Part shown: in pieces, positions 1 through 42,237 of the stretch
Numbering within the stretch: position 1 is the first letter of the stretch
Layout: each line of letters opens with the position of its first letter
Assembly (NCBI GenBank): GCA_946610035.1
Contig: CAMOCC010000018.1
Span: 1-42,237, forward strand
From: an uncultured Verrucomicrobiota bacterium
Lineage (GTDB): Bacteria > Verrucomicrobiota > Kiritimatiellia > RFP12 > UBA1067
Length of the DNA stretch: 42,237 nucleotides
Direction of reading: 5' to 3'
Program-made: the position numbers and the translations under genes
Notes under the pieces: model-generated
Seen by the model: only the letters and a program-made list of their open reading frames with translations
The model's database searches: none
Told to the model about the DNA's origin: nothing

Positions 1-362
1 CGACATACGAGTCGAATTTCACTCTGGTTCAAAACCGTGAAACCGGAAATGAGGTCACTCCTTACAACCTTACGGTAACCTACTGGGAGTCCGTGCTCGG
101 TGGCGGTTCCTCGACAGACTGGACGATTCAGCCTGGTGCGCGCGTGAAGCTTACGAAGGACACCCGCGTTGGCGCGCTGAACATTCCTGACGCCGCAGAT
201 GTGAAGATCGACCTCAACGGACACAAGCTCACCGTTTCGTCTCTTACGGTTGGCGGTGTAACGATGAAGGGCGAGTACACTTCCGCTACGCTTAGCAGCT
301 GCCTCGTCGGTGAAGGTTCGCTCTCCGTTGCAGGCAAGGCCCTTGTGATCGTAATCCGCTGA
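1..362 (+). CDS. C-terminal end of a secreted beta-solenoid-type protein (5' end outside window)
   Basis: An open frame runs from base 3 of the window to the TGA at 360-362 with no stop, so the gene starts upstream. A GTG at 93 lies mid-frame and is unlikely to be the true start. The visible 119 residues are rich in Thr, Val, Ser and Gly. They include the short pattern DLNGHKLTV, typical of repetitive beta-strand (beta-solenoid) surface proteins, where each turn ends in a hydrophobic strand. The protein ends in a hydrophobic stretch followed by Arg (LVIVIR). No catalytic motif is visible. It is most likely the tail of a large secreted or surface-anchored protein. A hairpin follows the stop. 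The class is supported only by composition and pattern. Confidence 0.6.
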   Translation, partial: TYESNFTLVQNRETGNEVTPYNLTVTYWESVLGGGSSTDWTIQPGARVKLTKDTRVGALNIPDAADVKIDLNGHKLTVSSLTVGGVTMKGEYTSATLSSCLVGEGSLSVAGKALVIVIR

Positions 363-389
363 TATGACGAAATAGTATTCGTGAAAGCC

Positions 390-413
390 GGGTCCGGTGT
401 AAATGCCGGACCC
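390..413 (+). terminator. Hairpin after the beta-solenoid gene
   Basis: A perfect 8-bp stem (GGGTCCGG at 390-397 with CCGGACCC at 406-413) encloses an 8-base loop and is followed by GCTTTG. The T run is weak, so this is a plausible but not classic intrinsic terminator. It separates the first gene from the glucan locus starting at 447. Confidence 0.5.
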
Positions 414-446
414 GCTTTGTAAAGAAATACCCTAGGAACACGCAAA

Positions 447-2351
447 ATGAAGAAAGCATTTACATCTATTGCCGCAGCATCGCTCGCGATGTTCGCCGTC
501 GCGGCGCATGACGAGCTGCTCGGACCCAACGTCTACATCTTCTCGCCCGAGGATTCGCCGGACGAAATCGCAGCGACCGTCGAGAAGGTGTTCAAGCGCC
601 AGCACCACCAGCAGTTCGGAAAGGGGCGCTATGCGTTTCTTTTCAAAAGCGGCGACTACACGAAAGCCGGAACGTTCAACGTCGGCTACTACACCCAGCT
701 CCTCGGCCTCGGAAAGACGCCTCGTGACGTCCGCATCGCCAACGTAAAGACGCCTGCGGCTCTTCCGTCCAACAACGCGACGTGCAACTTCTGGGTCGGC
801 ATCGAGAACATGTCCATCGCCGACCTCGACAACAACGCCGATCCCTACTTCAACTTCCAGTGGGCCGTTTCGCAGGCAGCTCCCGCACGTCGTCTCTACG
901 TCGAGCGCAAGACCGTCTTCGACTGGTTCTTCGGCTGGGCTTCAGGCGGATACGCCGCGGACTGCATGTTCCTTAAGCCCGCGGGCTCCTACGCCCAGCA
1001 GCAGTACTACTACCGCAACAACGAGTTCGCACAGGGCGTGTACGGAATCAACTGGAACCAGGTCATCCAGGGCTGCGTCGGCAACCTCGGCGAAAACGCA
1101 GTTGACGGACCCAAGAAGCCCGTCACCTCAGGTTCGCCGCTCGCCGCCGCGAAGGGAACTTCGAACTGGAAGGACGGCGGATGCACGAGCTTCGTCGAGG
1201 AGACGGACCGCATTCGCGAAAAGCCTTTCCTCTTCCTCGAAGGCGACACGTTCAAGGTGTTCGTCCCCGCCATCCGCCGCAACGCGAAGGGCATAAGCTG
1301 GGGCGCAGGCAAGGCGAACGACGGAATGGGCGAAGGACAGATTCTCGACCTCAGGCGCGACTTCTACATCGCGAAGGAAGGCAAGGACTCCGCGAAGACG
1401 CTCAACGCCGCTCTCGCGTCCGGCAAGAACATCCTCTTCACCCCCGGCATATACCATGTCGAAGAGCCGATAAAGGTTGTCAAGCCGAACACGGTAGTCC
1501 TCGGAATAGGCGAGGCCACGATAGTTCCTGAGAACGCCGATGCCGCGCTGCGCTGCGCGGATGTCGACGGACTCGTCATCGCAGGGCTTATCTTCGACGC
1601 GGAGCGCGCGTCCAAGAGGTTCGTCGTCGCGGGCGCGAAGAAGTCCGTCGTCCGCCATGAAAAGAACCCTGCGTTTCTCATCGACCTCATCTACCGCGTC
1701 GGCGGAACAGGCAAGCCCGGCAAGACGGACGTCTGCCTTGAGATTAACTCCAACGACGCCGTTGTAGACCATACGTGGATATGGCGCGCCGACCACGGCG
1801 ATCACACGGGCTGGACGGCCAACACCTCCAAGAACGGAATCGTCGTAAATGGCGAAGGAGTGACGTGCTACGGACTCTTCGTCGAGCACTTCCAGGAGCA
1901 CGACGTCCTCTGGAACGGCGAAAACGGACGCATGTACTTCCTCCAGAACGAGAAGTGCTACGATCCGCCGGGCAACGCGACCTGGATGTCCCACGGCGGC
2001 AAGAAGAAGGGCTATGCGGCGTACAAGGTTGCGGACGGCGTGAAGCGCCACTACGCTGTCGGACTCGGCGTGTACGACGTCTTCATCAACACGGACGGCA
2101 ACAGCGTCTTCCTCGACGACGCAATCGAAGTGCCCGACACGCCAGGCGTCACGATCGAAAACGCCTGCATCGTCGAAATCGCGAACGGGGACGGTCCGCT
2201 CGTCGGAATCAACCACATCGTCAACGGACGCGGCTACGGAATCCGCACCGGCAAGGACAGCGGCGGCGGGTATGCCGTGCAGCGCGTGACGAAGTACTGC
2301 GACGGCAAGGCCGAGGAGCGACCTGACGCATACGTCAAGAAAGGCAAATGA
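447..2351 (+). CDS. Secreted right-handed beta-helix protein, putative glucan-active enzyme
   Basis: 634 residues. The start ATG at 447 is followed by a typical Sec signal peptide (MKK, then a hydrophobic Ala-rich core, cleavage near AVAA-HDE). The N-terminal part carries LGPNVYIFSPED and GKGRYAFLFKSGDY. The later part has the Pectate_lyase_3-like pattern (KTLNAALASGKNILFTPG followed by regular beta-helix turns) and conserved blocks such as RADHGDHTGW, VEHFQEHDVLWNGENG and YDPP. From memory, actinomycete relatives of this family are often auto-labelled 'adenylyl cyclase', which I consider a misannotation; the fold is a parallel beta-helix as in GH55 and pectate lyases. Its stop overlaps the ATG of the GH81 gene (ATGA), so the two are co-translated and probably act on the same polysaccharide, most likely beta-1,3-glucan. 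The exact activity cannot be read from sequence. Confidence 0.75.
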   Translation: MKKAFTSIAAASLAMFAVAAHDELLGPNVYIFSPEDSPDEIAATVEKVFKRQHHQQFGKGRYAFLFKSGDYTKAGTFNVGYYTQLLGLGKTPRDVRIANVKTPAALPSNNATCNFWVGIENMSIADLDNNADPYFNFQWAVSQAAPARRLYVERKTVFDWFFGWASGGYAADCMFLKPAGSYAQQQYYYRNNEFAQGVYGINWNQVIQGCVGNLGENAVDGPKKPVTSGSPLAAAKGTSNWKDGGCTSFVEETDRIREKPFLFLEGDTFKVFVPAIRRNAKGISWGAGKANDGMGEGQILDLRRDFYIAKEGKDSAKTLNAALASGKNILFTPGIYHVEEPIKVVKPNTVVLGIGEATIVPENADAALRCADVDGLVIAGLIFDAERASKRFVVAGAKKSVVRHEKNPAFLIDLIYRVGGTGKPGKTDVCLEINSNDAVVDHTWIWRADHGDHTGWTANTSKNGIVVNGEGVTCYGLFVEHFQEHDVLWNGENGRMYFLQNEKCYDPPGNATWMSHGGKKKGYAAYKVADGVKRHYAVGLGVYDVFINTDGNSVFLDDAIEVPDTPGVTIENACIVEIANGDGPLVGINHIVNGRGYGIRTGKDSGGGYAVQRVTKYCDGKAEERPDAYVKKGK

Positions 2352-5300
2352 TGAACGGAAAGACCCTTGCGCTGGCAGCGTGCGCGGTCGCTTCGGCGGC
2401 CTGCGCGCAGGAGATCGTGAAGTGCGGAGAAGGCAGCTACGCCTCGTATGCGCCTTGGCGCGTCGCGCGCTCGACGCGGCACTGGGGCGACCAGAGCCGC
2501 ATAATGCAGACGCGTCCGATCTACATGACGGAGCGGCGCAAGGGCGATCCTATTCCGACGAACGACTGGTGGACTGACGCGCTCGTCTCGCGCTGGACGG
2601 GGAATCTCTGGAGCTATCCGGCGAAAGTTCGCATAGGCGCCGACGGTGTGCGCGTCGAGAATCCGTCCTACTGGATCGACAACGGAACGGAGATGAAGTC
2701 CCGTTCCGCGATCGTCGTTTCCGCTGTTGGAGATTTCGCGCCCGAGGCGACGCTCGTCGACGACTGGCACGACTGGGACGTCGAGATGGTGTTGAGGGAA
2801 GAGGGAAGAGGAAATAGGGAAGAGGGAAGTGGGACTAGGGAGATTAAGACGACGCTGGTGCATGGATCTCCGTTTACCTGGATTGAGTCTAAGGGCGTCG
2901 GACTCAAGATTTCGATTGAGAAGGAAGGCGATGCGGAACCGCGCCGCAGCGCCAAGGGCAATGCCGAGATAATTGCCGTAGGAGACGAGCTGTACGGAAT
3001 TTGGCGCGGGAAGCGCGAGGGCGGTGAATGGATCGCCATCGGACTTCTGCCGGACGAGTCCGCGTTTGAAAAGCTCGCGCCGTATGCGACGTCCGTCATC
3101 CGCTCGACGCGCGTCGACTGGAAGTACGACGAGAAGAAGTCCGCGCTGACGACTAAATGGCGCGTGAAGACGGAGGATATTAGGGGGACGGGGAACGGGG
3201 AACGGGGAATGGATCCCGTTGCGCTTCAGGGATTCCAGCCCCACCATCTCAAGAAGACCGTCCCTGATTTCAAGACGATTGACGGACTCGTCTGGCAGAC
3301 TCCTCGCGGGAAGCAGCGCGTAGCCGCGGGCAATTCGCTTTCGATAACGTATACGTTCCCTGGCATGCTTCCTTACTGGGCCGCGCCCGTCGCGGCCGCG
3401 AAGGGGCGGTATGACGAGTCTCTCTTCAGGGATCTGATTTCTGACTACGCTGCACGCGGTGGATTCGGCGGTGATACCTACTGGGGCGGGAAGGGCCTTC
3501 TGCAGATGGCGTTCGCGATGATGGCGGCGCGCGAAATAGGCGACGCAAAGACGTTTCGCGATGCGCACGCGAAGCTGAGGGCAAAGTTCGAGGACTGGTT
3601 GACGTGGGATCCGTCCGAACAGCGTTTCTTCTTCTCGTACGTTCCGAAATGGGGCGGACTTGTCGGCGAAGGGACGAGCTACGACTCGGATGCTTTCAAC
3701 GACCATCACTTCCACTACGGATATTTCACGTATTCTGGCGCGCTCCTCTGCATGGTCGACGAGGATTTCAGGACGAAGTTCGGTCCGATGCTGCGCCTCA
3801 TAGCGAAGGACTACGCCAACTGGGAGCGGGAGTGCGCAGATGCCTCGGGAAGCGGCGTCAACGCGTCGAAGCCGCGTTTTCCGTTCTTCAGGACGTTCGA
3901 TCCGTGGGCGGGACACTCCTTCGCCGGAGGTGTCGGCGACGGAGGCGGCAACGGACAGGAGTCGACGAGCGAGGCTATGCAGGGCTGGGGCGGACTCTAC
4001 CTGCTCGGACTTGCGCTTGGAGACGACGCGATGCGCGACGCGGGCATTTTCGGGTACGTGAGCGAGGCGCGCGGCGTTGCGGAATACTGGTTCGACCGTG
4101 ACCGCGAGAACATCGACTACACGAAGTACAAGCATCCGTACAACTCGAACCTGACGTGCCACGGAGTTGGCTGGTGGACGTATTTCAGCGGCGATCCCGT
4201 GTGGATGCACTCGATCCAGTGGCTTCCCAACACGCCCGCTCTCGACTATCTCAGCGAAGACCTCAAGTTCGCGAAGTGGGACTGGGAGACGATGTGGGCG
4301 ACGAAGGAGATAGGCGGATGGTTCGAGAAGGGCAAGACGCGTGACGGACACGAGACGAACCCCGTCGGCAACGAGTCGCTCGGCAACGTTCTGCTCTCGT
4401 ATCTCCAGCGTCACGATCCAGCGCAGGCGGCGGAGATCTTCGACAAGCTCCGCGCGAAGAAGATGGGCGCGGCGATGAACGCCGACACTGGACACATGAC
4501 ATACTGGGCGACGCACAGCCACCTCACGTACGGCGAGCTGGACTTCTCCGTCAAGGCGGACTATCCGTGCGCAAGGGCGTTCGTGAAGAACGGCAAGCGC
4601 ACGCTGATGGCCTACAACTGCGGCGACGAGCCGCGCAAGGTAAGATTTTTCGGGGCGGACGGGAAGACCGTCGGCGAAATCGTCGCCCAGCCACGCTGCC
4701 TTACTGTCCAAAACCGAAAGCCGGCGGGGGTGCCGAAGATTGATCTTTCAGGTGCGGCGTCCGTCATCCCCAAGGGCGTCGTGATGCGCGATCTGGCGTC
4801 CGGCGCGTCCGCGAAGGCGACGTCTCAGGAGTCAGGCGGACTTTCCGCGGCGAACGCGACAGACGGCGACGACAAGACACGCTGGTCTTCCGCCCATGAC
4901 GACGCCGAGGCGACGCTTACAATTGACCTTGGCGGAGCGGTCGAGCTCTACGGTTCGGAAATCCTCTGGGAGGCGTCGTACGCGGCGAAGTATTTCATAG
5001 AGTATTCGGCGGACGGCGCAAAGTGGTCCGCGATAGGCGGCGAGAGGAATGGATTCGCCGGACTGCAGAAGCTTGACTTCGGCGGCGAGAAGGGACGGTT
5101 CCTCAGGATGCGCGCGAAAGAGAAGGCGACGCAGTACGGCGTGTCGCTGTTCTCGTGGCGCGTGTTCGGAAAGCCGGCAGGCGCGAAGGGTGCGCTCGGC
5201 GCGGCGATCGATGCGGAGAAGGCCGTGCTGAAGGAAGACGTTCCGTGCAGGCTTTCCGCGCGGGCGTGGCTGGGAGGCGAGCGGTTCAGTCCGTGCAAGG

Positions 5301-6085
5301 TCGAATGGTCCAGCGCCGACGGAGAGTTCGACGGCGACATGTTCACTCCGAGGACGAACGGATTCGCGACTGTCGAGGCGAAGATGGACGGGCTTGCGGT
5401 GTCCCGCCGCTTCCCGGTGGAAGAGGCGCTCAGGGCGGTTGCGTTCACGATAGGTCCTAAGGAGGTCGAGATTCCGGTCGGCAAGAGCGTGAAGCTCGCT
5501 CCCGAGGCCAAGGACCAGTTCGGCGGCAAGATGAAGCTCAAGGGCGTGAAGCTCGTGGAGAAGCCGAAGTTCTGTTCGCTGAAGAAGGGCGGACTGCTCG
5601 TCGCGGACAAGGCGGGCGAGGGGACGCTCATGATGTCCATGGCCGGGAGGACGGCGACGATGCGCGTCGTCGCGAAGAGCGTGTCGGAGATCGACCTCGC
5701 GCGGATGGGCGTCGCCAGCGCCTCCTCGCAGGAGAACGGCGGCCTCTCGCCTGAGAATGCGACGGACGGCGATCCGAAGACGCGGTGGGGGAGCGCCCAC
5801 AAGGACGGCGAATGGCTGATGGTGGACCTCAATGACGCCTACAAGGTGACGGACGCCGTGCTCGTCTGGGAGAACGCGAGGGCGGTCGACTACGACATCG
5901 AGGCGAGCGCGGACGGCGAGAAGTGGGTCAAGGCGGCCGAGGTGCGCGGCGGAAAGGGCGGGACGGAGGAGGTCGCGCTCAAGCCGGTTGAGGCGCGGTA
6001 CGTGAGGGTCAGGGGACTCAAGCGCAACACGGGATACGGTATTTCACTCTTCAGTCTATCAATCTACTCAAAGGAGGCAAAATGA
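2348..6085 (+). CDS. Secreted GH81 endo-beta-1,3-glucanase with two F5/8-type C (discoidin) domains
   Basis: 1245 residues with an N-terminal signal peptide (cleavage near ACA-QE, residue 20). The GH81 catalytic region covers roughly residues 50-780: NDWWTDAL near the N-terminus, the DHHFHYGYF block with the presumed general acid Asp452, FDPWAGHS, and NGQESTSEA with Glu538 and Glu542, the usual catalytic base region of GH81. Two discoidin/F5-8C-like domains follow at about 816-940 and 1120-1245, both with N-A-T-D-G-D-x-K-T-R-W. Between them lies a Big/Ig-like linker region. Such C-terminal domains normally bind carbohydrate. The enzyme should cleave internal beta-1,3 bonds in laminarin, curdlan or yeast glucan outside the cell or in the periplasm. 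ATG at 2348 or 2351 are both possible. Two G-rich repeat insertions lie in the coding region (separate entries). Confidence 0.93.
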   Translation: MMNGKTLALAACAVASAACAQEIVKCGEGSYASYAPWRVARSTRHWGDQSRIMQTRPIYMTERRKGDPIPTNDWWTDALVSRWTGNLWSYPAKVRIGADGVRVENPSYWIDNGTEMKSRSAIVVSAVGDFAPEATLVDDWHDWDVEMVLREEGRGNREEGSGTREIKTTLVHGSPFTWIESKGVGLKISIEKEGDAEPRRSAKGNAEIIAVGDELYGIWRGKREGGEWIAIGLLPDESAFEKLAPYATSVIRSTRVDWKYDEKKSALTTKWRVKTEDIRGTGNGERGMDPVALQGFQPHHLKKTVPDFKTIDGLVWQTPRGKQRVAAGNSLSITYTFPGMLPYWAAPVAAAKGRYDESLFRDLISDYAARGGFGGDTYWGGKGLLQMAFAMMAAREIGDAKTFRDAHAKLRAKFEDWLTWDPSEQRFFFSYVPKWGGLVGEGTSYDSDAFNDHHFHYGYFTYSGALLCMVDEDFRTKFGPMLRLIAKDYANWERECADASGSGVNASKPRFPFFRTFDPWAGHSFAGGVGDGGGNGQESTSEAMQGWGGLYLLGLALGDDAMRDAGIFGYVSEARGVAEYWFDRDRENIDYTKYKHPYNSNLTCHGVGWWTYFSGDPVWMHSIQWLPNTPALDYLSEDLKFAKWDWETMWATKEIGGWFEKGKTRDGHETNPVGNESLGNVLLSYLQRHDPAQAAEIFDKLRAKKMGAAMNADTGHMTYWATHSHLTYGELDFSVKADYPCARAFVKNGKRTLMAYNCGDEPRKVRFFGADGKTVGEIVAQPRCLTVQNRKPAGVPKIDLSGAASVIPKGVVMRDLASGASAKATSQESGGLSAANATDGDDKTRWSSAHDDAEATLTIDLGGAVELYGSEILWEASYAAKYFIEYSADGAKWSAIGGERNGFAGLQKLDFGGEKGRFLRMRAKEKATQYGVSLFSWRVFGKPAGAKGALGAAIDAEKAVLKEDVPCRLSARAWLGGERFSPCKVEWSSADGEFDGDMFTPRTNGFATVEAKMDGLAVSRRFPVEEALRAVAFTIGPKEVEIPVGKSVKLAPEAKDQFGGKMKLKGVKLVEKPKFCSLKKGGLLVADKAGEGTLMMSMAGRTATMRVVAKSVSEIDLARMGVASASSQENGGLSPENATDGDPKTRWGSAHKDGEWLMVDLNDAYKVTDAVLVWENARAVDYDIEASADGEKWVKAAEVRGGKGGTEEVALKPVEARYVRVRGLKRNTGYGISLFSLSIYSKEAK
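2794..2842 (+). repeat. GGGAAGAG-type low-complexity repeat inside the GH81 gene
   Basis: The stretch is built from repeated GGGAAGAGG/GGGAAGTGG units and encodes residues of about 149-165 of GH81 as charged, low-complexity peptide (REEGRGNREEG). This composition differs from the flanking glycosidase sequence and resembles interspersed intergenic repeats seen in PVC and cyanobacterial genomes. It keeps the frame. Confidence 0.65.
3182..3213 (+). repeat. GGGGAACG-type short tandem repeat inside the GH81 gene
   Basis: Three imperfect copies of GGGGAACG lie in tandem and encode the peptide RGTGNGERGM at about residues 279-289. Like the repeat at 2794 it is in frame and looks inserted rather than part of the GH81 fold. 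Confidence 0.6.
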
Positions 6086-6415
6086 AGAAGGCGGTTGGGC
6101 GGTGTCGCAGGCCGCGCCCGCGCGACGCCTCCTGGTCGAGCGCAAGTCCGTGTTCGACTGGTTCTGCGGCACAGCGTGTTCCTCGAGGACGCGGTAGAGG
6201 TCCCCGACACGCCCGGCGTGCTGGTCGAGAACGTCTGCATAGTCGAAATCGCGAGGGGCGACGGGCCGATCGTGGGCATCAACCACATCGTAAACGGCAG
6301 GGGCTTTGGCGTCAAGACAGGCAAGGACAGCGGCGGCGGGTACGCCGTGCAGAGGCTCGTCCGCTACTGCAACGGCGAATCCGAGGTCCGTCCCGACGAG
6401 TACAAGAAGAAGTAA
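6082..6415 (+). pseudogene. Internally deleted copy of the 447-2351 beta-helix gene
   Basis: The remnant keeps a good ribosome site (AAGGAGG at 6071-6077) and an ATG at 6082 overlapping the GH81 stop. MKK is followed in another frame, from 6096, by WAVSQAAPARRLLVERK-SVFDWFCG, and then in a third frame, from about 6171, by SVFLEDAVEVPDTPGVLVEN and on to DEYKKK. These three pieces match the start, residues about 139-165, and the last 83 residues of the upstream beta-helix protein. Relative to that gene about 0.4 kb and 1.16 kb are missing, with a frame change at each junction. The rest of the sequence is well conserved, so the paralogue was probably intact not long ago. The ancestral order was beta-helix, GH81, beta-helix. 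Confidence 0.88.
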
Positions 6416-6439
6416 TTTCAAATTCCGCTCACTCCGCAC

Positions 6440-6468
6440 TTGATTTTCGCGCCAAAAAACGGTATCAT
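6440..6468 (+). promoter_or_regulatory. Promoter of the pal-like gene
   Basis: TTGATT (6440-6445) and TATCAT (6463-6468) are separated by 17 bases. The predicted transcript has a leader of about 40 bases carrying AAGGAG at 6501-6506 before the ATG at 6517, so this is a conventional leadered promoter, unlike several others in the window. Confidence 0.6.
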
Positions 6469-6516
6469 ATTAGGCAAACAACCTGTAAAAGATTTCAACA
6501 AAGGAGTAAAGCAAAG

Positions 6517-7122
6517 ATGAAGTTCTCGACGTGCATTGCGGCTTGCGCCGTTTCCATCGCATTCGTCACCACCGGTTGCCGCTACGACAAGGCCTCCGGC
6601 GAGGGTCTCGCCGATTCCGAGTCGGCTGAAGTCGACACCAACGACGCGCTCGACATCAACCCCGACCTCGATGTGAGCAGCGAAGACATCCCCTTCGACG
6701 CCCAGGGCGGTGCGCTCTCCGAGCTTACCGACGCGAACGGGGCCGGCGGCAGCTTCAAGGATCGCGGCTATGCGCTCTGCACCGACGTGAACTTCGCCCC
6801 CGTCTACTTCGGCTTCGACGCGACGACGATCGCCCCCGCCGAGCTCGCGAAGGTCGAGGCGGTCGCCCACCACCTCGCGGAGAATCCTGACCGCGTCGTG
6901 ACGATCGAGGGCAACTGCGACGAGCGCGGCTCCAACGAGTACAACCTCTCCCTCGGCGACGACCGCGCCATCATCATCGGCAACTTTCTCGCGCAGAACG
7001 GCATCGCCCGCGACCGCATGGAGACGGTGAGCCGCGGCGAGACGAATCCCGCAGTCGAGGGCAGCGGAGAGGCTGCGTGGTCGCAGAACCGTCGCGGCGA
7101 GTTCATCATCTGGAAGAAGTAA
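6517..7122 (+). CDS. pal: Pal-like peptidoglycan-associated lipoprotein (OmpA C-terminal domain)
   Basis: 201 residues. A lipoprotein signal ends in the lipobox VTTGC with the lipidated Cys at 21. An acidic linker (residues 25-70) is followed by an OmpA-like domain from about 88, with VYFGFDATTI and the peptidoglycan-binding loop GNCDERGSNEYNLSLGDDRA. This matches the Pal block GHTDERGTxEYNxALGxRRA. The protein should anchor the outer membrane to peptidoglycan as part of a Tol-Pal-type system. No tolA or tolB gene is in the window. The ATG at 6517 is chosen because it gives the signal peptide and follows AAGGAG; the same frame is open further upstream across the pseudogene but carries nothing signal-like. 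The Tat genes follow 9 bp downstream. Confidence 0.85.
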   Translation: MKFSTCIAACAVSIAFVTTGCRYDKASGEGLADSESAEVDTNDALDINPDLDVSSEDIPFDAQGGALSELTDANGAGGSFKDRGYALCTDVNFAPVYFGFDATTIAPAELAKVEAVAHHLAENPDRVVTIEGNCDERGSNEYNLSLGDDRAIIIGNFLAQNGIARDRMETVSRGETNPAVEGSGEAAWSQNRRGEFIIWKK

Positions 7123-7131
7123 GCTTCCGGA

Positions 7132-7515
7132 ATGACGTTAGCGCTAATATTTGACAGCGCAAGCTTCGGCGAGTGGTTCGTACTGCTCGCCGTAGTGCTT
7201 ATTGTGGTGGGGCCCAAGAGGCTTCCGTCCACTGCGCGCAAGCTCGGCGGGTACTACTCGAAGTTCCGCCGGGCGGCCGAGAACTTCAAGCGCCAGATCA
7301 TGGACATGGAGACTGAATTCGACAAGGCGTCCGCAGCGGCGGAGCGCGAGGTCGAAGGGGCCTTCCAGTCGCGAGGGGACGAGTCCAAGGCCGTTCCGCT
7401 CGACATAGAGAACGGCATATCCATCCCTGAGCCGAAGGCCGAAGCCCCAGCCGCCGAAGGTCCTGCAAATGACGCGGCAGGCGCCGAGGGCGCCGCCGAA
7501 AAGAAGGGGGACTGA
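7132..7515 (+). CDS. tatB: Sec-independent translocase TatA/TatB-like subunit
   Basis: 127 residues. One N-terminal membrane segment (FGEWFVLLAVVLIVVG) is followed directly by the hallmark GPKRLP hinge, an amphipathic helix (STARKLGGYYSKFRRAAENF) and a charged, Ala- and Pro-rich tail with no fixed structure. The GPKRLP form is closer to TatB than to TatA (FGxKKLP), but TatA/B assignment by sequence alone is uncertain and one subunit may do both jobs. It lies 6 bp before tatC. TatABC export folded, often cofactor-bearing, proteins carrying twin-arginine signals across the inner membrane. No clear Shine-Dalgarno precedes the ATG. Confidence 0.85.
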   Translation: MTLALIFDSASFGEWFVLLAVVLIVVGPKRLPSTARKLGGYYSKFRRAAENFKRQIMDMETEFDKASAAAEREVEGAFQSRGDESKAVPLDIENGISIPEPKAEAPAAEGPANDAAGAEGAAEKKGD

Positions 7516-7521
7516 TCCGAA

Positions 7522-8289
7522 ATGGCAATACGACTCCTTGAGAATCCCGACGAACGCAACGATCCGCCGCGTCCGCTTCTGGAGCACCTGCTAGCGTTGA
7601 GGGACATGTTCGTCTTCGGCGCGGTTTCCTGGGCCATAGGCGTCGTAATCGCCGGATGCTTCGCGCCGTACATCCTCGAGTTCCTCAAGCGCCCTGCGGA
7701 GCAGTACAAGGACCTCCTCCAGGTTGTCGGCATGACTGCTCCGTTCGACGTTTGGCTGTCGATCGCGGTCTGGGGCGGCACGCTTCTGTCGTTCCCGCTC
7801 GTGACGTTCGCGATACTGCGCTTCGTCTTCCCGGCGCTCACCAAGCGCGAGAAGTTCGTCATTCTCTCCGGGATGACGTTCAGCACGTCGCTCTTCGTAG
7901 CGGGGTCTGTCCTCGCATATCAGCAGACGCTCCCGCTTGTCGTGTACGCGTTCCGCCAGATCGGCGACTGGATGGGCATAAAGCAGTCGATGATAACAAT
8001 CGACACATACATACCCGTCGTGCTAAAGCTGATCGTCGCGTTCGGACTCGTCTTCCAGGTTCCGCTCATCCTCTTCGTCCTCGGATGCTTCGGCATAGTG
8101 ACGAGCGAGGGACTCAGGGCGAAGCGCCGCCTTGCAATCGTCATCTCCTTCATCATGGCGATGATACTCACGCCTCCGGACCCGATGAGCCAGATCATCA
8201 TGGCGATTCCGCTCTGCACCCTCTACGAGATTGCGATCTGGGCGGTGTGGCTCAAGGAGAGGGCTACGTTCGGGAAGAGGCGGACGTGA
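7522..8289 (+). CDS. tatC: Sec-independent translocase TatC
   Basis: 255 residues, the usual length. The N-terminus carries PLLEHLLALRDMFVFGAVSW, the TatC pattern of a cytoplasmic E-H-L-x-E/A-L-R motif leading into the first membrane helix. About six membrane segments follow, with the conserved FGLVFQVPLILFVLG block and the closing LTPPDPMSQIIMAIPLCTLYE, a TatC signature. TatC is the receptor for twin-arginine signal peptides. Its stop overlaps the GTG start of the trkH-like gene by 4 bp. Confidence 0.95.
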   Translation: MAIRLLENPDERNDPPRPLLEHLLALRDMFVFGAVSWAIGVVIAGCFAPYILEFLKRPAEQYKDLLQVVGMTAPFDVWLSIAVWGGTLLSFPLVTFAILRFVFPALTKREKFVILSGMTFSTSLFVAGSVLAYQQTLPLVVYAFRQIGDWMGIKQSMITIDTYIPVVLKLIVAFGLVFQVPLILFVLGCFGIVTSEGLRAKRRLAIVISFIMAMILTPPDPMSQIIMAIPLCTLYEIAIWAVWLKERATFGKRRT

Positions 8290-9617
8290 ACAGGCGCCCC
8301 TCGATCGCCTTCGGCTTCCTCGCCCTGATTGCGCTGGGGGCGGTCCTCCTTGCGACGCCCTGGGCGCAGGCGGCGGGCGACGGCGAATGGGGCGATCCGC
8401 TGGCCTCGCTCTTCACCGCGTTCTCGGCGGTGTGCGTTACGGGGCTCACGGTTGTCGACATCGGTTCGACGTACTCGTTGGCCGGGCAGATCGTCCTGCT
8501 CGTCCTGGTGGAGATCGGCTGTCTCGGATTGATGACTTGCGGAACATTCCTCCTTATCGCCGTCGGGCGCCGCCTTTCCCTCAGCCGCGAGTTTACCCTG
8601 ATGAACGCATACGGCGTCGCTCAGGTGAAGGGCCTGAGAGGCCTCATTTGCTGGGTCGTCGGGTCGATGCTCTTCATCGAGTCGATAGGCGCCTTCGCGC
8701 TGTGGTTCCATTTCCGCGAGGTCTACCCGAGCATATTCTATTCGATCATGGGATTCTGCAACGCGGGGTTCGGGCTCGAACCGGATTCCCTCTCCTCCTT
8801 CGCCGACTGCACCGGATTCGTCATTGTGATGGCTGTTCTGACGCTTCTCGGCGGAACGGGCTTCCTCGTCCTCTACAACCTCTGCACATACCGTCTGGCG
8901 AAACGCCCCTCGGGTGCGCGCGGACGCCTTACGCTGCACACCAGGGTCGTCCTTCGGTTTTCGATGTGGCTTCTCCTGATCGCTTTCGTCATATTCCTTC
9001 TTGCCGAGTGGAAGGGAGTCCTTTCGGGGATGCCGCCGTTGAAGAAGTTCGTCGTTGCGTTCTACCAGGCCGTCACGCCGAGGACGTGCGGCTTCTCCAT
9101 AACGCCCACCGAGTCGCTTACGCCGCTGACGCGTTTCACGTATGCGTTCCTTATGTTCATCGGCGGCGGGCCAGGCTCGGCGGCGGCGGGCATCAAGGTG
9201 ACGACGTTCGCCGTCCTCATCTACACATGGGTTGCGATGTGCAGGGGCGAGACGGAGACGGTCATATCGAATCGCGTGGTGCCCATGGACATCGTGCGCG
9301 AGTCGATCGTCATTCTCATGGCGCTCATCGCCTTCGTCGCGCTTGTTGTGGGCGCGCTCCTCGTCACGGAGTCGGCGGCAGTCCGCTCCGGCGCGGTCGA
9401 GTCGAATTCGTTGTTTTTCGAGGCTGTTTCGGCGATTACGACGACGGGGCTTTCCGTCGGTTCGACGACCAGGGACCTGTCGACGTCCGGCAAGTTCGTC
9501 ATCATGGTTGCGATGTTCATCGGCCGCCTTGGCGCGCTCACGGTCGTCTTGATGATCGGCGACAGGGAGTCCACCCGCCGCGTTCGCTTTCCATCCGAGG
9601 AGCTCGTCGTCGGCTAG
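8286..9617 (+). CDS. TrkH/KtrB-type potassium uptake channel subunit
   Basis: 443 residues, starting at GTG 8286 inside the tatC stop (GTGA overlap). About ten hydrophobic segments are arranged as four pore repeats, each with a selectivity-filter Gly: SAVCVTGLTV, GFCNAGFGLE, AVTPRTCGFS and AITTTGLSVG. FIGGGPGSAAAGIKVTT and the final FIGRLGALTV are typical of the KtrB/TrkH superfamily. The size and Gly filters fit KtrB. The protein mediates K+ (or Na+-coupled K+) uptake across the inner membrane and normally needs a cytoplasmic KtrA/TrkA RCK partner, which is not in this window. Confidence 0.9.
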   Translation: MNRRPSIAFGFLALIALGAVLLATPWAQAAGDGEWGDPLASLFTAFSAVCVTGLTVVDIGSTYSLAGQIVLLVLVEIGCLGLMTCGTFLLIAVGRRLSLSREFTLMNAYGVAQVKGLRGLICWVVGSMLFIESIGAFALWFHFREVYPSIFYSIMGFCNAGFGLEPDSLSSFADCTGFVIVMAVLTLLGGTGFLVLYNLCTYRLAKRPSGARGRLTLHTRVVLRFSMWLLLIAFVIFLLAEWKGVLSGMPPLKKFVVAFYQAVTPRTCGFSITPTESLTPLTRFTYAFLMFIGGGPGSAAAGIKVTTFAVLIYTWVAMCRGETETVISNRVVPMDIVRESIVILMALIAFVALVVGALLVTESAAVRSGAVESNSLFFEAVSAITTTGLSVGSTTRDLSTSGKFVIMVAMFIGRLGALTVVLMIGDRESTRRVRFPSEELVVG

Positions 9618-9637
9618 GACCGGTTATGTCACTTCAG

Positions 9638-9664
9638 TGTGTCCATCGCTCCTCGAAGGACACA
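9638..9664 (+). terminator. Possible terminator after the potassium channel gene
   Basis: TGTGTCC (9638-9644) pairs with GGACACA (9658-9664) across a 13-base loop and is followed by ATATTTG. The stem is short and the T tract poor, so the call is tentative. Confidence 0.3.
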
Positions 9665-9711
9665 ATATTTGCGGGTTGATTGCATAGCCATAGGGGGCAT
9701 CGCTCCGGGGG

Positions 9712-9734
9712 GTTGCGCCGCTCCGCGACGCAAC
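9712..9734. repeat. Palindrome family B (GTTGCG type)
   Basis: GTTGCGCCGC pairs with GCGACGCAAC around the triloop TCC, with one mismatch. A perfect version of the same 10-bp stem and TCC loop is at 9882-9904, and others lie near 41574 and 41877. Confidence 0.75.
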
Positions 9735-9826
9735 GAAAAGGACGTGGAGCCGTCGACTTTTCAGTCGCTACGCATTCGCCTTCCTCGCGCGCTCCCGATT
9801 TGTTTGATTCGTGCGAGTGCTGCGAA

Positions 9827-9849
9827 TGTCCGTCGCGGAGCGACGGACA
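9827..9849. repeat. Palindrome family E (TGTCCGTCGC type)
   Basis: A perfect 10-bp stem, TGTCCGTCGC with GCGACGGACA, has the triloop GGA. Its size and loop match family B although the stem sequence differs. Confidence 0.7.
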
Positions 9850-9881
9850 CCCCTGATGGCGGCATCCTAGTCGCTCCGGGG

Positions 9882-9904
9882 GTTGCGTCGCTCCGCGACG
9901 CAAC
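9882..9904. repeat. Palindrome family B, perfect copy
   Basis: GTTGCGTCGC pairs perfectly with GCGACGCAAC around TCC. It is preceded by GTCGCTCCGGGG, a sequence that also precedes the 9712 copy in slightly altered form. Confidence 0.75.
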
Positions 9905-9953
9905 AAGTGATGAGGGGACAGTTCCCGCAATGATTAGAGGCTACGCCTTTGGA

Positions 9954-10109
9954 GACGCGGCTTCCAGCCGCGTCAAGTGCGCTAAAGTAGGCAAGGGGGA
10001 CAGTCCCTGTGAGGTTTTGGAGACGCGGCTTCCAGCCGCGTCAAGTGCGCTAAAGTAGTCACTGGCCAATCACTCGATTGACGCGGCTGGAAGCCGCGTC
10101 TCCAAACAA
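9954..10109. repeat. Composite element of three family A palindromes, two direct and one inverted
   Basis: The 21-base palindrome (9-bp stem GACGCGGCT/AGCCGCGTC with TCC loop) occurs directly at 9954-9974 and 10022-10042, each followed by AAGTGCGCTAAAGTAG, and inverted (GGA loop) at 10080-10100. The inverted copy is preceded by CCAATCACTCGATT and followed by TCCAAACAA. The same direct-to-inverted arrangement with the same flanks closes the repeat field at 42046-42133, so this is a dispersed composite element resembling a BIME built of REP sequences. Confidence 0.8.
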
Positions 10110-10418
10110 ACGGTGGCTCGGTGCCGATTTCGATTGAGTAAGCTTGGAGGAAGTCATGGTCTTGGGTGAGCGACGGGCCTATGGAGGCAGAGTAGGGTCG
10201 GTTAGGGTCGGATAGTGTCGGCGGAGGTTTGGGTCGTAGTCAGGTGCGCTAGTATTGCGCCAGCAACCGCATTGCGAACTCTTAACTCTCAACTCTAAAC
10301 TCTCAACTTATCTCTGTGCCTCCGCGGCTCTGTGGGATACTATTCTTCCTTTTCCGCGGTAGGGCGCGGAAAGATTTCTCCTGCCTCGCGCCAATCTCGG
10401 ACGCTGGATAAAGTTTCG

Positions 10419-10458
10419 TCTGGCCTTGGTCAAATCGGGCGATTTGACCAAGGCCAGA
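10419..10458. promoter_or_regulatory. Perfect 18-bp inverted repeat upstream of the nfu-like gene
   Basis: TCTGGCCTTGGTCAAATC (10419-10436) and its exact reverse complement (10441-10458) flank the loop GGGC. A run of eight T bases follows at 10472-10479, 13 bases after the stem. It could be an intrinsic terminator insulating the nfu promoter (-10 at 10503) from the repeat field, or an operator. Its unrelated stem sequence sets it apart from the repeat families nearby. Confidence 0.6.
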
Positions 10459-10499
10459 AATTCACAAACCATTTTTTTTCGCCCGTAGGCGGCGGGATT

Positions 10500-10508
10500 T
10501 GGTATAAT
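10500..10508 (+). promoter_or_regulatory. Extended -10 promoter of the nfu-like gene
   Basis: TGG-TATAAT, with the hexamer at 10503-10508, lacks a convincing -35. The leader is about 30 bases long and carries AGGAG (10531-10535) before the ATG at 10545, so this transcript is leadered. Confidence 0.6.
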
Positions 10509-10544
10509 AGTGCTACAACAAACTTCATACAGGAGAGAATTCAG

Positions 10545-10766
10545 ATGGAAGAGAAAATCAAGGAGAAACTCGAGCAGCTTCGTTCCGGACTTCAGGCGGA
10601 TGGCGGCGATTGCGAACTCGTCAAGATCGACGGCAAGGTCGTCTACCTCAAGCTCGTCGGGCATTGCGGCTCGTGTCCTTTCGCGATGATGACCCTCAAG
10701 CAGGGCATAGAAGTCGCCTTGCAGGAGATCGACCCCGAAATCACCGTCGAAAGGGTGGAGGACTGA
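10545..10766 (+). CDS. NifU C-terminal (Nfu-like) iron-sulfur scaffold protein
   Basis: 73 residues, the size of a single Nfu domain. The cluster-binding motif is GHCGSCPFAMMTLKQGIE, giving the conserved C-x-x-C pair. It is preceded by LRSGLQADGGDCELVKIDG and ends with a strand and helix (IEVALQEIDPEITVERV). Nfu domains carry and transfer 4Fe-4S clusters to target enzymes. The ATG at 10545 follows AGGAG at 10531-10535 by 9 bases. The TGA stop is directly followed by the ATG of the PaaK-like gene, so the two are translationally coupled. Confidence 0.92.
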   Translation: MEEKIKEKLEQLRSGLQADGGDCELVKIDGKVVYLKLVGHCGSCPFAMMTLKQGIEVALQEIDPEITVERVED

Positions 10767-11600
10767 ATGTCGATGTGGAACCGCGAGATGGAGGCGCAGT
10801 CGCGCGCCGCGCTCGAAGCGCTTCAGGAGAAGCGCCTCGCGAAGGCGCTGCGCCGCGCGGAGAACGGTCCGGTCGACCCCTCCCGTCTCGCCGAGTTCCA
10901 TTTCGACTATTCAGATCCCGAGGCCCCGAAGGCGTGCCCCTCGACGAGGGCGGACCTCCTAGCCACGGCCGAGTGCGTCGCAAGGGCGCTCGCGGCGGCC
11001 GGCTTCGAGGAGGGCGATCCACTCCTTGTCGCGGAGCCGACGGGGCTTTCCACGGACGGCTTCGCCTTCTATCAGGGCTGCCGCAAGTTCGGCCTCTGTT
11101 GCATACCCGCCGGCGGTGAGGACGCCGCGTTGCAGATGCGCCTCGTCGCCGAAAGGCGCATGAAGGGCGTCTTCGCGTCCGTCGACACGTTCCGTCGCCT
11201 TGCGTCCGTCAAAGGCGCGCGCTCGCACAAGTCGCTCCGCGTCGGCTTTGTCCCGGCTGGCGGACTCAAGGCGTCCGTCAGGCGCGAGATCGAGAAGTCG
11301 CTCGGAATAGAGCTCTTCGCCTGCTGGGGACTTCCAGCGACAGGCGGTGCCGCCACGATCGCGTGCGAATGCTCGAAGCATGCGGGCCTTCACGTGTGGG
11401 AGGACCTGTACATCGTCGACGTCGTGGACAGGAAGGGGGCGTCCGTCCCCGACGGCAGGACGGGCGAGATCGTCCTCACCACGCTGGTGCGCGAGGCTTC
11501 GCCGCTCATTCGCGTCCGCACCGGGGTGCACGGCATGATCATCTCACGCGACAAATGCGCCTGTGGACGCACCTCGCTTCGTCTGGATCTTGCAAGATGA
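10767..11600 (+). CDS. Shortened phenylacetate-CoA-ligase-like (PaaK family) protein
   Basis: 277 residues against about 430 for PaaK. The recognisable blocks are EALQEKRLAKALRRA at the N-terminus, EPTGLSTDGFAFYQGCRKFG, the segment LFACWGLPATGGAATIACE in place of the YGxTE adenylate-binding loop, HVWEDLYIVDVVD, GEIVLTTLVREASPLIRVRT and CACGRTSLRL. The Ser/Gly/Thr-rich phosphate-binding loop (SSGTTGK in the family) is not present. The chain stops right after CACGRT, so the C-terminal domain with the catalytic lysine is missing. It therefore probably cannot perform the normal adenylation and thioester reaction. It may be a binding protein, a repurposed enzyme or an early decay product. It starts immediately after the nfu stop. 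Confidence 0.75.
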   Translation: MSMWNREMEAQSRAALEALQEKRLAKALRRAENGPVDPSRLAEFHFDYSDPEAPKACPSTRADLLATAECVARALAAAGFEEGDPLLVAEPTGLSTDGFAFYQGCRKFGLCCIPAGGEDAALQMRLVAERRMKGVFASVDTFRRLASVKGARSHKSLRVGFVPAGGLKASVRREIEKSLGIELFACWGLPATGGAATIACECSKHAGLHVWEDLYIVDVVDRKGASVPDGRTGEIVLTTLVREASPLIRVRTGVHGMIISRDKCACGRTSLRLDLAR

Positions 11601-11607
11601 GAGCGCA

Positions 11608-12678
11608 ATGGGAATCAAGATCATAATTGCCGCCTTTTTTCTTTGCGCGTTGGGGGCGGTTGCCGGCGAGAGCATTGCGCCGTCAGTCGTGACGCAGGAT
11701 TTCAGATGCTGGCACAACATTCCCTACGGACCTCGCGGTAACCTGCCGGACGAGGGCGCGGGCTTCAAGGGCCGGATAGGCAACTGGAAGGTGCCTGGCA
11801 CGAAATGGCGGATGGCGACGCACAAGACCGGGCAGTTCCTCGACATCTACGCCCCGACGAACGGCGCCCGGGCGAGTTCGACAGTCGTCCTGTTCCTGCA
11901 CGGCGGATCGTGGTCGCAGCCGTTCGACAAGGACGCGATACCGGCCGCACTTGTCGACGAACTGCTCGCGCGCGGCGCCGTGGTTGCGTCCGCAGGCTAC
12001 ATCATGCAGACGGACAACACGATCAATGTCCCCGAAGACGGCGTGACCAAGGCGCGCGAGGGCGCGACATTCGACGCGATGCTCCGCGACATAGACGCCG
12101 CTGCGTCGAAGCTCAAGAAGGTGCTGCCGCTCGTCGGCGTGGACGAGGCGCGGCTTGTGATGGCGGGGGAGTCGGCGGGCGCGCACCTCGCGCTTCTCTA
12201 CTCCTACGACCAGGGCGCGCCAGAGCGGCTTGGGCTTGGGCTCAAGCACGAATTCCCCGTGTCGAAGGTCGTGAGCATCGTGGGGCCAACGGACCTCGTG
12301 GCGATCGACGGCGCGAAGGGGCGTCCGACCGAGAGCTACGCGCATACGGACCTCAAGTACCGTTTCCGCATACTCTTCAAGCGTCTTGTCGGCCTGCCGG
12401 ACGACGGATCCGACGCGGAACTGGAGGTCCGCGCGAAGCGCTGGTCGCCCGTGGGGATTGTCTCGGAGAAGTCCGTGCCGACCGTGCTCGCCTACGGACA
12501 GATCATGCCCTTCGTGAAGACGGACGGCGTGGTGCCGCTCGACCAGATGACCATTCTCCAGGAGGCTCTCGGGAAGGCCGGGGTCCCTTGCGAGGCGAAG
12601 TCCTTCATGGGCAGCAACCACATACACGTTGCGGGCGACGGGGCGGAGTGGATCGCGGAGAAGGCGCTCGCAGAATGA
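11608..12678 (+). CDS. Secreted alpha/beta-hydrolase (carboxylesterase-like)
   Basis: 356 residues, starting at ATG 11608, which gives a clean signal peptide (MGIKIIIAAFFLCALGAVAG-ES). An in-frame ATG at 11563 lies inside the upstream gene and would spoil it. The fold markers are FLHGGSW (oxyanion hole), the nucleophile elbow AGESAGAHLAL and the late His in GSNHIHVAGDG. GQFLDIYAPTN near residue 90 is typical of the BD-FAE / acetyl-esterase group. It probably cleaves ester groups from carbohydrates or small esters in the periplasm. It lies 7 bp after the PaaK-like gene. Confidence 0.82.
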   Translation: MGIKIIIAAFFLCALGAVAGESIAPSVVTQDFRCWHNIPYGPRGNLPDEGAGFKGRIGNWKVPGTKWRMATHKTGQFLDIYAPTNGARASSTVVLFLHGGSWSQPFDKDAIPAALVDELLARGAVVASAGYIMQTDNTINVPEDGVTKAREGATFDAMLRDIDAAASKLKKVLPLVGVDEARLVMAGESAGAHLALLYSYDQGAPERLGLGLKHEFPVSKVVSIVGPTDLVAIDGAKGRPTESYAHTDLKYRFRILFKRLVGLPDDGSDAELEVRAKRWSPVGIVSEKSVPTVLAYGQIMPFVKTDGVVPLDQMTILQEALGKAGVPCEAKSFMGSNHIHVAGDGAEWIAEKALAE

Positions 12679-12700
12679 TTGTGTGCGCATTCGTCCGATA

Positions 12701-12709
12701 TGATATAAT
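12701..12709 (+). promoter_or_regulatory. Extended -10 promoter of the HAD gene, predicted leaderless
   Basis: TGA-TATAAT (hexamer 12704-12709) ends 6 bases before the ATG at 12716. Transcription would begin at or next to the A of the start codon. No Shine-Dalgarno is present. A weak TTGTGT lies at 12679-12684. Confidence 0.7.
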
Positions 12710-12715
12710 ACGGGA

Positions 12716-13369
12716 ATGAACAAGAAGAACTGGTTTTTCGATCTGGACGGAACGCTGGCGGACACCGACCCCGACATCAGGGCGTCGTGGAAGGCGGCGA
12801 TGGCGGACATCGGCCTCGTGTGCCCCAACTTCGACCGCGATTTCGTGGCAGGTCCGACGCTGGAGGAGATGGCGGCGAAGTTGTTTCCGTCCATATACAC
12901 CCCCGAGCTTGGCGCGCACCTGCGGGAGCGCTTCGGCTATCACTACGACCACGACGGGTTCCCGAATACGAGCGAGTACCCCGGGGTGATTGACGTCGTG
13001 CGCGCGCTCACGTCCGCCGGACACCGCGTGTTCATCGCGACGAACAAGCGCTGGGAAGGGGCGAGTGCGATGTCCGCCCACTTCGGCTGGGACCGCGTCT
13101 TCGAACGCCTCTACACGGGCGACATGCACCGCGACAATCCGGCGATAGGGAAGATGCGAAAGCCCGAGCTCTTGGCGTTCATCATGCGCGAAATCGGCGC
13201 AAAGGCGTCGGAATGCGTCATGGTCGGCGATACCATCAACGACTTCGAGGCGGCGAAGAAGAACGGCATAAGGTCCGTCGCCGTTGCATGGGGCTACGGG
13301 ACGGAAGAGGAGCGCGCCAAGGCTGACGCGCGTGTCGCCGCTCCGGCGGAGCTTTTGAACCTTGCCTGA
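12716..13369 (+). CDS. HAD-superfamily hydrolase, phosphoglycolate-phosphatase-like
   Basis: 217 residues with the complete HAD motif set: motif I DLDGTLADT near the N-terminus, motif II as FIATNKR, and motifs III/IV as GDTINDFEAAKKNGIRSVAV near residue 180, followed by WGYG. The helical cap between motifs I and II fits subfamily IA, as in Gph and PpaX. It is expected to remove phosphate from a small metabolite such as 2-phosphoglycolate; substrate cannot be fixed by sequence. It converges with the glycosyltransferase gene, whose stop is only 15 bp away. Confidence 0.85.
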   Translation: MNKKNWFFDLDGTLADTDPDIRASWKAAMADIGLVCPNFDRDFVAGPTLEEMAAKLFPSIYTPELGAHLRERFGYHYDHDGFPNTSEYPGVIDVVRALTSAGHRVFIATNKRWEGASAMSAHFGWDRVFERLYTGDMHRDNPAIGKMRKPELLAFIMREIGAKASECVMVGDTINDFEAAKKNGIRSVAVAWGYGTEEERAKADARVAAPAELLNLA

Positions 13370-13384
13370 GCGGTCGAACGCCGC

Positions 13385-14398
13385 CTACTTCTGCCAGTTG
13401 GTTCGGTCGACTGGCTTGGGCTTGATGCCGACTAGTTTGGAGATGACGCCGAGTCCGTAGATCCAGAGCGTGGCGTAGCATACGGGCAGATGCCAGAGGG
13501 CGAGGGACTTCGAGCCGCGCGGGGCGTGGACGGCGAAGAGCAGCGCCTGGACCGCCAGCGGCAGGACCAAGGCCGCCGATAAGATGAAAAGAAGAACGCC
13601 TCCCTTGCGCTGGCTGTTCCAAGGGTATGTGCGCTCCTTGGTCTTTGCGAAGAAGAGGAAGTCCCTGATGCGGCGACGCTGCTTGCGGACGAAGTCTCCG
13701 AACCTTGCGCAGTAGAGATGTATGATGGACGTGTCAACCTTCGCTATCGCCCCGCATCCTCCCGTCGCAGCGGCCGCCGCGACGTCGATGTCGAAGAAGT
13801 ACGGGGACCACGAGACCTTGTCCAGTATCCTGCGACGGAAGATGAATCCGTTCGCGCCGATGGTCGGAATCTTGTCCTTCAAGACGAGCTTCATCCATCC
13901 GTCTCGCCTTTCGACGGGGATGTCGAGGCCGGTCCATCGTCCCGTCACGGCGCAGTATCTGTCGTAGTTGCCGACGAAGAGGCACACGGGGTCGTTCATT
14001 CCGAGTTCCGCGAAGTAGCGCGTCAGCGACGGATCGGAGGGGCGCGCGGAGTACCGGACCGGTTCCGTGGCGAAGACGGCGTCGTCCTCGAAGGGTGCCG
14101 TCATCTTCCTGAGCCATCCGCTATCAGGAAGAATGTTGTCGGAGTCAATGAGCGCTATCAAGTCGCCATGGGATGCCTTAATGCCGGCCGTCTTCCCGGC
14201 CTCGCCTGTCTTTAGCGGATTCTCGCACACGACGTCCACACCGTTCGCCCTTGCGATTTCGAGGGTGCGGTCCGAGGAGCCTGCGTCTGCCACGACGATT
14301 TCGTATCCGCCGCGCGGAAAGTCCTGTGAAAGAATCGCCTTGAGGCATTCGTCAAGTGTCCGTTCGGAGTTGAGCGTGGGTATGATTATCGAAAGCAT
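13385..14398 (-). CDS. Family 2 glycosyltransferase with C-terminal membrane segments
   Basis: 337 residues. The N-terminal GT-A domain begins MLSIIIPTLNSERTL, followed by VVADAGSSDRT and LIDSDNI (the metal-binding D-x-D). The last 80 residues have two hydrophobic segments (LLFILSAALVLPLAVQALLFA and the LPVCYATLWIYGLGVI region) that should hold the enzyme at the inner membrane. It is the last gene of the ddl-ftsQ-ftsA-ftsZ-mutL run, 7 bp after mutL. It is likely to transfer a sugar from a nucleotide donor to a lipid-linked or surface glycan; the acceptor is unknown. Confidence 0.88.
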   Translation of the reverse strand: MLSIIIPTLNSERTLDECLKAILSQDFPRGGYEIVVADAGSSDRTLEIARANGVDVVCENPLKTGEAGKTAGIKASHGDLIALIDSDNILPDSGWLRKMTAPFEDDAVFATEPVRYSARPSDPSLTRYFAELGMNDPVCLFVGNYDRYCAVTGRWTGLDIPVERRDGWMKLVLKDKIPTIGANGFIFRRRILDKVSWSPYFFDIDVAAAAATGGCGAIAKVDTSIIHLYCARFGDFVRKQRRRIRDFLFFAKTKERTYPWNSQRKGGVLLFILSAALVLPLAVQALLFAVHAPRGSKSLALWHLPVCYATLWIYGLGVISKLVGIKPKPVDRTNWQK

Positions 14399-14405
14399 GG
14401 CTTGG

Positions 14406-16244
14406 CTAGTCGATTGCGAACTTGCGGTTCAGTTCCTGGTTTGAAATGAAGAAGAGCGTCGGCTTGCCGCGCGGACAGATATACGGCATCCGCGACGCGC
14501 ACAGGTCCTCGACGAGCTGCACGGCGCCGTCCTCGGTGATGGCGCGAGAGGCCCCGGCGTAGGATTTGGCGACGGACTTCGCGATCAGCTCCTCGCGCCA
14601 GCGCGCGCCGCCGCGCCTCGTGCCCGACTCGGCGAGGTCGCGGGCTATCGTGGAGAGGACTGCACCGGCGGAGAGTCCGCCCAGGAGCTGCGGCACGGCG
14701 TCCACCTTGAAGGTGTCCCTGCCGAACGGCTCCACGGCGAAGCCCATGGACCGGACGGCGGGCAGTGCCGCCGTGAGGCGAGCGGCGTCCCCCGGCGAAA
14801 GGTGGATCGTCTCCGGGATGAGAAGTGTCTGCGAGGCGGCGTCCGAGGCGGCGGAGGATGCGACGAGCCGTTCGTAGACGATCCGCTCGCGCGCGGCGCG
14901 TGGATTCACGGTGACGAGCCCGGCATCGGTCTCAAGGAGGAGGAAGCCCCTCGCCGTCTGCGCAAGGTATCGGAACCACTTCCACGGACGCGACGCAGTG
15001 GAGTCCGGCGCGACGGCGAACTCCACCTGGACGGGCGCGGCGATCGGTGCTGCGGACGGCTTGTCCGCAACCGCCGCCGTCGGTGCGAGGAAGGGTGCCG
15101 GCACCGGTGCAGGCGTCTCGGGCTTTATGGTCGGTTGAACGGAAAGATGTTCGGCGGACTGGATCGCCTCCGGCGCGACTGCGGGTGCGGGCGCGGGAGG
15201 AGTGGAGTGATCCGCAATCGGCACAGCCGGCGCGGACACCGAAGTCTGCGTCCGCAGGGCCCGCTCGATAGCCGTCATTATCGCCATCTTGACGGCGGAG
15301 TTGTCCCTGAACCTCACTTCGCGCTTCGTCGGATGGACGTTGACGTCGACCTGGTTCGGCGGCAGGTCGATGAAGAGTATCACGGCCGGCCTGACGTCGC
15401 CGGGGCGGCGCGGATACGCTTCGCGAAGGGCGTATGATATCGAGGCCGCCGTCGCGGGGCGTCCGTTGACGAACACATACTGGTCGCGGCGGGTGGGCTG
15501 GTTGAGGTTCGGCCTCTCCACATAGCCCGTCACGCGGACGCCGCCGTTGCCGTCGTCCGGTATTTGCAGGAGCTCGGCGGTGAAGTCCTTGCCGAAGAGG
15601 TCGAGGACGCGGTCGGAGATGGCGGCGGACGGTGCGAGCCGGTAGAGTTCGCGCCCGTCCACCGTGAGCGAGAAGCCGATCGACGGGTGGGCGAGGGCGT
15701 GGACGGTGAACACCTGCTTTACGTGGTTCTCCTCTGTGACGTAGGCCCTGAGGAACTTGCGCCTTGCGGGGACGTTGCAGAAGAGGTCCCTGACCTCGAC
15801 AAGCGTCCCTGGCGGACACCCTGCGGAGCGCACCTCTGCCAGCTCGCCGGCGTTGACCTGCACGAGCGTACCCTCGTCCGAATCGCGGCGGCGCGTCGTT
15901 ATGGTGAATCGTGAGACGGACGCGATGGACGGGATGGCCTCGCCCCTGAAGCCGAGCGTGTCGATCTCCTCAATGTCGTTCACGTCGAGGATCTTCGACG
16001 TCGCCTGGCGTTCGAGCGAGAGGACCGCGTCGTCGCGCGTCATGCCGCATCCGTCGTCCTGCACGGCGACGAGCTTGCGTCCGCCCTGGGTGATCGTTAT
16101 GCGTATCGTCCGCGCGCCCGCGTCGATTGCGTTCTCGACCAGCTCCTTCACGACGGACGCCGGACGCTCCACGACCTCGCCCGCCGCGATCTTGTTCGCG
16201 ACGTGGAGGGGGAGTACGCGGATGTGTCCGTCGCGCGGCGTCAT
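14406..16244 (-). CDS. mutL: DNA mismatch repair protein MutL
   Basis: 612 residues. The GHKL ATPase N-terminus is clear: HVANKIAAGEVVERPASVVKELVENAIDAGA, DDGCGM, then TLGFRGEAIPSIASV. A Pro/Ala-rich linker (about 335-420) leads to the C-terminal dimerisation domain, ending in YICPRGKPT. At 447-453 the sequence reads NPRAARE where endonuclease-type MutL has DQHA-x-x-E, so Asp, Gln and His are all replaced. This suggests no metal-dependent nicking. ATG at 16244 is one base from the ftsZ stop (16246-16248), so mutL is translated as part of the division operon. Confidence 0.95.
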   Translation of the reverse strand: MTPRDGHIRVLPLHVANKIAAGEVVERPASVVKELVENAIDAGARTIRITITQGGRKLVAVQDDGCGMTRDDAVLSLERQATSKILDVNDIEEIDTLGFRGEAIPSIASVSRFTITTRRRDSDEGTLVQVNAGELAEVRSAGCPPGTLVEVRDLFCNVPARRKFLRAYVTEENHVKQVFTVHALAHPSIGFSLTVDGRELYRLAPSAAISDRVLDLFGKDFTAELLQIPDDGNGGVRVTGYVERPNLNQPTRRDQYVFVNGRPATAASISYALREAYPRRPGDVRPAVILFIDLPPNQVDVNVHPTKREVRFRDNSAVKMAIMTAIERALRTQTSVSAPAVPIADHSTPPAPAPAVAPEAIQSAEHLSVQPTIKPETPAPVPAPFLAPTAAVADKPSAAPIAAPVQVEFAVAPDSTASRPWKWFRYLAQTARGFLLLETDAGLVTVNPRAARERIVYERLVASSAASDAASQTLLIPETIHLSPGDAARLTAALPAVRSMGFAVEPFGRDTFKVDAVPQLLGGLSAGAVLSTIARDLAESGTRRGGARWREELIAKSVAKSYAGASRAITEDGAVQLVEDLCASRMPYICPRGKPTLFFISNQELNRKFAID

Positions 16245-16245
16245 G

Positions 16246-17349
16246 TCAGATGTCCAGGGTCACGTTCCGGCGGATGAACGTCGGCGTGTCTAGGTCCTCG
16301 TTGCGCCAGACCGTCGGCTCGACGTTGTTGAAGCGTCCGCGTCCCTGCGGACCCTGCGCAAGCGGGTTGCGCGACTTGTGCGCGCGCTTCCCGCGCGCCG
16401 TCTGCCCGGAATTGTCCTCTTCGTCCGGCGTGCCGTTCGATTCGAACAGGAGCAGCACGACGGAGATGCGTCCCGAGAACGTCGCCTCGTCGTTGACCGT
16501 ACCGAGGTCGAACGAACAGCGTTCGCCGAAAGTGGCGCGCACGCCGTCCGCAATCTTGCCGATCTCCGAGAGCCGCAGGTCCTCGCCTGCGAGGACTCCG
16601 CAGAGTATGGACCGAACCGGGCTCGTCCCCGAGGCGAGAAGCTGCGAGCGCGCGAGCGCGTCGACGGCTTCGACCGAGCGGTCCGGGCCCTGCGTAGTAA
16701 CAACTGCGAAGCGTCCGTTCCCCGCCTTGGCGATGATCCTGCGGATGTGCTCCGTGTCGAGCCGGATGTAGCCTGGCTTGGCAAGAAGCCTCCAGAAGAG
16801 CGTTATGCCCGATGCGAGCGTGTCGACGGCGCGCCTGAGCGCCTCGTCCATGACGTCCACGTCGCCCACGAGCTTGTCGAGAGGAAGGAACACCGAGGCG
16901 CTCGACTCTGATGCGATCGCCGCCGTGACGCCGTCCGCGGAGCGTCTGCGCTCCTCGCCTTCGAACGTGAAGGGCAGTGTCGCGAAGACGAGGGTGGGAA
17001 CGCCGCGTTCGCGCAGGTGGCGCGCAATCGCCAGCGTCGCGCCGGAGCCGACGCCGCCGCCGAGGCAGGCGACTATCACGGCGAGGCGCACGCCCTCGAT
17101 GACGTCGTCGAAGGAAGCCCTGGAGTCCTCGGCCGCGAGGCGGGCCTGGGCGACGTCGCCGCCAGAGCCGTGTCCGGACAGCCTGTCGCCGCCGAGGAGG
17201 ATGAACGGGTCGGTGGCGCCGCCCGTTGACGCGTCCGAGTCGGCCAGCACGTAGCGCAGGCCCTCGCCGGAGGCGCGGTTCACGCCGCGCGCAATGGCGG
17301 CTCCCGCGCCGCCGACGCCGATCAGGAGAAGGGGGGATGTTTCGTTCAT
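16246..17349 (-). CDS. ftsZ: Divergent cell-division GTPase FtsZ
   Basis: 367 residues, starting at the ATG that overlaps the ftsA stop (ATGA). The N-terminus LLLIGVGGAGAAIARGVN and the tubulin/FtsZ signature GGGVGSG (97-103) identify the GTPase. The T7 (synergy) loop at 192-202 reads PGYIRLDTEHI instead of PGLIN-x-DFADV: the Asn is Arg196 and the second Asp, which activates water in the neighbouring subunit, is His201. Asp198 is kept. The C-terminus carries a linker with basic residues and LDTPTFIRRN, matching the conserved FtsA-binding peptide. FtsZ assembles the division ring on the inner membrane. Position after ftsQ and ftsA supports the call despite the divergence. Confidence 0.92.
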   Translation of the reverse strand: MNETSPLLLIGVGGAGAAIARGVNRASGEGLRYVLADSDASTGGATDPFILLGGDRLSGHGSGGDVAQARLAAEDSRASFDDVIEGVRLAVIVACLGGGVGSGATLAIARHLRERGVPTLVFATLPFTFEGEERRRSADGVTAAIASESSASVFLPLDKLVGDVDVMDEALRRAVDTLASGITLFWRLLAKPGYIRLDTEHIRRIIAKAGNGRFAVVTTQGPDRSVEAVDALARSQLLASGTSPVRSILCGVLAGEDLRLSEIGKIADGVRATFGERCSFDLGTVNDEATFSGRISVVLLLFESNGTPDEEDNSGQTARGKRAHKSRNPLAQGPQGRGRFNNVEPTVWRNEDLDTPTFIRRNVTLDI

Positions 17350-18551
17350 TTGAAGAACCCTCCAAGAAGCGACTTGATGAAAGACTTCTCCTCGTAGTTG
17401 CGGTGCGCATAGAGAAGGGCGCCCGCGATTGCCGCGAAGGATTCGGAATGGGGCTCGGTTTCGAGTCCGTCGACCTCGGTGGGCGTGCCAATCCTGACCG
17501 GCATGCCGAGTTCGCGGCGTGCGAGCGAGTCGATTCCCTTGAGCGCCGCGCCGCCCCCTGTCAGGAAGACGCCGGCGTTCAGCCTGTGGAGGAGGTCGCG
17601 GTCCTCGAGGTCGTTGCGGATTATCGTGAAGATCTCCTTGCAGCGGAGGTTCACGACGGTGTCGAGCGCGCGGCGCGAAATCGTCCGAGCCTCCATGAGC
17701 GGCGAGGAGCCGGGGAGGTTGGCGCGCGGTCCGGCGGACTTGTCGCCGCCCACCACCGCGCATGCCTCCTCGCGCTTCAGTGCCTCCGCCTGCGCCTGAG
17801 TCGTCTGGAAGGCGTAGGCGATGTCGTTCGTCACGTGGTCGCCGCCGACGCCGATGGCGTTTGCGGTCACGAGGTAGCCGTCGGCATAGACCGCCCACCC
17901 CGTCGAGCCTCCGCCGAGGTCGAGGACGAGCGCGCCGTTGCGCTTGTCGCCCGGACGCAGCACGACCTCAGCGGCGCATGTCGCCGCGAAGAGGGGATCC
18001 CTGATTTCGAGATGCGCCTCGCCCGCCGCCGTGCGCGCGTTGTCGATGCGGTTCTTGTCCGCATGGATCTGCAGCGTGTCGAGCTTGAGGACTCGTCCGC
18101 TCATTCCCTTCGGCGAGGCTATGCCGCCGAGGTCGTCGAGCCCGTACGCCTGCTCCACGATGTCGAGCAGTTCGCGGTCGCGCGGAAGTGCCATGAGGCG
18201 CGAGGAGCGTATCGCCTCGTTGATGTCGTTCGTCCCGACCTTCGCGCCCTCGACCTGCGCCGTCCCCTGGTAGGGGTCGGCCTTCACGTGCTGTCCCGAG
18301 ACGACGAGAAAGGCGTTGCCTATCGTCAGCGAGTCTCCTGTCGTCTCGCTCTGCTTCTTCTCGACGGCGCGGAGGACGCTCCTTATGGACTGCGTCGCCT
18401 GCGAAATGTCGAGGATCTGGCTTTTGCGCACGCCGGTGGACGGTATCTCGGCGTGGCAGGTGACGCGAAGGCGTTCGCCGGTCTTCGCCTCGCCGACCGC
18501 AAGCACCGTCCGCGTCGTGCCTATTTCAAGTGCCGCGTATATGTTCGTCAT
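17346..18551 (-). CDS. ftsA: Cell-division actin-like protein FtsA
   Basis: 401 residues, starting at ATG 18551 inside the ftsQ stop (ATGA overlap). The actin-fold ATP motifs are YAALEIGTTRTVLAVGE near the N-terminus (phosphate 1), VLDLGGGSTGWAVYADG (phosphate 2) and GVFLTGGGAALKGI (adenosine motif). The last residues, KSFIKSLLGGFFK, form the amphipathic membrane-targeting helix typical of FtsA. FtsA tethers FtsZ filaments to the membrane and recruits later division proteins. It is co-translated with ftsQ and ftsZ. Confidence 0.95.
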   Translation of the reverse strand: MTNIYAALEIGTTRTVLAVGEAKTGERLRVTCHAEIPSTGVRKSQILDISQATQSIRSVLRAVEKKQSETTGDSLTIGNAFLVVSGQHVKADPYQGTAQVEGAKVGTNDINEAIRSSRLMALPRDRELLDIVEQAYGLDDLGGIASPKGMSGRVLKLDTLQIHADKNRIDNARTAAGEAHLEIRDPLFAATCAAEVVLRPGDKRNGALVLDLGGGSTGWAVYADGYLVTANAIGVGGDHVTNDIAYAFQTTQAQAEALKREEACAVVGGDKSAGPRANLPGSSPLMEARTISRRALDTVVNLRCKEIFTIIRNDLEDRDLLHRLNAGVFLTGGGAALKGIDSLARRELGMPVRIGTPTEVDGLETEPHSESFAAIAGALLYAHRNYEEKSFIKSLLGGFFK

Positions 18552-19447
18552 TGGAAGGAGCCTCCTTCGTTGGGCAGATGGCTGAAGCGACCGGGTTCGA
18601 CCACGATGTACGTGCCTCGCTCGGCGTTCAGGTTCTCGTTGATTGCCTTGTTGATTTCCACAAGCGTCTTCGTGAGCGTCGGCTGCGCCGGGTCGGACGG
18701 ATCGTCCAGCATCCTCCACTGGATCTGCACATGGCTGTAGTTCCTCAGTGTGACCATCATGTTCACCGCGTTGGAGATCGAAATCTCGGGATTCTGGAGG
18801 TATGGCAGGTTCTCGCGGTTTGCTATCTCGATGAAGCGCAGGGCGGAAAGCGCATGGCCTTCCAGCCGTCCGCCCCTTGGCGCGGACGGCGAGCTGTCGA
18901 TGATGACCGGCAGCGTCTGGGTGTCCTTCTTCGACGAGTCGAATACGACGCCGTCGATGTCCACGACGTCCCACGTCGCGAAGGCTATGTCGCGTCCGTT
19001 CCGCTTCACCGTCGTCCGCTTCAGGTTCACCCGCGCGACGGGCTCGCGCTCCAGGAGCGCAACTTCCAGCCTGTTGGGGAGGTGCCGCGTGACGCTGAGG
19101 TCCTTGACTATCGGGTAGTCCTTCAGGACGCGCTTGCGAATGGCGCCGAAGTCAATGAGAGCGAGGTTGCATCCATTCGTGAGCCCGAACCATTCGCGGA
19201 CGATGTCCTCTGAGATGTGCGCCGTCGCGGAGACCGAGACCTGGCTTTTAACGTCTGTTACGACGCATTGCTCGATCCATAGGTCCCTCAGCTTGCACAC
19301 GCCGATCCACGTCCCCCAAAGCGCCGCGCCGACGACCGTGAATGCGACGACGAACTTGATTGCGCGCCTCGCCCCATCGGCGCCGTCGCCCCCGACAGCC
19401 TTCAGCGCCGCATGCAGCCTGCGCGGCCTTCTCTTGTTCGCCCTCAT
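18548..19447 (-). CDS. ftsQ: Cell-division protein FtsQ (POTRA domain)
   Basis: 299 residues: a short basic cytoplasmic tail (ANKRRPRRLH), one membrane helix (about 31-52), then a POTRA-like domain containing VSATAHISEDIVREWFGL and IRKRVLKDYPIVKDLSVTRHLPNRLEVALLEREPVA. The stretch DYPIVKDLSVTRHLPNRL is a clear FtsQ hallmark. It is longer than many FtsQ proteins owing to its C-terminal beta domain. It sits between ddl and ftsA as in other dcw clusters, with 4-bp overlaps on both sides. It scaffolds the FtsBL subcomplex in the periplasm. Confidence 0.9.
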   Translation of the reverse strand: MRANKRRPRRLHAALKAVGGDGADGARRAIKFVVAFTVVGAALWGTWIGVCKLRDLWIEQCVVTDVKSQVSVSATAHISEDIVREWFGLTNGCNLALIDFGAIRKRVLKDYPIVKDLSVTRHLPNRLEVALLEREPVARVNLKRTTVKRNGRDIAFATWDVVDIDGVVFDSSKKDTQTLPVIIDSSPSAPRGGRLEGHALSALRFIEIANRENLPYLQNPEISISNAVNMMVTLRNYSHVQIQWRMLDDPSDPAQPTLTKTLVEINKAINENLNAERGTYIVVEPGRFSHLPNEGGSFQ

Positions 19448-20355
19448 GTCCGGTCGCACGTTGCGGAGTTGAGGATGCGTTCGCAGACGCCCGCGAACGT
19501 AAGGCCCGTGCGCATCCCGGCCTGCGGGACGAGCGAGTGGGACGTGAACCCGGGCGAAGTGTTCAGCTCGAGGACGAACGGCGAGCCGTCCGGCGCAACG
19601 CGGAAGTCCACGCGCGTCACCCCGCGGCAGCCGAGCGCGCGCCATGCGTCGACGGCGACGGACTTTATGCGCTCCTCGATTGCACGGTCCGCCGGGTCTG
19701 CGGAGTCGGCGAGGAAGGGGTATCGTGTCTCTGACGAGTTGTACTTCTCCTCGTAGCCGTACCAGCCGCCCTTGGCGACGATCTCTAGCGCCGGAAGGGG
19801 CTCGCCGTCGATGAGCCCGACGGTCATTTCGCGGCCGGGGATGTACTCCTCTACAATCGCCTCGCGCCCGTCAAGCTCAAGGCACTTTGCGACGGCCTCG
19901 CGGTAGCCGGCTTCGTCCTTCACGAGGTACACGCCTACGGAGCTTCCGTCGCGCGGAACCTTCACGACGACGGGGTAGGCGGAGGGCGCTTCTGCGTCGA
20001 CGCTCGTCACTACGCGCCACTTCGCCGTCGGGACGTGCGCCGCATCAAGGAGGCGCTTCGTCTCTATCTTGTCCATCGCAAGGCGCGATGCCTTCGCGCC
20101 CGGACCCGTATACGGGATGCCGCGCGCGTCCAGCGCCGCCTGCACGCCGCCGTTCTCGCCCCATCCGCCGTGTAGCGCAATGTACACCGCGTCCATGCCG
20201 TCCGGAAGGACGCCAAGGTCGTCCTTGTCGAGAATGACAGGGAAAACTTCATATTTCCCAAGACTTTTGAGCGCTTCTGCAACGTTTTTCCCGCTGACAA
20301 GCGACACCTCGCGCTCGCTGGAGGTGCCGCCCATGAGAACTGCTATTTTTTTCAT
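19444..20355 (-). CDS. ddl: D-alanine--D-alanine ligase
   Basis: 303 residues, the DdlB size. It starts MKKIAVLMGGTSSEREVSLVSG, followed by ALHGGWGENG, the ATP-grasp lysine region YPVVVKVPRDGSSVG and metal-ligand region TRVDFRVAPDGSPFVLELNTSPGFT. It makes the D-Ala-D-Ala dipeptide later joined by MurF. The ATG at 20355 is preferred over upstream starts because the chain then begins at the family's conserved strand and lies 7 bases after a TATAAT. It is the promoter-proximal gene of the division operon and diverges from murC-murB. Confidence 0.95.
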   Translation of the reverse strand: MKKIAVLMGGTSSEREVSLVSGKNVAEALKSLGKYEVFPVILDKDDLGVLPDGMDAVYIALHGGWGENGGVQAALDARGIPYTGPGAKASRLAMDKIETKRLLDAAHVPTAKWRVVTSVDAEAPSAYPVVVKVPRDGSSVGVYLVKDEAGYREAVAKCLELDGREAIVEEYIPGREMTVGLIDGEPLPALEIVAKGGWYGYEEKYNSSETRYPFLADSADPADRAIEERIKSVAVDAWRALGCRGVTRVDFRVAPDGSPFVLELNTSPGFTSHSLVPQAGMRTGLTFAGVCERILNSATCDRT

Positions 20356-20362
20356 CCCCAAT

Positions 20363-20371
20363 ATTATATCA
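20363..20371 (-). promoter_or_regulatory. Extended -10 promoter of ddl, predicted leaderless
   Basis: Read on the minus strand the sequence is TGA-TATAAT, with the hexamer at 20368-20363, and ends 7 bases before the ddl ATG at 20355. There is no Shine-Dalgarno. It lies back to back with the murC promoter. Confidence 0.7.
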
Positions 20372-20376
20372 TAAGA

Positions 20377-20385
20377 TGGTATAAT
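20377..20385 (+). promoter_or_regulatory. Extended -10 promoter of murC-murB, nearly leaderless
   Basis: TGG-TATAAT (hexamer 20380-20385) ends 11 bases before the ATG at 20397, giving a leader of about five bases and no room for a ribosome site. The two divergent -10 hexamers are only 11 bp apart, so polymerases at ddl and murC must compete. Confidence 0.65.
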
Positions 20386-20396
20386 GTTCACCCGCA

Positions 20397-22412
20397 ATGA
20401 TTGGAAAGAATGTACATTTTATCGGAATAGGCGGCGTCGGCATGGCCGGACTCGCCGTCCTCCTGAAGGCCGAAGGGGCCGATGTGACGGGCTGCGACCT
20501 CCATGCGACGGCGCGCACACGCTGGCTGGAGTCGCTAGGGATACCCGTCGCCGTCGGGCACAGCCCCGAGCACGTCCGCGACGCCGACATCGCCGTCGCC
20601 ACCCCGGCGGTCCATCCCGACAACCCCGAGCGCATGGCCGCGAAGCGCGTCATAACGCGCGGGGAGCTCCTGGCGGACCTCGTCTCCTCCCGCGAATCCA
20701 TAGCCGTCTGCGGCTCCCACGGCAAGACGACCACATCTACCTTCATCGCCAAGCTGCTCCTCGCACTCGGCGAAAGGGTCAGCTGGGCGATAGGCGGCGA
20801 AACGGGCGACTTCCCCGTCGCCGGGGCGAACGGAGGCGTCCTCGTCGTCGAGGCGGACGAGTCGGACGGCACGCTTGCCCTCTACCACGCGACCACGCTT
20901 GTCGTCACCAACTGCGAATACGACCACCCCGACCACTTCAAGACCCCGGCCGACTACTTCGCCTGCTTCGACGCCGCCCGACGCAACGCCAGATATGTCA
21001 TCGAAGCCGAGGAGGTGTGGAATTGCTTCTTGTCGACGGGGACAGTCCCCCCCGCCCCCATGGGGACAGTCCCCCCCGCCCCCATGGGGACAGTCCCCCC
21101 CGCCCCCATGGGGACAGTCCCCCCCACCCCCATGGGGACAGTCCCCATGTCTTTGGGTGAAAGTTTGCAAAAAATCGCGAAATTTGCATTTTTCGAGCAG
21201 CTGCCCGAGCACAACAAGAAGAACGCCCTTGCAGCGGTTGCGGTTGCGCTTCAGCGGGGACACTCCCCTGAGGCGATTGCCAAAGTCCTTCCCGGGGTGG
21301 TTTCGGTCCTTCCGGACAGACGTTTCCAGATGCTTGCTCCAGGCGTCTATACGGACTACGCCCACCATCCGACGGAGATGAAATGCGCTGTATCCATGGC
21401 GCGGCGGATTTGCCGAGGCGTTCTTCGCGTTCTTTTCCAGCCTCATCGCTATTCGCGGACAAAGGCACTTGTCCACGACTTCCCGGCGGCGTTCGCCGAG
21501 GCGGACGAGGTGGTTCTCTGTCCGACATACGCGGCGTTCGAATCGCCCGTCGAAGGCGGCGACATCGCCGATCTCTATGCAGAATGCAGACGGGGACTGT
21601 CCCCGGGGGGGCATGGGGCGAGCCGGTCGCCGCGCATTTTCCTCGCCCAGTCCTGCGCCGAGGCGTGGGAGCACGCCCGCAACTCGATGGTCGAGGGCGA
21701 TATAACGCTTCTCCTCGGTGCGGGCGACATCATCGGCCTTGCGCCGCAGGTCGAACGCGACATGATGCATCCAGGCGTTTCGCACCGCAATGTCCGCCGC
21801 ATCCTTATCGGTGCCGGATCCAACACATGGCGGAGCGACTTGAAGCTGGATGTCGAGTATGTCAAGACTGACTCCCCCGCAGGACGTCCCGGTGCATCGC
21901 TCGGCATCCCTTGGATGGCGGGCATCCCGGGGACCATAGGCGGATGGGTGAAGATGAATGCGGGGGCGTTCGGACATTCCATATCAGAGGTCATTTCGCG
22001 CGTAAAGGTGGATGGCGAATGGAGGGCGGCGGCGGACTGCGGCTTTGGCTACAGGACATCCGCCATAATCGGCGGAATCGAGGATATTGAGCTTGATTCC
22101 GCCAATTACGCCGCCGCAAAGGCCGATACTACCGACTACCTTGCAAGGCGCAGGCGCTTCCCGTCCGGGACGAAGGGCAGCGTCTTCAAGAATCCGCCCG
22201 GAGACTATGCGGGACGCCTTCTGGAGGAGGCGGGATGCAAGGGACTCCGCGTCGGAGGCGCCTATGTATGGGAGGAGCATGCGAATGTCATCGTCTCAGG
22301 ACCCGATGCGACGCCGAGCGACTTTCTGGCTCTTGCCCGCCTCATGCGCGAGCGGGTTCGCTTCCGCTTCGGCGTCGTCCTCGAGCCGGAAGTGAAGGGA
22401 CTCGAACCATGA
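20397..22412 (+). CDS. murC-murB: MurC-MurB fusion: UDP-MurNAc--L-alanine ligase / UDP-MurNAc dehydrogenase
   Basis: 671 residues. Residues 1 to about 455 are MurC: HFIGIGGVGMAGLA (UDP-sugar domain), CGSHGKTTTS (ATP loop, about 106-114), EADESDG, LPEHNKKNALAAVAV and TDYAHHPTEM. From about 467 the chain is type II MurB: ILIGAGSNTWRSD, MAGIPGTIGGWVKMNAGAFG, and KGSVFKNPPGDYAGRLLEEAG with the catalytic Ser, ending in FGVVLEPEV. The MurB part is about 205 residues instead of about 300 and lacks much of the first FAD-binding region. Residues about 215-251 are a repeat insertion (G-T-V-P-P-A-P-M units), and another palindrome encodes RGLSPGG near 400. It makes two successive steps of peptidoglycan precursor synthesis in the cytoplasm. 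Its stop overlaps birA. Confidence 0.93.
   Translation: MIGKNVHFIGIGGVGMAGLAVLLKAEGADVTGCDLHATARTRWLESLGIPVAVGHSPEHVRDADIAVATPAVHPDNPERMAAKRVITRGELLADLVSSRESIAVCGSHGKTTTSTFIAKLLLALGERVSWAIGGETGDFPVAGANGGVLVVEADESDGTLALYHATTLVVTNCEYDHPDHFKTPADYFACFDAARRNARYVIEAEEVWNCFLSTGTVPPAPMGTVPPAPMGTVPPAPMGTVPPTPMGTVPMSLGESLQKIAKFAFFEQLPEHNKKNALAAVAVALQRGHSPEAIAKVLPGVVSVLPDRRFQMLAPGVYTDYAHHPTEMKCAVSMARRICRGVLRVLFQPHRYSRTKALVHDFPAAFAEADEVVLCPTYAAFESPVEGGDIADLYAECRRGLSPGGHGASRSPRIFLAQSCAEAWEHARNSMVEGDITLLLGAGDIIGLAPQVERDMMHPGVSHRNVRRILIGAGSNTWRSDLKLDVEYVKTDSPAGRPGASLGIPWMAGIPGTIGGWVKMNAGAFGHSISEVISRVKVDGEWRAAADCGFGYRTSAIIGGIEDIELDSANYAAAKADTTDYLARRRRFPSGTKGSVFKNPPGDYAGRLLEEAGCKGLRVGGAYVWEEHANVIVSGPDATPSDFLALARLMRERVRFRFGVVLEPEVKGLEP
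21038..21148. repeat. 24-bp minisatellite (about 4.6 units) inside murC
   Basis: Four full 24-bp units start at 21038, 21062, 21086 and 21110, and a partial one at 21134. Each begins with the palindrome GGGGACAGTCCCC and adds a C-rich spacer ending in CAT. Units 1-3 are identical; unit 4 has one change (Ala to Thr). Because 24 is a multiple of 3 the array stays in frame, encoding G-T-V-P-P-A-P-M repeats. The minus strand carries long G runs. Confidence 0.95.
21592..21604. repeat. GGGGACTGTCCCC palindrome inside murC
   Basis: A single perfect copy encodes GLSP in the MurC C-terminal domain, followed by a G-run and a short non-conserved segment (GGHGASRSPR). Confidence 0.8.
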
Positions 22413-23185
22413 ACTGGAGAATCCACCACAAGGCGACAACCGACTCGACGAACAGGGACGCCCTTGGAGGCACCCATGGAGACGTCTACACCGCCGACCG
22501 GCAGACGGCTGGAAGGGGTCGCCTGGACCACAAGTGGCTTTCGCCGCCCGGAGAGAACCTGATGATGTCGGCGGTCCTCTCCGTGGAGGGACTGTCCCCC
22601 GAACGCGCGGCGACAATCCCGATCGCCGTCGGCCTCGCCGTCATAGAGGGTCTGTCCCCGTTGGTTTCCAATCGGAAGCCGGGGGGACTGTCCCTGAAGT
22701 GGCCCAACGATGTACTTTGTGGCGGACGCAAACTGGCGGGCATTCTATGCGAGAGGCACGGCGACAATGTCATCGTCGGCATAGGCGTAAACGTTAATCA
22801 GCGAAAATTCGCTCCTGAAATCGAAAAAACTGCAGTTTCCCTCGTCCAATTGGGGACTGTCCCCATGGGGGGTAGGGGGACTGTCCCCGTCGGTTTTGTG
22901 CGGGACAGGGTGCTGGAGGCGTTGTCGGGGGTGTATGGGGAGTGGAAGGCAGGGGGACTGTCCCCGTTGATGGACAGGATATCCGCCGTCGATTGGCTGA
23001 AGGGGAGGATGGTGGGCGTTTTGCAGACGGATGCGGACCCGGAGCCCGTGTCGGGCGTCTGCGGCGGCATTGCCTCCGACGGCTCGCTGCTTGTCTCCGG
23101 CCGGCGGATATGGGCGGGCGAGGCGCATGTCGCGTCCGTTCAGCAGGGCGGACATCTTGCGACCCAGGCGAACGATTTGGTATAA
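22409..23185 (+). CDS. birA: Biotin--[acetyl-CoA-carboxylase] ligase, BirA catalytic type
   Basis: 258 residues, without the N-terminal DNA-binding domain of E. coli BirA, so not a repressor. The motifs are TDSTN, QTAGRGRLDHKWLSPPG (biotinyl-AMP loop), LKWPNDVLCGGRKLAGILCE and VIVGIGVNVNQ. A C-terminal SH3-like domain follows. It attaches biotin to carrier lysines such as AccB. The ATG overlaps the murC-murB stop (ATGA). Six palindromic GGGAC-W-GTCCC motifs lie in the coding sequence (22587-22965), producing GLSP, GLSL and GTVP peptides. The TAA stop is itself part of the -10 hexamer of the next gene. Confidence 0.92.
   Translation: MNWRIHHKATTDSTNRDALGGTHGDVYTADRQTAGRGRLDHKWLSPPGENLMMSAVLSVEGLSPERAATIPIAVGLAVIEGLSPLVSNRKPGGLSLKWPNDVLCGGRKLAGILCERHGDNVIVGIGVNVNQRKFAPEIEKTAVSLVQLGTVPMGGRGTVPVGFVRDRVLEALSGVYGEWKAGGLSPLMDRISAVDWLKGRMVGVLQTDADPEPVSGVCGGIASDGSLLVSGRRIWAGEAHVASVQQGGHLATQANDLV
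22587..22965. repeat. Six GGGACTGTCCCC-type palindromes within birA
   Basis: Copies, some imperfect, lie at about 22587-22599, 22646-22659, 22682-22694, 22852-22864, 22876-22888 and 22953-22965. Three stand on or near conserved catalytic-domain segments (before ERAAT, before LVSN, and directly before KWPND). Three are in less conserved C-terminal positions. They are read in different frames as GLSP/GLSL or GTVP. Confidence 0.85.
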
Positions 23186-23186
23186 T
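23178..23186 (+). promoter_or_regulatory. Extended -10 promoter of the sugar transferase gene, overlapping the birA stop
   Basis: TGG-TATAAT (hexamer 23181-23186) contains the birA TAA stop (23183-23185). It ends 9 bases before the GTG start at 23196, so the transcript would be almost leaderless. Confidence 0.65.
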
Positions 23187-23195
23187 CTGTTGCAG

Positions 23196-23795
23196 GTGAA
23201 AAGGATTGTTGAAACTCTGCTTGTAATTGTGACGGCGCCCGTATGGGTGCCGCTGTCGGTTGTCGTCGCCTTGTCAATAGCCTTGGACATGGGGCGGCCG
23301 GTGATCTTCACGCAGGTGCGAGCCGGTAAGGGCGGTCGTCCGTTCACCCTCCTCAAGTTCCGCACCATGCGCTCGGGCGAAGGGAGCGATGTGGAGCGCA
23401 CCACGCGGCTTGGACGATTCCTTCGTGCGACATCCCTGGACGAGCTGCCGCAGTTGCTGCACGTGCTTTCGGGAAAGATGTCTCTCGTGGGGCCGCGTCC
23501 TCTCCCAGTCGCCTATCTGCCGCGCTATTCCGACTTTCAGGCTCGCCGGCACGAGGTCCGCCCCGGCATCACCGGATGGGCGCAGGTGAACGGACGCAAC
23601 GCCATAACATGGGAGCGAAAGTTCGAGCTGGACGTATGGTACGTCGACCACCGCTCGCCTTGGCTTGACGTAAAGATACTCTGGATGACGGTCTTCCGCA
23701 CGGCGGCGTGCTCCGGCGTCAACGCGTCCGCAACGGAAACCATGTCGGAGTTCATGCCCGCCCCGTCCGAAAGTAAACGAACGTTCCAAAAGTAA
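23196..23795 (+). CDS. PglC/WcaJ-type polyprenyl-phosphate phosphoglycosyltransferase
   Basis: 199 residues, the short monotopic form. It has one re-entrant hydrophobic N-terminal segment (IVETLLVIVTAPVWVPLSVV), then FTQVRAGKGGRPFTLLKFRTMR, RLGRFLRATSLDELPQLLHVLSGKMSLVGPRPLP (with the catalytic Asp-Glu pair), and RPGITGWAQVNGRN. It transfers a sugar-phosphate from UDP-sugar to undecaprenyl phosphate, starting a surface glycan. The GTG at 23196 is used because the first hydrophobic segment needs it. The C-terminus EFMPAPSESKRTFQK appears altered: a second copy of the EFMP-x-PS end, with its own TAA, sits at 26118-26144. Confidence 0.9.
   Translation: MKRIVETLLVIVTAPVWVPLSVVVALSIALDMGRPVIFTQVRAGKGGRPFTLLKFRTMRSGEGSDVERTTRLGRFLRATSLDELPQLLHVLSGKMSLVGPRPLPVAYLPRYSDFQARRHEVRPGITGWAQVNGRNAITWERKFELDVWYVDHRSPWLDVKILWMTVFRTAACSGVNASATETMSEFMPAPSESKRTFQK
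23746..23769. repeat. Left copy of a 24-bp direct repeat (3' end of the sugar transferase gene)
   Basis: This sequence, coding for S-E-F-M-P-A-P-S, matches 22 of 24 bases at 26116-26139. The two copies flank the 23770-26115 segment. A further 10-mer, GCCCCGTCCG, is present at 23760-23769 and 26108-26117. Confidence 0.75.
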
Positions 23796-23806
23796 ACGCG
23801 CGTTCC
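23770..23806. repeat. Two tandem AAAGTAAACG-x-x-CGTTCC units
   Basis: AAAGTAAACGAACGTTCC (23770-23787) and AAAGTAAACGCGCGTTCC (23789-23806) lie 1 bp apart; the second contains the sugar transferase stop. A related GTAAACGAACG lies near 23865, and an inverted CGTTTAC near 23886-23892. They mark the left edge of the inserted segment and could be protein-binding sites. Confidence 0.6.
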
Positions 23807-23931
23807 CTCGGGGAGGGAGTGAGGGATTTACCTTCACCATCAACTATAGCCAATCTTTACGGAGGGTAAACGAACGATAAAAGTGCGTTTACTTCTGGAG
23901 GCGGCAGGGAAAAGTTGCAAAATTCCGCGCA

Positions 23932-23960
23932 TTGCGCACGGAATCACGATTTGCTATACT
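23932..23960 (+). promoter_or_regulatory. Promoter of the AT-rich lipoprotein gene
   Basis: TTGCGC (23932-23937) and TATACT (23955-23960) have a 17-base spacer. The ATG is at 24021, giving a leader of about 55 bases. Confidence 0.55.
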
Positions 23961-24020
23961 GTCAGCATCTGCCTATGTGATGGCAGTGGAGTGGAAAGAA
24001 TTTATAGCGGAGTGAGAAAG

Positions 24021-24530
24021 ATGAGAAATAGTCTAACTTATACGTTGGCTGCATGCGTCATACTTATCGTGGCGGGTTGCGATATGTCAAAGCAGCATCA
24101 CTATCAATACGCTAGTGTTACGCCGCTGAGGGATTATAAATTCAAGGATAAACGTGTTGTCTCGTACAACATAGATGTTCTGGAATTCGACGAAGACCTG
24201 GCAATCTGGTGTGAAGGGTCGCAGGAGCGTCGCTCGATTGCGTTGCCAAGAAACAGGTATACATTGCTAATTACAGAATCATATGCCGTGAGCAATACTA
24301 CAGTTCGCGTTTTTAACAATAGCTTGGGAAACGATTGCGCCGGCGTGACGGAGTTCGATTTGCACGGACTCGTCGTGCAGGATGACTTGACGCCGGTTTT
24401 GGGCGATCAGCGGCTGCCTTCCAGGACATATACACTTGCGAAAGGGTATAGCTCGTCGAATGAGCCTGTCGAATTGACTATCCGGCTGACGCCATACGGT
24501 TATCCCGCCAATGAGGACGCCATTCCCTAA
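24021..24530 (+). CDS. Hypothetical AT-rich lipoprotein
   Basis: 169 residues. The start at ATG 24021 gives a lipoprotein signal ending in LIVAGC with Cys20; longer in-frame starts upstream lack a signal. Asp follows the lipidated Cys, which in enterobacteria keeps a lipoprotein in the inner membrane. The mature part is polar with predicted beta strands (RVVSYNIDVLEFDEDLAIWCEG, RYTLLITESYAV, VELTIRLTPYGY) and three Cys in total, two of which could form a disulfide. I recognise no family. Base composition is visibly lower in GC (about 42% in 24121-24180) than the neighbours, suggesting foreign origin. It is inside the segment flanked by the 23746/26116 repeats. Confidence 0.75.
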   Translation: MRNSLTYTLAACVILIVAGCDMSKQHHYQYASVTPLRDYKFKDKRVVSYNIDVLEFDEDLAIWCEGSQERRSIALPRNRYTLLITESYAVSNTTVRVFNNSLGNDCAGVTEFDLHGLVVQDDLTPVLGDQRLPSRTYTLAKGYSSSNEPVELTIRLTPYGYPANEDAIP

Positions 24531-24552
24531 GCCTTTCTTCAGAACACGTTAT

Positions 24553-25473
24553 ATGGAATTCACCTGCAACGACATTCCCCGCCTGGCGTTCGGGTTCTAC
24601 AACCCGAACCACGCCGCCGCTCTGATATGCGCGCTTTTCCCTTTCTGCTGGGGATGGGGCGGTGTATGGCGGTGGGTGGGTCGGCTCGTAGGCGCTGCGC
24701 TTTGCGTGATGCTCGCGATGACGTATTCGCGAACGGGATTTGTAGTGTTGGTAATTGAGGCGGCGGTGTTGTGGTGGCGCGGCGCGCTGGGGTCAGCGCA
24801 CCCCACCAGCGTGCGCGGACGGCGATGGAACGCCGTCCCTACCCTGTCGATCACGTTGGCTGTGCTTGCGGTTGCCGCATGGTGGATGTGGCCGAGGCTG
24901 GCGCTGGACGGGGCGGTGATGAACAGGCCGAAGATCTGGCTTGCGGGGCTGAGGCTCTTTGCGGTGAATCCGTTGGGCGTTGGATTTGGGAACTCCGGCG
25001 AAATTGCGAGCGCGCTTATGCTGCCGGATGGGATTACGGTGCGGACGCTCGTCAACTCGCATCTGACGCTGCTCGCCGAAATGGGCGCGTTTGTAGGCGG
25101 CGCGTGGCTTGCGTTCATCGCGCTGGCGCTTTGTGTCGGGCGGGCGTTGCGCCGTACGTGGGTCGCGTTCGCGGGGCTTGCGGTCTCGGCGTTTTCGGCG
25201 TCGGTGTTTGACTGGCATGTGCTTTTCGACTTTGCGGAGAAGGGCGGATATGGAGCGGTGAACTTTGCGCTGGCGTGGGGGGCTGTTCGCGGCGTTTGTC
25301 GTCATGGGGGTGGCGATGATTGGGGTGTGGGGGTGGGAGATTTTAACGCAGAGACGCAGGGGCGCAGAGTACGCAGAGGGTTTTGGAAGGATGGTTGTGG
25401 GGAGGGGAGTGTTGCCGATTGGGTGTGTGGTGGTTGGACTTTGCGCGGTGGTGGTAGGTTTTCGTTCGGATGA
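24553..25473 (+). CDS. O-antigen-ligase-like (Wzy/WaaL) membrane protein, N-truncated and frameshifted
   Basis: The start is uncertain: ATG 24511 or ATG 24553. The chain begins at FGFYNPNHAAALICALFPF, a block found near the middle of O-antigen ligases, so the first membrane helices are missing. TYSRTGFVVLVIEAAVLWW, GVGFGNSG and VNSHLTLLAEMGAFVGGAWL are typical of the family, and His in VNSH is the usual catalytic-loop His. After ALAWG the frame enters non-membrane sequence (from about 25283) that is Gly/Trp/Arg-rich and looks wrong. The hydrophobic continuation is in the +1 frame after a run of six G (25277-25282). Two repeat elements are read through, one palindrome encoding GRRWNAVPT and one CGCAGAG repeat encoding NAETQGRR. 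The gene is probably non-functional or phase-variable. Confidence 0.65.
   Translation: MEFTCNDIPRLAFGFYNPNHAAALICALFPFCWGWGGVWRWVGRLVGAALCVMLAMTYSRTGFVVLVIEAAVLWWRGALGSAHPTSVRGRRWNAVPTLSITLAVLAVAAWWMWPRLALDGAVMNRPKIWLAGLRLFAVNPLGVGFGNSGEIASALMLPDGITVRTLVNSHLTLLAEMGAFVGGAWLAFIALALCVGRALRRTWVAFAGLAVSAFSASVFDWHVLFDFAEKGGYGAVNFALAWGAVRGVCRHGGGDDWGVGVGDFNAETQGRRVRRGFWKDGCGEGSVADWVCGGWTLRGGGRFSFG
24815..24843. repeat. In-frame palindromic element GRRWNAVPT, copy 1
   Basis: A stem of GGACGGCG/CGCCGTCC with loop ATGGAA lies within a 29-base block that is identical at 25512-25540. It is read in the same frame in both genes, giving GRRWNAVPT. Confidence 0.85.
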
Positions 25474-25828
25474 TACGCCGAGGGTGGAGGGGAAGTATGT
25501 GGTTGGCGGAGGCGGACGGCGATGGAACGCCGTCCCTACCGTGCCGAGCGTCTACCGCAGCGAGGGATGGAGTCTTAAGGCGGTGGCGAAGCGATTCCCT
25601 GATGGCGCGAGGTTTTGTCTAAGGCCGGGCGTCCCGGAGGATGTTGTGGACGCGGGCGAAGTGTGGTTATTTGGTGACGCGGCGGAGTCGGCATGGCGGT
25701 TCCCATCGGCGCGGCTGACGCTCGTCGAACCGCCAGAGTTCTGCGAGATCCCGACAAACGCCGTTGTTCTACACGTTTCTGCACGTTCTACACGGTTGAT
25801 AACAAACACAGAGGCGCAGAGTCGCTGA
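25265..25828 (+). CDS. Downstream part of the ligase-like gene, in the shifted frame
   Basis: The frame carries a membrane helix (LFAAFVVMGVAMIGVWGWEIL) and a second one (VLPIGCVVVGLCAVVVGF), then a soluble part with RFCLRPGVPEDVVDAGEVWLFG and PEFCEIPTNAVVLHV. The nominal start is TTG 25265, which lies within the upstream frame. Removing one G from the run at 25277-25282 fuses it smoothly to ALAWG of the upstream frame, giving one continuous membrane protein. It also reads through a CGCAGAG repeat (25345-25378) and the GRRWNAVPT palindrome. Its stop lies in another CGCAGAG-type repeat (25805-25838). It is best seen as the 3' half of a disrupted or slippage-controlled gene. Confidence 0.55.
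   Translation: MRWRGGLFAAFVVMGVAMIGVWGWEILTQRRRGAEYAEGFGRMVVGRGVLPIGCVVVGLCAVVVGFRSDDTPRVEGKYVVGGGGRRWNAVPTVPSVYRSEGWSLKAVAKRFPDGARFCLRPGVPEDVVDAGEVWLFGDAAESAWRFPSARLTLVEPPEFCEIPTNAVVLHVSARSTRLITNTEAQSR
25345..25378. repeat. CGCAGAGACGCAG-type interspersed repeat within the ligase-like gene
   Basis: Imperfect CGCAGAG/GCGCAGAG units follow AAC. Related stretches are at 25805-25838 and, inverted, at 10311-10335. In the two frames it is read as NAETQGRRVRR or LTQRRRGAEYAE. Confidence 0.7.
25512..25540. repeat. In-frame palindromic element GRRWNAVPT, copy 2
   Basis: Identical over 29 bases to 24815-24843; stem GGACGGCG/CGCCGTCC at 25514-25521 and 25528-25535. Confidence 0.85.
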
Positions 25829-25838
25829 GTGCGCAGAG
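25805..25838. repeat. CGCAGAG-type interspersed repeat between two gene fragments
   Basis: AACACAGAGGCGCAGAGTCG followed by CTGAGTGCGCAGAGGAG is the same family as 25345-25378. It supplies the stop codon of the preceding frame and lies 8 bp before the next ATG. Confidence 0.7.
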
Positions 25839-25845
25839 GAGTAAT

Positions 25846-26031
25846 ATGAAGTGTTTGCTGTCGATATTTGTTTCTGTTCTTGCGGTGGCGGTTGCTTTCG
25901 CGGATGGCGCGGCGAGCGTCGAGTCTGTCGCGGTGCCGACGAAGGCGCCGCATAACCAGGAGGCGACGTTCTGGTACCACGTTCCTGCGAAACGGATATC
26001 GTACTACGGGTTATTGATGCCGTGCGCTTGA
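25846..26031 (+). pseudogene. Truncated 5' end of a secreted protein gene
   Basis: 61 codons. It has a convincing signal peptide (MKCLLSIFVSVLAVAVAFA-DG) and about 40 mature residues with TFWYHVPAKR, reminiscent of the start of secreted esterase/hydrolase-like proteins. It stops after ISYYGLLMPCA without a domain. It follows the 25805 repeat and lies at the right side of the 23770-26115 segment. It is most likely a gene stub cut off by rearrangement; a genuine 61-residue exported peptide cannot be excluded. From 26032 to the obgE promoter I see only the right-hand direct repeat. Confidence 0.5.
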
Positions 26032-26115
26032 AATTGGCGTTTCCGCGATAGTTTGCATAAAGCGAAGCATGTAAAACAAGTTTCGCCATATAGGGCTTGG
26101 AAAATGCGCCCCGTC

Positions 26116-26139
26116 CGGAGTTCATGCCCACGCCGTCCG
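26116..26139. repeat. Right copy of the 24-bp direct repeat, with an intact sugar-transferase-like ending
   Basis: Read in frame, 26118 onward gives E-F-M-P-T-P-S-A and then TAA at 26142-26144, a neater C-terminus than the one now on the sugar transferase gene (E-F-M-P-A-P-S-E-S-K...). The obgE -10 follows within 6 bp of the stop, the same tight spacing used elsewhere in the window. Confidence 0.7.
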
Positions 26140-26146
26140 CTTAATA

Positions 26147-26155
26147 TGATATAAT
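26147..26155 (+). promoter_or_regulatory. Extended -10 promoter of obgE, predicted leaderless
   Basis: TGA-TATAAT (hexamer 26150-26155) ends 7 bases before the obgE ATG at 26163; no Shine-Dalgarno. Confidence 0.7.
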
Positions 26156-26162
26156 ATACGCG

Positions 26163-27323
26163 ATGAAAGCAAAGACGTTTATCGATCAGGTGGAGGTGCT
26201 GGTGAGGTCCGGGCGCGGCGGCGACGGCGCGATGTCCATGCGGCGCGAGGCGCTCGTCGAGTTCGGCGGGCCCGACGGCGGCGACGGCGGACGCGGCGGA
26301 GACGTCGTCTTCAAGGCGTCCGAGCACGTCAACTCGCTCCTCAGCCTCTACTACGACCCGAAGTGCTACGCGCAGGACGGCGGTCCCGGGCAGGGGCAGA
26401 AGATGTACGGCAAGCGCGGGAAGGACCTCGTCGTCCCCGTGCCTCTCGGAACCGAGGTGTACGACGTCGACACGGGCCTTCTCGTCGCCGACATAACAGA
26501 GCCGGGGCAGTCCGTCGTCGTCGCGAAGGGCGGTGCTGGCGGCTTTGGCAACGTCCACTTCAAGTCGTCCGTCAACCAGGCGCCGACCGAGCACACGCCC
26601 GGCGGCGAGCCGGAGGAGCGCCGGCTGCGCCTTGAGCTGAAGACGATTGCCGATGCAGGGCTTCTCGGATTCCCAAACGCCGGCAAGAGCTCGCTCCTGA
26701 CGGCGCTCTCCTCGGCTACGCCCAAGATCGCCAGCTATCCTTTCACGACGCTCAATCCGATGGTCGGGACGATTCTCTACGCCGACTATGCGAAGATTGC
26801 GATGGCGGACGTGCCGGGCATCATCGAGGGCGCGGCGAAAGGCGTGGGCCTCGGCCTCGCCTTCCTCAAGCACCTCGAGCGTTCGAAGGTCCTCGTCTAC
26901 GTCCTCGACATGGCGGGGACTGACAACCGCGAGCCATGGAGCGACTACGAAATACTCAAGAAGGAGATCGACGAGTATTCCGTGGAGCTGGCCTCGCGAC
27001 CCTGCCTTGTCGTCGCGAACAAGATGGACGCTGAGGCGGCGAAGGAGAACTACGATCGCTTCGTGAAGGAGACGGGAGTGGAGCCGATCCGCATCTCCTG
27101 CGAGACGCGCGAGGGACTCGACGAGTTCAAGGAGCGCCTCAGGGGGATAGTGAACCCGAAGACGAAGTTCCACCACACCCACGCCGAACACGGCATGGAC
27201 CTCAAGGACATGCCCGACACGACCGGCGAGGAGATCCCCGCCGACGCGCTGAAGTTCGCGACCTTCCTGAAGCTCGAGAAGCCCAAGGCGAAGTCCCATC
27301 CCAGCCGCGGGAACATCCACTAG
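26163..27323 (+). CDS. obgE: Ribosome-assembly GTPase ObgE/CgtA
   Basis: 386 residues. The Gly-rich Obg domain (1-157) has VRSGRGGDGAMSMRREALVE and GGPDGGDGGRGGDVVF. The G domain follows with GFPNAGKSSLL (G1), FTTLNP (G2 region), DVPGIIEG (G3), NKMD (G4) and a late ISC/SCE segment (G5). The tail is short, with no OCT domain. Obg GTPases bind the large ribosomal subunit and couple its maturation to cell state. The ATG is fixed by the family N-terminus and lies 7 bases after the -10, with no leader. Confidence 0.95.
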   Translation: MKAKTFIDQVEVLVRSGRGGDGAMSMRREALVEFGGPDGGDGGRGGDVVFKASEHVNSLLSLYYDPKCYAQDGGPGQGQKMYGKRGKDLVVPVPLGTEVYDVDTGLLVADITEPGQSVVVAKGGAGGFGNVHFKSSVNQAPTEHTPGGEPEERRLRLELKTIADAGLLGFPNAGKSSLLTALSSATPKIASYPFTTLNPMVGTILYADYAKIAMADVPGIIEGAAKGVGLGLAFLKHLERSKVLVYVLDMAGTDNREPWSDYEILKKEIDEYSVELASRPCLVVANKMDAEAAKENYDRFVKETGVEPIRISCETREGLDEFKERLRGIVNPKTKFHHTHAEHGMDLKDMPDTTGEEIPADALKFATFLKLEKPKAKSHPSRGNIH

Positions 27324-27328
27324 CTAGG

Positions 27329-27357
27329 TTGACATCGGATGGCGAATGTGATAAAAT
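27329..27357 (+). promoter_or_regulatory. Consensus promoter of the AAA/DUF4143 gene
   Basis: TTGACA (27329-27334) and TAAAAT (27352-27357) have exactly 17 bases between them. This is the best sigma-70-type match in the window. It starts 6 bp after the obgE stop. Confidence 0.75.
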
Positions 27358-27360
27358 AGG

Positions 27361-27395
27361 CCCCAAAAATAGCCGTGTGATGGCTGTTTTTGGGG
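27361..27395 (+). promoter_or_regulatory. Strong 5'-UTR hairpin before the AAA/DUF4143 gene
   Basis: A 14-bp stem (CCCCAAAAATAGCC with GGCTGTTTTTGGGG, one G-T wobble) and a 7-base loop lie exactly at the predicted 5' end of the transcript (start near 27364). There is no T run after it. It could stabilise the mRNA, bind a regulator, or serve as the end of obgE transcription. Confidence 0.6.
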
Positions 27396-27419
27396 TCAAA
27401 AACAGGCCGAAACGTACAA

Positions 27420-28799
27420 ATGAAGCGAAATTCGGACAAACGACTTGCTAAGTGGCTGGTGTCGAGCCACCGAAAACCGTTGTTGATGCGCGGAGCGCGT
27501 CAGGTCGGGAAGTCCACGCTTGTTCGCAATTTCGCTGCATCGCAGAAACTCCTCCTCAACGAGGTGAACCTGGAACGCCACAGGGACCTTGCGTCCGTGT
27601 TCGCCACGCTTGATCCCGAGGCGATATGTTCGCGCCTTAGCGCCTTACTGGGACGGGATGTCCGAGCCGAGGGGTCTGTTCTCTTCCTTGATGAAATCCA
27701 GGTCGTTCCCGAGGCGATCGCGGCCTTGCGGTACTTCTATGAGGAGATGCCGCGACTGCCTGTAGTGGCGGCGGGGTCGCTCCTTGAATTCGCACTTGCG
27801 CAGCATACATTCTCCATGCCCGTTGGACGGATTGAGTATCTGCACTTGGGTCCGATGAGCTTTCTTGAGTTCGCACGCGAGGTGGAGCCATACCTTGGGG
27901 ATTTCCTCGCACAGGGGGATTTCAGTTCGAAGGAGGCGGAGGCGTTCCATCCCGAACTGATGCGCCTCTTGAAGCGCTACCTCGTCGTGGGCGGCATGCC
28001 TGAGTCCGTCCTGCGCTACAAGGAGACTCGTTCCGTTGCGGAGGCGGCGGCGGTGCATGAGGAGATTCTCGCCACATACGTCGACGACTTCGCGAAATAC
28101 GCCAACGGACGGGACCTCGCCGACATGCAGGCGATTTTCCGGCGCATCCCAGCGCATGTGGGGCGGAAGGTGAAGTACGTCAATTTTTCGCGTGATATGA
28201 AATCGCGAGACGTCAAGTCCGTCCTCGACCTCTTCGCCAAGGCCCGCGTCATCTCCTGCGTGGTCAACACGGATGCGAATGGACTTCCCCTCGGGGCCGA
28301 GGAGGACCGGGAGGTGTGGAAGCCTCTGTTCCTTGATGTGGGACTCATGAACCACGCGAATGGCCTTGGCGAGGCTGAGCTCGCGTCCCTCACGGACGAG
28401 GAGTTGGTGAACAAGGGGGCTGTGGCGGAGCAGTTCGTCGGACAGCAACTCCTGTACCGCAAGGGCGACGGCGTGGAGCCGTCGTTGCACTATTGGCTGC
28501 GCGAAGGGGCAAGCAACAACGCCGAGGTGGACTACGTGATTGAGGAGGGTGCGTCGGTCCTCCCGGTGGAGGTCAAGGCGGGGAAGTCCGGTGCGTTGCG
28601 GGCGCTCCGGCAGATGATGCGGGAGAAACGGCTTGTCCGCGCCCTGCGCTTTGATGCAGGACTCGCCGGTCTGCAGTCCGTCGCCCTCGACGGCGGCGAC
28701 CACTACGAACTCGAGACGCGACCCCTCTACGCCGCAGGGATTACGACGGCGGGGAAAATGGTATATCCTGGAGATTCACAACCGACTTGTCAAGGATAG
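27420..28799 (+). CDS. AAA-type ATPase with C-terminal DUF4143
   Basis: 459 residues, starting at ATG 27420 (MKRNSDKRLAKWL). Walker A is RGARQVGKSTLVRNF, Walker B VLFLDEIQ, then VVAAGSLLEF (sensor region). The central VGGMPESVLRY and the DUF4143 part follow, with FLDVGLMNH, GAVAEQFVGQQLL and a restriction-endonuclease-like core NAEVDYVI-x(8)-PVEVKAGKSG (the E...D...E-x-K pattern). Family members are frequent, often multi-copy accessory genes in Bacteroidetes, PVC bacteria and archaea, and their role is not settled. It has its own strong promoter and a hairpin leader, and is unrelated to its neighbours. Confidence 0.9.
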   Translation: MKRNSDKRLAKWLVSSHRKPLLMRGARQVGKSTLVRNFAASQKLLLNEVNLERHRDLASVFATLDPEAICSRLSALLGRDVRAEGSVLFLDEIQVVPEAIAALRYFYEEMPRLPVVAAGSLLEFALAQHTFSMPVGRIEYLHLGPMSFLEFAREVEPYLGDFLAQGDFSSKEAEAFHPELMRLLKRYLVVGGMPESVLRYKETRSVAEAAAVHEEILATYVDDFAKYANGRDLADMQAIFRRIPAHVGRKVKYVNFSRDMKSRDVKSVLDLFAKARVISCVVNTDANGLPLGAEEDREVWKPLFLDVGLMNHANGLGEAELASLTDEELVNKGAVAEQFVGQQLLYRKGDGVEPSLHYWLREGASNNAEVDYVIEEGASVLPVEVKAGKSGALRALRQMMREKRLVRALRFDAGLAGLQSVALDGGDHYELETRPLYAAGITTAGKMVYPGDSQPTCQG

Positions 28800-28821
28800 C
28801 AGACAAAAAGGAGATAGTAAG

Positions 28822-29601
28822 ATGAAGAAATGGAATGTTGCGAGCGTGAGGGCGGCGAAGGGCGTCCGCAAGCTCGGCTGCTGCACGGCGTACGACGCGT
28901 GCTTCGCAAGGCTTGCGGACGAGGCGGGTGTTCCGATCATCCTCGTAGGCGACTCGATGGGGATGGTCGTCCTGGGGCATTCCACCACGCTCCCCGTGAA
29001 AATGGAGGAGACGCTTTCGGCGACAGCCGCCGTCGCGCGCGGCGCGAAGGACGCGATGGTCGTGGCGGACCTCCCGTTCGGCAGCTACCAGTGCGGCGAG
29101 GACGCAGCGATGGCCAACGCCGTCAAGTGCCTTCAGGCCGGCGCGGACGCGGTGAAGCTTGAGGGCGCGACGCCGCGCGTCTGCTCGCTCATAAAGCGCC
29201 TCGTCGAGGCGGGCATCCCCGTCCTCGCCCATGTCGGCATGACGCCTCAGAGCGTCAACGAATACGGCGGCTTCAAGAAGCAGGGCAGGACGCGCGAGGC
29301 GGCGGACCAGGTGATGGCCGACGCGAAGGCCGTCGAGGCGGCCGGCGCCTTCGCCGTCACGCTCGAGTGCATCCCGTCCGAACTCGCGGCCGAGATAACC
29401 GCCGCGCTCAGGATCGTCACCGTGGGAATCGGGGCCGGTCCCGTATGCGACGCACAGTGGCTCGTCATGCACGACCTTCTCGGACTCAACGAAACGGCTC
29501 CGTCCTTCGTCAAGCAGTACGCGCACCTCGCAGGCGAGGTCCGCAACGCCTTCGCGAAATACGTGGGCGAAGTCGCTGACGGCGCATTCCCCGAGAAATG
29601 A
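28822..29601 (+). CDS. panB: 3-methyl-2-oxobutanoate hydroxymethyltransferase PanB
   Basis: 259 residues. KLGCCTAYDACFARLADEAGVPIILVGDSMGMVVLGH at the N-terminus, DLPFGSYQ, VKLEGA and AHVGMTPQSVNEYGGFKKQG are all PanB blocks, including the Mg2+-binding Asp residues and the catalytic Glu. It transfers a hydroxymethyl group from methylene-tetrahydrofolate to ketoisovalerate, the first step to pantothenate and coenzyme A. AAGGAG at 28808-28813 precedes the ATG at good distance. TGG-TATATC at 28759-28767 is a possible -10. It overlaps queH by 4 bp. Confidence 0.95.
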   Translation: MKKWNVASVRAAKGVRKLGCCTAYDACFARLADEAGVPIILVGDSMGMVVLGHSTTLPVKMEETLSATAAVARGAKDAMVVADLPFGSYQCGEDAAMANAVKCLQAGADAVKLEGATPRVCSLIKRLVEAGIPVLAHVGMTPQSVNEYGGFKKQGRTREAADQVMADAKAVEAAGAFAVTLECIPSELAAEITAALRIVTVGIGAGPVCDAQWLVMHDLLGLNETAPSFVKQYAHLAGEVRNAFAKYVGEVADGAFPEK

Positions 29602-30143
29602 GGGTTCTTCTCCATACATGTTGCGGACCTTGCGCCAGCGCGTGCGTACCGAGGCTCGTGGAGGAGGGCCACGACGTGACGCTCTTCTTCTCGAACTGCA
29701 ACATCGACACGGCGGAGGAGTTCGAAATGCGGCGCGAGGCGGCGGCGAAGCTTGCGGACCACGACGGCGTACCGCTCGTGGTGGACGACTACGACCACGA
29801 CGCGTGGCTCGGCGAGGCGGCGTCCGGCTACGAGAACGAGCCCGAGAGGGGGGCGAGGTGCGCGAGGTGCTTCCGGTTCAGCCTCGCCCGCACGGCCAGG
29901 TACGCCGCGGATCACGGCTACGACGCCTTTGCGACGTCGCTTACGGTAAGCCCCCACAAGGTGTCGAAGATGGTCTTCGCCGCTTCGGACGATCCGCGCT
30001 TCCTGCATGCGGACTTCAAGAAGAAGGAGGGCTTCAAGCTCTCCGTCAGGCGCGCGGCGGAACTGGGGCTGTACCGTCAGTCGTACTGCGGATGCGAGTT
30101 CTCGAAGGCGCGCACTCCGCATTCCGAACCGGCTGGATTGTGA
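29598..30143 (+). CDS. queH: Epoxyqueuosine reductase QueH (DUF208)
   Basis: 181 residues. It has HTCCGPCASACVPRL at the N-terminus, FFSNCNID, RCARCFRFSLARTA and YCGCEFS near the C-terminus: the four Cys clusters that hold the Fe-S and zinc sites of QueH. It reduces epoxyqueuosine to queuosine in the tRNA wobble position, replacing the unrelated QueG. Its start overlaps the panB stop (ATGA). queC, an earlier step of the pathway, is found at 37882-38547. Confidence 0.93.
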   Translation: MRVLLHTCCGPCASACVPRLVEEGHDVTLFFSNCNIDTAEEFEMRREAAAKLADHDGVPLVVDDYDHDAWLGEAASGYENEPERGARCARCFRFSLARTARYAADHGYDAFATSLTVSPHKVSKMVFAASDDPRFLHADFKKKEGFKLSVRRAAELGLYRQSYCGCEFSKARTPHSEPAGL

Positions 30144-30171
30144 AAACCGATAATCATTGAAAGGAGCGGAC

Positions 30172-31548
30172 ATGGGATTCTTCAAGGCTTATGACATGCG
30201 CGGAACATACGGCGTCGACTTCGACCTCGACACGGTGTCCAGGATCGGACGCGCCCTGCCGACCGTCGTCCCCGGCGGACGCTGGCTTGTCGGACGCGAC
30301 TGCCGCGAGACGAGCGAAGCGGTGAGGGACGCCCTGGTCGGCGGACTCGTCGCAGCGGGCGTCGATGTCGACGACATCGGGCTTTGCACGACGCCCATGG
30401 TCTACTTCTTCACCGCAAGGGACGGCTACGACGGGTCCGTGATGATAACCGCCTCCCACAATCCGCCTTCGGACAACGGGCTCAAGGTCTCCAAGAGGAC
30501 TGCGCTCCCGGTCGGGTACGCTGACGGCCTCGACAAGGTCGAGGCGATCGTCGCCTCAGCAGGCGATGCGGCGTCCGCCACCGCCGCCGGACACGCCGCC
30601 GTCCGAGACGGGGTCCTTGCCGACTACACCGCCTGGATGAAGACGCGCATCGAGCCGGGCGCCCTCGACGGACTTCGATATGCGGTCGATTGCTCAAACG
30701 GGATGTCCTCGATTCTCGTGAAGGAGATGTTCCCCGGCGCGGTCGTCGTAAACGACACGCTCGACGGAAGATTCCCGAATCATTCCCCGAACCCCCTCAA
30801 GGCGGATGCCCGCGAGCAGATCGCGAAGATCGTCCGGGAAAGGGGGCTCGACTGCGGCGTCGTCTTCGACGGCGATGCGGACCGCGCAATGTTCGTCGAC
30901 GAGCGCGGCGAATTCGTCCAGCCCGACTACCTGATTCCCGTCGTCGCCAGGGCGACGCTGTCCGCACGGACGGCAAACGCGCCATCCCCGAAGATCATAC
31001 ACGACGTCCGCACCAGCCGCGGCGCGATAGAGGCCATCCGCAGGATGGGCTGCACCCCCGTCATGGTGCCGGTGGGGCACGCATTCGCGAAGCCGATCCT
31101 CCGTCGCGAGGGCGCGGTCTGCGGAGGGGAGCTTGCGGGCCACTACTACTTCGGCGAATTCCACGGCTGCGATTCGGGCGTCCTCGCCGCGCTGAGGATA
31201 CTCTCCGAAATCGCCGCAGCGAAGAGGAACGGGCTTTCCTTCAGTGCCATGATGGCGCACATATCGGGGCGCTGGGCGAATTCAGGCGAGTTGAACTTCA
31301 AGGTGGAGGACAAGGACGCGGCGATAGAGCGCGTCCTCGCCGTCGCCGCGAAGTCGCTTCCGCGCGAGACGGGGCGGGAGACAATGGACGGAATACGCAT
31401 CGAGTTCGAGGAGGGCTGGGTCAACATCCGCAAGTCGAATACGGAGCCGTACCTCCGCCTCATAATCGAGTGCGACACGTCCGCGCGCCTCGCCGAATGG
31501 CGGGAGGTCCTCTCCGCCGCGATAGCCCCGTCCGGCGGCGAGCGGTAG
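30172..31548 (+). CDS. Phosphomannomutase / phosphoglucomutase
   Basis: 458 residues, starting at ATG 30172 with AAGGAG at 30161-30166. AYDMRGTYG opens the chain; the phosphoserine loop is TASHNPPSDNGLK (about residue 90), the metal loop FDGDADR (about 240), the sugar loop GGELAGHYYF (about 320) and the phosphate loop RKSNTEPYLRL at the end. This is the alpha-D-phosphohexomutase family; the size and motifs fit ManB/AlgC, which interconvert mannose- or glucose-6- and 1-phosphates for GDP-mannose or UDP-glucose. Together with the nearby CapD-type and PglC-type genes it probably feeds surface-glycan synthesis. Confidence 0.92.
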   Translation: MGFFKAYDMRGTYGVDFDLDTVSRIGRALPTVVPGGRWLVGRDCRETSEAVRDALVGGLVAAGVDVDDIGLCTTPMVYFFTARDGYDGSVMITASHNPPSDNGLKVSKRTALPVGYADGLDKVEAIVASAGDAASATAAGHAAVRDGVLADYTAWMKTRIEPGALDGLRYAVDCSNGMSSILVKEMFPGAVVVNDTLDGRFPNHSPNPLKADAREQIAKIVRERGLDCGVVFDGDADRAMFVDERGEFVQPDYLIPVVARATLSARTANAPSPKIIHDVRTSRGAIEAIRRMGCTPVMVPVGHAFAKPILRREGAVCGGELAGHYYFGEFHGCDSGVLAALRILSEIAAAKRNGLSFSAMMAHISGRWANSGELNFKVEDKDAAIERVLAVAAKSLPRETGRETMDGIRIEFEEGWVNIRKSNTEPYLRLIIECDTSARLAEWREVLSAAIAPSGGER

Positions 31549-31598
31549 TCGGCGGCTTGTTGTAACGAGAGAAACTTGTAATTCCACAGGAAGGCAAC

Positions 31599-32696
31599 GT
31601 GAAGAAGATAATCATCCTAGGCGTCACAGGATCCATCGGCAGGAATGCGGTCGACGTGGTTCTCGCACATCCAGACTCGTTCAAGGTGGTCGCAGTCGCC
31701 GCATTGAGGTCCAGGGAGGCGTGCGAGCAGCTCGCGGCGAGGCTTGGCGCGAAGGCGTACACCGGCGACGACGCGGCGGTGAGGGCCGTCGAGGAGAACG
31801 AGGCGGACGTCTGCCTCGTGGCGACGGTCGGGCTTTCGGGGCTGAGTCCGACGCTCGCCGCCATCGAGAAGGGCATGGACATCGCCCTCGCCACGAAGGA
31901 GGTCATGGTCATGGCGGGCGAGCTCGTGACGTCCGCCGCCCGCAGGAAGGGCGTGAAATTCCTTCCCGTCGATTCGGAGCACAGCGCTATCTTCCAGTGC
32001 CTTGCCGGGCGTACGGACCCCGTCGGCGTGGAGAGGCTCATACTTACGGCGTCGGGCGGACCCTTCCTCGACAGGCCGGCGGATCTCTCGGCCGTGACGC
32101 CGGCCGAGGCGCTCAACCATCCGCGCTGGAAGATGGGTCCGAAGGTCACCGTCGATTCGGCGACGATGATGAACAAGGGCTTCGAGATCCTTGAGGCGCG
32201 GTGGCTCTTCGACGTCGGAGTCGACAGGATAGACGTGGTCGTCCATCCGGAGTCGATCGTCCATTCGCTCGTCACCTTCACTGACGGCGCGACGCTTGCG
32301 CAGCTTTCGCCGCCCGACATGCGCGTTGCGATACAGTACGCCCTCTCGGCTCCGGCGAGGCTGCCGAGCGAAAGGGCGAAGCTTGACCTTGCGTCGACAG
32401 GAGCGCTTACGTTCAGGCGTCCCGATCCCGCGCGCTTCCCCTGTCTCGACCTGGTCAAGGCTGCGTGCCGCGCGGGCGGCTGCGCGACGGCGGTCCTTGC
32501 GGCGGCGGACGAGTGGGCGGTTGCGGAGTTCCTTGCGGGGCGGTTGCGCTTCACGGACATCGCAAGGTCGGTGGAGGATTCCCTTTCGCACGCCCCCGCG
32601 ACGGCGTGCGATTCCGTCGACGCCGTGTTCGCCGCGGCGGAATGGACCCGCAGCCGCCTGGCTGGCAGGCACCCCGTCTCGCAGGTTTTCCCATAG
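31599..32696 (+). CDS. dxr: 1-deoxy-D-xylulose 5-phosphate reductoisomerase
   Basis: 365 residues from GTG 31599 (AGGAAGG just upstream). The NADPH-binding [40 protein letters not shown] (metal and substrate site) and [19 protein letters not shown] are conserved. It makes methylerythritol 4-phosphate, the committed step of the non-mevalonate isoprenoid pathway. dxr commonly neighbours uppS and cdsA; here ribBA is placed between them. Spacing to the mutase gene upstream is 50 bp. Confidence 0.95.
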
Positions 32697-32714
32697 CCCG
32701 AAACGGGCGATATA

Positions 32715-32723
32715 TGGTATAAT
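32715..32723 (+). promoter_or_regulatory. Extended -10 promoter of ribBA, predicted leaderless
   Basis: TGG-TATAAT (hexamer 32718-32723) ends 7 bases before the ATG at 32731. There is no room for an FMN riboswitch and no Shine-Dalgarno. Confidence 0.7.
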
Positions 32724-32730
32724 AACAAAC

Positions 32731-33918
32731 ATGTTCAATACTGTAGAAGAATGCCTTGAGTCGTTGAAAAGGGGCGAGATCGTCCTGGTGACGGACGATG
32801 CGGACCGCGAGAACGAGGGGGACTGCATCTGCGCCGCGCAGTTCGCGACGAAGGACAACGTCAATTTCATGGCCACGCATGCGCGCGGCCTCATCTGCAT
32901 GCCCATGAGCGCCGAATGGTGCGAAAGGCTCGACCTTCCGCAGATGGTGGTGCAGAACACCGACAACCACCAGACGGCCTTCACGGTCTCCATCGACGCG
33001 GCGACGACGACGACGGGGATCTCCGCCGCCGAAAGGTCCGTCACCGCCCTCGCCTGCGCCAGGGACGGCGTGAAGCCCGAGGACTTCAGGCGCCCCGGGC
33101 ACATGTTCCCGCTCAGGGCGCGCGAAGGCGGCGTCCTGAGGCGCGCGGGGCACACGGAGGCGACGGTGGATCTCTGCCGCCTCGCCGGACTCAAGGAGAT
33201 GGGGCTCTGCTGCGAGATCATGAAGGAAGACGGTTCCATGGCCAGGCTTCCCGACGTCACCGCCTTCGCGAAGGAGCACGGACTTAAGATGACGACCATC
33301 GCCGATCTGATCGCCTACAGGCGCAAGCACGACAGGCTCGTCGAACTCGTGGAGGAAGTGGACATGCCGACCGACCACGGACACTTCCGCCTCAAGATGT
33401 ACCGCAGCCGCATTTCCGGCCTCGAGCACCTCGCCCTCGTCAAGGGCGACGTCGCCGACGGCGAACCGGTCCTCGTAAGGGTTCACTCCGAATGCTTCAC
33501 AGGCGACGTCCTCGGCTCTGAGCGCTGCGACTGCGGTCCGCAGCTCCACACCGCGATGGAGATGATCGAGCGCGAGGGCAGGGGCGCTGTTCTCTACATG
33601 CGCCAGGAGGGGCGCGGCATCGGGCTTGCCAACAAGCTCCATGCATACAAGAAGCAGGAGCAGGGCATGGACACCGTTGAGGCGAACGTCGCGCTCGGCT
33701 TCCCGCCCGACCTACGCGACTACGGCGAGGGCGCGCAGATGCTCGTGGACCTCGGCGTCCACAAGCTCAGGCTACTTACGAACAATCCGTGCAAGATCGC
33801 GGGACTCGAGGGCTACGGACTCGAAATAGTCGAGCGTGTGCCCATCGTCATTCCGCCCAACGTATACGACAGGCGCTACCTCGACACTAAGCGCGAGAAG
33901 ATGGGCCACTTGATGTAG
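32731..33918 (+). CDS. ribBA: Bifunctional RibBA: DHBP synthase / GTP cyclohydrolase II
   Basis: 395 residues. The RibB half (1 to about 200) has [50 protein letters not shown] and [11 protein letters not shown]. The RibA half has [18 protein letters not shown] (three zinc Cys), [18 protein letters not shown] and [17 protein letters not shown]. Together they begin both branches of riboflavin synthesis. ATG 32731 is set by the family N-terminus. Riboflavin genes often have FMN riboswitches, but the leader here is essentially zero, so control must be elsewhere. Confidence 0.96.
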
Positions 33919-33942
33919 GCGGTGTCGCCCGGCCGTGAAATA

Positions 33943-33951
33943 TGGTACAAT
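33943..33951 (+). promoter_or_regulatory. Extended -10 promoter of uppS
   Basis: TGG-TACAAT (hexamer 33946-33951) lies 16 bases before the ATG at 33968, giving a leader of about 10 bases. A GAG triplet within it is the only possible ribosome contact. Confidence 0.5.
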
Positions 33952-33967
33952 ATACTACAAGTTGAGA

Positions 33968-34669
33968 ATGGAAAAGGTTCCGGAACATATTGCAATTATA
34001 ATGGATGGTAACGGCAGGTGGGCGAAGGCTCACGGCCGTCCCAGGATCATGGGCCATCGCGCGGGGGCGGATGCGCTCGACCGCGTTATGCACTATTGCA
34101 AGGACGTCGGGATAAAGTACCTGACCGTCTACGCATTCTCGACGGAGAACTGGAAGAGGTCCGACGAGGAGGTCTCGGGCCTGATGAGGCTCCTCTCCCG
34201 CTACATCAGGACAAAGGAGAAGCAGCTCGTCAAGGACGGCGTGAGGTTCCGCGTCATCGGACGGCGTACCGACCTTTCGGAAAAGCTGCAGAGGGAGATC
34301 GCCGCCCTCGAGGAGAAGACGAAGGGAGGCGAGTTCACCCTGCTGGTGGCGCTCTCCTACGGCGGACGCGACGAGATCGTTCGGGCTGCGCTCAAGTTCG
34401 CCGCGAAGGGCCTGGACGCCCTTGGACGGCTGGACGATCTGGAAGGCGCCTTCTCCGAATGCATGGACGCGCCGGACGTGCCCGATCCTGACTTGATAAT
34501 CCGCACGAGCGGCGAGCTGAGGACGTCGAACTTCCTCCTCTGGGAGTCGGCGTACAGCGAATACTATTTCACGGACGTCCTGTGGCCGGACTTCGGCAGG
34601 GACGAATTCGACAAGGCGCTCGCGAGCTATGCGACGCGTGAAAGGCGGAAAGGGGGCCGCCTCAAATGA
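33968..34669 (+). CDS. uppS: Undecaprenyl diphosphate synthase
   Basis: 233 residues from ATG 33968 (MEKVPEHIAIIMDGNGRWAK). The IMDGNGRWAK and GHRAGADA blocks, TVYAFSTENWKRS, ALSYGGRDEI and the closing DLIIRTSGELRTSNFLLWESAYSEYYF are complete for a cis-prenyltransferase. It makes the C55 lipid that carries peptidoglycan and glycan units across the membrane. It overlaps cdsA by 4 bp. An earlier in-frame ATG at 33935 overlaps the promoter and is not needed. Confidence 0.96.
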   Translation: MEKVPEHIAIIMDGNGRWAKAHGRPRIMGHRAGADALDRVMHYCKDVGIKYLTVYAFSTENWKRSDEEVSGLMRLLSRYIRTKEKQLVKDGVRFRVIGRRTDLSEKLQREIAALEEKTKGGEFTLLVALSYGGRDEIVRAALKFAAKGLDALGRLDDLEGAFSECMDAPDVPDPDLIIRTSGELRTSNFLLWESAYSEYYFTDVLWPDFGRDEFDKALASYATRERRKGGRLK

Positions 34670-35349
34670 ATCCGATACTCAAGAGAATCATCACAGCTTT
34701 GACGGTCGCGGCGGTTGTGGTCTGCGGCGTGGTGTTCCTTCCGAAGGTAGTGATAGCGGTCGTCCTTTGTGCGCTCATCGCGCTGGCCGTTGTGGAGTAC
34801 TCGATGCTCCTCGCAAAGAAGCTCAAGCCCGCATCGGCGGGTTTCATTGCGTCGCTCGCCGTTGGCGCGGCGCTGATAGTGGGCGGACTTGCCGCGCTTC
34901 CGTACATATTGTTCAAGTCGGAGGACGGGAGCATCGCCCTCCTCGCGGTTGTGGCGATGGTCAAGCTCTCGGACATGGGCGGCTTCGCCTTCGGGATGCT
35001 CTCCTCCAGGTTCATGAAGCGCGGCAACCACAAGTTGTGCCCCACGATATCGCCCAACAAGAGCTGGGAGGGGCTTTTCGGCTCGATAGTCGGATCGTTC
35101 CTCGCGTCGTACGGTTTCCTCTCCGGTCCGGATTTCGGCTGGGGGTCGGCCTTGCTGCTGGGCCTTGCCGCCGCGCTTGTGGGGACGTTCGGAGATTTGG
35201 TGGAGTCCAAGTTCAAGCGCTGGGTCGGAGTCAAGGACTCCTCTACAATCAGCTGGTTCAACGGCATGGGCGGCGTCCTTGACATGCTTGATTCGCTTCT
35301 GTTCGCCCCGGCTGTCGTCTACTTCCTGATGCAGGCGTTCAAGGTATGA
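34666..35349 (+). CDS. cdsA: Phosphatidate cytidylyltransferase CdsA
   Basis: 227 residues with about seven membrane segments. The C-terminal signature is recognisable: FGDLVESKFKRWVGVKDSS, then NGMGGVLDMLDSLL. The usual PGHGG-x-x-DR-x-D is altered to NGMGG and D-M-x-D, a variant I believe occurs in other PVC proteins. SPNKSWEGLFGS is standard. It makes CDP-diacylglycerol for phospholipids. The start overlaps the uppS stop and the stop overlaps the next ATG. Confidence 0.92.
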   Translation: MNPILKRIITALTVAAVVVCGVVFLPKVVIAVVLCALIALAVVEYSMLLAKKLKPASAGFIASLAVGAALIVGGLAALPYILFKSEDGSIALLAVVAMVKLSDMGGFAFGMLSSRFMKRGNHKLCPTISPNKSWEGLFGSIVGSFLASYGFLSGPDFGWGSALLLGLAAALVGTFGDLVESKFKRWVGVKDSSTISWFNGMGGVLDMLDSLLFAPAVVYFLMQAFKV

Positions 35350-36731
35350 CGAATCGATCTCGCAAGGCATGGGCGCTCTTCTTCGCAACGAGGCTTGTCG
35401 GCCTCGTCGTCGACATCGGCGTCATCGGGCTTGCGTACCTTGCGGCGTTCGCGCTGAGGCTCGACTTCCAGACTCCTGTATGGGGGTGGCGCGCGACGGC
35501 GCAGAGCTACGGCGTCGTGTGCGCGGTCCACATTGCATCGCTGCTGGCGACGGGGTGCTACAAGCTCACATGGCGCAGGATACGCGGAAGCGAACTGCCG
35601 CGCTACATAGGCGCGATGGCGCTCGCATGCGCGGTCCTCACGCTGATGCGCGTGCTCTTGCCGGACGTTGCGCTGGCGCACATCCGTCCGCCGTATTCCG
35701 TAACGATCATCTCCTTCTTCCTCGGCACCATCGGCATAATCTTGGTCCGCGTGCTCTGGCGCGTGTACTGGACCTCGCGCGTGAGGGACGATGCGCTTCT
35801 CGAGCGCGGGGAGAAGCACTTCGACAATTCGGCTGCGGCGCGCTTCCTGTCCGGAAGGACGGTCATGGTGACGGGCGCTGGCGGGTCGATAGGATCCGAG
35901 ATCGTCCGACAGGTGGCGGAGGCGGGCGCGAAGCGCATATTGATGGTCGAGCGCGGGGAGAATGCGCTCTACGAGATCGACAGGCGCATGAGGTCGGAGG
36001 GGCATGCCGAGACGCTGGTCCCGTTGATGATTGACGTGAACGACAGGGCGAAGATGGAGTCCGTCTTCGCCGCCGAGAGTCCGTCCGTCGTCCTGCACGC
36101 GGCGGCCTACAAGCACGTCCCGATGGTTGAGATGAACCCCGAGGAGGGATGGCGCAACAACACCGAGGCGACGAAGGCGCTTGCGGAGCTTTCGGCCATG
36201 CACGGCGTGGAGCGGTTCGTCCTCATTTCGACGGACAAGGCGGTGAACCCCGTCTCCGTCATGGGCAAGACCAAGCTCGCCGCCGAGCAGGCGATAATGG
36301 CAATGAACAACGACGCCAACCGCCGGCCGCAAACAACCTCCTTCTGCGCTGTTCGGTTCGGGAACGTGTTCGGCAGCTCCGGGTCGGTGGTTCCGCTGTT
36401 CAGGGAGCTCATCGCGGCGAAGAAGCCGATAACTGTGACGCATCCTGACATGAAGCGCTATTTCATGACGATCCGCGAGGCCGTTTCGCTCGTCCTCCAG
36501 GCGGCGTCGCGCAGCGAGCGGGCGATCTACACGCTCGACATGGGTGAACCCGTCCGCATCCTCGACCTTGCGGAGGGGATGATCTCACAGGCGGGGTACC
36601 GTCCATATGTCGACATCCCGATCGTCTTCACGGGTATCCGTCCCGGCGAGAAGCTCTTCGAGGAGATCGACGTATCCGAGAAGTCCGCCTACAGGACGGA
36701 CATGGCGAAGATATACATCACGAAACTCTGA
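35346..36731 (+). CDS. CapD/PglF-type nucleotide-sugar 4,6-dehydratase, membrane-anchored
   Basis: 461 residues. Four N-terminal membrane helices (about 1-135) lead straight into a Rossmann SDR domain: MVTGAGGSIGSEIVRQ, LHAAAYKHVPMVEMNP, LISTDKAVNPVSVMGKTKLAAE (Met in place of the usual SDR Tyr, as in this subfamily), FCAVRFGNVFGSSGSVVP and TGIRPGEKLFEE. It acts on UDP-GlcNAc or a related sugar to make 4-keto-6-deoxy sugars for surface glycans. Most relatives have about 600 residues with a CoA-binding-like Rossmann domain after the helices; here that domain is absent. It is in the uppS-cdsA run and 4 bp before murF. Confidence 0.92.
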   Translation: MTNRSRKAWALFFATRLVGLVVDIGVIGLAYLAAFALRLDFQTPVWGWRATAQSYGVVCAVHIASLLATGCYKLTWRRIRGSELPRYIGAMALACAVLTLMRVLLPDVALAHIRPPYSVTIISFFLGTIGIILVRVLWRVYWTSRVRDDALLERGEKHFDNSAAARFLSGRTVMVTGAGGSIGSEIVRQVAEAGAKRILMVERGENALYEIDRRMRSEGHAETLVPLMIDVNDRAKMESVFAAESPSVVLHAAAYKHVPMVEMNPEEGWRNNTEATKALAELSAMHGVERFVLISTDKAVNPVSVMGKTKLAAEQAIMAMNNDANRRPQTTSFCAVRFGNVFGSSGSVVPLFRELIAAKKPITVTHPDMKRYFMTIREAVSLVLQAASRSERAIYTLDMGEPVRILDLAEGMISQAGYRPYVDIPIVFTGIRPGEKLFEEIDVSEKSAYRTDMAKIYITKL

Positions 36732-36735
36732 CGAT

Positions 36736-37878
36736 ATGACAGACATCAAGTCTTTTTCCGGGGCAACATTCGATTCAAGGCTCGTGAAGCCAGGAATGCT
36801 GTTCGTGGCGTTGAAGGGCGAGAACGGCGACGGTCACGCCTACATCCCGCAGGCGCTTGCGAAGGGCGCGGCGGGGATTGTGGACGGATACGAGGAGCTG
36901 GACCGCGTTGCGCGGGAGTACAGGCGGACGTTGAAGGCGAAGGTCGTGGGCGTCACCGGGTCCGCCGGGAAGACGACGACGAAGGAGCTGCTGAAGGCGT
37001 TCCTCTCAAAGGCCGGCGTGACACATGCGACGGAGGGGAACTTCAACAACCACATAGGACTGCCGATAACGATACTGAACTGTCCTGCCGATGCGGACTT
37101 CCTTGTGCTTGAGATGGGGACGAACCATCCCGGCGAGATTGCGCACCTCTGCGACATAGCGGAGCCGGACGGCGGACTCGTCACGAACGTCGGCACGGCG
37201 CACATCGAGTTCTTCAAGACGCAGGACGGGATAGCGCGAGAGAAGGGGACGCTCCTTGCGCGCGCAAGGGATTTCGCCGTGGCTGGAGCGAACAACGTCC
37301 GCCTGGACGTGCTCCGCTCGCTTCGCCCCGACATCCAGGTCGTCGACACCGCGCCGCAGTGGCTTGCGGATGCCCTGCGCGGAGTGCTGCCGGGGGCGCA
37401 CAACGTGTCCAACGCGGCGATCGCCTATGCGGTCGCGGAGCGCTTCGGCGTGACGCACGAGGAGGCGAAGGCTGCGCTTGCGGACTTCGCGCTGCCCGGT
37501 GCGCGCTGGCGCAGGTGCGAGCGGGACGGCGTCCGCTACATAGACGACACCTACAACGCGAATCCCGATTCGATGATCGCGGCGCTGAACGCATTCGCGC
37601 TCGAGCGCGCGGATGGCCGGCGAGTCGCGATACTCGGGGACATGTTCGAGCTGGGCGGGGAGTCGGACGCTCTTCACGCGAAGGTCTTCGACCATGCCGC
37701 GACGCTCGGACTGGACGCCGTGGTCGCCGTTGGCGGAAGGTCAGCGCATTGCCGCGCGTCGAAGGCGTACGAGACGCTGGAGGAGCTGAAGGCGGATTTC
37801 CCGACGATGGTGCGTCCGGGGGACCTCGTCCTCCTCAAGGCGTCGCACGGCATGAACCTCGGCAGCCTTCTTTCCTGA
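36736..37878 (+). CDS. murF: UDP-MurNAc-tripeptide--D-alanyl-D-alanine ligase MurF
   Basis: 380 residues from ATG 36736, rather short for MurF (about 450), mostly at the N-terminus and in the C-terminal domain. FDSRLVKPGMLFVALKGENGDGH is the Mur N-terminal block; GVTGSAGKTTTKELL is the ATP loop; THATEGNFNNHIGLP, EMGTNHPGEI, LPGAHNVSNAAIAYAV and YIDDTYNANPDSM complete the family. It adds D-Ala-D-Ala (made by Ddl at 19444-20355) to the UDP-MurNAc peptide. The gene converges with queC; the stops are 3 bp apart. Confidence 0.95.
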   Translation: MTDIKSFSGATFDSRLVKPGMLFVALKGENGDGHAYIPQALAKGAAGIVDGYEELDRVAREYRRTLKAKVVGVTGSAGKTTTKELLKAFLSKAGVTHATEGNFNNHIGLPITILNCPADADFLVLEMGTNHPGEIAHLCDIAEPDGGLVTNVGTAHIEFFKTQDGIAREKGTLLARARDFAVAGANNVRLDVLRSLRPDIQVVDTAPQWLADALRGVLPGAHNVSNAAIAYAVAERFGVTHEEAKAALADFALPGARWRRCERDGVRYIDDTYNANPDSMIAALNAFALERADGRRVAILGDMFELGGESDALHAKVFDHAATLGLDAVVAVGGRSAHCRASKAYETLEELKADFPTMVRPGDLVLLKASHGMNLGSLLS

Positions 37879-37881
37879 GGG

Positions 37882-38547
37882 TCATTTCCTGCTGCGGAGA
37901 TACGCCTTGAGGCCCTCTGCGCGGAGGCGGCAGGCGGGGCATTTCCCGCAACCGCCGCCGGGGATGCCGCGATAGCATGTGACGGTCTCGTTCTTGATGA
38001 GATCGAGTATGCCCAGGGAGTCCGCCAGCGCCCATTCATCCTCCTTCGTCTTGTTCATGAAGGGGGTGACGATCTTGAAGGGCCATAGCATGGCGAGGCG
38101 CATTGACCTCTCCTGGGCTCGGATGAAGGGTGCGCGGCAGTCGGGGTAGCCGGAGTAGTCCGTCTGCGAGACTCCCGTCCACACCTCCGTTGCGCCGAGG
38201 CTCTTCGCCCACACGCCCGCCGAGAGGAGGAAGAAGGCGTTGCGTCCCTCAACGACCGTGGAGGGACATTCCATGCCGGCCTTGCGCGTTATGGGCGCGC
38301 TGTGGTCGAGAAGGGCGTTTGTCGTAAGGTGCCTGTAGAAGTCCAGCCGGACGATCTTGTGGTCCTTCACGCCGAATTTGCGCGCCAGCGCGCGTGCGAA
38401 CTTCGTCTCGACGGCGTGGCGCTGACCGTAGTTGAACGTTATCGCGGCCACGTTCGAGGGCCCGTGCCTGTCGCAGGCGAGCCTGAGGCAGAGCGCGCTG
38501 TCCTGTCCGCCGCTCAATACGACCACTGCTTTCTTGCTGTTTTCCAT
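37882..38547 (-). CDS. queC: 7-cyano-7-deazaguanine synthase QueC
   Basis: 221 residues. VVVLSGGQDSALCL is the PP-loop; AITFNYGQRHAVE, the substrate region GVSQTDYSGYPDCR, and the zinc site CYRGIPGGGCGKCPACRLRAEG are all in place. It converts 7-carboxy-7-deazaguanine to preQ0 for queuosine. QueH, a later enzyme of the pathway, is encoded at 29598. The gene has its own -10 (38560-38555) 7 bases before its ATG. Confidence 0.95.
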   Translation of the reverse strand: MENSKKAVVVLSGGQDSALCLRLACDRHGPSNVAAITFNYGQRHAVETKFARALARKFGVKDHKIVRLDFYRHLTTNALLDHSAPITRKAGMECPSTVVEGRNAFFLLSAGVWAKSLGATEVWTGVSQTDYSGYPDCRAPFIRAQERSMRLAMLWPFKIVTPFMNKTKEDEWALADSLGILDLIKNETVTCYRGIPGGGCGKCPACRLRAEGLKAYLRSRK

Positions 38548-38554
38548 GCCGTTT

Positions 38555-38563
38555 ATTATAGCA
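38555..38563 (-). promoter_or_regulatory. Extended -10 promoter of queC, predicted leaderless
   Basis: On the minus strand TGC-TATAAT (hexamer 38560-38555) ends 7 bases before the ATG at 38547. No preQ1 riboswitch can fit. Confidence 0.7.
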
Positions 38564-38609
38564 TATTGTCATTGCACTTGCCATGGCTTGCCATGGCCGT
38601 AATTCGGCC

Positions 38610-38639
38610 TTGACCTGAGAGGGCAATGCCATGTATAAT
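38610..38639 (+). promoter_or_regulatory. Promoter of the efflux operon, predicted leaderless
   Basis: TTGACC (38610-38615) and TATAAT (38634-38639) are 18 bases apart; the ATG at 38648 is 8 bases after the -10. Confidence 0.7.
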
Positions 38640-38647
38640 ATTACCTT

Positions 38648-40072
38648 ATGAATGTTCAAAGAACCATAACTGCGCTTGCGATCGCCGCGTCGGTCTGCGG
38701 ATGCGGAACGATAAGGTCCGCACGCGAGGCGCAGAGGCGCGTCGAGGCCGATGCGTCTGCCCGCACCTCCGCACGCGTGGACCTCAACGGATTTTCGCTG
38801 GCGCGGCTTGTTGACTTCGCGCTCACAAACCGTCCCTCGATGGTTTCCGCCGCGCTGGCGGTGAAAGATGCCCGTCTTGCGATGAAGGAGATTGCGGCGG
38901 ACGCCCCGCTCGCATCGGAGACGCCGTGGAACGCGCTTGGCGCCGACGTTTCGATGGGCTATTCCGAGAGGTCCGTCGCCAAGCACCTGGAGGACTTCGA
39001 GTTCAAGACGAAGAAGGGGAAGGGGACTGGATCGCTCTCCGTCGACCTCCTCGTCTACGATTTCGGACGCAACGCCGCGCGCGCCCGCGCGCAGGCCGAG
39101 AACGTGCTCGCGGCGGAGAGCGCGCTCGCCCAGGAGGGCTTCCTCGTGTGCGACGAGGTGTCCGCCGCGTATTTCGCGCTTCTGCGCAACGACGCGCTTC
39201 TCGAAGTCGCCGCGACGAACGTCGCGATGTACGCGGAGCACCTGAAGAGGGCGGAGGACCGCCTTTCGCTCGGCGAGGCGATGGAGCTGGACGTCCTGAG
39301 GGCGCGCCTCGACCTCGCCACGGCGAGGGAATCGCTCGTCTCCGCGTCCAACGACGTCGCGACGGCCGGGGCGGAGCTCATGTCCGCCCTCGGCGTGGAC
39401 GCCTCCTCCGGCGACTGCGCGGAGGTGTTCTCGGTTCGGCCCGGCTCGCTCGCCCGCGCCGTGCGCAACCTCTCCGACACCGCAGGCACCTCCGCCGAGC
39501 TGTACGACTTCGGCTCCACAAATGCGCCGGCGCTCGTCATCGCCCGTGCGAAGCTGCGCGCCGCGTCCGCGCAGGTCGACTACGCCGTTGCTGACATGAT
39601 GCCGAACCTTTCGGCGAGCGCGTCGCTGAACTGGACCGATCCGCTCTGGTACTGGCAGTGGGGAGTGTCCGCCTTCGAGTCGCTTTTCACGGGCTTCCGC
39701 CGGACGACGGCTGTCGACCGCGCGGTCGTGGCCATGGAGTCCGCCGCAAGCGCCGTCGAGTCGGAGGAGCTGTCGCTCTCGCGCAGCCTTGAGCTCGCCG
39801 TGGCCGAGCGCGACAGCGCCCGCGCGTCGCTTGCGGCGTCCGTCACCCGGGTCAAGGAGGCGAGGCGCAACCTCGACACCGTAGCCGCGAGGTACGGGGT
39901 TGGCGACGTGTCGCGCGTCGATTTCACGGACGCCGTATCCGACCATGCGGACGCACTGGGGAACCGCGTCCGGGCCTTCTATCGCGGGCAGATCGCGGAG
40001 GCCCACATACTGAAGCTGGTGGGGTCCGCCCCGGACTACCACGAGGAAGTAACCCCTGAGGAGGAGAACTGA
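38648..40072 (+). CDS. TolC/OprM-family outer-membrane efflux lipoprotein
   Basis: 474 residues. A lipoprotein signal ends in VCGC with Cys19 lipidated, as in OprM. The mature protein contains two OEP (outer-membrane efflux) repeats rich in long coiled-coil helices: LVDFALTNRPSMVSAALAV, then VYDFGRNAARARAQAENVLAAE in the first and MMPNLSASASLNWTDP with LFTGFRRTTAVDRAVVAME in the second. It should trimerise into an outer-membrane channel. It shares one base with the adaptor gene (TGATG). Confidence 0.9.
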   Translation: MNVQRTITALAIAASVCGCGTIRSAREAQRRVEADASARTSARVDLNGFSLARLVDFALTNRPSMVSAALAVKDARLAMKEIAADAPLASETPWNALGADVSMGYSERSVAKHLEDFEFKTKKGKGTGSLSVDLLVYDFGRNAARARAQAENVLAAESALAQEGFLVCDEVSAAYFALLRNDALLEVAATNVAMYAEHLKRAEDRLSLGEAMELDVLRARLDLATARESLVSASNDVATAGAELMSALGVDASSGDCAEVFSVRPGSLARAVRNLSDTAGTSAELYDFGSTNAPALVIARAKLRAASAQVDYAVADMMPNLSASASLNWTDPLWYWQWGVSAFESLFTGFRRTTAVDRAVVAMESAASAVESEELSLSRSLELAVAERDSARASLAASVTRVKEARRNLDTVAARYGVGDVSRVDFTDAVSDHADALGNRVRAFYRGQIAEAHILKLVGSAPDYHEEVTPEEEN

Positions 40073-41346
40073 TGAATCGAGTCTGTTGCTGGGCCGCAGT
40101 CGCTGCGGCGGTTGCGCTTGCGGGATGCAAGGGCGGGGACGAGAAGGGGAAGGTGTCGTTCAGGACCGCCCCCGTGGTGAGGACGGACGTAATCCGGACC
40201 GTCGAGGCGACCGGGACGGTGACGCCGCGCAACTCTTCGAGCGGCATCCCCGTAGGCGCGCAGGTGAACGGCAAGCTCATAAAGCTCTTCGTCGACTACA
40301 ACTCGACCGTCACCAACGGACAGGTCGTAGCTCTCATCGACCCGCTCGTCTACGACGCCTCGTACAAGAGCGCCGTCGCGCAGCTGCACGTCAACGAGGC
40401 GAACGTCGAGGTGCGCAGGGCGTCGCTGAAGTCCGCCGAGGCCGAGCTGACGCTCGCAAGGAAGACGTTCGAGCGGAAGAAGGCGCTCGTCGCCAAGGCC
40501 ATGGCGCCCGTTGCGGACCTCGACGACGCCCAGGAGTCGCTGGAGAGGGCCGAAGCCTCCGTCGAGCAGGCGAAGGCGAACCTCAAGAGCGCCGAGGCCT
40601 CGGTCGAGCAGTCCAGGGCGACGGCGGACAAGGCGAAGGCCGACCTCGAATACTGCACGATCGTCTCGCCGGTGAACGGCGTCGTGATCGACCGCAAGGT
40701 CGAGGAGGGCGAGACGGTCGTCTCGTCCATGAACGCCGTCCCCGTCCTCTCCATAGCCGAGGACCTGAAGACTGTCTGGATCGAGGCGAAGATACCAGAG
40801 GCGGACGTCGGCAACATCAAGATCGGGCAGTCCGTGACCTTCACGGCGGACGCCTACCGCAGGCAGTTCAATGGCAGCGTGAAGCAGATCCGCAAGGCGG
40901 CCACGACGACGAACAACGTCGTGACGTTCCCGGTCATCATCGAGGCGGAGAACCCGGACGAGATGCTCTTCCCCGGCATGACGGCGACGCTCGCCATCGA
41001 GACGGCGAGGGCCGAGGACGTTCCCGTCGTTTCGGCGGCGGCATTGAGGTTCCGCCCGAAGGCGGAGGATCGCGACAGGGTCCGGGGCGAGGTGCCGCGC
41101 GGACCGAAGCTCTGGTTCGAGAAGGGTGACGGGACGCTTGAGCCAGTCCTAGTCGAGGAGGGAGTCTCGGACGACTCCTTCGTCCAGGTCAAGGCGATGG
41201 ACGGGTCGAATCTGGAGGGCCGCAATGCGGTCATAGGCTATGAGACGGCCCGCATCAAGGCGAACGGCGACGGCGCCAGCAACCCGTTCATGCCCAAGCC
41301 CCCGCAGCGCGGTTCAAAGGGAACCGCCCCGGAACCGAGGAAGTAG
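40072..41346 (+). CDS. MacA-like periplasmic adaptor (membrane fusion lipoprotein)
   Basis: 424 residues. Lipobox VALAGC with Cys19. The order is that of RND/MacA adaptors: beta-barrel strand APVVRTDVIRTVEATGTVTP, lipoyl half PVGAQVNGKLIKLFVDYNSTV, a long coiled-coil hairpin (about 95-200, with EASVEQAKANLKSAEASVEQ), lipoyl half YCTIVSPVNGVVIDRKVEEGETV, then the beta-barrel and a membrane-proximal part. It bridges an inner-membrane transporter with the outer-membrane channel. The transporter itself (a MacB or RND pump) is not found within this window; the repeat field starts directly after the stop. Confidence 0.92.
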   Translation: MNRVCCWAAVAAAVALAGCKGGDEKGKVSFRTAPVVRTDVIRTVEATGTVTPRNSSSGIPVGAQVNGKLIKLFVDYNSTVTNGQVVALIDPLVYDASYKSAVAQLHVNEANVEVRRASLKSAEAELTLARKTFERKKALVAKAMAPVADLDDAQESLERAEASVEQAKANLKSAEASVEQSRATADKAKADLEYCTIVSPVNGVVIDRKVEEGETVVSSMNAVPVLSIAEDLKTVWIEAKIPEADVGNIKIGQSVTFTADAYRRQFNGSVKQIRKAATTTNNVVTFPVIIEAENPDEMLFPGMTATLAIETARAEDVPVVSAAALRFRPKAEDRDRVRGEVPRGPKLWFEKGDGTLEPVLVEEGVSDDSFVQVKAMDGSNLEGRNAVIGYETARIKANGDGASNPFMPKPPQRGSKGTAPEPRK

Positions 41347-41500
41347 CGATCACGTTTCGTCAAGATTGGCATATCGACTTTCGCATCATACTCAAGGCGA
41401 GATGTATGCCATCGACCCCCCGAGGGGTTTTGGAGACGCGGCTTCCAGCCGCGTCAAGTGCGCCAAGTGCAATTGGGGACAGTCCCCGTGGGGTTTTGGA

Positions 41501-41802
41501 GACGCGGCTTCCAGCCGCGTCAAGTGCGCCAAGTGCAATTCGGGACAGTCCCCGTGGGGTTTATTTGCAGGGGGTTGCGTCGCTCCGCGACGCAACAAGG
41601 AAGACCCAACCGCCGGTAGGGCGCGATCGCCGAGCGCGCCTCTTATCTACACGCTCTACACGTTCTACATGGCAAAAATGATGGCTCATCGGAGTTTTTG
41701 CACAAAAGCTTGGCTTGAGGCAATTGGTCCCCGTGAGGTTTGGAGACGCGGCTTCCAGCCGCGTCAAATGCGCTAAAGTAGTCGTAAACCAATCACTTGA
41801 TT
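41501..41802. repeat. 302-bp tandem repeat, unit 1
   Basis: The unit starts with a family A palindrome and runs through a GGGACAGTCCCC motif, a family B palindrome, a GGCGCG hairpin, a CTACACG run, a unique stretch (GATGGCTCATCGGAG) and a second family A palindrome. It ends with CCAATCACTTGATT. Unit 2 follows at 41803 without a gap. Confidence 0.85.
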
Positions 41803-42103
41803 GACGCGGCTTCCAGCCGCGTCAAGTACGCCAAGTGCAATTGGGGACAGTCCCTTTGGGGTTTATTTGCAGGGGGTTGCGTCGCTCCGCGACGCAACAA
41901 GGAAGTCCCAACCGCTGGTAGGGCGCGATCGCCGAGCGCGCCTCCTATCTACACGCTCTACACGTTCTACACGGCTAAAATGATGGCTCATCGGAGTTTT
42001 TGCACAAAACTTGGCTTGAGGCAATTGGTCCCCGTGAGGTTTGGAGACGCGGCTTCCAGCCGCGTCAAATGCGCTAAAGTATTCGTAAACCAATCACTCG
42101 ATT
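41803..42103. repeat. 302-bp tandem repeat, unit 2 (301 bp)
   Basis: Nearly identical to unit 1, with scattered substitutions and a one-base length difference near 42008. It ends with CCAATCACTCGATT, directly followed by the inverted family A palindrome at 42104-42124. Confidence 0.85.
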
Positions 42104-42237
42104 GACGCGGCTGGAAGCCGCGTCTCCAAACAATTTTACCCCTCTTCCTCTCCCTCTGGCTATCCTACCCCGAAAGGCTATGCTGGAATATCCCCACTTT
42201 TTAACCCCTGAAATGAGTCGCATGCCTGATTTTATTG

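What the first reader, a model, noticed from the sequence alone, without database searches (positions are those of the whole stretch)
12701..38648. An extended -10 promoter placed for leaderless translation of many core genes
Eight genes have a TATAAT 6-11 bases before the start codon: the HAD gene (gap 6), ddl (7), obgE (7), ribBA (7), queC (7), the tolC-like gene (8), the pglC-type gene (9) and murC-murB (11). In seven of these the hexamer is preceded by TG-N (TATGATATAAT, TGGTATAAT, TGCTATAAT), and uppS, at 16 bases, has TGG-TACAAT. None of the eight has a ribosome-binding site, while genes inside operons and the pal and nfu genes do. The seen pattern predicts transcripts starting at or within a few bases of the start codon, in a group (PVC) where leaderless expression is little explored. 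The consistent spacing across both strands makes chance unlikely.
Basis: partly seen in the sequence, partly recalled or inferred. Interest (0 to 1): 0.78.

Follow-up and report, generated by a model that had tools for sequence, protein, structure and literature searches.

The report
Promoters set for leaderless gene expression
In this probably gut-dwelling Kiritimatiellae bacterium many genes carry their promoter box only 6 to 11 bases before the start codon and no ribosome-binding site, so their messages very probably begin at or almost at the start codon; this arrangement is known in several other bacterial groups.

Summary
All eight TATAAT boxes lie 6-11 bases before a start codon, seven with TGN. 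In the window's genome TGN-TATAAT-N6-ATG occurs 41 times against 0 for the reversed pattern, and TATAAT-N6..11-ATG 249 against 22. Among 507 called genes in 28% of the genome, TATAAT sits at gap 6-12 in 47, at 0-5 in none, at 13-19 in 2 and at 20-45 in 44 more. A Shine-Dalgarno match precedes 1 of the 47 but 34 of the 44. At gaps 6-7 a pyrimidine precedes ATG in 91 of 106 pattern matches (162 of 416 in other genes), the Y-1/R+1 mark of a transcription start. In ribBA and queC relatives the box keeps its distance to the start codon although the N-terminus varies; in obgE box and Shine-Dalgarno site mostly exclude each other. Best reading: extended -10 promoters making leaderless or 1-5 nt-leader mRNAs. 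The kind is known (Actinobacteria, Deinococcus, and Akkermansia within the PVC group); I found no description for this lineage in the papers searched. No 5' end has been mapped.

The parts
12701..12709 (+). extended -10 TGA-TATAAT, gap 6 to ATG 12716 of HAD phosphatase-type gene (12716-13369)
   Evidence: family
20363..20371 (-). extended -10 TGA-TATAAT, gap 7 to ATG (20355) of ddl (19444-20355)
   Evidence: family
20377..20385 (+). extended -10 TGG-TATAAT, gap 11 to ATG 20397 of murC-murB (20397-22412)
   Evidence: family
23178..23186 (+). extended -10 TGG-TATAAT, gap 9 to GTG 23196 of pglC-type sugar transferase (23196-23795); a TTG at gap 3 is in the same frame
   Evidence: family
26147..26155 (+). 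extended -10 TGA-TATAAT, gap 7 to ATG 26163 of obgE (26163-27323)
   Evidence: family
32715..32723 (+). extended -10 TGG-TATAAT, gap 7 to ATG 32731 of ribBA (32731-33918)
   Evidence: family
38555..38563 (-). extended -10 TGC-TATAAT, gap 7 to ATG (38547) of queC (37882-38547)
   Evidence: family
38634..38639 (+). -10 TATAAT (TG abuts it, no TGN), gap 8 to ATG 38648 of tolC-like gene (38648-40072)
   Evidence: family
33943..33951 (+). TGG-TACAAT, gap 16 to ATG 33968 of uppS (33968-34669); falls between the two promoter classes
   Evidence: family
10500..10508 (+). TGG-TATAAT of the leadered class, gap 36 to ATG 10545 of a NifU-domain gene, with AGGAG at 10531-10535

Best explanation
These are ordinary sigma-70-type promoters with an extended -10 element (TGN-TATAAT), placed so that RNA polymerase starts at the A of the start codon (gaps 6-7, probably many at 8) or 1-5 bases before it (gaps 9-11). 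The mRNA then has no room for a Shine-Dalgarno site and would be translated as leaderless or ultrashort-leader mRNA. The same genome uses the same box at gap 20-45 for leadered genes, most of which have a Shine-Dalgarno match, and Shine-Dalgarno sites before many genes inside operons. Shown from sequence: the placement of the box and its exclusion with Shine-Dalgarno sites. Inferred: the start of transcription at the codon, and leaderless translation.
For: Gap distribution in two classes, with none at 0-5 and 2 of 507 genes at 13-19. Shine-Dalgarno match of 4 or more letters in 1 of 47 near against 34 of 44 far genes, p 9e-15. Near boxes in 7 of 234 genes within 40 nt behind a same-strand gene against 40 of 273 others, p 4e-6, so the box behaves as a promoter rather than a ribosome-binding site. 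TGN in 42 of 47 near genes. At gaps 6-7, C precedes ATG in 78 of 106 whole-genome pattern matches against 102 of 416 genes with neither box. Near and far promoters share their surroundings (TG; A then T after the hexamer; G at position 5, C at position 6) and both have -35 matches above shuffles. With the start nearest the alignment chosen without regard to the box, TGN-TANNNT lies at gap 6-12 in 10 of 50 ribBA and 10 of 30 queC loci (the window's own gene counted in each); four control patterns give 2, 0, 0, 1 and 0, 0, 0, 0. In obgE, 33 of 72 have the box at gap 6-13 and 24 of 72 a Shine-Dalgarno match, both only 2 (p 4e-6, relatedness not corrected). In 20 of 39 genomes of the genus (those present in all three searches) matches total 4233 at gap 6-11 (control 464), 1501 at 12-17 (411) and 1993 at 24-29 (370).
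Against: No transcript 5' end is known. A box at gap 6-12 physically displaces a Shine-Dalgarno site, so its absence is partly forced. At gaps 8-10 a pyrimidine precedes the start in 19 of 29, at 11-12 in 1 of 4, so strict leaderlessness is not supported at the longer gaps. Most relatives lack the box: 40 of 50 ribBA and 20 of 30 queC loci by nearest start, 39 of 72 obgE (17 have neither box nor Shine-Dalgarno match). The gap 12-17 class in the genus still exceeds its control 3.7-fold; second or internal ATGs contribute, but I did not separate them. uppS (gap 16) fits neither class. Genes were called by my own script, not by a standard gene finder.
Confidence: 0.92

Rival explanations
1. Start codons are mis-called: real starts lie further downstream behind Shine-Dalgarno sites, and these are ordinary leadered promoters.
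For: 13 of 47 near genes have a downstream in-frame start within 90 bases with a Shine-Dalgarno match of 4 or more letters; my caller itself preferred later starts for ddl and pglC.
Against: The rate is the same in far genes (11 of 44) and others (112 of 416). In obgE relatives the aligned start codon is used with a Shine-Dalgarno match when the box is absent in 22 of 72. The pyrimidine before ATG would not be expected.
Confidence: 0.04
2. The AT-rich box is a ribosome-recruiting element (A/U-rich site as in Bacteroidetes) in a longer leader, with the promoter further upstream.
For: It sits roughly where a ribosome-binding site would sit, and AT-rich non-Shine-Dalgarno sites exist in other phyla (PMC9581028 passages; PMC5397173 passages).
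Against: It carries TGN and weak -35 matches like the far promoters; it is scarce in genes close behind another gene (7 of 234); far genes have the same box plus a Shine-Dalgarno match (34 of 44).
Confidence: 0.03
3. Chance or base composition: AT-rich upstream regions make TATAAT frequent near starts.
For: TAATAT, partly overlapping TATAAT(AT), is also raised at gap 6-12 (20).
Against: The 18 other permutations give 0-8 at gap 6-12; in the own genome reversed-pattern controls are 0-22 against 41-249.
Confidence: 0.005

Closest known systems
TA-led (leaderless) genes of bacteria, Zheng et al. 2011, PMC3160421 (passages and one section read)
   Same: -10-like box about 10-12 bp before the start, no Shine-Dalgarno, both modes in one genome; TG before the box noted for Lactococcus
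   Different: Their list of groups with leaderless genes names no Verrucomicrobia-type group (the word is absent from the main text); in their high-GC groups the box is a loose TAnnnT, here it is a full TGN-TATAAT at about 62% GC
-10 motif adjacent to ORFs in Deinococcus-Thermus, PMC12340547 (outline and two sections read)
   Same: -10 element next to the start codon acting as promoter, shown there by experiment
   Different: There TANNNT (most often TACACT) at about 6-7 bp in nearly a third of genes; here extended TGN-TATAAT at 6-11 in 47 of 507 called genes (57 with TGN-TANNNT allowed)
Akkermansia muciniphila leaderless TSS, Cappable-seq, PMC4782308 (passages read)
   Same: PVC group; 10% of 886 mapped TSS at the start codon
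   Different: Measured there, predicted here. NCBI taxonomy puts Akkermansia in Verrucomicrobiota and Kiritimatiellia in Kiritimatiellota; GTDB joins them in one phylum (recalled)
Extended -10 (TGn) promoters (recalled)
   Same: TGN before TATAAT in 42 of 47 near genes
   Different: A promoter type known independently of leader length (recalled)

Membership tests
Bacterial leaderless (TA-led) genes | -10-like box at about 10-12 bp before the start codon, above chance | tested here: met
   47 of 507 called genes at gap 6-12; permutation and reversed controls far lower
Bacterial leaderless (TA-led) genes | no Shine-Dalgarno site before the start | tested here: met
   1 of 47 against 34 of 44 far genes; partly forced by the box itself
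Bacterial leaderless (TA-led) genes | mainly first genes of transcription units | tested here: met
   7 of 234 close-behind genes against 40 of 273 others; units inferred from spacing only
Bacterial leaderless (TA-led) genes | mapped 5' end at or within a few nt of the start codon | not testable with these tools
   only the Y-1/R+1 signature at gaps 6-7 supports it
Bacterial leaderless (TA-led) genes | translation of the leaderless mRNA | not testable with these tools
   no ribosome profiling or proteomics
Extended -10 sigma-70 promoters | TGN directly before the -10 hexamer | tested here: met
   7 of 8 in the window; 42 of 47 in the sample
Extended -10 sigma-70 promoters | weak or no need for a -35 element | tested here: inconclusive
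   4 or more of 6 matches to TTGACA at spacer 15-19 in 21 of 47 near genes against 7.5 expected in shuffles: a -35 is often weakly present
A/U-rich ribosome-binding sites | present before operon-internal genes as well | tested here: not met
   7 of 234 genes close behind a same-strand gene

The most novel reading that the evidence does not exclude
In this lineage the extended -10 serves as a joint start signal for transcription and translation, held 6-11 bases from the start codon even when the N-terminus moves. Leader lengths of roughly 6-12 nt, too long for leaderless and too short for Shine-Dalgarno initiation, are selected against, so that promoters fall into two classes.
Probability: 0.45. 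Interest if true: 0.6.

Novelty: new member of a known kind. Interest (0 to 1): 0.45.

Why it matters
It adds a lineage known here mainly from metagenome genomes to the bacteria that mix leaderless and Shine-Dalgarno genes. The full consensus TGN-TATAAT in a genome of about 62% GC makes the leaderless class unusually easy to read from sequence. That would give better start-codon calls for these genomes, a clean test of which leader lengths ribosomes accept, and a set of genes for which promoter and start codon can be predicted together.

Tried and rejected
Rejected: chance and composition; mis-called starts; an A/U-rich ribosome-binding element. Tried without gain: TANNNT without TG is too loose to be useful (101 at gap 6-12, 51 at 13-19). 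Enrichment in the wider phylum was looked at by count against reversed control only, and is uneven: strong in the window's genus and several other genera of its family and in family f2, near parity in others. In genus g41 of family f30 the 17 genomes sum to 713 against 338; no spacing test was done there. A first way of pairing box and start in ribBA and queC (13 of 50 and 12 of 30, controls 3, 0, 1, 1 and 0, 0, 0, 0; starts 0 to 12 codons upstream) took any in-frame start that had a box and is therefore partly circular; the counts in the main argument use the nearest start.

Literature: searches for leaderless with Verrucomicrobia, with Kiritimatiell, with Akkermansia plus transcription start sites, with Planctomycet plus transcription start site and with Verrucomicrobiota, and for Kiritimatiell plus promoter plus Shine-Dalgarno, plus two general ones, listed nothing that I recognised, from titles and starts of abstracts, as describing leaderless genes in Kiritimatiellae. 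The one paper with both words (PMC10783764, passages only) names Kiritimatiellae in a table on the anti-Shine-Dalgarno end and lists Akkermansia as Shine-Dalgarno-scarce. Subscription papers are mostly not held. The GeneMarkS-2 paper (PMC6028130) is not held; its figures are taken from PMC9581028 passages.
Full report
What was checked. The window is contig C18 of a 3.03 Mb draft genome. The ObgE relatives found, the closest full-length ones 90% identical, lie in metagenome genomes whose titles read Kiritimatiellae, Verrucomicrobia, Lentisphaerae or simply uncultured bacterium; many titles name sheep, goat, yak or cattle gut sites. That the window's own organism lives in a gut is inferred from these relatives. 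TATAAT occurs 12 times against 1.66 expected. Eight of the 12 lie 6-11 bases before the start of a long ORF; the best other permutation of the same letters gives one. Gene names: Ddl, ObgE, RibBA, QueC and UppS pass curated NCBIfam cut-offs. MurC-MurB, the TolC family, the EPS/PglC-type sugar transferase and the phosphoglycolate phosphatase match those families below their cut-offs; the last passes general HAD models. Of the other four TATAAT sites, one lies 36 bases before a NifU-domain gene with CAGGAG before its start, and three have no long ORF at this spacing.

Genome-wide counts. In the own genome TGNTATAATN6ATG gives 41 against 0 for the reversed pattern, TATAATN7ATG 65 against 1, TATAATN6-8ATG 159 against 4, TATAATN8-11ATG 140 against 20 and TATAATN6-11ATG 249 against 22. 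A self-trained coding model called 528 genes covering 83% of the sample. Its start choice used coding score and start-codon type only, no upstream signal. 507 of the 528 have 60 upstream bases; the other 21 were dropped.

Two promoter classes. Among the 507 genes TATAAT lies at gap 6-12 in 47, at 0-5 in none, at 13-19 in 2, and 44 more genes have it at 20-45. Without the window the numbers are 41 near and 43 far of 473 genes. A Shine-Dalgarno match of at least four letters is found in 1 of 47 near, 34 of 44 far and 256 of 416 other genes; in a window shifted 30 bases upstream the numbers are 6, 2 and 106. The absence in near genes is partly forced, since the box occupies the place. Near boxes occur in 7 of 234 genes lying within 40 bases behind a same-strand gene and in 40 of 273 others; units were inferred from spacing only. 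With TGN-TANNNT allowed as well, 57 of 507 genes have a near box. Among the 251 genes that look like first genes, exact near and far boxes are equally common, 39 each.

Where transcription starts. The usual distance from a -10 hexamer to the start is about 6-8 intervening bases (recalled). RNA polymerase prefers a pyrimidine at -1 and a purine at +1; Cappable-seq saw this YR mark in all four gut species analysed (PMC4782308, passages). Among whole-genome pattern matches (not gene calls), C precedes ATG in 33 of 41 at gap 6 and 45 of 65 at gap 7. Pooled, a pyrimidine precedes ATG in 91 of 106 against 162 of 416 genes with neither box. Among called genes it is 11 of 14 at gaps 6-7, 19 of 29 at 8-10 and 1 of 4 at 11-12, against 19 of 44 in far genes. 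So a start at the A of ATG is well supported for gaps 6-7; for 9-11 a leader of 1-5 bases is more likely. Near and far promoters share their surroundings: TG before the box, A then T after it, G at position 5 and C at position 6.

Relatives. In obgE, 33 of 72 relatives have TGN-TANNNT at gap 6-13 before the aligned start codon and 24 of 72 have a Shine-Dalgarno match; 2 have both and 17 neither (p 4e-6 for exclusion, relatedness not corrected). Of the 80 loci, five distant ones (L106-L110) and three cut or offset ones (L062, L094, L096) were left out. Whether the genes without the box lie inside operons was not checked. For ribBA I had 50 loci (the 30 best-scoring of 115 genomes searched and 20 more that I picked from other genera and families), and for queC the 30 best-scoring. 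The start was taken as the in-frame start codon nearest to the aligned start, without regard to the box. TGN-TANNNT then lies at gap 6-12 in 10 of 50 and 10 of 30, the window's own gene included in each. Control patterns give 2, 0, 0, 1 and 0, 0, 0, 0; the queC hits hold 8 distinct upstream sequences. In these hits the start lies 0 to 5 codons (ribBA) and 0 to 3 codons (queC) upstream of the aligned position while the gap stays at 6-11. Offsets come from ungapped extrapolation of the alignment. The box thus keeps its distance to the start codon although the N-terminus varies. Most loci, 40 of 50 and 20 of 30, have no such box.

Distribution. In 115 genomes of the order all have TATAATN6-11ATG matches, but the excess over control is uneven: 188 to 1 in one genome of the same genus, 63 to 0 in one of family f2, near parity in some of f3, f4 and f52 and in genus g112 of the window's own family. 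In 194 genomes of the phylum as grouped by the tool the excess is mostly modest elsewhere. In the 20 of 39 genus genomes shared by three searches, totals for equal-width gap classes are 4233 (6-11), 1501 (12-17) and 1993 (24-29), with controls 464, 411 and 370; 6-11 exceeds 12-17 in all 20, and 12-17 lies below 24-29 in 19. So the dip is seen in the genus, but it is not empty: raw ATG counts include second and internal ATGs, which I did not separate.

Rivals. Mis-called starts are unlikely: downstream starts with a Shine-Dalgarno match are as common in near genes (13 of 47) as in others (112 of 416). A ribosome-recruiting A/U element should also precede operon-internal genes and need not carry TGN. 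Chance is excluded by the controls.

What is known. Leaderless genes with a -10 box about 10-12 bp before the start were predicted in 207 of 953 bacterial genomes, in a list of groups without Verrucomicrobia-type bacteria (PMC3160421, section read). Later work, as cited in PMC9581028 (passages), predicted leaderless transcription in 21.6% of bacterial species. The -10 element next to ORFs was shown to act as promoter in Deinococcus (PMC12340547, two sections read). In the PVC group, 10% of 886 high-confidence TSS of Akkermansia muciniphila were leaderless (PMC4782308, passages); NCBI taxonomy has Akkermansia in Verrucomicrobiota and Kiritimatiellia in Kiritimatiellota. So the mechanism is known and the lineage is the new part. 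I found no description for Kiritimatiellae in the held library; this says nothing about papers not held.

Verdict. Confirmed observation, supported interpretation, new member of a known kind. The most interesting residue is the two-class placement, with 2 of 507 genes at gap 13-19, and the box keeping its distance to the start codon; both are measured in sequence, and their cause is inferred.

Noticed in passing
window 20355-20397: ddl (-) and murC-murB (+) start 41 bases apart, with two back-to-back extended -10 boxes between them; both promoters are predicted leaderless and could hardly be occupied at once. A similar close divergent pair lies in L142 (62 bases between genes).
   Followed up: no
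window 33943-33968: uppS has TGG-TACAAT at gap 16, between the two classes, with only a weak purine stretch before ATG.
   Followed up: no
downstream of TATAAT in L111-L150 and the window: Both promoter classes share A then T, G at position 5 and C at position 6 after the hexamer; its meaning (discriminator or start-site preference) is unexplained.
   Followed up: partly
   Followed up: partly
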